Below, one piece after another: positions 1 to 64,000 of a stretch of DNA of 64,000 nt. The number at the start of each line of letters is the position of its first letter. Positions within the stretch are counted from its first letter, which is position 1. The stretch comes from Periplaneta americana (lineage: Eukaryota > Arthropoda > Insecta > Blattodea > Blattidae). The notes beneath the pieces were generated by a model. That model made no database searches. It was not told the DNA's origin and saw only the letters and a program-made list of their open reading frames with translations. The DNA is taken from assembly GCF_040183065.1 (NCBI RefSeq), contig NC_091120.1, forward strand, positions 23,286,708 to 23,350,707, written 5' to 3'. A program made the position numbers and the translations under genes.

Positions 1-180
1 ATATTTTACTATTACTGGCGTTATTTCCATTTTTAAGTAGGCTACAAGTCAACAATATAAAACTGACTGTTAATTTAGAAGTTGGCAACATATTTTATGT
101 CGATTATAACAACAATACAAATTGATAGTAGGATTCATACCATTCAACCAATAAGGAGATTGGCCCCTATAATGCATCTG
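1..180 (+). mobile_element. TIR element family M, copy 1 (cut by window edge)
   Basis: This is the right part of a short non-autonomous DNA element. It ends in GGCCCCTATAATGCATCTG and matches the right half of the complete copy at 2051-2436 almost base for base. The left end lies outside the window. No coding sequence is seen. Confidence 0.8.
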
Positions 181-1180
181 TGCCCAAAATACTTCTTGTT
201 TAGCATATTTGCCGATATTAAACACTATAGCTCACAATTTATTTATTCACATATTGTATATTATTTACTATTGATCATGTTCATTATTATGCATTGCGTT
301 TGAGCTGCAGATAAACATATAAAACGTGGCTATACATCAAACATTAAATAATTTCCTGATTAAAATTACATCAATCTTCGTTATCTAAAATATTATTTGT
401 ATCCTATAAAGATAGACTGAGAAAGTTGCTCCGATACCCGAAGTTAGGTTACATTAATTCACTGTACAATAGCGTAATAAAATGGAATTACTCTTTGGTG
501 AATCAGTCTTCAAAAAATTATTTTTACAATGTGCAAGAATGTCAGTACGGTTAACCAGAGTAAATACATATTTATCGAAGAAAATAAACATTTTTGGAAG
601 CAATAGCAAAAAGAAATAGGTAACTTACTGATGGATACAATGAAGAATTTTGTTACTGAATTTGAAATTGGATCTATTTTATGGGCGGAGTTATACAATA
701 ACAGATCATCCAGCAAGTTTTTAAACATTAGGTTTTGGTGTCATCTTCACGAAAATAATTGAAGCTATCTTAATGTGTAGAATTTTATTCAGCTTCCTCC
801 AACTGAAGGCTGCCCAGAAGACAAAGCTTACCAAAAAAATTGTTGTTTTTTTGAGTAAATGGTAGGTACACAATTATAATGAAAAAAAAAAACAATGGAG
901 AAGGAAAACAAAAAGAAATAACACAATTATAAATAATTGAAGACGAGTAAACAGAAGATCATTAATTCCAGACAAAAAAAAAAAATTCCTAGTACGGTAT
1001 CTATTTGCTATCAGGTGATCACAGTCGTCTATTTAGCACTAGTTGCAAGACCCAACTTAAGTGAGCAGATCGCCATAGGAAAGAGATCAATCTATTTACG
1101 TGTAGAGATGGTTTCTTAGGATTTTTATAGATCCCTTCATTGCAGACAGATATTTCAGTCACAAGAGTTTTTCCTAGACT
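181..1180. other. AT-rich intergenic DNA, nothing recognised
   Basis: I see no gene, repeat family member or RNA here. The open frames are short and lack coding character. Confidence 0.5.
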
Positions 1181-1260
1181 AAACAGCTTGCAAAAATGCG
1201 CGAATCTTTTTGTGATGATCAAACTGCTTGCAAAAATGCGCGAATCTTTTTGTGATGGTC
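1181..1260. repeat. Two-copy 40-bp tandem repeat
   Basis: Two 40-bp units abut (1181-1220 and 1221-1260) and differ at only two positions. Both contain GCAAAAATGCGCGAATC. This is a simple local duplication with no evident function. Confidence 0.9.
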
Positions 1261-1342
1261 CTTCTAGTCCCAGTCAGTAATCCAATAACTTCGATCGACG
1301 TTAGATGATATTTTTCCTTATAATATGGTATAGTGGGGTCGT

Positions 1343-1582
1343 ATACCGTAAACTGGGGTTAATTTGAACACAGGGGAAACTTTGACCATTTTTTCAGAAA
1401 ATCATATTTAGGTTTCTACATGCTGCATTTGTTATAGATGGAGGTAAATTATTATAAAATCATTCTCATACCAAATTTACCTCCATCTATAACAAGTGCA
1501 GCATGTAGAAACCTAAATATGATTTTCTGAAAAAAATGGTCAAAATTTCCTCTGTGTTCAAAGTAACCCCAGTTTACGGTAT
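1343..1582. repeat. 240-bp foldback (inverted-repeat) element
   Basis: The left arm (about 1343-1450) is repeated in reverse complement at about 1473-1582, with a spacer of roughly 20 bp. The outer ends are ATACCGTAAACTGGGGTT and its complement. It is a MITE-like hairpin. I cannot fix a target-site duplication, and it has no coding capacity. Confidence 0.85.
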
Positions 1583-2050
1583 GTCGCATTTTTCCTGATG
1601 TACCTCAGCAGGTTGATTACTGAATACATGGTCTTTTATTTTTCACTTCCGACGTTGAGTTTTAGCTGCTCATTTGATTTTCCTCTGTTTTGTATTCTGT
1701 GGCAACAGAATAATACAGTTTGTTATTGCAAAATTTACATCATATTTATTATAATGGTAAAAAATTCTCTGGTATTGAAATTGTTTTCTTCCAGCCTCGG
1801 AGTCAGTTGGATATGAACATAATTGATGCTTTGAATTTATAATGAAATTCGGCTAAATACCTCAATATTAATAACTCTAAAAAGTGATTTTGCTGGTTGG
1901 TGTGTTGTTGCATAACTCTGTCCATATTATACGTAAGTTACATCCATTCTTTAACATTATGCATTTTATTGCTGTCGTCTTTCATTATTAATAACTTTTC
2001 TATACTGTCTTACTGTAGTACGAACTTCAGAATATTTCTTCAGTTTGGAA

Positions 2051-2436
2051 CAGATGCATTATAGGGGCCACCCATCACACATTATACACAAGAAAAGGTC
2101 AGCGGAAGTAATGGTTTGATTATCGTTTTTAGTATTCGATATTCGATAAGCATTAAATGCTACAAAATTAAAAAAATAATAATAAAAATGATTTAAATAT
2201 TTTTTTATTAGATGTAATTTTAGTCAGTTTGTATTATATTTTTGGTCCAGGGAAAATACATTTTACTCTTACTGCCATTATTTCCATTTTGAAGTAGGCT
2301 ACAAGTCAACAATATAAAACTGACTGTTAATTTAGAAGTTGGCAACATATTTTATATCGATTATAACAGCAATACCTATCGATAGTAACATTCATACCAT
2401 TCAACCAATAAGGAGATTGGCCCCTATAATGCATCT
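2051..2436. mobile_element. TIR element family M, copy 2 (complete)
   Basis: It begins CAGATGCATTATAGGGGCC and ends with the near-exact inverted copy, about 386 bp in all. It is homologous to 1-180 and, in reverse orientation, to 38392-38766. The interior is AT-rich with no open frame, so it is a MITE. I could not find a convincing target duplication, so the superfamily is left open. Confidence 0.88.
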
Positions 2437-4669
2437 CTACCTTCAGTTGCGTCAAAAATATATCTCTGAGCTTATATCGTGTTAGATTTTAACCATTTAG
2501 TTCCCAAAATTAAAAATGTTGTTTCTTTGAATTTAGATGCATTACGAGAATGAAACTCAATCGACAGGATTATATTAATTTAGAATAATAAAGGGTATCA
2601 TATCCTTCATTTTAATTTTCTATGAATCAAAGACGTTATTTCTTTCAGATCTCTCCTTTTCTTCTCTATTCTGAATCTTAACCTATTCCAGGTTGGAATA
2701 TACCTTAGCTTCTGAAGATAAGGAATGTTGATCTTCCACCATATGGTAAATATACTTATAAGATAGTCACTCGTAATGTTAACATCATTTCGACCCCTCT
2801 GATAACCTGCTTACAGATATCTCCTAGACAGAGGACACTTTTGTCATTCTTTTGTGTTTGTAGCTATTTTTTACTTATCAAAGATACATTTCTCTCATTT
2901 GCTCCTGTTAATTTGTAGAATTAAAATGGAAGGATGATTTTCCTTTATGCTACAGGAAATTACTATTTTTGGCAGTCATTTAGGTTTAACAATACTTAAA
3001 ATTTAAACATACTTTACTACACGACTTGAGTCAATATTTTCCGACCCACATCTGACATAAAGTAATTCACTCGTAAAGGAGTATTCACACACAAGTTTGT
3101 ATTTTTCTTTTATTTTATATTATTGGCAAAATAAAAGCTATTTAAGCATAATGACAGTAACAACTTTGCACAGACTTTTACTTATCTTATTGCTTCATAG
3201 TTACTTTTTATGTACAAGTGCAATACTAAATGATGTGAAAACGTAATTAATAAAAACTTATTTTTTATTACACAAAGTTACAATTCTTCACAATTGGTAT
3301 GTAGCAGAATAATTTTTGTCGTATTTTGAACAAATGGAAAAATTATAAATTTTAATAAGCAATTAAAAATCTTAACGTGCATTAACTCAATCTTCAAGAT
3401 ATATTCGTATTGCACATATTTATTTTTTATTTTTATTTTATAGTTGACTAACTTCTGTAAATTGGAAACTACATTTCATGGATATAGGACTTCATTCGTT
3501 TAATTTAAATGAATGGATAAACAAAATTTGAACTACTTTTCTGAATTAATTGCAGATATCATAAGAAACTGTTCTAAAATTTCTTTGAAGGTTAAGGGAG
3601 AATTTCTACGTAAGGCAGAATATCTGGAAAGAATTAAACTTTAGCCTCCCAAATGCAAGTTAAGCATGTCAAATCTTGAGACTTCCTGAACCAAGGTGAA
3701 GTTATGAATCATTGGTTCATTGTACGCCATTGTTTAACTACTGCTTTCGTTTTTGAAAAACCTTTACACATTCATTCATACATTTCTACATAATTTGTTT
3801 TATGCCTATTTTCATAATTTGTTTTACATAAAAATAATTAACATTAAAGTATTACGCATATGTTTCATATGCTAATTATTAAAGTTATCACCTTATCTTT
3901 CTACAGATACGTATAGTAACAAATCAACACAATGTTTTTAAGTCGTTTATTAAAAGTGTAGAAGAAGCCGAAACCAGAATGACCGGAAAGAGGTAGTAGT
4001 AGGTATAATTTTTTGTCACAAAAATATCCTGATTTTAATTTAATTTTAATCTTTTTACATTTCTGCACTATAAAAAGTTGGTGTTCGTAACATACTTTGA
4101 AACTAAAGTAAAATGTGAATTACATGTATCTGTTGCACGGAGCATTTCATATTTCCTTCATGTAACGAAAAATGCAAGAAAAAATATGGTTAGATTATAA
4201 TTAAAGAATTGGCAACAATTGTGAACTGAATATACATTTCAAGCATTAGGGAAGGACACTTATAACAAAAAAGATGATTTTATAGAGATTGTTTCTATAT
4301 TATTTGCATAAGGTCACATCATGAAATATGAAGTGAATTTGATTATTAAATCTGATTAATATATTTCATTATACTTCGTTGAGGGTAAACTTATTGAGAG
4401 TAAAATGGAGGAACCCAAGAAGTTAATAAAATCTTGCAGTCTTATAGGATACAGGAAATGAAAGTAACACACAAAACATAATTGAGTTAAAATTGTACGT
4501 CATTTGTTTTCACCATACATGAAACGAATGAGTGACAGATTGGAAATGTTCATGGAAGCTGAAGGCTATCGAGTCATGAATATTTCACTAAAATAATCAA
4601 CTACCTACATTTCCCAAGAAAAAGAATAACGAAGAATTTGACAATGGAAAGAAACAGGATACAGGTTTC
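2437..4669. other. AT-rich intergenic DNA, nothing recognised
   Basis: These 2.2 kb lie downstream of the host gene's 3' end. I see no coding exon, tRNA-like element or member of the repeat families found elsewhere in the window. Confidence 0.5.
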
Positions 4670-4689
4670 TAGAATGTCTATGTATGAAG

Positions 4690-4850
4690 TTTATTATTAA
4701 ATTTAATTTCATATTTGCTGTTATATTGCAATTGGCAAAGCTAAGAGTAATTCCATGGAACAAAAGTATTAAAACCAAAAGGCTTCTAGATACATTAATA
4801 TGTGCATAAGCTCTTCAAATGCCATGTTTTCCCCTTAATCAACGGAACGT
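4690..4850 (-). other. 3' UTR of the EGF-like gene with poly(A) signal
   Basis: It follows the TGA stop at 4851-4853 on the minus strand. A canonical AATAAA (plus-strand 4690-4695, tttatt) lies about 155 nt past the stop. The cleavage site would be expected 10-30 nt further on, near 4670. No other gene signal intervenes. The UTR is inferred; the hexamer is seen directly. Confidence 0.55.
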
Positions 4851-4930
4851 TCAGTATATTAACTGAAGACTTGGGTAGAGTATTAGAAGGAAGATAGCTT
4901 CAATATGTGGAACTGTTGTCAAGATTCCAC
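4851..4930 (-). CDS. Exon 4 (last) of the EGF-like gene: hydrophobic tail
   Basis: This is the terminal coding exon of the four-exon gene that starts at 42216. A strong acceptor, an uninterrupted pyrimidine tract ending TTTTTTCAG, precedes base 4930. The first two bases complete the Ser154 codon split by a phase-1 intron (A from exon 3 plus GT). The exon then encodes 25 residues, GILTTVPHIE followed by the apolar AIFLLILYPSLQLIY, and stops at TGA. Small residues (SSG, 153-155), a short polar spacer and a 15-residue apolar end are what a GPI-anchor signal looks like; a single-pass membrane anchor is the alternative. The ORF shows no homology to a transposon. The frame continuing across 7.6 kb of intron is the main reason to join it to exon 3. 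Confidence 0.68.
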
Positions 4931-5028
4931 CTGAAAAAAGAAAAAAATAATCACATATTAAATTATATTTGGTAGGCCTAAATGTACACTTGATATATTT
5001 TTTTGAAATTCCTCGTTTTACTAACAAA

Positions 5029-6003
5029 CTAGCCATACCCGTGCGCTCCGCTGCACCTGTTAGAAATAAATATAAAGTCATTACATAATTAAAATAGGAC
5101 ATTTGATCCAGGGAACATTCGTGTTTGATAGAAGGATAAATCGTTTATTATGTTACTTAATTTAAATTGTATTAAAAAAAATTAAAATGCGATCATTTTG
5201 ATCCAGAGACCACTCATTTGGTCATACAAATTATTTTAGGAAATACAGGAAACGAATGCCTATCAAGTTTTCTGTGCATAAGAATCTATTTTAATCTTAC
5301 CTGTCCTCGATTCACTGAGAAGTTACTGTAATAACATTATAGCATTATGTCCATCTAGAGAAACTACACTTTCCAATGGTGAATTAATAATTAATTATAC
5401 AAATCGGTTAATTTAGCTTCCAATATTACTTCATACAAACACAGAAATATTCTCTGTAGGCTATGTTTCATAGCTTTCGATTGTTGTTGTCCAGGGACCC
5501 TTAAAGACGAAGTCATTTGTTTTTTATTTCATTACACTGCCTTAGATGGCATTGTTATTGTAATTTTGAAACTCATTTATCTCATTAAATATCAGTCCTA
5601 TCAAAATTTTGCATGGAATAAAACTTATCGGAAATTATTTTTAAAGAAACTTTTGTTATGTAATATTTTTCATGAAAATTAATAATAAGGGAGATATTTC
5701 GATTTATTTAATTCAAACCTCCTTATAACTCTCCTTTTAAATGAAGTATTTTGAATGCCATATAGCCTAAACTCTAAGTTACACGAACTTAATTTATATT
5801 CCAATTTTCATATAAATCAGTTCAGCCATTATCACGTGAAAAGGTAACAAACATCTAGACAGACAGACAGACATACAAACAAAAATTTCAAAAAAGCGAT
5901 TTTCGGTTTCAGGGCGGTTAATTATATATGTTAGGACCAATTATTTTTGGAAAATCGAAAATTACCAGAAAAATTTCGACTACAGATTTATTATTAGTAT
6001 AGA
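5029..6003 (-). mobile_element. Non-autonomous Helitron, family 1
   Basis: Read on the minus strand, it starts TCTATACTAATAATAAATC and ends GGGTACGG-like sequence plus CTAG. The flanking bases are A on the 5' side and T on the 3' side, the usual Helitron target. Just before the end is a GC-rich hairpin-like segment, GTGCAGCGGAGCGCAC. It is 975 bp with no Rep/helicase coding sequence, so it would depend on an autonomous partner. There are no inverted repeats or target duplications, as expected of a rolling-circle element. It lies in intron 3 of the host gene, only about 100 bp upstream of exon 4's acceptor. Confidence 0.8.
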
Positions 6004-6820
6004 TTTAATATTGAAGACTGCGTGAGAGAGAAAGAGAGAGAAGAGAAGAGAGATGGAAAGGGGGGGGTGTCCCATATTGTACGAAGTGTTCCGTATTTGA
6101 GGCCTGAAAAAAAACTTGTATGAATAAAAAATCACTGTCTTTAGAAACGTGACATCGCAGTAGTGTGTATAGTTATTGGTACCGGTATAGCAATTGTTGT
6201 TGGATTGTGTGTAGTATGTGTGAAGATGCGAAAAATGTTTCAAACCAAAATGAGTGTTTCTCATGAAATAAAGGGGATGTGTTGCATTAAGAAAATATAA
6301 CATTTATTTAATGTGTAATATTTGTATGACACAATCTTTGAAATTGAAGAGTATGATCGTAAAACGCGTTCAGTCCATTTTTATGAAAGAATTGGACTAG
6401 TTTTTTTTTTATCCATAGAGCGAGTTTTCAAGTGACATGCACAATAACACAAACTTTTAGACAAGCATTGGCGTTGTTTTGGAAGGAAGCACGCTTAAAA
6501 TATTAGTACTTAAGGTCTGTCCAAAACAACTTCCGACCTGACAAATGGCGCCTTTAGCATGTTACCATGGCAACCATTCAAATCAACCAATCACGAGAGA
6601 GGCGTAACCATGGTAACGGGACGGTGTTGCCGTGTCTATGTTTACAAATTGCACGTTAGTACCACGGCCTAGAGGTGAATACAATGTCCGGAATGACTTT
6701 GAGTTGGCTGGTTAGCGCGTGCTTTGTGTGAATTAAAAATATTATTTAGTTGTATTATTGGTGTAGTGTACCGGTATCAATGATTATTCTGTTTCAATTA
6801 TATTACACGTTTTATCTTCG

Positions 6821-7132
6821 TTGTCATTGGTGAAGTGTGTGGCTAGTGTGTGTTTTCTAGTTTCTGCGAGAATTTCTAAACAGGTGAATTGTACAGTGTC
6901 GGAAGGAAGGAAAGGCAGGCGGAGAACAAAGATTATTGCACAAGGTGCCTCGTTAAAGAGTCAAGCGCGAGAGATGGTGTGTTATGTAAGAGAGTATTTT
7001 GAGAGGGAAAAAGATAATGGCGGGGCTCTTTTACCTTCGGCGCAAGTCGTAATGAGAACTGCTGCTTGTGTTAAAATTAATAAGAGCACTGTTATCGATA
7101 TTGGAAAAGAAAAAGGCCGTGCAGATTTTTAA
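6821..7132 (+). pseudogene. Transposase N-terminal (HTH) fragment
   Basis: The frame encodes 103 residues. The segment SLKSQAREMVCYVREYFERE followed by LLPSAQVVMRTAACVKINKS and a TVIDIGKE stretch resembles the N-terminal helix-turn-helix region of insect DDE_3-type (IS630/Tc1-related) transposases. Those continue into a catalytic domain of 200 or more residues, which is missing here. Translation stops at RADF, and AT-rich, microsatellite-containing DNA follows. It sits between the inverted repeats of the element at 6513-7590. The start is arbitrary because the ORF tool may have used a non-AUG codon. Family assignment is from remembered patterns and is moderate at best. Confidence 0.45.
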
Positions 7133-7303
7133 TCATAAATATTTTTACAGTTTACAATAATTTTTGAACGCCTTTCTAACAATATTACATTGAAGAATAC
7201 CGATATTCATAAAAGTAGACGTTTCGTATTAAATTTGAACCTGTTTTTACAGTTTACAGTCCTTTCGACGCTTTTCTAACGGTATTACATTGAAGAATAT
7301 CGG

Positions 7304-7376
<73 letters not shown>
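7304..7376. repeat. (CTA)n microsatellite
   Basis: An uninterrupted trinucleotide run of about 24 units lies inside the deleted transposon. Confidence 0.97.
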
Positions 7377-7377
<1 letters not shown>

Positions 7378-7689
7378 ATAATAACAATAATAGACTAATA
7401 AAAGTAATAATGTACACAAATTTTAATTCCTAGTGTTCAACAAATTGGTTAGAAATGTATACGTTCATGTCAGCCGTTCATTACTGCACTCTATCGGCAG
7501 CGCGCTCGCTTACACGAAAGATGGGCAACATGACAACATTGCTCCCCCTTCTCTGTAAATTGTCAAGTCGGAAGTAGTTTTGGTCAATGTATAGTCTGTG
7601 AGCTTTTCCATTGTGAACACATGCAATTGCACGTGATACAGCACTGTATTCTGCATAAAACGCGGTAAAGAACTTTCTCTAGTAGATTG

Positions 7690-7795
7690 ATATTAGAGGA
7701 GAAAAATTCGCTCCGGCGCCGGGGATCGAACCCGGGTCCTTCATTATACGTACCAAGCGCTCTAACCATTGAGCTACGCCGAAGTTCAATCCACA
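7690..7795 (-). mobile_element. tRNA-derived SINE (tRNA-like head at 7712-7783)
   Basis: On the minus strand, 7783-7712 folds as a tRNA. It has a seven-pair acceptor (TTCGGCG with CGCCGGA, one G-T pair), a GCTC/GAGC D stem and a perfect CCGGG/CCCGG T stem around TTCGATC. The anticodon stem does not pair, so it is not a working tRNA. The tail ends in CTCCTCTAATAT, a motif also found at the end of the SINE at 9490-9690. The A- and B-box regions of a Pol III promoter are retained. Confidence 0.7.
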
Positions 7796-8402
7796 GCACC
7801 GGATCGAATCCCTCTCCTCCAGTGTTTTTCCCTTTGTGGCCTGACTCCCAAGTTGGACATGTATGTTGACATTTATATTAACTGTCGGATACAGGGAGGA
7901 GAGCCATTAATCCTACCCATTGAAGGCTTTAAGGAACCAACCTGGACAAATACCCAATGTCCCATCCCTACCTTCCCATGGTGCAGCTGTTAGTAAGCAT
8001 AATTTTACGAGCTGAACTAAAGGGAGGGGCTACTCATCAATTAGCACTGATCAGCTTGATGAGTTAATGACTGAATTTGGTATAATTTTCCTCTATTCAA
8101 TACCTAATTCCCTCTTTACCCTTTCCTATCCAGTCCTCTGACTGAACTCTTACTTTCTTCGACCCCGACGGCATTAGAGCATTCGAGGCCTAGGGGTTCA
8201 TTTCCCTTTCCTTCCTCCTCTTTCTACTTTTCTGTTCCTAGTGCTGACCTGCTATGGCACTAAAATCGTCCTCCAGTGGCTTAAGGAGGGGAAGCTGGTG
8301 ATCAACAAGATCTCCCAGCTAGGTCCAATGGACCCGTCGACCAACAGCAGGTGTGGTCCTCCAGACATTCTGGGGGTTGAATAATTTCGAGGGAAAAATT
8401 GT

Positions 8403-8473
8403 TCCGGAGCCGGGTATAGAACCCGGGACCTTTGGTTTAACGTACCAACGCTCTACCACTGAGCTACTCGGGA
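8403..8473 (-). tRNA. tRNA-like sequence (arm 1; anticodon position GTT)
   Basis: It is 71 nt and folds fully. The acceptor TCCCGAG/CTCCGGA has one mismatch, the D stem is GCTC/GAGC, the anticodon stem TTGGT/ACCAA pairs perfectly, and the T stem is CCGGG/CCCGG. This arm has one changed base in the T loop (tatagaacc in the plus strand). Position 33 is C instead of the near-universal T, which argues against a functional tRNA-Asn. I read it as the head of a SINE-like unit. Confidence 0.4.
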
Positions 8474-8860
8474 ACTCTAACCGACACCGATCCAATTTTT
8501 CCCTCTATATCCACAGACCTCAAAGTGGGCTGACAACCGTCAAGCAACCAACTTCGAGTGCACACTAACTCCGTGTGACTTAAATTGTGGTTTTCTGTTA
8601 ACGAACAGTGACGTGACGTGTCCCGGGTTCGATACCCGGCTCCGGAACAATTTTTCCCTCGAAATTATTCAAATCAACTTTACAGGGAGTTATACCTGAA
8701 ATCTTGATTTGCATAATACACGTCACTGTTCGTTAACAGAAAACCACAATTTAAGTCACACGGAGTTAGTGTGCACTCGAAGTTGGTTGCTTGACGGTTG
8801 TCAGCCCACTTTGAGGTCTGTGGATATAGAGGGAAAAATTGGATCGGTGTCGGTTAGAGT

Positions 8861-8931
8861 TCCCGAGTAGCTCAGTGGTAGAGCGTTGGTACGTTAAACC
8901 AAAGGTCCCGGGTTCGATACCCGGCTCCGGA
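8861..8931 (+). tRNA. tRNA-like sequence (arm 2; anticodon position GTT)
   Basis: This is the same 71-nt cloverleaf as 8403-8473 in the opposite orientation, with canonical TTCGATA T loop and full anticodon stem. The anticodon read by position is GTT (Asn), but C33 and the single acceptor mismatch are unlike a true tRNA-Asn. No CCA or Pol III terminator pattern decides the case. A decayed or recently captured tRNA gene is the alternative to a SINE head. Confidence 0.42.
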
Positions 8932-9489
8932 ACAATTTTTCCTCGAAATTATTCAAATCAACTTTACAGGGAGTTATACCTGAAATCTTGATTTGCATTC
9001 TGGGGGTTGTGTGTGAGTGAAGTAGCCACCAAAACGTTAAAGTATGGTGTTCACTTAAATCGGCTACAACTTGCCATTTTCACTCCAATATGAAATGAGT
9101 ACCATTAAGGTAAAATTATCCGGAGGTAAAATAGTCCCCCAATCGGATCTCCGGGCGGGGACTACTTTAATGGTACAGAATCAACTAAACTTGCCCATTG
9201 TGCAACTCAAACCAAGAAATGGATTCGGAACACCTCAAAATCTGTGCTTCAGTGGCTGGTCATGATAATATCTTTGAAATATATTGGCGTGCAAGAGGTC
9301 AAATGACTTTATTGTCAAACGCCTGGCATTAGAAAACAACAACATATTAAGTCAACTGCCATTGTACAAGGAGCGCACTCAATTGAGTGACTTGGTGGCC
9401 AGGATTCCGCAGTAATATGCACTGTTGCTCGAAGAACCTACGTAAGGATTAATTTTTGGTCCTACAGAATATATCTGTTATGGTAACAA

Positions 9490-9692
9490 TTTATATTAGA
9501 GGAGATATATTCTGAAGGACACCTACGACCTGTAACCGACAGTTCAAGGTCCCTCCCAGAGGAAGCCACCCAAGGATTATATTGCGTATTAATATTCGTC
9601 GTCCTCGGGCAGGTTTGAATCCACGAACCTCGTATTTGGCGGCAAGCATGGCAGCTACTAACCCACCTAAGACGAGCCCTCCAGTAACTTGA
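9490..9692 (-). mobile_element. tRNA-derived SINE
   Basis: On the minus strand a degenerate tRNA-like head (about 9690-9600, with a GTGGATTCAAACC T-arm) is followed by roughly 100 bp of unrelated body. The end is TATCTCCTCTAATATAAATT. That tail matches the tail of the SINE at 7690-7795, which suggests both families use the same LINE reverse transcriptase. Confidence 0.6.
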
Positions 9693-9699
9693 AGGCATG

Positions 9700-10343
9700 T
9701 TTAAAGAAGGCGAAGAATGTTTATTTAGTTAGGGCTGCGAATTTTTCTAAGCACAAATTGTGTGCCTTTAGTTGTGAATTTGCACCTGGGTTTGGGTCTT
9801 ATTCTCTGCAATGTTATATCCTGGCAAGTAAAAATTAAAACATTTCGTGACATGATTTTGATTTATTATCCTTGTCTCTTAAGGTCATTTAGCACGATTA
9901 GAACTTCTTGGGCCCAACTTTATATGCAGTTTCCGTGTCTCTAAGACATGCAAAAGCGCACGCAATCTCCAACTTTTAGATCGAATTGAAACTGCTGCGA
10001 ACTGGGTTATTGTCACAGACTGTCGCGAAACTGAATTGAATTTTATCAGCCTCTAGTCACGCTTTTTCATCGTGACTCGGTAATTCCGACGAAGCTCGTT
10101 TCTGTCGTGAATAAATTATGATGCACTTTGCCTATATAACATATAAATGATAAAGGTATCCCCTGTATACGCCATGAAGGCGCTTGGGGGGGGGGGCATC
10201 AAGGTAGAACTGCTTTCAACCCAGGACCTTCCATTCCGTAGCCAGTTACAGTACAACCTTGAATATCCGTTTTAAAGGATGCGACTGAGGGAATGGTTAC
10301 CCTAGCTTTACCAAGATTGAGCAGAAATTGCCCACTCTTTTTA
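9700..10343. other. Intronic DNA, nothing recognised
   Basis: It contains a poly-G run near 10190 and no recognisable coding or repeat-family sequence. Confidence 0.45.
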
Positions 10344-10652
10344 TCATCTACATTTTTTTTGCAATATATTAAATCTTGACTGTTTTTTCCCTTGAGATTG
10401 TGTTATCAAATTTTGTTTGTTGAAGTCTAAGTAAGTAGATTTAATAAATCTTTTCACAGAGTAATACGTAGATTTAGTAACAGGTCTGTAAGTAGCAGTG
10501 CTGTCTTTTGCTAAAGCATCCACATTCTCGTTTCCCAGGATTCCACAATGGGATGGTATCCATTGGAATACAATTCTTTTATTGAGTGTTATTAATTGAG
10601 AGAGCACTTTAGTTATTTCTGCTGTTTGAGATGAAATTGTGTGTCTATTGGA
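10344..10652 (-). pseudogene. LINE RNase H domain fragment
   Basis: The minus-strand frame contains VFQWIPSHCGILGNENVDAL followed by AKDST, the C-terminal RNase HI signature of I- and R1-like or other RNase H-bearing LINEs. WIPSHxGIxGNExVDxLA includes the last catalytic His/Asp region. Reading back in the same frame, the similarity continues to about 10650 (SSQTAEITKVLSQL) with no start codon, so the fragment is 5'-truncated. It lacks the reverse transcriptase and the catalytic DED residues upstream. It probably inserted as a truncated retrotransposition product. Confidence 0.72.
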
Positions 10653-10656
10653 GTGG

Positions 10657-10756
10657 TTAAATGGCCAGTTGTAACCGATTTAAGTGAACACCATATTTTA
10701 ACGTTTTGGTGGCTACTTCATCCATACACAACCCCCAGAATGTCTGGAGGACCACG
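10657..10756 (-). repeat. Repeat K homologue, uninterrupted
   Basis: This reverse-complement copy of the distal part of repeat K (8340-8379 joined to 9010-9075) lacks the foldback element. It serves as the paralogous empty site for that insertion. Confidence 0.85.
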
Positions 10757-10836
10757 TATGTATGTATGTATGTATGTATGTATGTATGTATGTATGTATG
10801 TATGTATGTATGTATGTATGTATGTACGTACGTACG
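10757..10836. repeat. (ATGT)n microsatellite, segment 1
   Basis: A tetranucleotide run of about 18 units turns into ACGT variants just before a SINE. The same run resumes at 11100-11124 and 12219-12322. Confidence 0.95.
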
Positions 10837-10840
10837 TATG

Positions 10841-11098
10841 TCCACACCTGTGGAGTAACGGTCAGCGCGTCTGGCCGCGAAACCAGGTGGCCCGGGTTCG
10901 AATCCCGGTCGGGGCAAGTTACCTGGTCGAGGTTTTTCCGGGGTTTTCCCTCAACCAAATACGAGCAAATGCTGGGTAAATTCCGGTGCTGGACCCCGGA
11001 CTCATTTCACCGGCATTATCACCTTCATATCATTCAGACGCTAAATAACCTAGATGTTGATAAAGCGTTGTAAAATAACCCAATAAAATAAAATAAAA
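10841..11098 (+). mobile_element. tRNA-derived SINE, family S1
   Basis: The tRNA-like head contains GGTTCGAATCC (B box) at 10895-10905, and a conserved roughly 150-bp body follows. The A-rich tail is AATAAAATAAAATAAAA. A second copy in reverse orientation is at 62307-62567. Both flanks are ATGT microsatellite, so the target duplication cannot be separated from the repeat. It has no coding capacity; mobility would need a LINE in trans. Confidence 0.88.
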
Positions 11099-11099
11099 A

Positions 11100-11124
11100 A
11101 TGTATGTATGTATGTATGTATGTA
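11100..11124. repeat. (ATGT)n microsatellite, segment 2
   Basis: A short tetranucleotide run is squeezed between SINE S1 and the TIR element that starts at 11125. Confidence 0.95.
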
Positions 11125-12218
11125 CAGGGACATCATTTTATTTTTACTTCAATTTTTATTGTACCTGAGTTTTTGAATGTACTTCACTCCCACCCCTACT
11201 AATGAAGTTCAACCGTCCTCCAAGAACCATGGCCGCATATACAGTCATAGTATACTTACGGTCATAGTAAACAGTACGTTCCAAAAATATGTTCGCGTTT
11301 TCCAGTGACGAAAGAGCTTTCAATATTGCATCATTTTCCATTTGCCTACGTCGCATCCCGGTTTCCCTCACCTGCTTCTATTCGCCTCTCTGTAAATGCT
11401 AGAATAGCTCTTTTCTGGGAACATTAATTTCTGTTAGGAATTGGGCGTCTACGTAATATTCACCCATACAGTTGTTTAAAATGACTTAAATAAAAGGGCC
11501 TCGTTAAGTAATTAACTGTCACGTGATTTCCTCCCATTCTACGACGCTGCGACGTAACCACTTGGACGGACAGTAGATAGCATGTCTGAGTAATTTTATC
11601 TTTTCGGATCGGGCAGAAGTGAAGATTGAATTTACAGTACGTAAGGTCTTTTTTATAGAGTAGGTACAGAATTATTTCAACATGAGTTACTGATACGAAG
11701 TACGAACCTGGTAACTGGAATTACGTACAATAGTCTATAGTGCGATAATATTCACATTAGAACTAAAGCCTGTATCGAAATGAACGGCCACCATTTTCAA
11801 AAATGTGTTTAAATATCCATATTATGATTATTTTTCAATTTAACTTCATTCTCTATATTGTACGCTAATGTGTTGTAGACAGTATAATATACACTGCATA
11901 ATGAATACGTGCGCATGGAAAGGTCAGTTCGTGGGTAAAAACACTTATTGTTAATACAGTACTGTATTTTGATTAAACAGAAACTTAATGAAAATTATCA
12001 AACTCAAAATCACGATATTTCCTAGTTTACGTAAATGGATGAACTACTTTTCTTCCCTCCTATACCTAGTGAAGTGATTTGTTTGTATATTACGCCAGTA
12101 TCATCGAACTCCAGTCGTGGAAGGGGGTAGCAAACGTGTTTCCGGTTCTTAATCGTTGATCCAAAGGTATAGCCAGGTTAATATAAGAAATGTTAGTAAA
12201 AATAAAATGATGTCCCTG
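11125..12218. mobile_element. TA-flanked TIR element family C, copy 1
   Basis: It begins CAGGGACATCATTTTATTTT and ends with the exact inverted sequence. TA stands immediately outside both ends. It is 1,094 bp with no transposase frame. Related copies are at 15626-16699 (complete, about 1,074 bp) and 61882-64000 (interrupted). The TA flank in all three suggests Tc1/mariner-type (possibly pogo-like) mobilisation. It is inserted in the ATGT microsatellite within intron 3. Confidence 0.88.
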
Positions 12219-12322
12219 TATGTATGTATGTATGTATGTATGTATGTATGTATGTATGTATGTATGTATGTATGTATGTATGTATGTATGTATGTATGTA
12301 TGTATGTATGTATGTATGTATG
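12219..12322. repeat. (ATGT)n microsatellite, segment 3
   Basis: About 26 tetranucleotide units follow directly on the TIR element. The long HTYI-repeat open frames here are translation of the microsatellite, not genes. Confidence 0.96.
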
Positions 12323-12389
12323 TTATGTAATGTAGTGTGCTTCCATACATAAGCTAAGTGTAAATATCTATATGTACTTAATACTCAAC

Positions 12390-12506
12390 CAAGCTCGGAA
12401 TAGGATGCACTGGTGTCGCTACTGTAGCGAGCAAGAGGGCTGACGGCCGGATTGCAAATGTATGAGAATCGTAGTTCCCAAACTCACCGATCCTATTCCG
12501 AGCTTG
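12390..12506. repeat. 117-bp inverted-repeat element
   Basis: Ends CAAGCTCGGAATAGGAT and ATCCTATTCCGAGCTTG are perfect 17-bp inverted repeats around an 83-bp interior. It is a very small MITE-like element. Its right end is 41 bp from the donor of exon 3 (12552). Confidence 0.8.
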
Positions 12507-12552
12507 ACTGCATAATGTATGCCAGCTGCTGGCTGCTTAGTCATCTACTCAC

Positions 12553-12684
12553 TGCTGCATTCGTAGTCTTCTTCCATGAAGCCCTCCTTACATTCACACA
12601 GCTTCTTAGCATTAGTGGTGTTCCCGGCCTTACAAACCGCATCCGGTATGCAGTCTTCGTCCATACTGCATATTGAATGAAGGC
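12553..12684 (-). CDS. Exon 3 of the EGF-like gene: cysteine module 2
   Basis: This 132-nt exon is bounded by a pyrimidine-rich acceptor (TTTTATCCTACAG) and a strong donor (GTGAGT). It is a symmetric phase 1-1 exon: the first two bases finish Gly110, and the last base begins Ser154. It encodes residues 111-153 with cysteines at 115, 121, 127, 139, 141 and 152, that is C-x5-C-x5-C-x11-C-x-C-x10-C. The core reads CSMDEDCIPDAVC and later CECKEGF. This is the six-cysteine spacing of EGF-like/EB modules, extracellular disulfide-bonded folds. An NTT glycosylation sequon is at 131. The tight cysteine pattern, the flanking splice sites and the frame match to its neighbours make this a real exon rather than chance. 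Confidence 0.82.
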
Positions 12685-12796
12685 CTGTAGGATAAAAATG
12701 AGATACAAATGCTATTTATTTCAGAAATATTAATTTTTTAAATTAATTTTTTGTTTGTAATATTATTAACATACTGGGTGTTCATTTCAAAATGAG

Positions 12797-13270
12797 TCAT
12801 GACGTCACTCGCTGGGCTGCTGATCCGGAGCTGCGTTCGGGCTTGGGTTGGATCCCCCTTTGGACTTTGGTTTCTTCGGAGGTTTTCCCCAGCCGTGGGA
12901 CTGAAGCCGGATGGTCTATGGCGAGTCCTTGGCATCAACCCCTTTGATTTGATTACCTGGTTGGGTTTTTCCGAGGTTTCCCCCACCGAAAAGGCAAATG
13001 CCGGGTAATATTTTGGCGAATCCTCGGACCTCATCTCATCTCACTACATCTCGCCAAAATGTAAAAAAAATGTAAAAAAAAATGTAAAAAAAATTGTACA
13101 AAATTGTAAAAATTGTAGAAAATTACTAAATTGTAAAACTATAAAAATTTGTAAAAATTGTAATTGTAATATTGTAAAATGTTGACATGTTCCACATCTT
13201 AAAGCTTCATTGCTCCTGTAAGATCTATGGAATAAAATAAATGAATGAATGAATGAATGAATGAATGAAT
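12797..13270 (+). mobile_element. SINE-like element with A-rich and GAAT tails
   Basis: A GC-richer segment with a degenerate B-box-like GGGTTGGATCCC near 12845 is followed by a conserved-looking body. Then come TGTAAAAAA repeats and a (GAAT)n run at 13241-13270. The structure resembles a tRNA-derived SINE. The target duplication is not evident, and there is no second copy in the window to confirm the borders. Confidence 0.5.
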
Positions 13271-13930
13271 GTTGTGAGTCAGCGATTTGAAGCGAGTTTC
13301 AGCTTTCGTGTCCGAGAAGTTGCCTATTAATCAAGGCGTTCAATCTGAACTTGAGAACGTGTACGGTATAACTTGAACGTCGTAGCGACAGATGGCGGTC
13401 TGTAAAGTCTGTGTGCTACCATAACCTCTTTCGAACTGTTTTGCGCGGGCAAGTTGTACGCAGGGTATTTGTTATCATCCGTTGCATACCGCAACATTCT
13501 ACAACCCAAATCAAATGCTCCGTGTCCATGTTGACCGTCGAAGTTAATGTCAATAAATACGTAAGTAATCGTCTTAACCCTCTCGCCATATCCCGACAGT
13601 AAGAAAAAAACTCACCTCAGTACATGTTTCCAAACAGTTCACATTCCTGTCACTACCGGCGTTACCGCACGTATCGGTACGTACTTCCAGAGTCCGTGGG
13701 TATCCACGGACTCTGCGTACTTCAGAATGAACGCCGTACTTGCTAGGCAACTTCTCTCGCATTTAGATAGGTAATACGCCTCTGCGGGAGTGTAGGAAGA
13801 TTGAATTCTCTAGGCTCACTGGCTAGCCACATGACGATATATAGCGAGCCATGACACACTTTGAACTGAACACGCAGTATTATGTTAGTATTCTGTTCTT
13901 CAACTTTTTGTTAAATTTTAACTGCTTGTA
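13271..13930. other. Intronic DNA with a hairpin and a candidate splice donor
   Basis: An 11-bp perfect stem (AGAGTCCGTGG / CCACGGACTCT, 13689-13714) has a 4-base loop. On the minus strand a frame from 13762 runs into a consensus-like donor (CTGAG|GTGAGT at 13616/13615). Neither is tied to a known gene; see the findings. Confidence 0.4.
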
Positions 13931-13935
13931 TACTT

Positions 13936-13995
13936 TATGACCTGGTAGAGTGTAAGAGAAGGCCCTATGGCCTTAACTCTGCCAGTATAAATAAA

Positions 13996-14048
<53 letters not shown>

Positions 14049-14060
14049 TATTATTATTAT
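13936..14060 (+). mobile_element. LINE 3' end with AAGGCC hairpin, copy a
   Basis: It contains the hairpin AAGGCCCTATGGCCTT (13959-13974), the shared AACTCTGCCAG motif and a tail of AAAT and AAT repeats. The same arrangement ends the LINE fragments near 33693, 49420, 52245, 52755 (minus) and 59378 (minus). Only the 3' UTR is recognisable here. Confidence 0.6.
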
Positions 14061-14240
14061 TATTTGAAAGAAATGACTCTTTCCTTATTGATTACGTAAG
14101 TTACTTTAGTTAATTATAATTATTTTTTGTACTCCAGCATTATAAAGTGTTTATCGATAGTAAAAATCGTTCTTAATATGCCACATTATTGTGCCAGTGC
14201 CGAAAAATATTGCCATGCCAACTAAAACGTCATGATTTCT

Positions 14241-14479
14241 CGTGGCTAACGAGAAAAACAAGCAAGACACGATTCGGAGTCACGTGACTATCATGGTCTA
14301 GTCATGGCCATCTTTACAATAGCCTAATATAAATACATGTTCAGAGTTATAAAAAACAAAGGAATAGCTATATTAAACTCATGTTAAACGTGCATTTATA
14401 TATAAACTTGTTCAATGTTGGCCATGTTATGACTAAGAATGTGACGTCGCGCCGTAGCCTGTCTTTCTCGTTAGCCACG
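14241..14479. mobile_element. 239-bp MITE with 9-bp target duplication
   Basis: Inverted ends CGTGGCTAACGAGAAA are flanked by a perfect 9-bp direct repeat, ATGATTTCT (14232-14240 and 14480-14488). A 9-bp duplication points to Mutator-like (MULE) mobilisation. There is no coding sequence. Confidence 0.85.
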
Positions 14480-14612
14480 ATGATTTCTATTATGACAACA
14501 TAACGTGTGCCATAAAGTTAATACTATGAAACGATTTGCCGTGTTATAATATTTAATACGTCATCATTGTCATAGCATCCCCTTCTATCAAACTATACCT
14601 ATCATTACAAAA

Positions 14613-15318
14613 TAATTTGTGCGAGATCGTGCGTATTTGCTTGGTTTCCGCACAAAACCAACCCGCGGTAAGTCTAAAATTCCACATTCAGTATTCCCAA
14701 CCGAACACATAACAATTGCCCTCTTCTTACCGCTTAAGTGACATATTGATTTTACTGCTTTAGGCTTTTAACATATTATTCTTAGAGACGTTCAATATAA
14801 TAATAATTATAAATTGGAAACTTACCACTGCAATTTCACCTAAATTGCACTGTTAATTATTATTTTTAAATATTTGCAAAAATTAAGTAAACTCTACAAC
14901 TCCACTAAAGTTACTGCATTTCGTGATGCATGTAACATTAAGGAAGCCGTTTGTTTTAAGTTCGCATTTATAGACTGGGGGAAAAAAAAGACAGACGTAT
15001 ATCACGGCCTGCTGGAGTATAGTAAATACAGAAAACATTTTAAAGCAATGTTGAAGATAGATATTTTTGTTTTCCAAAATTGCCGTCATTGAACAGAAAC
15101 CAAGATGGAGATTTCATTGCAACTAATTAGAAATTCCTCTTTCAGGTATGTAATAAACGATCTTCGCACAAAATAATGTACGATACACGAGCGGTATGTT
15201 TTCTTTCAATTCTCGGAAATTAAAAAAGCTCAACTACGTTTCGCTTTTTCAAACTTTTCCTCGAACATGAAAACTTCAACATACCGCTTTTGTAACGCAT
15301 ATTACTATAATATGTTAT
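14613..15318. repeat. Dispersed repeat H, copy 1
   Basis: This 0.7 kb unit is repeated at 60265-61078 (with an extra 109 bp) and in part, reverse complemented, at 18963-19068. No protein family is recognised. The open frames here are not conserved between copies. Confidence 0.75.
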
Positions 15319-15625
15319 TTCTTTATTAATCGTTTTATAGTGCTGTAGTACAAAAAATAATACATGAAACATGTTCATAGAGTTAATTATACAGTTACTG
15401 CATTCGTCAGAATTAGGAAACTCGCAAACCTTGACTCGTGACATATACAAACAATTTGCTGTTCGTACTAACTACAAGGTTGTGAAATTAAAGCTTGAAT
15501 GAAAGTAACCGGAAAACTGCCTAGTTACTGACATCGTGGATAGCGTTCACTCAGCTGCCGACTTTATCTCGCATGTCACGTAGAGATTCACAATCTAAGT
15601 ACGCTGTTGTTTTTAGTGAAACATA

Positions 15626-16699
15626 CAGGGACATCATTTTATTTTTACTTCAATTTTTATTGTACCTGAGTTTTTGAATGTACTTCACTCCCACCCCTTC
15701 CACTAATGAAGTTCCAACTCCACACAGAACCAAGACCGCAGATAGTAAGCAGTACTGAATGAGTATAGTACGTTCCAGAAATATGTTCGCTTTTTCCAAT
15801 GACGAAAGAGCTTTCAATATTGAATCATACTTTCGCACAGGTACTGTCCGTTTGCCTATGTCGCATCCCGATTTCTCCCACCTGCTTCTGCTCGCCCCTC
15901 TGTAATAGCTGGGCTGTCTTAGCTCTTTTCTGAAAACATTAATTTTTGTTTGGAATTGGACGTTTACGTAATATTATACAGCTGTTTAATTTAACTTAAA
16001 TAAAAGGGCCTCGTTAAGTAATTAACTGTCACGTGATTTCCCCCCTTTCTACAATCCTACGGCATAACCACTTGGACGGACAGTAGATAGCATGTCTGAG
16101 TAATTTTATATTTTCGGGTCGGGCAGAAGTGAAGATTGAATTTACAGTACGTAGAGTAGGTACAGAATTATTTCAACATGAGTTACTAGTACGAAGGACG
16201 AAACTGGCAATTGGAATTAGATGCAGTAGTCTATAGTGCGATAATATGCACAAAAGAACTGAAGCCTGTATCGAAATGAACGGCCACCATTTTCAAACTT
16301 GTGTTTAAATATTCATATTATGATTATTTTTCAAATTAACTTCTTTCTCTATATTGTACGCTAATGTGCTGTAGACAGTATAATATACACTGCATAATGA
16401 ATACGTTCGCATGGATAACTCAGTTCGTGAGTAAAAACACTTATTCTTAATACTGTACTTTGATTAAACAAAAACCTAATGAAAATTATGAAACTCAAAA
16501 TTGCGATATTTCCTAGTTTACGTAAATGGATGAACTGTTTTTCTTCCTTCCTATACCTAGTAGAGTGATTTGTTTGTGTTTTACGCCAGTATCATCGAAC
16601 TACAGTCGTGGAAGGGGATAGCAAACTGTGTTTCCGGTTCTCTAAAGGTATAGACAAGTTAATATTAAAAATGTTAGTAAAAATAAAATGATGTCCCTG
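15626..16699. mobile_element. TA-flanked TIR element family C, copy 2
   Basis: It has the same CAGGGACATCATTTTATTTT inverted ends as copy 1, with TA flanks at both borders. It is about 1,074 bp with scattered indels relative to copy 1 and no transposase. Both copies keep the central AACTGTCACGTGATTTCC segment. Confidence 0.88.
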
Positions 16700-17085
16700 T
16701 ACAAATTAATTTGGTTTTCTAAACAAACGAATTATTATACTTGTGATTCAATTTTCAAAGTCATACAAGAAATTATGAAAGAATTAAAAAGTGGAGATAA
16801 ATGCCTTGGTATATTTTTAGATTTAAAGAACTTATTTGGCACAGTTAACCATAAAACACTTTTGTTGAAATTAGATCATATTGGTATCAAAGGGGAAAAG
16901 GAACTGGCCATCCTACCCCAATATTTCCTGGCCTAGTTGCCTCATAAGTGGTGTCTTGTTGATCACTTGTGAGGTTCAGACCTGTCTTCGGACAGTTGAC
17001 TAAACAACATTGGTATCAAAGACAATGCTCTACATTTCTTTTTCAGTCCTATCTTAATAACATAATGAAACAACCAAAATAGATG
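16700..17085 (+). pseudogene. LINE reverse transcriptase fragment split by a SINE piece
   Basis: The frame carries CLGIFLDLKNLFGTVNHKTL followed by LLKLDHIGIKG. This matches motif A of LINE (Jockey/CR1-like) reverse transcriptases, usually FLDLxKAFDTVNHxxLLxKL. The normal KAFD is changed to NLFG, which removes the catalytic aspartate context, so this copy is dead. A 116-bp retroinsert (16893-17008) interrupts it. The coding similarity resumes after the duplicated ATTGGTATCAAAG, and the fragment fades by about 17085. Confidence 0.68.
16893..17008 (+). mobile_element. 116-bp SINE-type insertion with 13-bp TSD
   Basis: The insert is flanked by the direct repeat ATTGGTATCAAAG (16880-16892 and 17009-17021) and ends in a short AACAAC tail. 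It resembles a 5'-truncated SINE. Removing it restores the continuity of the surrounding reverse transcriptase fragment. Confidence 0.8.
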
Positions 17086-17156
17086 ACCAAATCAGCTACC
17101 CTAAAGTTTAGATTTACGCAGGGCCGGGTATTTATGGAGATCGCGAAAGTCACGAC

Positions 17157-17164
17157 ATAATAGA

Positions 17165-17240
<76 letters not shown>

Positions 17241-17252
17241 TAGATAAGTGCA
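17157..17252. repeat. (GATA)n/(GACA)n compound microsatellite
   Basis: GATA units give way to a long GACA run and return to GATA. Frames rich in CLSV repeats on the minus strand are translation of this. Confidence 0.97.
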
Positions 17253-17522
17253 TTTATTGATGCATATTAAATTATACAAACTCATTGTATACAAGATCCT
17301 TCGCACGAGCTCGTACGGCCATTCGTGCTGTAGCTATGCACAGTTTGAGTCTTCAAAACGAAAATAATACCTACTAATAATAAAATAGTGAAACAATAGT
17401 TATTATTATTACTATCGTTATCATTGATTACCACTATTATAACTAATCTAACTTTATACCAAATTTCACAAAAATAATACAAATAAAATAAAAGGGAGAT
17501 TTGAAAAACACACACGCACAGT

Positions 17523-17541
17523 GACACACACACACACACAC

Positions 17542-17586
<45 letters not shown>
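17523..17586. repeat. (CA)n/(TA)n compound microsatellite
   Basis: A CACACA run passes into a TATATA run; it is low complexity. Confidence 0.96.
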
Positions 17587-17589
<3 letters not shown>

Positions 17590-18097
17590 TATAAACAATT
17601 CAATTTCTTGTTGAAGCTGCACCAAATAATCCAAATAATAAATATAAAGGTAATACAGTATATAAATAAAAACATACACACGCAATAAAATACAAAAGAC
17701 ACAGTAAATACAAAAAAAAGAACATTATCCCCTAATTATATCATTCGCTCAATGTTAATATTACTCATTGCAACACTAATAAATCTTTCCCTTATGGATA
17801 TACCGTACAATAGATTTTTGCTAAACTCTACGAATTAAGTGATTCTGATTAATAATATGCGGATTAAAAAATCGCGACAAATTGCGAAATAGAGTTCTAA
17901 TAGCAAAATATGAACACATTCGCGAATTATTACTATTGCGTCGTTTTATAATGAATGTCATATTCTGAGATTTTTCGGATTTTTTCACTTGAATTTGTTA
18001 TAGATCCAAGTAGCCTACATTACATGGTGTTCCAGGTGTTATGATTACGTTACTGAACTCAAAAGACGGAGTATTCAACATTTCACTAATCATTTGA
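17590..18097. other. Intronic DNA, nothing firmly recognised
   Basis: AT-rich sequence. A weak minus-strand coding-like stretch near 17760-17945 could be a decayed LINE C-terminus, but I cannot support a call. Confidence 0.4.
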
Positions 18098-18155
18098 ATG
18101 AATTTAAATACTTTATAGTCACAATCATGCCATAGTATGAAAGAAAAATCTCACA

Positions 18156-18227
18156 ACCTCGAGCGGGATTCGAACCTGCGACTTCCTGTACTCCGGTCAG
18201 GCGCTCTACCAACTGAGCTATCGAGTT
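18156..18227 (-). tRNA. tRNA-like sequence in foldback arm 1
   Basis: It is 72 nt with D stem GCTC/GAGC, T arm around TTCGAAT with one mismatch, and acceptor AACTCGA/TCGAGGT with one mismatch. The anticodon stem has one mismatch, and the loop CCGGAGT has C at position 33. A short variable arm rules out Ser despite a GGA reading. It is best seen as a SINE head or tRNA pseudogene. Confidence 0.4.
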
Positions 18228-18437
18228 CGTTTCACGCTGAAGGCTTGAAATCATCCGTTCATACTGGCGACTCTGTTATAGAGTACTGTCCATAGCGTCT
18301 GATCGTAAGATGAAGATTACATTTGTAATGTTTCTTCCCACCCATAAGCAATGCTGACTAGATCAGACGCTATGGACAGTACTCTATAACAGAGTCGCCA
18401 GTATGAACGGATGATTTCAAGCCTTTAGCGTGAAACG

Positions 18438-18509
18438 AACTCGATAGCTCAGTTGGTAGAGCGCCTGACCGGAGTACAGGAAGTCGCAGGTTCGAATCCC
18501 GCTCGAGGT
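18438..18509 (+). tRNA. tRNA-like sequence in foldback arm 2
   Basis: This is an inverted copy of 18156-18227 with identical folding features. The A-box-like TAGCTCAGTTGG and B-box GGTTCGAATCC are intact, so Pol III could recognise it. Confidence 0.42.
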
Positions 18510-18962
18510 TGTGAGGTTTTTCTTTCATACCATGGCATGATTGTGACTATAAAGTATTTAAATTCATTAATATGTTACATCAACGGACGTACATACGTCA
18601 TCCAACATCGTAAGATGAAGATTACAATAATTTGAAACTGTTAATTTGAGGGCTGCAAGTTTTTTTTCGTTTTTAATGAATGTGTGTTAAATACAGTCTC
18701 AATCCAACAGATATTGTCTATTGGCCATACCGCACCTTTACCAGAATCCAGCGAACCTTAAATGTTAATTATTTGGAAAGTAATATTCATACTGAGTTAA
18801 TACTCCAATTACAAAATAATTGTATTTTCCAAAATTTCCATTAATCTCCGCCAAGAGTACAAATCAATCTCCAACAATCTCCGCCGACATCAATATTAAA
18901 ACAAAACAAATGATAAAATTAATCTCCATAAATACCTGCACCTGGACATACGAATATCACAT

Positions 18963-19068
18963 CAAAATACATTATTTTGTGCGAAGATCATTTATTACAT
19001 ACCTGAAAGAGGAATTTCTAATTGGTTGCAATGAAATCTCCATCTTGGTTTCTGTTCAATGACGGCAA
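18963..19068 (-). repeat. Dispersed repeat H, partial copy 3
   Basis: It is the reverse complement of about 15071-15175, truncated on both sides. It ends where a LINE fragment begins. Confidence 0.8.
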
Positions 19069-19084
19069 ATTATTGTGTGTTGTG

Positions 19085-19435
19085 ATTAGGAAGCGGAAGA
19101 TTAGCATGGTCATAGGAAGAAAAATACAGAAGGATACTTGCGAATTCTAAATGAGGCGGTAGAGCAAGTGGACAGCTTCAAATACTTGGAGTGTAGGCCT
19201 ACCATAAGTAGTAACATGATCTGCTGCCAGGAAGTCAAAAGGAGGATAGCAATGGCAAAGGAAACTTTTAACAGAAAAAGGAACATCTTCTGTGGACCCC
19301 TGGAAAAAGAACTAAGGAAGAGACTAGTGAAGTGCTTTATGTTGATGTGTGCCATTGTATAGGGCAGAAACATGGACATTATGACGAAGTGAAGAGAAGC
19401 GAATAGAAGCATTTGAAATGTGAAAATGGAGAAGG
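19085..19435 (+). pseudogene. LINE (family L3) reverse transcriptase 3' part, first segment
   Basis: The translation includes ILNEAVEQVDSFKYLECRPT and CGPLEKELRKRLVKCFMLMC. These are typical of the region after the YADD box in LINE reverse transcriptases (FKYLG..., then the YGAETW region). The YGAETW stretch is frameshifted. The copy is split at 19435: the rest of the same protein continues at 20249. It has several stops and is non-functional. Confidence 0.75.
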
Positions 19436-19976
19436 AAAGAAGACAGAGGACGGACACTGGGAAGTTTTCTTTTCTCAATCGTACTATCAAGGACTGGAAT
19501 GCTTTACCTGCGGACTTACTAAAGGCTTTACCAACAACCAAAAATGTATTTAAAAATAGGCTTAAGGACTTTACTAATAGACGGTAGTATATTATACACA
19601 CTAGTTAAAGGGCGTAATTGATATCTTGTTATTTGAAGTGTTCTATCAGTGAGGAAGTGTGTTGTGTCAGTGAAGTGTGTAGTGTCAGTGAAGTCTATTG
19701 TGTAAGTGAAGTGTGTTGGTGTCAGTGAAGTGGCTGTGCAAAGTATTCGAACAGTGAAATGGTGAGAAGTGTTAGTGAAATCAGGTAGAATCAGTGCAGT
19801 GAGTGAATTGACAGCGAAATAAGTGTAGTGCCGAAAGGTACTTGTGCAGATATGAATCTGTCAGACTCGTGGGTCTTAGTTCGAGCTTAGGGTTAAGATG
19901 CAAATTAGATTTACTTTAAATGTTATTTTAAGTGACCATGCTTCATTTTAATTTAGGATACTCCTTGTTATTAGTA

Positions 19977-20034
<58 letters not shown>

Positions 20035-20244
20035 GTTTTTTATTAGTTGTGTTCATTATTAATTGTCATTATTGAGTGTAATTAGTTATCACTGCCACCG
20101 GGTATATACCCATTTGCAGTTTGAATACATACATACATACATACATACATACATACATACATACATACATACATACATACATACATACATACATACATAC
20201 ATACATACATACATACATACATACATACATACATACATACATAC
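19436..20244 (+). mobile_element. LINE 3' fragment nested in LINE L3
   Basis: The insertion is bounded by AAGG (19432-19435 and 20245-20248). It starts in a coding tail reading SFLNRTIKDWNALPADLLKA then an FKNRLKD stretch, the C-terminal end typical of CR1/Jockey-like LINEs. A 3' UTR follows with GTGAAGTGTGT-type repeats, a (TTA)n run (19977-20036) and a final (CATA)n tail (20126-20244). It is 5'-truncated. Four bases is short for a LINE duplication, so the borders are inferred mainly from the continuity of the host LINE. Confidence 0.72.
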
Positions 20245-20248
20245 AAGG

Positions 20249-20545
20249 ATGGAACGTGTGAAATGGACAGACAGAATAAGAAATGAAGCTGTGTTGGAAA
20301 GAGTGGGTGAAGAAAGAATGATGCTGAAACTGATCAGGAAGAGGAAAAGGAATTGGTTGGGTCACTGGCTAAGAAGAAACTGCCTACTGAAGGATGCACT
20401 GGAAGGACTGGCGAACGGGAGAAGAGTTCGGGGTAGAAAAAGATATCAGATGATAGACGACATTAAGATATATGGATCATATGAGGAAACAAAGAGGAAG
20501 GCAGAAAGTAGGAAAGATTGGAGGAAGCTGGGTTTGCAGTGAAAT
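20249..20545 (+). pseudogene. LINE L3, second segment (C-terminus)
   Basis: It continues the protein broken at 19435. The frame reads MERVKWTDRIRNEAVLERVG, then RKRNWLGHWLRRNCLLKDAL and a GRRRYQMIDDIK-like segment, ending at TGA after GLQ. This is the conserved tail after the reverse transcriptase in one class of arthropod LINEs. The part upstream of MERVKW in the apparent ORF is microsatellite translation and should be ignored. Confidence 0.78.
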
Positions 20546-20576
20546 ACCTGCCCTTGGGCAGAGCACTAAATGAAAT

Positions 20577-21676
20577 GAATTTCCCCTCGAAATTACGGTC
20601 TTTGTGAAACACAACTGAATTTCCTAAGACTAACGAGTAAGAGTGATTTGAAATTTGGGTTTTTGGGTTTTAGTTCATGAAATTAAAATTGAAAATATAT
20701 TTTTGGTAATTTATTACACATTACAGTCAAGGTGCAGTTGAAAAGATTCTCATCTCTAGTTAAATAAAGCCACTCCTTGTTGAGTTAGCAACAGTAAAGT
20801 AGGAACATTCGTTACGACTTTCACTTAAAACATATTCTGTTGTGAATATTTCTGGGCTCATTATAACTGTAAAAATACTCCGATTTTATCACACAAACTG
20901 TAGTCTGACGTCAGAGCTTCCTTCAAGACGGAAGCAAGCAAATGTTGCACTGCGAAAAATGTTACGCCGTTGCTTCTGTTTTAATGAAGGGGTAATTTTG
21001 TCCACACGCATGTCCGTAGTGCGTGTGTTTGGCTGCACGACGGAAAATAAATTGAGAGAAAACATATCTTCGACCTTGAAATTCATTCAAGGTCTTACAA
21101 ATGGGGGAAACAGGGATAGGTGATGTTTTTACTGTAATGCATTATCATTACGGAAATAATGAAGAAGAAACTGTAAAACAACTAGTATGTTGATGTTCCA
21201 TTTTAGCTCAGGATAAATAGCTGTTATGGACAGCGCAATAGGTATTCTATATATGCAGATACTATGATATTCCTCAGAGGGGAATAGGTCGGTTCTCGCC
21301 CTTGGCGCCCAGACAGTGCTAATCGGTTAGTGGTCATGAGCGTTATATAGAGGAAGCTGTGAATCTGTCTCGTTATTTGTCGTAATTAAATTATCTGTAT
21401 TGTATTGTACTGAGTTTATTTACATTCCATGGTATTCGTATATTGCTTCACAGCTAGAATATGGAACATGTCAATAGTTAGAGACGAGAATTCCATGCAA
21501 ATGCATGTTCTTATAGGAACATATGACATAGCTCAAACTTAGTACTTATCCATTTCATTAACTTTTCTGTTCCAAATATGTGTACTTCTTCCGTGCATAT
21601 TTGCATATTTTAGCCTTCTTGGGGATAAAAACATGCAGAATGCATATTTAAGCTATTTTTAGCTTAATAATGCATA
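20577..21676. other. Intronic DNA, nothing recognised
   Basis: A 93-codon plus frame (20842-21123) and its minus shadow show no family I know. The segment near 21270-21330 is GC-richer but uninformative. Confidence 0.4.
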
Positions 21677-22754
21677 TCTATATATAATATGAACTGGTAA
21701 TGAAAATTACGGGAAAACTGCTCAACGGATTTTAATGAGTGACCCGTCATTTTGAAGCTTGGCATCCAAGGATTTTCAGAAAAATAGTAACTTTCAGTGA
21801 AGCGTTAGTTTTCCTACATAATTTTCCTATTTTCCAAAATCCATCTTTCGTCATTTTGAGAACTAATTGCATTTCAGAATAAAACAAAACACACACTACA
21901 ATAAATAATAGGCTATTACACGAAGGCCATGACCTGCAGGATTGCTGACATATTTAGAGTTCAAATTCAAATGGTTATTAAAAACTTCAAGACTTGCTAA
22001 AAATAATTTACAGGTCTGATTCTGCGTTGTGTAATTTTCTGAGTACAGCTGTGTATTGGATATTAAAATCTACAAAACTTGAGGTGGCTTTATGACATTA
22101 TTATCATTAGAAATGAAATGTTATTATAGTTAATGCCATGTTATGTGTATGTATAGGTATATATAAAACTACAAAACTTGCGTAAGATAATATTATTAAA
22201 AATCAAATATTTTTATAGTTATTAATCAAGTGGGGTTGGGTATTTTTCATAAGCTTATACTTAATGGCGGTGTGATGTAGATACGTAAATGCGTCACTCT
22301 CTTCAGTATTGGCTCGAGAGAGTGAAAATATTACAATTACTAAGGAAAGACGGTATTACTTACTGATAAAATAAGAGGCCTATAAAATTTTGTAGTCTCC
22401 CGATCATTTCAGCAAGATCTCTTAGCAGGATAAAATGATTTTACGCTCTACATTTCAAGCTCTACATGCAGCAGCTATACCAAGATGCTATGTGTATTGT
22501 TCGCATATGAAAAACCCACTGTTCATCCTGACATTGTTACTTGCGTTTTCGCGTTGAAACTCAAAAACTGAAGGTGGATAGGATCAAGAAAAAGTATTTG
22601 GAATAAAAAACCACTCAGAGGGAGTATGTTTCATTATTACGGAAGCAAATAACTTTCAAAATGTCTGGTATTCTTCATTGAAAATAAATCTGAAAATTTT
22701 TTATTTGAACATCTAATGAGCTTAGTTTGCAGCATTTGCTGCACAAGCCACTAG
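21677..22754 (+). mobile_element. Non-autonomous Helitron, family 2, copy A
   Basis: It starts TCTATATATAATATG after an A and ends CTAG before a T. Eight bases before the CTAG lies a perfect 6-bp hairpin, GCAGCATTTGCTGC (22729-22742). These are the textbook Helitron termini. It is 1,078 bp with no Rep/helicase sequence. A homologous copy with two LINE insertions is at 32470-34229. Confidence 0.85.
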
Positions 22755-23596
22755 TTTAATATATATTATATTCAGTTTAAATGCATGTTTTAATGGTTTT
22801 GAGTGGACACCTCAGTTTCTCGATATTTATAACTCTCATTTTAGCTTCAGGAATCAGGATTGAAGAAGGAAAAGAAAAAAAAACTAAATAACAGAAAAAG
22901 GTTCATTCAAGTTTGCACCCATAACTTCTTGCGATGTAGAGAGATATGCGGAACCCGAATCATGCAAGTGAAGTGGGTAGACATAATTACACACACACAT
23001 AAACAAACATATTTTTCCAATTTAATATATTATCGATTTGTAAGCGAAGAAGTTTGTTTCCTGTTTCTATTAGGGACCTGTTGTTAATTATTGCTCTTGA
23101 AATTTGTGAGGTTGAATTTGGACAGGATTTGAATTGGATTATGTTAGTTTTGTTACAATTTAATACTAATTTATTGACTGAGAACCGATCACATATTTTG
23201 AGGAGAATTACCTCTGTTGAAGATTGGAATATGTTGGAGTTATTGGCTGTAATTGTATTGGCTGTACTATACTATTACTGCAAATACTAGTAATATGAGA
23301 TGACCTACATCTTTTATTAGGGGGGAAAGATCATTTATGAACACTAGAAAAAGTAGAGGATCTAATATTAATCCTTGTGGAATTAATTCTGAGTTTAGTG
23401 AAATGTAAGGGAAAATGAAATAAATAATATAGATGCAATTATTTGGTTCTCATTTGAAGGAAGCAGAAACTTCGGGAAATCCCTAATTTGATTTTATTCA
23501 CCACGAATATGAATTCCAGTCAACTCCGGGACGGAACCCCAGTCCATTGATTGATAACATGCAGTCTGACGGTGAACTAGCTTAGGGCGGATTATC
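22755..23596. other. Intronic DNA, nothing recognised
   Basis: No coding exon or known repeat is seen. A proline/cysteine-poor frame at 23054-23290 has no recognisable domain. A faint tRNA-like trace near 23520-23590 is too decayed to call. Confidence 0.4.
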
Positions 23597-24462
23597 AACA
23601 GTAATCTCACTACAGTCGCGACGCTGTTATTCCCGGCGTGACTCCTTCTCTTTACTTACGTCTTAGGAAGTCAAGGCTCTATAAAGTCTAGGTAGGTAGT
23701 ATCGTTCGCCATTTTTGTTCTTTCGTTGCCGAGCTACCATACGAGGAATCTATTTGCCACACCGTTAAACATTACCATGTCGTAGCTCCTATGATAATAA
23801 ATCAAACGCACTGTAATTCAGCAAATAATTGAGCGGCAAATAACGTCTTCGTGTGCTTTCAGCGAACGCCAACGAAAGAGCCAAAATGGCGGGGGATTAT
23901 ATTAAGTATTTATCGAGCCTTAAGAAATGAATAACGTCTTCCTCAGCGAACCACAAGACGCACACGTTTAAATGTAGCCGACCTGCAACGCGATTGGCTG
24001 CCGTAAATTAGAGCGACGGGACTATAGAGGTTTTGATTTATCTAGAGAAATCAAAATTCGAGTGGGATTTAATGGACTATTACACGATTAGAAGAAAGTA
24101 TATAAAGATTAGAAGAAATAAAGTATCTAATACAATAAAATATTAATTGACTTACTGAAATTATATTTCACTAATGTTAGCTTCACCAAAACGTTTGAAC
24201 GGATCCGCCATTTTTAGTTGACTGTCTATGCTATAAACAAATGACGATCACAAAGCATGTTTTATAGTACCGTAAAGAATTTGCAGTTTGAAATGTTGGC
24301 AAACAAAGAAACAAATCATAGGGAAGTGATAACATTAAACAAATGCTAAGGAAGCGATAAAATTGTGCGATAAACAGCCATGATTGGTTGAAAGACGTCC
24401 TTTCGTACCGTTGTATTGGTCAAAAGTAGTATGACGTAGTAAAAGTGTAATAGTCACTCTAA
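23597..24462. repeat. Dispersed repeat E, copy 1 (interrupted)
   Basis: It shares CAGTAATCTCACTA near its left end, TTTGATTTATCTAGAG, GACTATTACACGATTA and a right part AAAAGTAGTATGAC with copies at 52867-53895 and 63835-64000. A 412-bp element (23613-24024) interrupts it. No coding sequence is seen; it is probably a non-autonomous DNA element, class unknown. Confidence 0.75.
23613..24024. mobile_element. TA-flanked MITE nested in repeat E
   Basis: Flanked by TA (23611-23612 and 24025-24026), with imperfect inverted ends (CAGTCGCGACGC against TAGTCCCGTCGC). The other two E copies lack it and read straight through CACTAGAG, which fixes the borders independently. Confidence 0.78.
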
Positions 24463-25440
24463 TAGGCCCAATTGTATAAAACTCCCTGACTAAAGATCAA
24501 TTTTGATCGAAGATCGGAAAGTGAACCGAGTTCAGATACTTCTTCTATTGTATAAAACTTTTCTGCGATCAAATTACCTAGGTTCAAATGCAATCTACGT
24601 GAAAAGGACTTGGCAACATCGCATAAACAGATTAAGTATGTGATGCGCGGGCCATGTTGTACAGGTTTGTTCATTGTTGCCAATGTAGCGACTTTAACTC
24701 TTTTTCGACGACAATTTTTTTTAACTTTTATATTGCTTAAATAGGGATTTAGCGACCTTTTTAGCACCTCATAGTGACAAAATTTAATCTTTCTTTGTTG
24801 ATAATAAGAAATCTAGCGACTTTCCAACTACTTTTTGGCGACTTTCCGCACACTCTGTTGGAGACACTGGTTTGTTTTGTGCGTTGTAAATAATGGCGGA
24901 CAATAAGAAGAAAGTTGACCGTTCTCCAAGTTGTTATGTTATGGTGTTTGATACTGCTAAACATAATAAAGCTTTATAAAACGACAATTTTCGTTTAGTA
25001 ATACAGTTAATTGAAAATTTATTAATGTACCTATCATATCCATGAATAATTAATGGTTGTTATAAACATAATATAATTATAGGTAATGTTATTTGATACT
25101 GCTGAACACGATAAAACCTTATAAAATATAAGAATTTTTGTATATTAAGGAAAGAAATTGAAAAAAAAATATATATATATAAACGTATCTCCATATATAT
25201 TAATAATAATGGTTATTCTTTTTGCACAATCTGCCACTCGTATACTTCAAACAGAAAAGAAATAACTGAACTTGGATCATCTAACTTAATCGGAGAAATT
25301 TCTTCAGTCAAAGTTGACTTTAGTTTAAGACAAATTAATCTCAGATTAGACTTTATACAACACAAAATTCCAAGTTCAGCTAGAACGAGGATCAATTTAA
25401 CCTCTGATCTAAGATTAAATGGTTTATACAATCGGCCCTA
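24463..25440. mobile_element. 978-bp TIR element (Harbinger-like?)
   Basis: Ends TAGGCCCAATTGTATAAA and the complement of TAGGGCCGATTGTATAAA are inverted repeats of about 18 bp. The interior is AT-rich with a short local duplication (near 24942 and 25086, containing TTTGATACTGCT). The flanks are compatible with a TA or TAA duplication but do not settle it. PIF/Harbinger is a guess from end sequence. Confidence 0.72.
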
Positions 25441-26215
25441 AATGAAGTTGTTTTCTCACAAATCATAATAAATTTACTGAGACAGTGAAATATTTCACCG
25501 TTTCCTGCGAGAAGTTGAACTGTCATTTCACAAAATAATAATTTCCTAAACTGAATGCAGCAGATATTTTAATCTACACTTCCTGAATTTTATATTAAGC
25601 AGTAGTAGTTTTCAACTGTCTTGGGTTCACACTCGTTAGCATGAACTTCGTAGAGAAGTTGTTAAAATATATCCTCTGAAATATTATAAGTTGCAACTTA
25701 AAAAGAATAAAATAAAGGAATATTTTATAACATGGAGTTATTTATGTTTCAATAACGGAAGGGTAAATGAAGTTTGGGGTAACTTTTATTAGGTATCTAA
25801 TTCTATTCAATCGGTTAATCCCTCAGGTGTGATTACATGCTGCGTGACTAGGGCTATTTAGAACCACAGTACTTTCGTTTTTCATTATAGTTTGTATTGA
25901 TCCTATCTTCACTTGAGCGTGTTAACTAGGGATCATGACATGTACCGAGAGGTTGTGCAAGATACAGTTCTTTTATCTCGCACATCTCTGCACGGAAATC
26001 ATTTTTCATATTTGGAAGTGTTCACTACATTACTTGATATTTTTTAAAGGATATAAAAATCTCTGATATCGAAATAAATCATGCTTGAATTATGTAATAT
26101 TCTGTGTGATTTTAGGGTACAAGAATTACGTAATCGGCATCATCATCACCATCATTATTTAGAATAGTTTCAAGACTTGAACCGTTTAGTCATGTCCTTT
26201 CTGATTTAGAGCCCG
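25441..26215. other. Intronic DNA, nothing recognised
   Basis: AT-rich sequence without family similarity to other parts of the window. Confidence 0.45.
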
Positions 26216-27313
26216 GATGTTTGGCAAAATGTCTTTCTTACTGGGTGGAAGTAAATCATTATTTTCATAGACATAAATGTGATTTGGAGTAAATCAAAAT
26301 GATAGCACAAATTTTTATTTTGCCTAGTTTGCCTTACAAATACAAAACATCTTATTACAAATTCTTAGGGACTCTTTACGTATCATTCAATATCATTTAT
26401 ATTTTCAAGAAAGGTAATTTTGTCAATATGACATTTTGGCATCAAACGCATCCCAAATCCAAAATTTAGTATTTTTTAAATTGATCGACTTAAAAAAACA
26501 TACTGTTCTGTATTCTGGATCCTTGTGGTCACTCTCACTGGAGGGCTGGTGATTTAATTAAATCCTCTCTAAATCTCTTTTTTGTCATTTTAAAGCAATA
26601 TTTCTCGTTTACTTGCAATTTTCTAATTGATTCTAATGTAATTTGTATGAAATTTAAATATTTGAAACAATGACTAACTTGACTAACAATTGTAAATAAA
26701 AGTACTTTATTTCGCTGCTTAATCTGCTAATAATCGTGCTTTAATACTATTGGTGTAATATGAATAATGATCGACAATCCACAGTTACAAATATAATATT
26801 GTCATGTCTTCACGATACCAACAATCAGCTTTATAATTTTAAATATTAACCCCGTTCTCATAGAAGTTGCCACGTAGCATTTCCAATTGTTTGCTTTTAT
26901 ATTTTCAAATCTTACAGTTACAATTTTGTGCTACACTTATTTATTATAGTAGGAGAAAGAAATTTGAGTGAGGAACAGTCAGTTATTGTCGGGTGACAGA
27001 AGGTATAAGATCAAATTCATTGAAAAGTAATCTTCATTCTTACGTTAGTGAATTTGGTGCCCATGTGTTTTCAACCGATGGAACAGTTTTGTTATGTAAG
27101 GTTTGTGAAAAGACAGTTAATCACAAAAAAGTCTTTTATAAGTCAACATGTGTCACTTACGAAGTAAATATGTGAGTTATGTTGATATAGTTTAAATTTA
27201 TTGCTAAAATATATTATGACTTTTTCAAAGATTATTGTGCTTTTTTACGTTTTTATTACCTTTTTTGCCTGCCTATTTTAACTGTCATAAATGCCTGAAC
27301 ATCCGGGCTCTAA
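26216..27313 (+). mobile_element. Deleted hAT-like transposon with zinc-finger remnant
   Basis: Inverted ends TTAGAGCCCGGATGTT (16 bp, perfect) enclose 1,098 bp. CTGAT occurs directly outside both ends (26211-26215 and 27314-27318), shorter than the usual 8-bp hAT duplication. A small frame with a CGBP1-like zinc-finger motif (26993-27175) supports a hAT origin. The transposase body is missing. Confidence 0.68.
26993..27175 (+). pseudogene. CGBP1/hAT-type zinc-finger fragment
   Basis: The frame reads SLKSNLHSYVSEFGAHVFST, then DGTVLLCKVCEKTVNHKK. This resembles the N-terminal DNA-binding module of CGG-binding-protein-1-like and related hAT proteins, with the C-x2-C half of the finger (CKVC). 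The expected downstream His pair and the dimerisation region are absent: the frame ends in unrelated residues at VNM. It lies inside the inverted repeats of the element at 26216-27313, so it is a transposon remnant rather than a host gene. Confidence 0.55.
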
Positions 27314-27465
27314 CTGATGATAATGAACCTACATTGTATTGGTCAGTTCTAAAATTTTGTTGTATAACTCGTTAAAAATTCAATATTTTAGGGCCTAACC
27401 TTATTTTTGTTGTAATTCATTATGTGGCATTTGTTTGTTAATAATAATGTTTAAGTTATGAGCTG

Positions 27466-27626
27466 CCACGGCGGTAGTCTAGTGGCTAGAGCGCTAGACT
27501 TATAATCCTGTGGACCCGGGTTCAATCCCCGGTGTACTTCAATTTATAACTTGTGTTGGACAAGCCCGTGGTCGAGGTAACACAGGTTTTCTATATATAC
27601 ATACATACATACATACATACATACAG
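27466..27626 (+). mobile_element. tRNA-derived SINE with (ATAC)n tail
   Basis: The head 27466-27540 has a good T arm (CCGGG TTCAATC CCCGG) and a D arm, but no pairing acceptor. A TAT triplet stands at the anticodon position. A short body and a (CATA)n run (27597-27626) follow. It is a SINE head, not a gene. Confidence 0.6.
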
Positions 27627-29103
27627 AGATGGGAGGAAATCACTGGGAATGAGAATTTTCTGCAGACCGTAACAGTGCTTTTAAGACTATAACCTGCTAG
27701 GAAGAAGAAGAAGAAGATCTTTTAAGCATTAAAGATTACATTTTCAGCTATGGTATTTAAGTCTGTGTGTGGGATTCATTAATTGTGAAGCTTGGGCACG
27801 CCAAGATGGAGTATTACTGGCAGTACGATCTACTTCCACTAGATGGCTCCCCGACACGAGTAGCTGGGTTACCAATACATGCAAACGAAATGATACTAAA
27901 CGTGAAGAATGTTGCTACAGGTGGAAGGTTAGGTTAGGTTTTATTAGGTGTGTAGTATTATTACTATGTTGGCGACACTGAAACCCACTATGAAATTATC
28001 GAAATATGGCTGCATTCTTCATTCACAGACGATGATTTTCGTATATAAGTAGGGCGGGTTGGGCGGGCCCACAGCTCTCCAAGTGATCACATCTATTTGT
28101 ACTAATGAATACTGTCATTTTATAGTTTATTTAAGCGATTTTGAAAAAAAGGTAAGAAGTGACGTTCCTGTAATTCACAATTACCTGGGATTCAAGTGAC
28201 TTCTGATTCCTATTTTCTATACACTGTGTAGGAACGGTTCTAAGTCCACGGCGCAGAGTAATTCAGACAGGTAATTAATTACTTACTGGAGAGACTATTC
28301 AAATCCAATTAAAATAGTTCAGAACAAGCTATATTACAGCCCGAGGAAAAAACAAAAAGTGAAGAACTCTGAATTCTTTTGGGTTTGTGTTTTTTATGAT
28401 GATAACATAGTTCATACATTTAAGTGTGGAGTAAATTGTTAAATGACACGAATAACAGATTGAAATTTTCTAAAGCTATATATTCTCAGTAAAAAGCGCG
28501 TGGGTCAATTCCTGAAGTCTGTGTCGATTTATCTCCAGTCCACGGAATGTTTGTCCCTCGCTTTGTACAAATTATGCCGTGAATTTACAAAAGATCAGAA
28601 TACTCAATATTAATAAACCTCAAATTAAAAGTGAAGTACTGTACTTACTAATCTATTCACACATAAAAATAATTACTAACAATGGGTAGTTCAATATTTC
28701 GAAGAGAAAGAGAAGTGAATGTAAATTTCTTTTCTTATCTAGTTTAAGCCAACCTATTGCTTCCAGGGATGGGGTAATATGATCATATTTGCGAACATTG
28801 CTCACAAAACGTACACACAAGTTATGAGCACGTAGAAGCTTGTTTTGTTGTCGCTGGAAAGGTCAGTCAGTAAATTATCGGCATAGTCAAATAGGGAAAT
28901 AGAAGCGTCTGCACAAGGGACTTTTTAAGCAATAGGAAAGTTGAACATTTATACTTTTTAGCACGTGGATAATAGAATATACTTTTTTTTTTTTGCAGGT
29001 TTCTGTGATTTGTATGTCCCAGTTGAGATATTATATCATAAGTTAGACAGGAAATTAAAATTATTTCGAGATATCGAAAAATCGTGTCATAGAAGTTTGA
29101 GTG
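27627..29103. other. Intronic DNA with one promoter-like site
   Basis: It is mostly unrecognised. TATATAAG (28042-28049) followed by GGGCGGG boxes, then a GTAAGA donor-like site at 28152, form a possible plus-strand promoter and 5' exon. This is weak; see the findings. Confidence 0.35.
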
Positions 29104-29105
29104 TA

Positions 29106-30441
29106 CGAGGCGCATCCAGAAAGTAAGTTTCCCTATGTTTTTTTTAAAAAAAGAACACACACTTTCAGGAAAACATTTATTGGCAACAGGTACAGCAATG
29201 TTTCAGCTATTTTTCAACATAGCCACCATCAGAATTGAGACACTTGTCGTGTCGTGGGATCAGCTTTTGTATCCCTCTGTCGTAGAACTCTGCCGCCTGT
29301 GAATGGAACCAGCGTGTGACAGACGTCTTCAGCTCTTCGTCGTTGCCAAAACGCTCACCAGAGGACAGGAATTTCTTGAGGTGCAAGAAAACGTGAAAAT
29401 CGCTGGGAGCAAGATCTGGACTGTAGGGTGGATGATCAAACAACTCCCAGCCAAATTCCGTCAAAACAGCTGCTGTGCGCCGAGCCGTATGTGGACGAGC
29501 ATTGTCATGGAGGAGCACAACACCTGCAGTAACCATTCCACGCCTCTTGTTTTGAATGGCACGTCGCAATTTTTGCAGTGTTTCACAGTAACGGTCAGCG
29601 TTCACTGTTTCACCTCTTGGAAGGAAGTCAATGAGCAGAATGCCCTTCCTGTCCCAGAACACCGTGCACATCACTTTCCGTACCGACAGCGTCTGTTTGA
29701 ATTTCGTCCTGACCGGAGATCCACTATGCCGCCAATGCAATGACTGCTGCTTGGTTTCCGGGGTGAAGTGCGAAATCCAAGTTTCATCGCCAGTGACGAT
29801 CCTGTCGAGGAACTCGTCGCCGTCATCATGATACCGTTGCAGAAATGTCAGTGCTGCTCCTAAACGTTGCATTTTGTGTTCGGGTGTCAGGTTTTTCGGC
29901 ACCCACCTGGCACACACTTTTTTGAACAGCAGGTGCTTAGTGACACTCTCGTGCAACAAGGATCGCGATATCTGCGGAAAATGGCTGCTCAGCTCCGTAA
30001 TCGTGAAGCGGCGGTTCTCCATAATGCACTGCCGCACCAGCTCAACACGATCATCATTGATGAGGGACGGTCGCCCACTGCGCTCTTCATCATGGACACT
30101 TTGACGACCTTCGGAAAACTGCCTACATCAGGGACGCACCATCTGCTTACTCATGATGTTCGGCCCATAGACCTGACAGAGCTGCCGATGAATTTCAATT
30201 GGCGCAATGCTTTGTGCATTAAAGAACTTTATCACCGACCGATCCTCGCAGGCGGCGGGAGAAGGAATAAGAGCTTCCATTTCGGACCACTGCAGCCACG
30301 CTACTGGCACCAGGCGGGACCTGTCCGGCTGGCATATGATTGATACGTCATAGATCTGTTACGCATGCGCAATTGGCACGGCTAATTACGTTTACTTTCA
30401 AGGGGAAAAAATCGGGAAACTTACTCTCTGGATGCGCCTCG
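29106..30441 (-). mobile_element. Full-length mariner transposon
   Basis: It is 1,336 bp flanked by TA (29104-29105 and 30442-30443). The inverted ends start CGAGGCGCATCCAGA and match at 27 of 28 positions. It carries a complete mariner transposase frame on the minus strand broken by a single in-frame stop. The near-identity of the ends and the single lesion suggest a recent insertion. Its 5' end lies in intron 2, 33 bp downstream of the last base of host exon 2 (30475). Confidence 0.93.
29207..30310 (-). pseudogene. Mariner transposase with one nonsense codon
   Basis: A mariner (DD34D) transposase would catalyse cut-and-paste at TA sites. Reading from 30310, the N-terminal helix-turn-helix part contains EDRSVIKFFNAQSIAPIEIH, then stops at TGA (30130-30128) just after MVRP. 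Beyond the stop, the same frame continues uninterrupted for 307 codons to 29207. Visible motifs are WVPKNLT, the catalytic VTGDETWISH, LLHDNARPHTA and YSPDLAPSDF, with exactly 34 residues between the second and third aspartates. The C-terminus DKCLNSDGGYVEK is the usual mariner end. Comparable proteins often have Trp-Cys near the stop, so a TGG-to-TGA change is plausible. Total length of 367 codons including the stop is about right for the family. ATG at 30310 is assumed. Confidence 0.9.
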
Positions 30442-30474
30442 TATTGAGGTAAATTCATGTTGTTTGGTTGTTAC

Positions 30475-30621
30475 CTTGTTTGGAATGGCTGCAGCTACCG
30501 CGGATTGGGGGTTTCTTGTCTCCGCATAGACAATACATCTTGCTGTCTTCTGGGTACTTCATGCAGGTTGAGTTCGGGAACCCTGAGCAGTCGGAGTTAC
30601 CGTTACATGCTCTGGCTTTTG
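30475..30621 (-). CDS. Exon 2 of the EGF-like gene: cysteine module 1
   Basis: This 147-nt symmetric phase 1-1 exon has acceptor TTTAATTTCCAG and donor AAG|GTAACA. Its first two bases complete Pro61 and its last base begins Gly110. It encodes residues 62-109 with cysteines at 66, 72, 80, 91, 93 and 104: C-x5-C-x7-C-x10-C-x-C-x10-C. The core reads CNGNSDCSGFPNSTC, then YCLCGDKK. This is an EGF-like/EB-like extracellular module, similar in spacing to the one encoded by exon 3 and probably related to it by exon duplication. NST at 77 is a glycosylation sequon. The exon is clearly GC-richer than the surrounding intron, and the mariner ends 33 bp away without touching the splice site. Confidence 0.85.
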
Positions 30622-31336
30622 CTGGAAATTAAACAAAAACAGTTGACGTAAGATGAAATGGGTTATTAAATATTAAATAGCCTATGATTGATAGAATTAG
30701 TAATCTTTAAGAAGGCCTATGTTAAGTGAAACAATAATGATGCAAATGCTGATAATATAACAGTCCTTCTTTATCATCCTCGTGATCATCATCATTTTTA
30801 TTGTTGTAATAATCATCATTATTATTATTCTCAGGAGATTTATTAAGAATACCCAGGGGCAGGTATTTATGGAGATTAATTTTATCATTTGTGTTTTTTA
30901 ATAAGGTAAAGTACCAAAATAAAAGACAGGGCCCTAATAAGAGATACATTGTTAACTTTCCGGTATAATTTGTCATCTCTCGACAACTATGGTAAATCAA
31001 TGTTTGTGCTTCTGAGGCATCGTGTTCTTTGTCTAACCTCAGTTGAAAGTAAGCAACGCAGCTGATAGCAAGCAAAGTAATTTTTCATACTTTGAACTTT
31101 TAGTGATTTTTGTTGAGGAAGTGAACAGCAGTTAATGTAAGGTACAACAAATTTATTATTAATTTTATAAAATTGCTGGCAAAATGTTGCATATAATAGG
31201 TAGATTGCTAATAAGGAAGATAAAATACTGAAAAATGACCAAATAAACATTTCGTTGCCATTTTAAATATTAAGCCATTGATCCTTACCTGTAGCATAAA
31301 ATTGTGATGAAATAAGTTGAATTATTGGTGTAACAG

Positions 31337-31392
<56 letters not shown>

Positions 31393-31403
31393 TATTATTA
31401 TTA

Positions 31404-31452
<49 letters not shown>
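31337..31452. repeat. (TTA)n microsatellite
   Basis: A long trinucleotide run with few interruptions flanks a LINE fragment. The same repeat resumes at 31977-32038. Confidence 0.96.
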
Positions 31453-31453
<1 letters not shown>

Positions 31454-31975
31454 TACTTACTTACTGGCCTTTAAGGAACCCGGAGGTTCATTGCCGCCCT
31501 CACATAAGCCCGCCATCGGTCCCTATCCTGCGCAAGATTAATCCATTCTCTATCATCATATCCCACCTCCCTCAAATCCATTTTAATATTATCTTCCCAT
31601 CTACGTCTCGGCCTCCCTAAAGGTATTTTTCCCTACGGCCTCCCAACTAACACTCTATATGCATTTCTGGATTCGCCCATACGTGCTACATGTCCTGCCT
31701 ATCTCAAACGTCTGGATTTATCCTTCCTAATTATGTCAGGTGAAGAATACAATGCGTGCAGTTCTGTGTTGTGTAACTTTCTCCATTCTCCTGTAACTTC
31801 ATCCCTCTTAGCCTCAAATATTTTCCTAAGCACCTTATCCTCAAACACCCTTAACCTATGTTCCTCTCTCAAAGTGAGAGTCCAAGTTCCACAACCATAA
31901 AGAACAATCGGTAATATAACTGTTTTATAAATTCTAACTTTCAGATTTTTTGACAACAGACTGGATGATAAAAGC

Positions 31976-31976
<1 letters not shown>
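31453..31976 (-). mobile_element. LINE family L1 3' fragment inside (TTA)n
   Basis: The minus strand encodes [20 protein letters not shown] then the [20 protein letters not shown] region. A frameshift precedes the C-terminal end, and an (AAGT)n-type tail follows. It is the same family as 37147-38284, 5'-truncated just before the [11 protein letters not shown] region. Both flanks are (TTA)n, so the insertion split a microsatellite and the target duplication is hidden in it. Confidence 0.85.

Positions 31977-32038
<62 letters not shown>
31977..32038. repeat. (TTA)n microsatellite, second part
   Basis: It continues the repeat interrupted by the LINE fragment. Confidence 0.95.
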
Positions 32039-32039
<1 letters not shown>

Positions 32040-32977
32040 CAGTGCATGCTGAAACATGACGATATCTAATACAATCAGTTTACCAAATCTGTATCTTGAT
32101 TTGAAATCATTATCCCTATAAAACTCAATAGAGTTTTGTGCATGTCTAATAATACGTAGTGGAACATGGGCAGCTCCATTATTTCCCAGAATGCCCTCAA
32201 TTTTCTCGGCAAGTTAAACAATTTCCCAAATATTAGCAATTTTCCTTATGTCCACGACGGAAAGTCAGTCAAAGTCAAAGTCTAGATTTTCGGCAACGTC
32301 GAAGTAAAGTCATTATTGAAGTTTACTTTCGACAAAATGTCGACCATGAATAGGAAAATGGCGACTTCGTGCTTTCCAAAGCCTCATTTATGAACACGAT
32401 TCTTAATATCTACCGTTTGTTTCTAATTGTAAGTCCGTATGTTGCTGTCTTTGTATGACTGAATAAACATCTATATATAGCTAATTTGAACTGGTAATGG
32501 AAATTATGAGAAAACGGCTGAACGGATTTTATTGAATGACCCGTCATTTTGAAGGATTTTCAGAAAAATAGTAACTTTCAGTGAAGCCTTAATTTTCCTA
32601 CATATTTTTTCTATTTTCTAAAATTCATCTTTCGTCAGTTTTGATAACTAATTGCATTTCAGAATAAAACAAAACACACACTACAATAAACAATAGACTA
32701 TTACACGAAGGCCATGACATGCAGGATTGCTGACATATTTAGAGTTCAAATTCAATTGATTATTAAAAACTTCAAGACTTACTAAAAATAATTTACAGGT
32801 CTGATTCTGCAGAGTGTAATTTTTTGAGTACAGCTGTGTAGTGGATACTAAAATATACAAAACTTGAGGTGGTTTGATGACATTATTACCATTAGAAAGT
32901 AAATATTATTATAGTTAATGCCATGATGTGACTATTTTTCATTAATTATACATATTAATGCTATATTGCTATATGAT

Positions 32978-33245
32978 CCAGGCGCTTGCGATGGGCAGGG
33001 CGTGTAGCACGTATGGGCGAATCCAGAAATGCATATAGAGTGTTAGTTGGGAGACCGGAGGGAAAAAGACCTTTGGGGAGGCCAAGACATAGATGGGAGG
33101 ATAATATTAAAATGGATTTGAGGGAGGAGGGATATGATGATAGAGACTGGATTAAGCTTGCACAGGATAGGAACCGATGGCGGGCTTATGTGAGGGCGGA
33201 AATGAACCTTCGGGTTCCTTAAAAGCCATTTGTAAGTAAGTAAGT
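32978..33245 (+). mobile_element. LINE family L1 3' end
   Basis: It encodes [20 protein letters not shown], then [19 protein letters not shown], to the natural stop after NLRVP. The short UTR and (AAGT)n tail common to the family follow. Severe 5' truncation leaves 78 codons. No clear target duplication is seen. Confidence 0.87.
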
Positions 33246-33505
33246 ATATTGATGATATGAAAGTGAACGTTTTAGAATTATATAAGTAGATGTAGAGAAT
33301 ATCTTAAATTAGTTCTTGATTTCTATAATTTATTGTGGCGGCTATTATACAAAAAACTACAAAACTTCCGTAAGATAATAATATTGTTATTAAAAATGAA
33401 ATATATTCATAGTTATTAATCAAGTCTTTTTCATACACTTAATGGCGGTGTCGTGTAGATACTTATATGTCATTCTCTTCAGTATTGGCTCGATAGAGCG
33501 TAAAG

Positions 33506-33714
33506 TTTAATTCTGCTACCCAGTTTATTTCAGTGTTTAATTAATAGTTCATAGTATTTTGTTGTTTAATTCGTAAATAACTCTTGTATACATGTAACTC
33601 TCATCTAAATCAAATTGTTGAATTCTTTGTAAGTTCATGCATATGTATATACACTTTTTGCTGGTTGTGTGGAAGAGAAGGCCTTACGGCCTTAACTCTG
33701 CCAGCTAAAATAAA

Positions 33715-33755
<41 letters not shown>
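33506..33755 (+). mobile_element. LINE family L2 3' UTR with AAGGCC hairpin
   Basis: Only the 3' UTR is present, ending AAGGCCTTACGGCCTT (33678-33693), AACTCTGCCAGC and a (TTA)n tail. It is nearly identical to the UTR at 49240-49500 and to the complement of 59320-59550. Confidence 0.85.
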
Positions 33756-34229
33756 AAGACCAAAATGTATTACTTACTGATAAAATAAGAGGCCTAGAAA
33801 ATTTTGTAGTCTCCAGATCATTTCAGCACAGCATAAAATGATTTTACCCTCTACATTTCAAGCTCTACATGCAGCAGCTATACCAAGATGCTATGTCTAT
33901 TGTTCGAAAGCATAGCAAACCTGACTTTTTTTTTTAACTTTCACCTACAATCCGCAATGACCTGAAATAGCTGTTGCTTTATTCCCACATGAGAAACCCA
34001 CTGATCGTCCTGACATTGTTCCTTGCGTTTTCGCGTTGAAATTCAAAAACTGAAGGTGGATAGGTTCAAGAAAAAGTATTTGGCATAAAAAACCATTCAG
34101 AGGTTTCATTATTATGGAAGCAAATAACTTTCAAAATGTCTGGTATTCTTAATTGAAAATTAATCTGAAACATTTTTATTTGAACGTCTAATGAACTTAG
34201 TTTGCTATATTTGCTGCACAAGCCATTAG

Positions 34230-35037
34230 TTATATTAAAAAGAGTCGGAAATAAAAGACAGTCTTGTTTCATTTCTTTGTTTATTGTAACCGTGACAACA
34301 GAAGAATAGTGTTTAACTTGTGTTGTAAGATACGGATGATTTAGAGTGACATTGTAAACTTAATAAGTAATTAATGGACAGACTTTATTGCTTGAGAGAG
34401 AACTCTAGTCACGTTACTTTTTTCTGCTAATAGTGCTGTGATGTATGCACAGACAGAAACACATTTGGCATGCATAAAGCAAACATTGTACATACAAAAG
34501 GTCTACATATGCCCAAGTGCATTATTTTTGTATTTAGTCGAATGTTTGTTGCTTATTTAAATCATGTAGGTTTTCATAGACTAACGATAATAAGAAATTA
34601 AGATACGAGTTTGAGACAAAGCACTGACAAGCAGTAAGTGTATCTGCATTAGAGTAATGAGAATAATATAAATTACTGAGGTCGTGTTACAAATTCGTTC
34701 CAACCACTAACAACGCCTGAAAACACCGCACTCCCGCATTACCGCTGCGACAGAGAAGTTGCCGAACAAGCTTGGGTACGATATGGAATTTATTTACAAA
34801 ACGTTAAACACAAGGTCATTCAAACCAAAGGTTTTGTAAACAAAACTATACAATATAAAACATTCTTATCGATAGTACGTTGCCATTTCTCTGGAAGTTT
34901 ATGAATTGCTTTCTTCCAAAATCTGGCGGTTTTCTGGTTGCGGTTCCGGACAATTGGCCACAGAAAATTGATAATGGGACAATTCGCCACAGATAGTTTG
35001 TCACAAATAGATAATTTTCTACAAATAGACAATTTGC
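34230..35037. other. Intronic DNA, nothing recognised
   Basis: The stretch 34940-35037 has a degenerate internal repeat of GACAAATTG-like units next to the FLYWCH pseudogene. No gene is seen. Confidence 0.4.
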
Positions 35038-35567
35038 CACATCGTCCATTATCCAAAAATGGGACCGTAACAATTTATTTAAATGTGAATTAGTGGCAAA
35101 TATGATAACTTTCACGTTGTCCTCCGGTTCAAAATACAACAACCACCTTTCTCCTTCTACAGTCTTGGTGTATCTGTCGGCTATAACGTTCAGTTCGTCA
35201 ATATTTCTCGGTTCAGGTGGTAGATGCAGCTTCCTGGCATGGCGCACAGTTTTTTAATAGATGGTTTCTTCGGTAGATTCACATTGGCTTCGCTTGCAAT
35301 ACGCTGTAACTCATTTTGAGTAATGACAGATGTTGGATCTCGGGAAGTCCCCTCCCTTGCCTTCAAGTTCTCTACACATTCCTTTGCCTTAATCCTTCCC
35401 CAGTCTGCCGAATGATTCTTGTGTTCAGACGGTTCTTTGACGACACTGCTTCCATCTTCTGATAACGTGACTGTTGCATTACACCCGCCACGCATGTCAC
35501 ATCGCCAAACAACTCCATTCTTACTCGTATTTTCTCTAAGTCTCGTGTACATAGACCATAGTTGGGC
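35038..35567 (-). pseudogene. FLYWCH zinc finger - MULE transposase fragment, frameshifted
   Basis: The upstream part (35552-35255) encodes MYTRLRENTSKNGVVWRCDM, then CNATVTL and a HKNHSAD segment. This is the FLYWCH finger pattern with its W-x-C, C and H-x2-H ligands. About 50 residues on, in another frame, the protein continues as ELNVIADRYTKTVEGERWLL then VKVIIFATNSHLNKLLRSHF and WIMD, the N-terminal part of MULE-type transposase-like proteins. The frame change falls at a run of six A (plus-strand T run 35250-35255), so a one-base indel there is the lesion. The catalytic DDE core is missing after WIMDD. It is either a dead Mutator-like transposon or a decayed domesticated gene. Confidence 0.72.
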
Positions 35568-35599
35568 AACTCAGAATACAACTATGTACCAATGCTTAT

Positions 35600-36872
35600 T
35601 ATTTTTTAACACTTGTAAGTAAATAATTTCAAACACGTATGTCAATATTTATTTAATATACACTTACAAGAGTCCGAAGCCAAAATTTCACTTAATCTGG
35701 ATGAATAATATTGAATATACAAAGAAAAATGTGACTAGTGTGGACCATAGTTAGGGGAAACTACGGTACATTTGTATCACAATAGTTTAATTTATTTGTA
35801 TATTTTAATCTAAAAAAAATCTATTTTTAATACTATGTGTAAACTTCTAGATTTCACTAGACTTTTATTACTAAATATTTGGTAAATCTGTTAGCAACTT
35901 TCCTGTGATAATTGAAACTACGCTGGTAGTTTACCTTTGTTAATGATTAGTTTCGGCTTGATTTTGGCCATCTTCTAATGCGGTTCTTGATTGTTTCTGT
36001 TTTTATTATGGTACTTTGGTGCTGGATACGTTTATAATCGGCAGTGTTGTGTCAGATAGGGTATGTATTCTGAAATTTAATTGTGTTGAGGATATGTTGT
36101 GAATGTGTATCTGTATATCTAGTACGGTTCTAGTATATTTAATTTCTGTTTTTTCGGTCCAAAATGTAGGATCACCAACACCAACCACAACTATAGCAAC
36201 ATAGAAACAGACATGTAAATCCTACATATTGAACCGAAAAGTCAGAAAAGAAATACACTAAAACAGTACGAAATATCGACAGCCCAGTTAAAAGGGAAAC
36301 AACTTAAAATTTGAAGTTTTGAGGAATCTGAACTTTAAAAGTTTTATATTGCTGTGAAAAATTCAATTAACACACTCTATTTAGATACTTATAGTATATA
36401 TAAAACATCGTTAACAGAAATTTGAGTAATTTCAAAGATCTTTTGATTTTTCACAGCAATATAAAGCTTTAAAATGCAGGTTTCTCTAAACTTTAAATTT
36501 TGAGTTGATTTCCTTTTGAACTGTGCCGTTGATACCCATACATACAAAAACATACTACAACATATCGTTGGTTGACTTTTAAAACCTCGTAACCGTAATC
36601 GCATTCGAGGAAATTGTACAACAGAGCGAAATAATTTCTTATTCCTTTTATACTGAAGCTAACAACTGTTATTAATTTGTTATTTATAAAATCTAGAAGC
36701 ATTTGCAGACTTACTAGATGTTATCAGCATGCGCATTTTGAAAATATACACAGAGTTAGACTTTCGGAAAAAATTGGACTTACAGGGTTTTAGAAGTAAG
36801 CCGACGATATCTTCAACATGAGTTAATTAGAGTGTGGTCCCAGAACTCGCTGCCCGTTTGGCCATTTTTATG

Positions 36873-36925
<53 letters not shown>

Positions 36926-37140
36926 TGTTTACGATCTCTATCATTATATTTTAAGCATCATTTCTGCCAAAACAGTGCCAATCCCTGTCTAAAAGTTTGT
37001 GTTATTGTGCATGTCACTTGAAAACTCGCTCAGTCCGTAGATCGGTGGACAAAAAAACTAGCCAGTCCTTTCCTAAAATGTACTAAACGCGTTTTGGGAT
37101 CACACTCTTAAATTGCATTTCAGAACGTGCACCTTTTTCA
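35600..37140. other. AT-rich intronic DNA with degenerate inverted repeats
   Basis: Diverged inverted arms lie at about 36275-36365 and 36445-36535, with a smaller pair near 36143-36175 and 36216-36250. A (TA)n run is at 36877-36920. No gene is seen. Confidence 0.5.
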
Positions 37141-37146
37141 CACTGC

Positions 37147-38284
37147 ACTTACTTACTTACAAATGGTTTTTAAGGAACCCGAAGGTTCATTGCCGCCCTC
37201 ACATAAGCCCGCCATCGGTCCCTATCCTGTGCAAGATTAATCCAGTCTCTATCATCATATCCCACCTCCCTCAAATCCATTTTAATATTATCCTCCCATC
37301 TACGTCTCGGCCTCCCCAAAGGTCTTTTTCCCTCCGGTCTCCCAACTAACACTCTATATGCATTTCTGGATTCGCCCATACGTGCTACATGCCCTGCCCA
37401 TCTCAAACGTCTGGATTTAATGTTCCTAATTATGTCAGGTGAAGGATACAATGCGTGCAGTTCTGCGTTGTGTAACTTTCTCCATTCTCCTGTAACTTCA
37501 TCCCTCTTAGCGCCAAATATTTTCCTAAGCACCTTATTCTCAAACACCCTTAATATCTGTTCCTCTCTCAGAGTGAGAGTCCAAGTTTCACATCCATAAA
37601 GAACAACCGGTAATATAACTGTTTTATAAATTCTAACTTTCAGATTTTTTGACAGCAGACTAGATGATAAAAGCTTCTCAACCGAATAATAACAGGCATT
37701 TCCCATATTTATTCTGTGTTTAATTTCCTCCCGAGTGTCATTTATATTTGTTACTGTTGCTCCAAGATATTTGAATTTTTCCACCCCTTCGAAGGATAAA
37801 TCTCCAATTTTTATATTTCCATTTCGTACAATATTCTGGTCACGAGACATAATCATATACTTTATCTTTTCGGGATTTACTTCCAAACCGATCGCTTTAC
37901 TTGCTTTAAGTAAAATTTCCGTGTTTTCCCTAATCGTTTGTGGATTTTCTCCTAACATATTCACGTCATCCGCATAGACAAGAAGCTGATGTAACCCGTT
38001 CAATTCCAAACCCTGCCTGTTATCCTGAACTTTCCTAATGGCATATTCTAAAGCGAAGTTAAAAAGTAAAGGTGATAGTGCATCTCCCTGCTTTAGCCCG
38101 CAGTGAATTGGAAAAGCATCAGATAGGAACTGACCTATACGGACTCTGCTGTATGTTTCACTTAGACACATTTTAATTAATCGAACTAGTTTCTTGGGAA
38201 TACCAAATTCAATAGGAATATCATATAATACTTCCCTCTTAACAGAGTCATATGCCTTTTTGAAATCTATGAATAACTGCACTA
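37147..38284 (-). mobile_element. LINE family L1, 5'-truncated copy with reverse transcriptase
   Basis: This is the longest L1 copy. It begins in the middle of the reverse transcriptase and runs to the 3' end, finishing in a short UTR and (AAGT)n tail at 37147. The 5' break lies at about 38284. In orientation and position it is in intron 1 of the host gene, same strand. Confidence 0.9.
37170..38282 (-). pseudogene. LINE L1 reverse transcriptase C-terminal 370 codons
   Basis: This is an uninterrupted frame for the 3' part of a non-LTR retrotransposon ORF2. It contains motif A ([12 protein letters not shown], residues 3-14), motif B ([19 protein letters not shown], 61-79) and the catalytic YADD box (103-106). 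The thumb/connection follows with [10 protein letters not shown], then [12 protein letters not shown], and the C-terminal [15 protein letters not shown] and [10 protein letters not shown] signatures. The finger region and endonuclease are missing, so it cannot act alone. The first codon is GTG, at the truncation point, not a true start. The frame has no stop in 370 codons, so the insertion is young or recently functional. The clade is not certain. Confidence 0.9.
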
Positions 38285-38391
38285 CCGATCATAAATGCAC
38301 TCACCACCAAGATATCATAAGAAGAAACCGGAAACAAGGAAGGATCTTAATAGAAAAATATGAAGATGACCGAAATCGGCACAGATGCATT

Positions 38392-38766
38392 GTAGGGGCC
38401 AATCTCCTTATTGGGTGAATGATATGAATGCTACTATCGGTATGTATTGTTGTTATAATCGACATAAAATATGTTGTCACTTCTAAATTAACAGTCAGTT
38501 TTATATTGTTGACTTGTAGCCTACTTCAAAATGGAAATAACGGCAGTAATAGTCAAATATATTTTCCCTGGACCAAAAATATAATACAAACTGACTAAAA
38601 TTACATCAGTAGTAACAAACTATTAAAATTTGTTTATTTAATTTTTTAATTTGGTAGCATTTAATGCTTATCGAATATCGAATGCTAAAAACGCTAATCG
38701 AACCATTACTTCCGCTGATCTTGTTTTACGTATAATGTGTGATGGGTGGGCCCTATAATGCATCTG
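38392..38766. mobile_element. TIR element family M, copy 3 (complete, inverted)
   Basis: It is the reverse-orientation homologue of 2051-2436, with ends CAGATGCATTGTAGGGGCC and its inverted copy (one G lost). It is 375 bp with no coding sequence. Confidence 0.88.
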
Positions 38767-38932
38767 TTCCAATTTACCAGATCTTAAATGTGTATATTAG
38801 CGTATCATAATGCGATCCTGTATAAACAGCTATGTCACAGTCAGTTGTTTGGTTCATAAAAATATAAAAAACGGCTCTCCTAAGGTCACTTTATAAAATA
38901 TAATGTCTTCTTCAGAGACTATAGAAACAATG

Positions 38933-38969
<37 letters not shown>

Positions 38970-39560
38970 TATAATTATTTGTTGTTCAGATACATCTTTT
39001 ACTTCCGTATAAATTTATAGCGATTTAAACATTTTTCGCATTTCGAGATTTTCGTCACTGATATAAATAATAACTTGGGAATATAATAATACACTTTGGT
39101 AATGATTTAGAGAAGTAATAAAAATACCGCGTTTGAACTTATTTACAGCTGTCGTTTACCACTTGCGGTCAACCAGTTTGACACAGCTGGAAAATAAGTA
39201 ATCTCGACTAGTTCCACTGAATTATTTAAGGCCAAGGACTGCATAATATGAAGTACCAACTTAATGAACATAAATTTAATACTTTTAATATATCTGTAAT
39301 TTTTCTGGAGACAGATTTTGTAAATTTGTTTCTTCTCTTTATTGCAGTGTTAATTAGTTCTAAGAGAAAAGAAGATAATAATATGTAGTAACAAGAAAAT
39401 TAAGGAATCTACATATCTATGAAATGCAATAGTAGGAAACTATTGTATTAATAAACATATGATCCTACAACGAAATGGTAGATTAGTGAAAAATACTTTT
39501 AGTATCAGATTTTTTTCTTTTGTGGTTTTTCGGTTGTGCCCGTACTTTGACACTGGGATA
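38767..39560. other. AT-rich intronic DNA
   Basis: It holds a (TA)n run (38934-38966) and otherwise nothing I recognise. Confidence 0.45.
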
Positions 39561-40160
39561 GTTACTTACTTATGGCTTTTAAGGAACCCGGAGGTTCATT
39601 GCCGCCCTCACATTAGCCCGCCATCGGTCCCTATCCTGAGCAAGATTAATCCAGTCCCTACCATCGTATCCCACCTCCCTCAAATCTATTTTAATATTAT
39701 CCTCCAATCTACGTCTCGACCTCCCCGAAGGTCTTTTTTTTCGTACGGCCTCCCGACTAACACTCTATATGCATTCCTGGATTCGCCCATACGTGCTACA
39801 TGCCGTGCCCATCTCAAACGTCTGGATTTAATGTTTCTAATTATGCCAGGTAAAGAATAAAATGCATGCAGTTCTGCGTTGTGTAACTTTCTCCATTTTC
39901 TTGTAACTTCATCCCCCTTAGCCCCAAATATTTACCTAATCACCTTATTCTCAAATATCCTTAACATCTGTTCCTCTCTCAAAGTGACAGTCCAAGTTTC
40001 ACAACCATACAGAACAATCGGTAATATAATTGTTTTATAAATTCTAACTTTCAGATTTTTTGAGAGAAAACTGGATGATAAAAGCTTCTCAGCCGAATAA
40101 TTACAATCATTTCCCATATTTATTCTGCGTTTAATTTCCTCCCGAGTTGATTTATATTTG
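39561..40160 (-). mobile_element. LINE family L1 3' fragment, decayed
   Basis: It is the same 3' half of L1 as 37147-37750, ending at the EEIKRRINM region. The frame is broken (only 39932-40117 stays open, reading [20 protein letters not shown]), and many substitutions make it older than the 37-38 kb copy. Confidence 0.85.
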
Positions 40161-41030
40161 ACACTAGATAATTTCGAATTAGGCCACGATTGTCATAGAA
40201 GTAAACAAACATGCCTGATCTAATAAAGTAATGTCACTTTAAACTATTGAAGACATTCGGAAACGATTCAGTGATAGAGCAGTGATGATAGAATGGATTA
40301 ACAAGGACACCAAAATAGTTGGACTTTTTACATTGCTTATTTTTAAAGAATTCACAATTTTTGGAAAACTGATCCTGTCTTCTTCTTCAGATGAAGAAAG
40401 GGGCGGTGAAAAGGTAGGCGTACTCGGTCAGTCGAGTAGAATAGGCGTTTGTAATGACCCCAATGAGTAGGCATCCCTTCACACCCTTTTTTCACCTGAA
40501 GACGAAGATAGAACCATTCTTCGAAACGTGAATTTATTTTAAAATAAGCAATAGAACAAATTCAATCTTACAACGCACCATTGCTCCCTCCCTCCTTTAG
40601 AAGAACCAAAATACGGTACTTGCAGAAAATCTATCTCATGTAAGCTTAACACAAATTTCACAGGGCTTTCGGGGTTCGAATCCCGGTATTCTAATTACAA
40701 ACTATAAGGTGTCTTATTTACGAATTGGTCTTGTACTTTGAGTAAGGATCAATTGTTTAACAATACAATGGCTGTTTTAACACATTTTCAATGCACCGCC
40801 GAAAATGGATAGCCTACATTCATCCATCCAGTCAGTTTTAGATGTAAATAATCCTCGACTCGAATGTTAGAAGCATACGAAGGATTTTAAAATATAATCA
40901 TGACCATTCTTAACACTGCATTACATAACACTGGTTTCGATTGTGCATGCACGTTATGGCTTGTGAAAATTACATGCAGTTTAGAAGTGGCAATTTTCTA
41001 ATATTTTGGCTTTTCAAAAATAAGAAAAAG
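40161..41030. other. Intronic DNA, nothing firmly recognised
   Basis: A lone B-box-like GGTTCGAATCC near 40675 may be a SINE relic. No other feature is seen. Confidence 0.4.
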
Positions 41031-41034
41031 TTAA

Positions 41035-41911
41035 GGGGAGAGGATGGTATTTTTTTTAACTTTTTTCCTATTTGGTGTAAAATATTAATTTTTGTATGTA
41101 GAGAGCTCATAGCTGTAGAAAATCACCAAAAATAAATATTTTGAAAAAAAAAAATTATTTGAGGTTCCAGATTTGAAAAAAAATATACCCAATGCAGGAT
41201 TTTACTAAAACCGATATATCTAAACCATTTTTAAAGATAGATTCATCCAGTTTTTTGCAATGTACTTGCAAAAGCATGCTCTACAAACTGCCTGTAACAG
41301 AATTTTGATATTTGTCCCCACGTTTGTAAAATAAACAATTAAAATTAATAACACTTTTCTGATTTCCTTTCTTGCAAACAAACGGACGTAGTTTTGAAAT
41401 GAAATCAATTAACACAATTCTGTTACAGAGAAAAGTTTCCTAATAGTCTAAAGAATGTGTGTTCTAAATTTCTTGCATGTATCTTTAATAGTTCAGAAGT
41501 TATATCCATTTTTGTCTGGCAATGTAGCAAAGAAATGAAGTTACCGTGAACCGATAAAAGGGGGCGAGAGATTTAAAAATCCATAGCGCAGGAAGTTTAA
41601 AAATGGCGTCTCAACATCCGATAAGGGCACAAATACCCACGAAATGTTATGCAATGCATTCCACACATATCAAAGGGTATTTTAAAGAAAAAAAAAATTG
41701 AAAATTCAGTTTACCGGAAACAACAATAAAAGGGGGGCGAGTGATTTAAAAACCCATAACGCAGGAAGTTTAAAAATGACGTCTCAACATCTGATAAGGG
41801 CACAAATACCCACAAAATATTATGCTATGCATTCCACACATATTACGGAGTATTTTAAAGAATTTTTTTTTAATTTACTCATTTTTCACCAAAAAATACC
41901 ATCCTCTCCCC
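41035..41911. mobile_element. 877-bp TTAA-flanked element (piggyBac-like MITE)
   Basis: Inverted ends GGGGAGAGGATGGTATTTTT are each bordered by TTAA (41031-41034 and 41912-41915), the piggyBac target. Inside, a segment of about 145 bp is repeated in tandem (about 41560-41700 and 41730-41870, both with GCAGGAAGTTTAAAAATG). No transposase is present. It lies in intron 1, 124 bp from exon 1. Confidence 0.82.
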
Positions 41912-42035
41912 TTAAGTATTAAATTCCTGACAGATCCGGCTTGATGTACCCCAAGCATCGTATCGTCGAATGCTGATTTTCACAATGTCTTCTTCCTTTA
42001 CACATAACATAATACAGATATCCACTGAGACTTAC

Positions 42036-42216
42036 GTTGGACAGTTTGATGTGTGTTATTTTTGGTAGTTGTACTAGAACTCCCAAAAGTAGTCAAGCGA
42101 GCTGTTTTCTGATTAGATAGCCCGATGCAATCCGCCTGGTAGTAGACCATGAACAAGAAGAAGACCGTCGGAATAACTACAGTGTGCAGGAGGCTAACGG
42201 ATGTCGCGCTACTCAT
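42036..42216 (-). CDS. Exon 1 of the EGF-like gene: signal peptide and linker
   Basis: The start ATG (42216-42214) is in a good context (GACGCCATGA). Upstream in-frame sequence opens only with non-AUG codons, so this Met is preferred. The exon encodes residues 1-60. A polar start, SSATSVSLLH, precedes an apolar core, TVVIPTVFFLFMVYYQ, and a likely signal-peptidase site after ADC or ADCIG. A Ser/Thr-rich stretch (TTFGSSSTTT, 42-51) and an NNT sequon at 53 follow. It ends in a consensus donor, CAAC|GTAAGT, in phase 1, so the next codon is C+CA (Pro61) from exon 2. The whole spliced CDS is 540 nt, 180 codons with the stop. The product should be a small secreted or GPI-anchored surface protein. 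A name cannot be given. Confidence 0.78.
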
Positions 42217-42520
42217 GGCGTCGACTACAGCAGAAGACGGTGGACACAACAACGTTAACAGAGTAACAAACACCGCGTATAAAAAAATGGATCTGGGGGT
42301 GAGAGACGGGAGGTGTAGTAGTGTACGGGGTGGAGGTTAGGGAGCAACTGTTCTGCAACCACTTGTATCAGACTTGAGCGCGGTGGGAGGGGAAAGGGGC
42401 GCCAAAACAAATCAGAAACCCCAAGAGGTCAACTTCTGAGGTTCGGAGAAGTGGAACGTGATGAAGAGGTAGGGGCGATGTCGGAGAAGTGCGCTGCCTT
42501 TGTGACATGCGCATGCGCAA
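42217..42520 (-). promoter_or_regulatory. CpG-rich 5' region of the EGF-like gene
   Basis: The 300 bp before the ATG are far richer in G+C and CpG than the surroundings (GCGCGGTGGGAGGGG, GGCGCC and GCGCATGCGC are examples). This is what a germline-unmethylated promoter and 5' UTR would look like. I see no unambiguous TATA box in the correct orientation, so the start of transcription is not placed. A tandem repeat array begins at its distal edge. Confidence 0.5.
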
Positions 42521-43501
42521 GACAACAAAGCAGGCTGGCGGTGTGGACCCCCGAATGCCGTGGTGTGGATGATAAGGTGCTTTGCTTTTCTACCTCCACG
42601 TCCGGCGCCATGCGTCTGTCTTATGGTCGGTACTCATGCAAGCAATTACGTCACGATCTGTAATTCTTCAACTTTCTGCCTTCAACAAAAAGTCCATTTT
42701 ATTCTCTTCCTTTGTTCTTCTTCTACGTCGCCGAGAAAATATTTTGCTTCGTGGTTTTAATATCTCTGATGGTACCTGATACGACCTTTATAATTTTTTA
42801 TGATATTTTTATTCATCTTCGCCTGCAAACTATCCATTAAAGGAGTTTTAAACGGATAGCGCGTATTTATATTCTAAGTTTGTAGAATTATGCCCCTCTG
42901 TACCAGCGTGCTTAAAGTTTCAGCTCGGAACTTCTTCGGATGGAAGTTGGAGGAATTATTTGTGTTTTGGGTTGGTATGATGAATTACTTTCTGCGGTTC
43001 TTTCTCGTCTTCAGTCAGAAAGATCTTAATTCTCTTCATTGGTGTTACAAGATTACTGTGAAATGGACTTATACAGGGTGTAAACATTATCAACTGCCAA
43101 AATTATACAGACAGTACAGTCTTAAAAAAAAGTTTTGTCGCACGGATACTTTATGTCCCAGAAACTCCTTGCAATGCGCTTGATCAAAGGACGAGCGACC
43201 TGGTTCACAAGAGAACGACTAGTTGAAGTAATAAAAGAGACAACAAAGCAGGCTGGTGGTGTGGACCCCCGAATGCCTGCCGTGATGTGGATGATAAGGT
43301 GCTTTGCTTTTCTACCTCCACGTCCGGCGCCATGCGTCTGTCTTATGGTCGGTACTCATGCAAGCAATTACGTCACGATCTGTAATTCTTTAACTTTCTG
43401 CCTTCAACAAAAAGTCCATTTTATTCTCTTCCTTTGTTCTTCTTCTACATCGCCGAGAAAATATTTTGCTTCGTGGTTTTAATATCTCTGATGGTACCTG
43501 A

Positions 43502-44347
43502 CAGTGGCGTAGCATGAAATTTTGAGCAGGGGAAGCTAACTCAAGTTGTCTTTCATGCAATATGAGAAAACGTATTGCAAAAATATAGTCTTAAAATAAA
43601 TAGTAGTCAATGTCAAGTCAGCAGTCGAAGATTGGTTGGAACATCGTAAGTAACACCAATAAAGCATGACCTAAAATGATACATAATAAAATATGATTTC
43701 ACGGTTTACACATATCTCTTAACAAATAGACACGTATACGTATAACATTAGCTCACTCCCTGTCATACTTAGAGAAATCACAATATTAGTATCATTACGT
43801 AAGTATGTGTCTGTCTTTTGGTTGTGTCCTTCATTGACAGCAAGGGAGTCGGTCATTTGTTTTTTAAATCACACTTTTGTTCGTAAGTCAGTTTTGATAA
43901 TATAATTGTCCTAAAAAAATTCAAGTAAATTAGTGTCAGGAACTGTTATTTCGCTCATTATTTATTATATCAGCCACAATGCACACTAACACTTCAACTG
44001 AACACAACTGACGAAAAGGGATAACTCGGAAACTACTTATTTTAAATGTTAAAGCTAGCTTCTTTGCGAGCCTTGCGACTAGGGTAGTTTAGTTAGAAAG
44101 GGATGGAAAATCTGCGGGGTGGATTACACAGAAGAAAACGGTCTGCTTGGAAGCTGGTGTGTGCAGGCTTCTTGTTTACTGCTGCATCACAAATCATCCT
44201 GAGCTGCCGCATCACAATATTTAACGCGTCAATATAATTTCTATTAAAATTAATAAATAATTTTCTCCATTAACTGCAGGTTTATTATGAAATTATTATT
44301 AACTGGGGAAGCTAAGCTTTTTAGCTTACATTGACGCTACGCCACTG
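43502..44347. mobile_element. hAT-like MITE in array unit 2
   Basis: It is 846 bp with inverted ends CAGTGGCGTAGC and an exact 8-bp target duplication, GTACCTGA (43494-43501 and 44348-44355). Both features are typical of hAT elements. There is no transposase. Units 1 and 4 show the unoccupied site with a single GTACCTGA. Confidence 0.92.
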
Positions 44348-45076
44348 GTACCTGATACGACCTTTATAATTTTTTATGACATTTTTATTCATCTTCGCCT
44401 GCAAACTATCCATTAAAGGAATTTTAAACGGATAGCGCGTATTTATATTCTAAGTTTGTAGAATTATGCCCCTCTGTACCAGCGTGCTTAAAGTTTCAGC
44501 TCGGAACTTCTTCGGATGGAAGTTGGAGGAATTATTTGTGTTTTGGGTTGGTATGATGAATTACTTTCTGCGGTTCTTTCTCGTCTTCAGTCAGAAAGAT
44601 TTTAATTCTCTTCATTGGTGTTCAAGATTACTGTGAAATGGACTTATACAGGGTGTAAACATTATCAACTGCCAAAATTATACAGACAGTACAGTCTTAA
44701 AAAAAAGTTTTGTCGCACGGATACTTTATGTCCCAGAAACTCCTTGCAATGCGCTTGATCAAAGGACGAGCGACCTGGTTCACAAGAGAACGACTAGTTG
44801 AAGTAATAAAAGAGACAACAAAGCAGGCTGGTGGTGTGGACCCCCGAATGCCTGCCGTGATGTGGATGATAAGGTGCTTTGCTTTTCTACCTCCACGTCC
44901 GGCGCCATGCGTCTGTCTTATGGTCGGTACTCATGCAACCAATTACGTCACGATCTGTAATTCTTTAACTTTCTGCCTTCAACAAAAAGTCCATTTTATT
45001 CTCTTCCTTTGTTCTTCTTCTACATCGCCGAGAAAATATTTTGCTTCGTGGTTTTAATATCTCTGATGGTACCTGA

Positions 45077-45922
45077 CAGTGGCGTAGCATGAAATTTTGA
45101 GCAGGGGAAGCTAACTCAAGTTGTCTTTCATGCAATATGAGAAAACGTATTGCAAAAATATAGTCTTAAAATAAATAGTAGTCAATGTCAAGTCAGCAGT
45201 CGAAGATTGGTTGGAACATCGTAAGTAACACCAATAAATCATGACCTAAAATGATACATAATAAAATATGATTTCACGGTTTACACATATCTCTTAACAA
45301 ATAGACACGTATACGTATAACATTAGCTCACTCCCTGTCATACTTAGAGAAATCACAATATTAGTATCATTACGTAAGTATGTGTCTGTCTTTTGGTTGT
45401 GTCCTTCATTGACAGCAAGGGAGTCGGTCATTTGTTTTTTAAATCACACTTTTGTTCGTAAGTCAGTTTTGATAATATAATTGTCCTAAAAAAATTCAAC
45501 TAAATTAGTGTCAGGAACTGTTATTTCGCTCATTATTTATTATATCAGCCACAATGCACACTAACACTTCAACTGAACACAACTGACGAAAAGGGATAAC
45601 TCGGAAACTACTTATTTTAAATGTTAAAGCTAGCTTCTTTGCGAGCCTTGCGACTAGGGTAGTTTAGTTAGAAAGGGATGGAAAATCTGCGGGGTGGATT
45701 ACACAGAAGAAAACGGTCTGCTTGGAAGCTGGTGTGTGCAGGCTTCTTGTTTACTGCTGCATCACAAATCATCCTGAGCTGCCGCATCACAATATTTAAC
45801 GCGTCAATATAATTTCTATTAAAATTAATAAATAATTTTCTCCATTAACTGCAGGTTTATTATGAAATTATTATTAACTGGGGAAGCTAAGCTTTTTAGC
45901 TTACATTGACGCTACGCCACTG
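45077..45922. mobile_element. hAT-like MITE in array unit 3
   Basis: It is the same length, ends and GTACCTGA duplication (45069-45076 and 45923-45930) as the copy in unit 2, differing by only a few bases. The identical position shows it was copied with its unit rather than inserted anew. Confidence 0.92.
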
Positions 45923-46876
45923 GTACCTGATACGACCTTTATAATTTTTTATGACATTTTTATTCATCTTCGCCTGCAAACTATCCATTAAAGGAATTTT
46001 AAACGGATAGCGCGTATTTATATTCTAAGTTTGTAGAATTATGCCCCTCTGTACCAGCGTGCTTAAAGTTTCAGCTCGGAACTTCTTCGGATGGAAGTTG
46101 GAGGAATTATTTGTGTTTTGGGTTGGTATGATGAATTACTTTCTGCGGTTCTTTCTCGTCTTTAGTCAGAAAGATTTTAATTTTCTTCATTGGTGTTACA
46201 AGATTACTGTGAAATGGACTTATACAGGGTGTAAACATTATCAACTGCCAACATTATACAGACAATACAGTCTTTAAAAAAAAGCTTTGTCTCACGGATA
46301 CTTTGTAAGTCTCAGAAAGGAGGCAGTGCGCATGATCAAAGGACGAGCGACCTGGTTCACAAGAGAACGACTAGTTGAAGTAATAAAAGAGACAACAAAG
46401 CAGGCTGGTGGTGTGGACCCCCGAATGCCGTGGTGTGGATGATAAGGTGCTTTGCTTTTCTACCTCCACGTCCGGCGCCATGCGTCTGTCTTATGGTCGG
46501 TACTCATGCAAGCAATTACGTCACGATCTGTAATTCTTTAACTTTCTGCCTTCAACAAAAAGTCCATTTTATTCTCTTCCTTTGTTCTTCTTCTACATCG
46601 CCGAGAAAATATTTTGCTTCGTTGTTTAATATCTCTGATGGTACCTGATACGACCTTTATCATTTTTTATGACATTTTTATTCATCTTCGCCTGCAAACT
46701 ATCCATTAAAGGAGTTTTAAACGGATAGCGCGTATTTATGTCCTATATATTCTAAGTTTGTAGAATTATGCCCCTCTGTACCGTGCGTGCTCGAAGTTTT
46801 AGCTCGGAAATGCTTCGGATGGAAGTTGGAGGAATTATTTGTGTTTTGGGTTGGTATGATGAATTACTTTCTGCGG

Positions 46877-47664
46877 AAAACACGGAAATTTTACTTGAAG
46901 CAAGTAGAGCGATCGGTTTGGAAGTAAATCCCGAAAAGACAAAGTATATGATTATGTCTCGTGACCAGAATATTGTACGAAATGGAAATATAAAAATTGG
47001 AGATTTATCCTTCGAAGAGGTGGAAAAATTCAAATATCTTGGAGCAACAGTAACAAATATAAATGACACTCGGGAGGAAATTAAACGCAGAATAAATATG
47101 GGAAATGCGTGTTATTATTCGGTTGAGAAGCTCTTATCATCCAGTCTGCTGTCCAAAAATCTGAAAGTTAAAACTTATAAAACAGTTATATTACCGGTTC
47201 TTCTGTATGGTTGTGAAACTTGGACTCTCACTCTGAGAGAGGAACATAGGTTCAGGGTGTTTAAGAATAAGGTGCTAAGGAAAATATTTGGGGCTAAGCG
47301 GGATGAAGTTACAGGAGAATGGAGAAAGTTACACAACACAGAACTGCACGCATTGTATTCTTCACCTGACATAATTAGGAACATTAAATCCAGACGTTTG
47401 AGATGGGCAGGGCATGTAGCACGTATGGGCGAATCCAGAAATGCATATAGAGTGTTAGTTGGGAGACCGGAGGGAAAAAGACCTTTAGGGAGGCCGAGAC
47501 GTAGATGGGAGGATAATATAAAAATGGATTTGAGGGAGGTGGGGTATGATGATAGAGACTGGATTAATCTTGCACAGGATAGGGACCGCTGGCGGGCTTA
47601 TGTGAGGGCGGCAATGAACCTTCGGGTTCCTTAAAAGCCATTTGTAAGTAAGTAAATAAGTAAG
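46877..47664 (+). mobile_element. LINE family L1 fragment inserted in array unit 4
   Basis: It is a 5'-truncated L1, starting in the [20 protein letters not shown] region and running through [20 protein letters not shown] and the natural stop after NLRVP to an (AAGT)n tail. Its frame is open throughout (about 250 codons). Comparison with the intact units (CTGCGGTTCTTTCTC) shows the break is clean, with no more than one duplicated base. A longer apparent ORF starting at 46768 is an accidental fusion with array sequence. Confidence 0.9.
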
Positions 47665-47792
47665 GTTCTTTCTCGTCTTCAGTCAGAAAGATTTTAATTC
47701 TCTTCATTTTTGTTACAAGATTACTGTGAAATGGACTTATACAGGGTGTAAATGTTATCAACTGCCAAAATTATACAGACAGTACAGTCTTA

Positions 47793-48735
47793 GTGTACGG
47801 CCACACGAGCTACATTTATCACAGATTTTCTGCTACAAATGTAGCTGCCGTAATTGTTGCAAAATGGGTGGCCAAACGGGCGCGACAATTACTGCTCGGT
47901 GTCTGCGTTAAATATCGCTGCGTGTGACCACATGACATGCCACACGTAGCGACATTTGTAGCTAGTGCAGCACTCAGAACTGGTCCTTCACCTCCTCTCT
48001 CCTTAACCCTACTTCCATTTTTATGACATATCTTAGGACTGTGCATTATTACTGTCACACACGATGGTAATGCGCATGAGAAGAAAATTTATAGCAGTGC
48101 CGTAAAGGACATTTTTATTCCTGTGTCGATTTTTTCAACAGGCAATATTGTTCGTCAGTAACAATCGAAAGTACGGTGTGGGTGAAGGGTTTGCTGAAAG
48201 GCTGTATGAAGACCTAATTTCTCGTGGTTCTGTAAAAGGGTCATTAGGGTTTACAACAGATTAGACATGCTCTTCCCTAGTCAATACATGAATTTCCAAA
48301 GCGTCTAAGGAGTTTTAAACATCACTCTTATTCCTGTCCTAAAACACAACTCAAAGAGGAAATGTGTTTGTAACATATTTGAGAGATCTGTCTTGTAAAA
48401 GAATTGTGTTTTTTTTTTTAACCAAATGAAGTTGCTGTGAAGGGTTTGCTGGAACGCTATTGTATAGATTTTATTATTGAAGGATACCTTTGGTGGCATG
48501 ATCAGAGGACAAGCGACCTGGTTCACAAGAGAACGACTAGTTGAGTTAATAAAATTAGTTTTATTTCGTTGTAATCATGCTCAGTCCTCCTTTCTGGGAC
48601 TTATAAAGCATCTTTCTGAAAAATATTTTTTTTTCTAAGACTGTAAATACCGGCCTACTGAACAAAATGTCTAGTAAAATTTAATTATTTTTTGTAATTG
48701 TATTTATAATCTGTAAAATATCATGTTTATAAGAT
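47793..48735. other. Unclassified DNA and detached array tail
   Basis: A segment starting GTGTACGGCCACACGAGC replaces array sequence at 47793. The array's missing end appears at about 48498-48550. The block between may be an insertion of about 700 bp, but I cannot find its ends. A short frame near 48160-48260 has no recognisable domain. Confidence 0.4.
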
Positions 48736-49441
48736 TGACGGTATGATCACATATCACCGTCCTTCGCAAGTCTCTCGTGGCTCCGACTTAAAGAACGTAG
48801 AACTTTACACTCTTTGTCTTTACTCTTTCGAATTCTGCACACTTCAACACCAAATTACCTTTCGTCTCGTTTCTCTTATCTATACTCTAACCACGACGTA
48901 AATACCAGATCACTTATCTGTGGCACGCTAAGTATACCTCTTCATAGAACATCTTGTTATTCATCATCTTTTACAATATCCACCTCGCGTCAATGGAATT
49001 CCTTGTCACAAAGTATTAGGGGCTGCAAGACAATAAACACCTTTAAGAACAGCTTAAAAGATAACCTTATTAGCATTTCACTCCAATCATACTGAATTAT
49101 ACTATCACTGACTACATTGTTACTTTTTTCTTTAGACATCATCCTGATTGTGCTGTATTTTAATTGTCTCGTAATAATCTCTTTCTATTATCTAATACTA
49201 TTTGAAATATATTAACATTCTATGTATTTTAGTTTAATTCTGCTACACAGTTTATTTCAGTGTTTAATTAATAGTTCATAGTATTTTGTTGTTTAATTTG
49301 TAAATAACTTTTGTATACATGTAACTCTCATCTAAATCAAATTGTTGGATTCTTTGTAAGTTCATGCATATGTATATACACTTTTTGCTGGTTGAGTGGA
49401 AGAGAAGGCCTTACGGCCTTAACTCTGCCAGCTAAAATAAA

Positions 49442-49500
<59 letters not shown>
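48736..49500 (+). mobile_element. LINE family L2 3' fragment
   Basis: The coding end reads YDHISPSFASLSWLRLKERR, then LHTSTPNYLSSRF and WNSLSQSIRGCKTINTFKNS. This is the C-terminal domain found after the reverse transcriptase in CR1/Jockey-like LINEs. It stops after LQSY. The 3' UTR ends with the hairpin AAGGCCTTACGGCCTT (49405-49420) and a (TTA)n tail (49444-49500). It is 5'-truncated; the same family is at 59320-60264. Confidence 0.87.
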
Positions 49501-49552
49501 GTTGATAGCAGTCTAATATTTGTTTACATTTCAACTGAACGTGAATGCCTTT

Positions 49553-49800
49553 GGTGACTGAGTTGTCAGATCTTCGGCCTGTCTCGCAAGCGGTCCGGGT
49601 TCGAATCCCGGTGAGGCTTGGGATTTTTCATTAAAAATTCGTATTAAAAGTCCGTAGTGATACTTGTGGCGGACAACGTCGCAATTGGGGTTTTTTCTCG
49701 GCATTCTCTCATTTTCCCATATCATGCATTTACATAATTCCGTCAACAATAATCCGTAGCGCTACAGCCCACGAAGGGCCAAGACCGACCAGCCGGCTGC
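49553..49800 (+). mobile_element. tRNA-derived SINE, family S2
   Basis: A tRNA-like head with B box GGTTCGAATCC (49598-49608) and CCGG T stem is followed by about 180 bp of body that includes GGCGGACAACGTCGCAATTG. It inserted just after the (TTA)n tail of a LINE. There is no second copy in the window. Confidence 0.6.
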
Positions 49801-50637
49801 TACCGACGATAAAAATACAAGATGTAAAACGAATGAGATGTAATATAAACAATTGAATACTCTTTCAAAGTCAAGTATCAAAAGATAGGGATACCATTTG
49901 AAATGTCAATAGGCAAGTGTGGGAAGTGAGAGAATGGAACCTACAATGGAATTAGTACTGGTTTTGAACTTTCCTCTCAATATCTAAGTCGACGTGTTTT
50001 TTTGTTTAAGTTAAATACAATTGAAATAAATAGTTATAATAATGTATGGCAATAATGATCAGTTACTGTCACAAAACAAAATTACTAAGGAGAACATAGC
50101 AGCGAGAGGTGACGGTAAATAAGTTCTAATCACTAGATTGTGCACCAATATGCCTGGGTTAAATACCAAATCTCTCCGCAGTGCATTTGAGGAGAAGGCA
50201 TATGTCACTGTTGATAGTGATTCGTCCGTTGGATGGGGACGTTAAGCCTGGCGGCCCTCTTGGTGCCATTCGACAGGAGCAGACTATATTCCGGCACCGG
50301 GTTTCTCCTTCTCCCCTCACCATCTTCTTCATGCTCAACCATTCCCTACACTAGTAGCCTATATGACATAACTAGGGACCGGATTTGTAGGTTTTTACCT
50401 ATTTTTTTCTTTGCTTCTGAACTCCTAATTTCTTCAATACCTTTCCCAATCATGATCGTAGGATTCGTATATGTGAATTCTGTTGAACCTAAAAAACATA
50501 AATCATTGTTGATAAGCGTTATCCTGTATTTACTGCTTTATATATTGATTTTTTTTATGTCGAGAGAAATATCAATACGTCTGGCCAGAGTTCATAGCTA
50601 TGTTAGCTAATTCGCTTCCTGCCAGATAATACATTCT
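49801..50637. other. Intergenic DNA with a retroelement-like segment
   Basis: The part 50217-50330 (GATTCGTCCGTTGGATGGGG and a GGCACCGGGTTTC run) resembles, from memory, a retroelement untranslated region found in other arthropods. I cannot verify this here. The rest is unrecognised. Confidence 0.35.
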
Positions 50638-50844
50638 TTACAGATTATTAACTTTCTTCTGGAGGCTTTTATAACGCGTTACAATATTACTCAAATATTT
50701 CCTAAGATGATCATAGATCATAGACCAATAGAGAAAGTGCTGCAGGGTAGTTGTACTCTGGGTCACAACAATTAGAATCAGAAGAGCAGAGAATTGAAGG
50801 AACACTCTACCAAAAATGAAGGAAACGCTGGACCCCACCACCAT
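50638..50844 (-). CDS. Small ORF with signal-peptide-like N-terminus (uncertain)
   Basis: A 68-codon frame begins at a true ATG. Its first 30 residues (GRVFLQFSALLILIVVTQST region) have the apolar core of a signal peptide, followed by a basic, unremarkable tail. A GT after codon 29 plus one base (50756) would leave it in phase 1, the phase needed to join exon 2 of the EGF-like gene, but GTACAA is a weak donor. It could be an alternative first exon, a separate micropeptide gene or chance. No homologue is recognised. Confidence 0.2.
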   Translation of the reverse strand: MVVGSSVSFIFGRVFLQFSALLILIVVTQSTTTLQHFLYWSMIYDHLRKYLSNIVTRYKSLQKKVNNL

Positions 50845-50879
50845 GAATTCTGGAGAATATAGATCTCAGGTCTAAACTA

Positions 50880-51373
50880 AGACGAAGTTGTTTTAAATTA
50901 AAAACAAGAATATAACTAATTCAAGTGCAAGGCCCGTCACAGATAAATAAAAGAAATAGTGGCCCAAAGGCGTGTGGGTAGCTTCATAATACAAGGAGAA
51001 TAACACGAATCACATTACACCTAAGTCTCATAGCTTGGTTTTCTTACTCACTCACTGAAACACGCATTGAAATATGCATAAATGTTGAGCATTTGGCTTT
51101 TATGTCGACTCAGATTGCTACTGGAGGTGCTTAGAGGGGCCAGGGAACGACTGAGTGTCACGACAAGGTCCGACACACTGTAAGTTTACAATGATGGCAA
51201 TACATGAACATGGCACTGCATGGCGAAGCCAGTGTCGCAGAGGATCCGCACCGCTGAACACCAGCCACGTTTAAATTTAGCTTTATACGCTACAAATACG
51301 AGAAAATGTTTTGATGGCGCAAAAGATCGATTTACAGTGTTTTACGGACATAGACGTTTTTGTCATTACTAAT
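50880..51373. other. Intergenic DNA, nothing recognised
   Basis: No gene, RNA or known repeat family is seen. Confidence 0.45.
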
Positions 51374-52137
51374 ATGATATGATATGATATGATACGATAT
51401 GATATGATATATGATATGATATATATGATATGATATGACATGATATATGATATGATACGATATGATATATGATATGATATATATGATATGATATATATGA
51501 TATGATATGATATATGATATGATATTATATTATATATATGATATGATATGATATATATGATATGATATTATATGATATGATATATATGATATGATATGAC
51601 ATTATATATGATATGATATGATGTGATATATATGATATGACATGATATATGATATGATATATGATATGATATGATATGATATGATACGATATGATATATG
51701 ATATGATATGATACGATATGATATATGATATGATATATATGATATGATATGATACGATATGATATATGATATGATATATATGATATGATATATGATATGA
51801 TATGACATGATATATGATATGATATGATATGATATGATACGATATGATATATGATATGATATATATGATTGATATGATATATATGATATGATATGATACG
51901 ATATGATATATGATATGATATATATGATATGATATGATATGATATGATATATGATATGATATATGATATGATATTATATGATATGATATATATGATATGA
52001 TGTGACATTATATATGATATGATATGATGTATATGATATGATATGATATGATACGATATGATATATGATATGATATGATATATGATATATATGATATGAT
52101 ATGATATGATATGATATGATACGATATGATATGATAT
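51374..52137. repeat. GATAT-type satellite, 0.76 kb
   Basis: The stretch is built almost only of GATAT and ATGATAT units with occasional GACAT and GATAC variants. The long HIISYHI-rich minus frame is translation of the repeat. Confidence 0.97.
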
Positions 52138-52189
52138 TTACTTAACTGTGTTTATTATTTTTTAAGTTAATATTTGTATACCGGTATGT

Positions 52190-52268
52190 ATTTTTATGTA
52201 TGTGATTTGATCCTGGTTGAGTGGAAGAGAAGGCCTGATGGCCTTCACTCTGCCAGGGAAAATAGAAC

Positions 52269-52312
<44 letters not shown>
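52190..52312 (+). mobile_element. LINE 3' end with AAGGCC hairpin, copy d
   Basis: The hairpin AAGGCCTGATGGCCTT (52230-52245), the CACTCTGCCAG motif and a (TTA)n tail mark the 3' end of an L2-related element. No coding part is attached. Confidence 0.65.
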
Positions 52313-52625
52313 GTTATTGTCAATAGTGTCAGTATCCGTTTTGATGTGCCTTCACAGTCCAGTATTTAGGTCACATCATAACTATTTACATTTTCTGTAC
52401 ATTTTATTGCTATTCCGAAGGTATTTTAAACTAATATTTCCCTAATACTTATCTTGAATTCCTTTGCTTACTCGCTATTTATGCACTAATCTTGATATTC
52501 GCCCTTTCTAAATGCCATCTACAATACTGTATACCTCTTTCTATCCTTATTTAATCATTAATTCTATCCTACTTTTTATTTTGCGCTGTTTTCACTGTAA
52601 CCATCCTTTTTTCTTAATATCTCTA
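52313..52625. other. AT-rich spacer
   Basis: Nothing is recognised between two oppositely oriented LINE tails. Confidence 0.4.
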
Positions 52626-52627
52626 AT

Positions 52628-52663
<36 letters not shown>

Positions 52664-52675
52664 GTAATAGTAGTA

Positions 52676-52730
<55 letters not shown>

Positions 52731-52810
52731 TGGTTTATTTAACCTGACAGAGTTAAGGCCATACGACCTTCTCTAACACTCAACTAGGAGTAAAACTGCG
52801 ATACAAAAAA
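52628..52810 (-). mobile_element. LINE 3' end with AAGGCC-type hairpin, copy e
   Basis: On the minus strand, a diverged hairpin (plus 52755-52770) is followed by CTCTGTCAGG and an (ATT)n tail (52628-52728). It is related to the L2 tails and older. Confidence 0.55.
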
Positions 52811-52866
52811 CACTACAAGTTTATAAAATACTGCACACACACCAATAGATACGTGTGTCTATCTCC

Positions 52867-53895
52867 AGTAATCTCACTAGAGGTTTTGATTTATCTAGAG
52901 AAAGTCAAAACTCGAATGGAATTTAATTGACTATTACTTACTTACTTACTTACTTACTTACTGGCTTTTAAGGAACCCGGAGGTTCATTGCCGCCCTCAC
53001 ATAAGCCCGCCATTGGTCCTATCCTGAGCAAGATTAATCCAGTCTCCATCATCATATCCCACCTCCTTCAAATCCATTTTAATATTATCTTCCCATCTAT
53101 GTCTCGGCCTCCCCAAAGGTCTTTTTCCCTCTGGCCTCCCAACTAACACTTTAAATGCATTTCTGGACTCGCCCAAACGTGTTACATGCCCTGTCCATCT
53201 CAAATTTTTTGATTAATTGACTATTACACGATTATAAAAGTATATAGGCCTAAGGATTAGAAAAAATAAAGTACCCTAATACAATAAAATATTAATTGAT
53301 TTACTAAAATTTGCACTAAACTGTCTTGAAAATGTATTAGTGTATATCTCATCATTACAAATATTTCGCTAGATGGCATTAGTGTGTTATGATCAGTTAT
53401 CTCTTGTTACCGGTTGTACCAACTATACAATCTTCATCGAACTCTATGGATGATTAGTAATCAATTAGGCTTTGTTGATTCAGTTTAATTTTTATTAAAA
53501 CAGTTGCATTCCACTTCAGTTATGAATATATATATTAATCTCTGATACTTGACTATACATAATCTCACACAGGAGAAGCTGTAACATAACCTAAATACTC
53601 GTAATAGAAACAAGATAAGTGATAGAAAAGTTTTAATTAAGGATGATGAAATGAACATGATACATTTTAAAAGGTACAGTTATTGAAAGTACAATGTTGG
53701 CAAACAAAGAAAGAAATGCTAGGGAGGTGATAAAAACAAACACATTCTAGGGAGGTCATAAAAAAGAAATGTTAGGAAGGTGATAAAATTGTAGGATAAG
53801 CAGTCATGATTTATTGAAATACGTCATTCCATACCGTTTTATTGGTCAAAAGTAGTATGACCTAGTAAAAGTGTAGTAGTCAGTAAAGTCTTCTC
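52867..53895. repeat. Dispersed repeat E, copy 2 (with LINE insertion)
   Basis: It matches copy 1 at both ends (AATCTCACTAGAGGTTTTG on the left; GGTCAAAAGTAGTATGACC on the right). It lacks the TA-flanked MITE of copy 1, and a LINE fragment interrupts it at 52938-53213. Confidence 0.78.
52938..53213 (-). mobile_element. LINE family L1 3' end with 14-bp TSD
   Basis: An L1 C-terminal fragment (RWTGHVTRLGESRNAFKVLV and [19 protein letters not shown]) with an (AAGT)n tail is flanked by TAATTGACTATTAC on both sides (52924-52937 and 53214-53227). A small deletion near the 3' part of the frame removes the usual ending. Confidence 0.88.
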
Positions 53896-54342
53896 TTTCT
53901 TCAAGTCCTAGATGTTGTAGGCAAGTTCTACTTTCTGCCAAGAGGTCTCTTGATGAATTATTGATGTACTCGCTTTCAGTCATCAGAAGTAATCGACATG
54001 TATTTGTATATTATAGATGTATTCCGAAATGGCATAGAAAAGACCCAGGCCTTGATCTTATTAGAAGGATAAAGCATCGCATTTGGTACATCGGTGTGGA
54101 TTCGAATAATTTTTCTTGTTGCATTTCTGATCAGTCTGTCGACATCACTGAGAAAATTTGCACATTATCTATGAAAGCTGTACTTATTTAAGTTCTTTGT
54201 TGTAGTTAGACTATTTGAATTACATTTTTTGTAGTTTACATTGAAGACGGAAGGAATTATATGTTTATTTGGTGTTGTTACATAACCTTATATAACCCAG
54301 TATGCGCAGCATGTTGTAACTGGAACTTGGAAAGTTTAGGTG
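53896..54342. other. Intergenic DNA, nothing recognised
   Basis: A 76-codon plus frame at 53961 has no recognisable domain. No repeat-family match is seen. Confidence 0.4.
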
Positions 54343-57000
54343 GCCCAAATTTTGTTGGTAGAAGTTCTCCTCTATGTAGGCAACAAGCTTCGCAAGACTG
54401 TCCACAAGTAGCATAGATTTAGGCGCTCTTGTTTTCTGCACATGCGCAATGCGTTGTATCAGGAATTTAGTAAAAAAGGTGGCCCAGATTTTGTTGGTAG
54501 AAGTTCTCCTCTATGTAGGCAACAAGCTTCGCAAGACTGTCCACAAGTAGCATAGATTTAGGCGCTCTTGTTTTCTGCACATGCGCAATGCGTTGTATCA
54601 GGAATTTAGTAAAAAAGGTGGCCCAGATTTTGTTGGTAGAAGTTCTCCTCTATGTAGGCAACAAGCTTCGCAAGACCGTCCACAAGTAGCATAGATTTAG
54701 GCGCTCTTGTTTTCTGCACATACGCAATGCGTTGTATCTGGAATTTAGTAAAAAAGGTGGCCCAGATTTTGTTGGTAGAAGTTCTCCTCTATGTAGGCAA
54801 CAAGCTTCGCAAGACTGTCCACAAGTAGCATAGATTTAGGCGCTCTTGTTTTCTGCACATGCGCAATGCGTTGTATCAGGAATTTAGTAAAAAAGGTGGC
54901 CCAAATTTTGTTGGTAGAAGTTCTCCTCTATGTAGGCAACAAGTTTCACAAGACTGTCCAGAAGTAGCATAGATTTAGGCGCTCTTGTTTTCTGCACATG
55001 CGCAATGCGTTGTATCAGGAATTTAGTAAAAAAGGTGGCCCAAATTTTGTTGGTAGAAGTTCTCCTCTATGTAGGCAACAAGTTTCACAAGACTGTCCAC
55101 AAGTAGCATAGATTTAGGCGCTCTTGTTTTCTGCACATGCGCAATGCGTTGTATTTGGAATTTAGTAAAAAAGGTGGCCCAAATTTTGTTGGTAGAAGTT
55201 CTCCTCTATGTATGCAACAAGTTTCGCAAGACTGTCCACAAATAGCATAGATTTAGGCGCTCTTGTTTTCTTCACATGCGCAATGCGTTGTATGTGGAAT
55301 TTAGTAAAAAAAGGTGGCCCAAATTTTGTTGGTAGAAGTTCTCCTCTATGCATGCAACAAGTTTCGCAAGACTGTCCACAAGTAGCATAGATTTAGGCGC
55401 TCTTGTTTTCTGCACATGCGCAATGCGTTGTATCTGTAATTTAGTAAAAAAAAGGTGGCCCAAATTTTGTTGGTAGAAGTTCTCCTCTATGTAGGCAACA
55501 AGTTTCGCAAGACTGTCCACAAGTAGCATAGATTTAGGCGCTCTTGTTTTCTGCACATGCGCAATGCGTTGTATTTGGAATTTAGTAAAAAAGGTGGCCC
55601 AAATTTTGTTGGTAGAAGTTCTCCTCTATGTAGGCAACAAGCTTCGCAAGACTGTCCACAAGTAGCATAGATTTAGGCGCTCTTGTTTTCTGCACATGCG
55701 CAATGCGTTGTATCAGGAATTTAGTAAAAAAGGTGGCCCAGATTTTGTTGGTAGAAGTTCTCCTCTATGTAGGCAACAAGCTTCGCAAGACCGTCCACAA
55801 GTAGCATAGATTTAGGCGCTCTTGTTTTCTGCACATACGCAATGCGTTGTATCTGGAATTTAGTAAAAAAGGTGGCCCAGATTTTGTTGGTAGAAGTTCT
55901 CCTCTATGTAGGCAACAAGCTTCGCAAGACTGTCCACAAGTAGCATAGATTTAGGCGCTCTTGTTTTCTGCACATGCGCAATGCGTTGTATCAGGAATTT
56001 AGTAAAAAAGGTGGCCCAAATTTTGTTGGTAGAAGTTCTCCTCTATGTAGGCAACAAGTTTCACAAGACTGTCCACAAGTAGCATAGATTTAGGCGCTCT
56101 TGTTTTCTGCACATGCGCAATGCGTTGTATTTGGAATTTAGTAAAAAAGGTGGCCCAAATTTTGTTGGTAGAAGTTCTCCTCTATGTATGCAACAAGTTT
56201 CGCAAGACTGTCCACAAATAGCATAGATTTAGGCGCTCTTGTTTTCTTCACATGCGCAATGCGTTGTATGTGGAATTTAGTAAAAAAAGGTGGCCCAAAT
56301 TTTGTTGGTAGAAGTTCTCCTCTATGCATGCAACAAGTTTCGCAAGACTGTCCACAAGTAGCATAGATTTAGGCGCTCTTGTTTTCTGCACATGCGCAAT
56401 GCGTTGTATCTGTAATTTAGTAAAAAAAAGGTGGCCCAAATTTTGTTGGTAGAAGTTCTCCTCTATGTAGGCAACAAGTTTCGCAAGACTGTCCACAAGT
56501 AGCATAGATTTAGGCGCTCTTGTTTTCTGCACATGCGCAATGCGTTGTATTTGGAATTTAGTAAAAAAGGTGGCCCAAATTTTGTTGGTAGAAGTTCTCC
56601 TCTATGTAGGCAACAAGTTTCGCAAGACTGTCCACAAGTAGCATAGATTTAGGCGCTCTTGTTTTCTGCACATGCGCAATGCGTTGTATCAGGAATTTAG
56701 TAAAAAGGTGGCCCAAATTTTGTTGGTAGAAGTTCTCCTCTATGTAGGCAACAAGTTTCGCAAGACTGTCCACAAGTAGCATAGATTTAGGCGCTCTTGT
56801 TTTCTGCACATGCGCAATGCGTTGTATCTGGAATTTAGTAAAAAAAGTGGCCCAAATTTTGTTGGTAGAAGTTCTCCTCTATGTAGGCAACAAGCTTCGC
56901 AAGACTGTCCACAAGTAGCATAGATTTAGGCGTTCTTGTTTACTGCACATGCGCAATGCGTTGTATCTGGAACTTTGTAAAATTAGGTGGCCCAAATTTT
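54343..57000. repeat. 139-bp satellite array, about 19 monomers
   Basis: The monomers start GGTGGCCCAAATTTTGTTGG and repeat at intervals of 139 bp (54481, 54620, 54759 and 54898 are successive anchors). Variants (GTTTCAC for CTTCGC, TTCTTCACA, TATGCATGC, CCGTCC, CATACGC) recur in order, showing duplication of multi-monomer blocks. The first and last monomers are diverged. Minus frames of up to 94 codons result from repeat translation. There is no CRISPR-like repeat/spacer alternation. Confidence 0.96.
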
Positions 57001-58055
57001 GTTTCTGGGTTTGTACATAATTATCGTTTACTGCATAATTAAGCGCCTTTGTTTTTAATTTTAGTGCTTTTTTGCGCACCTGTTTTTTATTTTTAGCCCC
57101 TTTCTATCCGAACCTCAGTTATAAACATTCCTAGGATTTCACTTGCAGAGGCTCATGGATTTTGAAGCACTTACAGTATGTTCAGGCTCGTTCCTGAGAT
57201 GTTAAGTGTTTTAGTGTAATAAGTTTTCTCGGAAAATGCTTCACTATTTCTTAGAGGCATTTCCTAAGATCGATTGCAGTAGGAAATACGTAGTACCCCA
57301 GCTTACGTAACACAAAGATTATAGTCTCCTTGTTAATGTTAGTAGTATGTGTTAAGAAGAAGGAAACTTTTGTTCGTAACTAGATACGAGGTCGAGTGGT
57401 TAAAGTGAACTAAGAAAAATTCTCAGAATCATTATCAGATCTAACTCATAATGTTTATTCCTGTCACTGTTGACTCGAAGGGTTTTTCCTTACTTCTCTG
57501 TATCAAGTCAACATATCGGTTTTTATCTTATACTACTACCATTCATGTATTAAAGTTGGACCACTGGTACTTTATCCAGCATTAGAAAACGCGCACATTA
57601 ACTGACGTCTTCTTCTTGGTGTCTTGGTTGAAGTACCGTCAGTGTAATCTGGAGCAATTAAATGTCAAGGTTTGTTGATCCACCCCAAGTGCAAACAAAA
57701 TCAATTAGGGAATGAGGAATGGGCCAACTGACGGCTTGCTAAGAGCCTTAAATAAATATCCATTAATGCAAGAAGTAATTGAGTGTTTTTATGAGCCCTT
57801 CTTCTGTTTTCAGCTTCGTATTTGATTATTATGGTAGGTCTCCTACTGTTCAGACAAGCAAATCCAATATCTCTCCCCCAACGAAGAAGTACAGAAACAA
57901 TGCTAGAATATTCCGACTTCAACGCATCGCACCAGAAAATGAAGTACCGGTACCATTTGCAAGGAACTGCAACTCAATAAGGATGGGCAGATTCTATTAT
58001 CCTTTCTACAGAAAGCTATAATTGTAATTACTACCATTCTGCCATTACACCAACG
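57001..58055. other. Intergenic DNA, nothing recognised
   Basis: An 80-codon plus frame at 57779 and a 73-codon minus frame overlapping it have no family I know. No splice-bounded exon is apparent. Confidence 0.4.
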
Positions 58056-58655
58056 GTCCTACTAATAAAAACTCTATATACAGACGTTTAACTGTCTTAT
58101 ACTTATACAATGAGTAGCTCTTTTATACGTCGTGTGTAAATTCCTTACTAATAATCACTACATACGTCGTGTATAACAGTATAACTGTTACGCAGCTACG
58201 TCATAGTTTCGTCATTACTTCGTTACGAAATGCAATAGAATATCTGAGGTTCTATATTGCATCCGATAGAGTGCTCTAGTGTGGCGTGTTAAGTACCGAT
58301 AGTAAAACTGGCTCTAATAGATTACCACACCATATTTTGGTCAAAGAGTACAAGCTACAGCAATATTATTCTAATTATTCTGTGCTCTTTGGTTTGTTCT
58401 TCTGTGGTTACAAGGCAACCGTCATCATAAAATGACAGTCGATACGAACAGCTGTTAGAGGGGCTGCCATTTTTTTTCTCTATATACAACTCTTAAACAA
58501 GGGGTTTCGTGTCTATAACTACTGCAAAGCAATTCCCATGTATAGTTATAGACTGTTTATACATCCATCGCTTATGCATGGTTTATTACTAACGTTTTCT
58601 ATCTCAACTCTGCATAAGTCTCGTGTAAAAACTATACACGGTTTATTAGTAAGAC
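58056..58655. mobile_element. 600-bp TIR element
   Basis: The ends GTCCTACTAATAAA and TTTATTAGTAAGAC are inverted repeats with one mismatch. The adjoining sequences (CTATATACAGACG and CGTGTATAGTTTTTAC) are also loosely inverted. No coding sequence is seen, and the target duplication is not resolved. Confidence 0.62.
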
Positions 58656-58736
58656 TGTAATAATATACCGCGTATCAAAAAGGACTTTACAACTTTATAA
58701 GCTTAAAGAAATTTATCAACATATCTTACAGAGAGG

Positions 58737-58905
58737 GAGTAAGATCTGGTGAGCGAGGTGGCCATGCAGTTGGTCGTGCACGACCAATTCAACGACCTGG
58801 CAAACGCCAGTCAAGTAGCCCATGAACCTCGTTAGTAGTGAAGTGTTGCCCCATCTTGCTGGAAGTGAATGCGTTCATCTTGATCACCTTCATCAATTTG
58901 CGGAA
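58737..58905 (-). pseudogene. Mariner-like/DDE transposase fragment
   Basis: Minus-strand translation gives HFQQDGATLHY, then after a stop and a frame shift WRLPGR and RARPTAWPPRSPDLT. The FQQDGAxxHY and RWIGRxGPxxWPPRSPDLTP patterns mark the second and third catalytic aspartate regions of a widespread arthropod transposase-like family. At least one stop and one indel are present, and the N-terminal half is absent. Confidence 0.6.
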
Positions 58906-59319
58906 TGAAGAATATTTCGAGCATATCTTGATACACCTCTATCACTTATTAGGCTTCTATGTTTTCGTAGTACCCTCCAAACCATCATGTGTGGTATATC
59001 AATCCCACTAGAGGCATGTCTCGTTAATTTTCTGGGGCTACGGGTAAAACTCTCTCTGACGAAGTACCTAATTAAAGCGAAGATTCCGCCTTGTTAAATT
59101 TATATGAGGGGACTATGAAGACAGATATGAAAAGAAATATCAACATTTTATACATGCTCAATGACTCTAAAGGGTATGTTTGAGTTTTCATTTGCTCTTG
59201 GCTCTCCCAGAATATTGGTGAAATGGGTGACTTGTGTTTTCCAAATGTTTCCTGGAAAACATCTCTATTGTCTTTTTATAATGTCTTGAAATTATGGTTC
59301 TGTGGTAGTTATAGACATT
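58906..59319. other. Intergenic DNA, nothing recognised
   Basis: It may include further decayed parts of the transposase at 58737, but I cannot align it. Confidence 0.35.
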
Positions 59320-59356
<37 letters not shown>

Positions 59357-60264
59357 TTTATTTTAGCTGGCAGAGTTAAGGCCGTAAGGCCTTCTCTTCC
59401 ACTCAACCAGCAAAAAGTATATATACATATGTATGAACTTACAAAGAATTCAACAATTTGATTTAGATAAGAGCTACATGTACAAGACTTATTTACGAAT
59501 TAAACAACAAAATGCTATGAACTATTAATTAAACACTGAAATACAAACTATGTAGCAGAATTAAGCTAAGATACATAGAATGTTAATATATTTCGAATAA
59601 TGTTAGATAATAGAAAGAGATTATTATGAGACAATTTTGAAAATACAGCGCTATCAGGATGATGTCTAAAGAAAGAAGTAACAATGTGAAATGCTAAGAA
59701 GGTTATCTTTTAAGCTGTTTTTAAAAGTGTTTATTGTCTTGCAGCCCCTAATACTTTGTGACAGGGAATTCCATTGTCGCGAGATGGATACTGTAAAAGA
59801 TGATGAATAACAAGATGTTCTATGAAGAGGTATACTTAGCGTGCCACAGATAAGTGATCTGGTATTTACGTCGTGGTTAGAGTATAGATAAGAGAAACGA
59901 GACGAAAGGTAATTTGGTGTTGAAGTGTGCAGAATTCGAAAGAGTAAAGACAAAGAGTGCAAAGTTCTGCGTTCTTTAAGTCGGAGCCACGAAAGACTTG
60001 CGAAGGACGGTGATATGTAATCATATCGTCGGATGTTGCACACGTATCTGACGCACATATTCTGACCTCGCTGTAACTTGACTGACAGTTCAGAACCTAG
60101 GTCACTTAACAGAACGTCACAATAATCGAAATGCGGCATTACTAGGGTTTGTACTAGGGTAAGTTTTAGTTGGTGGGGCAAGAAGTTTCTTAAGCGACTC
60201 AAACAGTGAATGGAGGAACAGCATGAAAATCGTGCAAAATATGAAGACATAGGATCATATAGAT
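59320..60264 (-). mobile_element. LINE family L2, 5'-truncated copy
   Basis: On the minus strand an open frame runs from the truncation point (about 60264) to 59666. It contains LPHQLKLTLVQTLVMPHFDY, then VLLSDLGSELSVKLQRGQN, YDYISPSFASLSWLRLKERR and the WNSLSQSIRGCKTINTFKNS tail. The hairpin-bearing UTR (59378-59393) and (ATT)n tail (59323-59355) follow. The first ~25 residues of the apparent ORF (before DPMSSYF) belong to repeat H, into which the LINE inserted. Confidence 0.87.
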
Positions 60265-61078
60265 TTTTGTGCGAGATCGTGCGTATTTGCTTGCTTTCCG
60301 CACAAAACCAATACGCGGTAAGTGTGAAATACCACATTCACTATTCCCAACGTAACACATATAACAATTTCCCTCTTCTTACCGCTTAAGCGCCACATTA
60401 ATTTTACTGCTTTAGGCTTTTAACATATTATTTTTAGAGACGTTTAACATAGTAATAATTATAAATTGGAAACTTACCTCTGCAATTTCACCTAAATTGC
60501 ACTGTTAATTATTGTTTTTAAATATTTGCAAAAATTAAGTAAACTCTACTACTCCACAAAAGTTATTGCATTCCTGATGCAAGTAACATTAAAGAAGCCG
60601 TGAAAAAATCAACAAGATTCCAGATGCCGATGTTATTACTGCAATATGTTATATAAATAATATTGTTAAAATATTAAAATGAAAAATAAATCATTACATA
60701 ACCTTACCGTTTGTTTTAAGTTCGCATTTATAGACTGGGGGGGAAAAAAAGACAGACGTATATCACGGCCTGCTGGAGTATAGTAAACACAGAAAACATT
60801 TTATAGCAAGAATGTTGAAGATAGATATTTTGGTATTCCGAAGTTGCCGTCATTAAACAGAAACCAAGATGGAGATTTCATTGCAACTAATTAGAAATTC
60901 CTCTTTCAGGTATGTAATAAACGATCTTCGCACAAAATAATGTACGATACACGAGCGGTATGTTTGTTTTCATGTTCTCGGAAATTAAAAAAGCTCAACT
61001 ACGTTTCGCTTTTCCAATCTTTTCCTCGAACATGAAAACGTCAAAATACCGCTCTTGTAACGCATATTACTATTGTGG
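60265..61078. repeat. Dispersed repeat H, copy 2 (109 bp longer)
   Basis: It is colinear with 14613-15318 except for an extra 109 bp at 60601-60709. Its left border coincides with the 5' end of the neighbouring LINE. No protein family is recognised. Confidence 0.78.
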
Positions 61079-61881
61079 GATATGAAAATTTTACCAAAAT
61101 ATAATTATGGAATATGATTTTTTAAGTTTTCACAACGCTGGTAAGAATGCTTTAGAATAACATAAATATCATATTTCATGTAAAAAATCTTCAACGGGCT
61201 GCAGTAGAAAGACCGCAGGTGCGGCAAAATAACTCAAGAGTAACAAGACACTTACACAGAAAAAAGAAGAAAAAATCTGAAGCATCAGACATTGGTATGC
61301 AGTGAAAACTTCATGACCGGGAGGGATCCAGTGACGTGTAGTTCATGTGACGTCACTATCAGATTTTGTTGAGACGTGGCGTGAGGCAGTCAGGCTAATG
61401 ATCAAAAAGGCTTTGATAAAATCGTAGGTTCGGAGCACATCCTTAAATATGGAGTAGATAACGAGCGGTCCAACAGCAAACGGTCATGCAAGCCGTGACG
61501 TAATAGCCAGCACAGACGTGCTCTTTCGTCATGAAAGGGTAAGAACTCTCAACTTTGTAGTAATTCTGTTCCTGAAGATTATATACTTCCAGTTTAATAC
61601 ATTTTCGTTACAAAAATTTCTGTATGTCAAAGTTCAAATAAAACGAAACTACTAACTAGTCTTTACTTCGCTGTTATTTTACTCGAAGAGTTTCTGATCG
61701 CGTTTATACGTGAAATCAAACGCGATGTAATCGGTATTACGTGGCAGGGTCTCTTCAATGTCATGACACGGAAAAAAGTTCTTATCAAATATTTAAATGG
61801 TAGCGCTGTTCCAATTTCACCTACGAAATATTATATTGAATGTCAGTAAAAAATATTTCTGCCATATAGGCTATGTATGTA
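61079..61881. other. Intergenic DNA, nothing recognised
   Basis: It has moderate GC content with no gene or repeat-family match. Confidence 0.4.
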
Positions 61882-62040
61882 CAGGGACATCATTTTATTT
61901 TTCCTTCAATTTTTATTATAACTTACAAGCAAACGTTGTGATGGGGGCAGATAAAAAAGTATAATTTTTGCTTCCACCATGTTAATAATGTCAAAAGAAG
62001 TGCTTATACAAATTTTGGCCACTCGCCCGCAATTACGAGG

Positions 62041-62290
62041 CCGTCCAGAAAGTGATTTTCCCTGGGGCCGTTTATAGAAGAAAGCACAATTTCATGGAAA
62101 TATTTATTGAAACAGATACAGCAATTGTTGCGCTATTTGTCAAAATATCCCCCACTAGAATTGAGACATTTGTCATACCATGGGATCAGTTTTTGTGTCG
62201 TAGAAGTCAGCCGCCTCAGTCCGGAACCAGCGTTTGACTGCGTCTGCACCTCTCTCTGTCGATCCCATGATATAAGAAATGTCTCAATTC
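62041..62290 (-). pseudogene. Decayed mariner 3' part inside element J
   Basis: The sequence from ACGAGGCCGTCCAGAAAGT onward parallels the end and C-terminal coding region of the mariner at 29106-29330 (ATTGAGACATTTGTC, GGGATCAG, CGTAGAA and GCCGCC blocks in the same order). In the mariner frame the reading has several stops. It may be the origin of element J or an older insertion in it. Confidence 0.6.
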
Positions 62291-62306
62291 CGATTGACAA
62301 TATGTT

Positions 62307-62567
62307 TTTATTTTTTATTTTATTGGGTTATTTTACGACGCCTTATCAACATCTAGGTTATCTAGCGTCTGAATGATATGAAGGTGATAATGCCGGTGAA
62401 ATGAGTCCGGGGTCCAGCACCGAAAGTTACCCAGCATTTGCTCGTATTGGGTTGAGGGAAAACCCCGGAAAAAACCTCAACCAGGTAACTTGCCCCGACC
62501 GGGATTCGAACCCGGGCCACTTGGTTTCGCAGGCAGACGCTCTGACCGTTACTCCACAGGTGTGGAC
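62307..62567 (-). mobile_element. tRNA-derived SINE, family S1, copy 2
   Basis: It is the reverse-complement homologue of 10841-11098, with A-rich tail on the left and tRNA-like head (GGTTCGAATCC complement near 62505) on the right. It is flanked by an 11-bp duplication, GACAATATGTT (62296-62306 and 62568-62578). Confidence 0.92.
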
Positions 62568-63321
62568 GACAATATGTTGAGGAATACGAGTAGATCAACA
62601 AGCTGTGTCCGTTCCAATAAATCTGTCCAATGAAATTGTGTTTTTTATTTCTGTTAACGGCCCTTGGCGAATTTATTTTTTTTACGGCCCTCGTAATTGC
62701 TGTCGAGTGGCCAAAATTTGTATAAGCAGTTCTTTTGATATTACTAACATGGTGGAAGAAAAAAAAATAACTTTTTTATCTGCCCCCATCAGAACGTTTG
62801 CTTGTGAGTTTTTGAATATACTTCACTCCCATCCCTTCTACTAGTGAACTTCCTCCCAAGACCGCATATGCAGTCAAAGTCGTCTTACGGTTACAGTAGC
62901 CTATACAGTACTCAGTGAGTGAGTATAGTATGTTCCAGAAATATGGTCATATTTTCCAGTGAATAAAGTGCATCCATTATTGAATCATATTTTCGCACAG
63001 GTACTGTATCCGTTTGGTTACGTCGCTTCCCTGTTTCCAACATCCGTTTCTACTGGCCCCTCTGTAAAGGCTAGTGGCTGGGCTGTCTTAGCTCTTTTCT
63101 GAAAACATTTGCTGTCAGGAATTGGACTTCTACATAATATTATACAACTGTTTAAAATAATTTAAATAAAAGAGCCTCGTTAAGAAACTGTCACGTGATT
63201 TCCCCCTTTCTACGACCCTGCGAGATAACTACTTGGACGACAGTAGATAGCAATCTGAATAAATTTATCTGTGCGAATCGGGCAGAAGTGAAGTGATTAC
63301 AGTACGTACAGTCCTCGTCAC

Positions 63322-63510
63322 CGTTTTTGGCGTGTGAAATAAGTAATGGGAACGTTAAGTGCGAGTGTTTTACCTTTGCAGTAGTCAGTCTGACAACTGT
63401 GTTTGGCAAATGGCTGATGTGATGTGTATAGGAAGTGGCACCATTCTCAGCTGCACTAGCAACATGCTCACAAACTGGGCACTATATATCTAGGAGACAC
63501 GCCAAAAACG
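63322..63510. mobile_element. 189-bp MITE inside C copy 3
   Basis: Inverted ends CGTTTTTGGCGTGT (14 bp, perfect) bound a segment absent from C copies 1 and 2. The outer borders may extend a few bases further. Confidence 0.7.
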
Positions 63511-63834
63511 CTGGCGCCAGCTGTAAGTAAAGTACTTTGTTGTAGAGTAGGTATAGAATTATTATTTCAAGAGGCAGAGGATTATGCCCCCCATGTCGAC
63601 TGATGCTTTGCATTATTTGTTTTGAGGTTACTGTAAAACAGTTGTGTTTGTTAAACATCCTACAACAATAGAAGCATTAAAGAATTACATTCCAGAAACA
63701 TACATTCAATTTTAGGAGATATGATTAAAAACATTTTTCGATAATATGCACACAAAAGAACTGAAGTCCGTATAGAAATGAACGGCCATCACTTTCAACA
63801 ATTTGTTTAAATATCCAGATTTTCATTATTTTTT

Positions 63835-64000
63835 CAACAGTAATCTCACTAGAGATTTTGATTTATCTAGAGAAAATCAAAACTCGAGTGGGATTTAACT
63901 GACTATTACACGATTAGAAGAAAGTATATAAAGATTAGAAGTAACGAAGTATTCCAATACAATAAAATATTGACTTACGAAAATACAAAACTGTCTTCAA
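63835..64000. repeat. Dispersed repeat E, copy 3 (cut by window edge)
   Basis: It begins AACAGTAATCTCACTAGAG and matches copies 1 and 2 to the window end, without the MITE or the LINE found in those. It is inserted in family C copy 3. Confidence 0.85.

Follow-up and report, generated by a model that had tools for sequence, protein, structure and literature searches.

The sosie gene and the Periplaneta locus

In the passages that concern it, the Drosophila gene sosie is described as acting in oogenesis, where it has been connected with border-cell and follicle-cell migration, with cortical beta-H-spectrin and with actin (PMC6657171, PMC4852512, PMC6998227). Beta-H-spectrin is mislocalised in sosie mutants, with the architecture of the follicular epithelium kept (PMC4852512), and loss of the gene leaves the cytoplasmic actin networks poorly organised (PMC6998227). 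Elsewhere, a study of the honey-bee brain tabulates sosie among the changed genes marked 'Down' (PMC12714137), and the gene is reported as abundant in maturing males of Anopheles (PMC10556010).

The locus considered here lies in a window, i.e., the whole stretch of DNA that was analysed, of 64,000 nucleotides from Periplaneta americana. A preliminary description had proposed a gene of four minus-strand exons with GT/AG borders and phase-1 joins, and recomputing the coordinates and frames returned the same structure. The coding part of exon 1 (42036..42216, 181 nt, codons 1-61) carries the signal peptide region, an LTTFG motif and an N-glycosylation sequon at N53; exon 2 (30475..30621, 147 nt) and exon 3 (12553..12684, 132 nt), both phase 1-1, each carry one six-cysteine module, C66-C104 and C115-C152 respectively; and the coding part of exon 4 (4851..4930, 80 nt) supplies most of a small-residue site, a spacer, the hydrophobic C-terminus and the stop codon. 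The splice donors are GTAAGT, GTAACA and GTGAGT and the acceptors end in TTTCCAG, CCTACAG and TTTTCAG. Together the exons make up 540 nt (181+147+132+80), or 180 codons, giving 179 amino acids and a stop, with phase 1 at every internal junction. The AATAAA poly(A) signal that had been noted after the tail was read from the sequence at 4695-4690 on the minus strand (4690..4695), 155 nt 3' of the stop codon.

Among 5.8 billion proteins searched, the product has an identical counterpart (179/179 residues) under the name 'uncharacterized protein sosie [Periplaneta americana]' (hereafter P0001), leaving no difference at the protein level. The gene model is established at this level, and the annotated protein bears out both that the four coding exons belong to one gene and that no further coding exon was missed. 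As P0001 is a record from the same chromosome as the window, independent support comes from the relatives in other species which align end to end, among them full-length proteins on contigs of 1.1-1.2 kb from the source 'lgn' (P0002, P0004). Within the 3.23-Gb genome the product matches this locus only (12 candidates scored, four matches, all here); one of the four matches runs beyond exon 3 through stops. We therefore regard the four exons as the Periplaneta americana orthologue of the insect gene sosie, present at one locus, with a probability of roughly 0.93. The coding sequence is already in the public annotation and the gene is a known one. The suggestion that the protein may be uncharacterised is not supported: it corresponds to a gene with a published oogenesis mutant phenotype in Drosophila. 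The main value of the result is that reading raw sequence, without tools, recovered exactly a coding sequence whose exons are scattered across 37 kb.

Repeats and tRNA genes in and around the gene

The introns had been described as filled with transposons, a claim that was checked in part (10 of the 45 listed frames were scanned): retroelement and transposon frames lie in introns 1 and 2. Intron 1 (30622..42035, minus strand, 11.4 kb) contains a frame (37173-38288) encoding a reverse transcriptase domain, and intron 2 (12685..30474, minus strand, 17.8 kb) a mariner-type transposase frame at 29210-30127 together with an inverted pair of tRNA-Ser genes. An inverted pair of tRNA-Asn genes and one tRNA-Arg gene are found in intron 3 (4931..12552, minus strand, 7.6 kb).

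The tRNA pairs form palindromes. The one at 8392-8942, in intron 3, has 224-nt arms with 100% complementarity, each enclosing one of two divergently oriented tRNA-Asn(gtt) genes, and at 18091-18574, in intron 2, two tRNA-Ser(gga) genes lie inside 214-nt arms with 98% complementarity. A genome search with the tRNA-Asn palindrome gave 241 matches, the best 40 of 504 candidates being scored; parts of it recur in other places, such as C13, in tandem with a spacing of about 285 bp, many matches fall on C20 between 1.01 and 1.28 Mb, and the full 551-bp palindrome has matches of 90-92% on C15, C12, C5 and C6. The single tRNA-Arg(acg) gene occupies 7710-7783 on the minus strand, and the segment 7693-7781 shows about 80-84% similarity to portions of each of the four tRNA-Asn loci with which it was compared. 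A literature search, of a kind that misses most subscription papers, returned nothing on tandem tRNA genes in the Periplaneta americana genome.

Directly upstream of exon 1, a 732-bp unit is repeated in tandem (42520..46876) as three full and two partial copies, with 92-99% identity to the first copy. Full-length matches to this unit were found at this locus only (best 40 of 2,321 candidates scored), and matches elsewhere are confined to an internal repeat of about 120-150 bp. Two of the units are followed by an 844-bp element; its ends are CAGTGGCGTAGC, and the 8-bp sequence GTACCTGA looks like a target duplication. The element has at least 39 dispersed copies at 97-98% (best 40 of 4,663 candidates scored), and it looks as if the element was duplicated along with the 732-bp unit. 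We take it to resemble a non-autonomous hAT element. Further out in the window are a satellite at 54338-57003 (139-bp unit, 19 copies, 96% matches) and a long ATATG pentanucleotide array of about 151 copies at 51372-52137.

Cysteine modules, relatives and membrane anchor

Exons of EGF/EB modules are commonly symmetric and phase 1-1. The two six-cysteine modules that had been proposed are present, one set per exon, with cysteines at 66, 72, 80, 91, 93 and 104 in exon 2 and at 115, 121, 127, 139, 141 and 152 in exon 3; an extra cysteine, C30, lies in the signal-peptide region outside both sets. The signal-peptide-like start and the GPI-like hydrophobic tail were likewise found in the product, and the three sequons were located at N53, N77 and N131. 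Against P0001, the Pfam EB family PF01683 scores 24.0 bits, which is borderline with respect to its cut-off of 24.3; the match covers residues 93-152 with eight cysteines and spans the border of exons 2 and 3. In alignment A2, which holds 53 of the 120 listed relatives, PF01683 matches 31 of the 53 at E<=0.01. In the structure model the modules reach a pLDDT of 88-94, averaged in ten-residue blocks from 61 to 150, and a C-terminal helix occupies residues 162-178 of 179. Structure comparison gave weak matches only, among them knottins and Pfs25, and since nearly all of these fall between residues 105 and 156 they hardly bear on module 1. A sequence search of the PDB with P0001 returned no match; the sole PDB match of the 53-row profile, NELL1, had an E value of 0.21 and was set aside.

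The search gave 172 relatives at E<=1, and the comparison covers the 120 that were listed. They span at least seven insect orders, and 20 of the 120 have 'sosie' in their name, most others being called uncharacterised or having no name. None of the 120 has lost any of the 12 module cysteines, and the LTTFG motif between the signal peptide and the modules, which is present in P0001, is nearly as constant (L41 in 115/120, T42 in 117/120, T43, F44 and G45 in 118/120 each). Small residues follow the last cysteine at +1 and +2 in 116/120. As far as comparison of proteins can establish them, orthology, conservation and a shared architecture with the sosie family are demonstrated. As a DNA pattern the LTTFG motif is uninformative as a marker, having eight matches in the window, one of them exon 1, against 8.41 expected.

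The two termite orthologues, Zootermopsis LOC110840525 and Cryptotermes LOC111862054, are 51-52% identical to the Periplaneta protein over 93-99% of the query, and both share with it the 12 module cysteines as well as a hydrophobic tail that is short; in the termites, however, the loop of module 2 is longer, and the Cryptotermes tail ends in one Arg, unlike that of Periplaneta. Drosophila melanogaster Sosie is absent by name from the listed relatives and D. hydei and D. bipectinata served as stand-ins. The D. hydei protein (P0113, a 45-member cluster), standing for Drosophila sosie (sie), has the LTTFG motif, the 12 module cysteines, an SG pair after the last cysteine and a hydrophobic stretch at the C-terminus in common with Periplaneta, but ends in MRKHF, placing basic residues past the hydrophobic stretch where Periplaneta has none.

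It is in this tail that the mode of membrane attachment is to be sought. After C152, P0001 continues with SSG (153-155), a nine-residue spacer to 164 and an uncharged run at 165-179, which consists of 15 mostly hydrophobic residues and reaches the last residue with nothing beyond. Judged by eye, the Periplaneta tail has the layout of a predicted GPI signal, with a small-residue site, a short spacer and an uncharged hydrophobic end. In the cockroach and the termites the anchor would thus be a GPI lipid, attached on cleavage near residues 153-155, and the mature protein would have neither a transmembrane helix nor a cytoplasmic tail. Our tentative reading, which we place a little short of an even chance, is that Sosie was ancestrally GPI-anchored in insects, that the transmembrane form of flies is either a dipteran change or a misread GPI signal, and that spectrin is reached through a membrane partner.

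There is also the possibility, itself somewhat doubtful, that the helix of the last exon stays in the membrane for good and leaves next to nothing in the cytoplasm, which is how the Drosophila protein is described. Work by Urwyler and colleagues from 2012 is said to give fly Sosie an extracellular EGF-like domain and a predicted transmembrane segment; its localisation to the plasma membrane reportedly depends on two basic residues on the cytoplasmic side. Such a description speaks against GPI in flies. Lysines and arginines following the longest uncharged run were counted in the 117 tails of at least 20 residues (the shorter P0045, P0056 and P0091 were left out and P0089 kept), with orders assigned from organism names and 30 full-tail rows carrying no name. 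None was found in 12 tails, one in 69 and at least two in 36; in Diptera, 16 of 22 rows have at least two, which is as the transmembrane reading would expect, although one of these is P0089, an isoform lacking the hydrophobic tail. The modelled helix at 162-178 also suits a transmembrane segment, though it is compatible with the GPI reading too. On the other hand, P0001 has no basic residues beyond its uncharged run, and so no basic pair of the Drosophila type, and the counts for the three named Blattodea are 0, 0 and 1 (the two termites 0 and 1). From these counts (36/117 with at least two; Blattodea 0, 0 and 1) the basic pair reported in flies is no feature of the family. The small-residue pair, which would stand at the omega site in 116/120 rows, further argues against a transmembrane helix, but it may be structural.

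The GPI reading should nevertheless be considered with some caution, as in 105 of the 117 full tails one or more K/R follow the longest uncharged run, and a single K/R, common as it is there, is less typical of a textbook GPI signal. A literature search that misses most subscription papers found nothing linking sosie to 'GPI-anchored' or 'glycosylphosphatidylinositol'. Four of the 120 rows (P0045, P0056, P0089 and P0091) are predicted isoforms or models without the hydrophobic tail and may be secreted forms. In Periplaneta, read-through past exon 3 meets a stop after two more codons and would yield a hypothetical unanchored form.

Other readings of the exons and the role of Sosie

The preliminary description had suggested an immune-type protein. 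That the exons encode such an uncharacterised immune protein, or a different secreted protein of EGF/EB type with no relation to sosie, is very improbable: the pair of cysteine modules and the architecture of a surface protein would suit it, and the involvement of the cockroach protein with beta-H-spectrin is drawn from fly genetics, but the product exactly matches a protein named sosie, occupies one locus in this genome and belongs to a family conserved across insects. The immune label itself is without support given this 179/179 identity, and the honey-bee and Anopheles passages on sosie state no immune role (PMC12714137, PMC10556010).

A scan of both strands of the window was carried out for stop-free segments of 100-200 nt in phase 1-1, bounded by AG/GT and having the same cysteine spacing. 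The minus strand gave five nested candidates at two places, which are exons 2 and 3 of sosie, whilst none was found on the plus strand of the window or in five Markov-1 shuffles. When segments with at least six cysteines in any spacing were counted, the real sequence gave 23 (minus) and 29 (plus) against one across the five shuffles; the shuffles thus understate the cysteine-rich background, for which reason the plus strand serves as the more reliable control. The scan also makes it less likely that another exon of this type in the window was overlooked. That splice-like sites merely aligned by chance, with no gene present, has a negligible probability, no point having been found in its favour and the idea being already refuted by conservation across relatives. 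The identical public protein and the end-to-end relatives in other species also speak against it, as does the fact that neither the plus strand nor the shuffles gave a segment with this spacing.

The product of Periplaneta sosie is accordingly best pictured as a surface protein, predicted to be secreted, that bears three sequons and has a disulphide-rich EGF/EB-like module in each of its two symmetric phase-1 exons; the last exon would hold it at the outside of the plasma membrane. There it would support the organisation of cortical beta-H-spectrin and F-actin in migrating follicle cells and epithelia; by orthology, and with fly genetics as the basis, cockroach Sosie most likely works as it does in Drosophila. 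With a GPI anchor, any link from Sosie to spectrin must run via a partner protein. If Sosie is indeed GPI-linked, it would be a protein believed to act on the cell cortex yet having no cytoplasmic part of its own, and in need of a partner.
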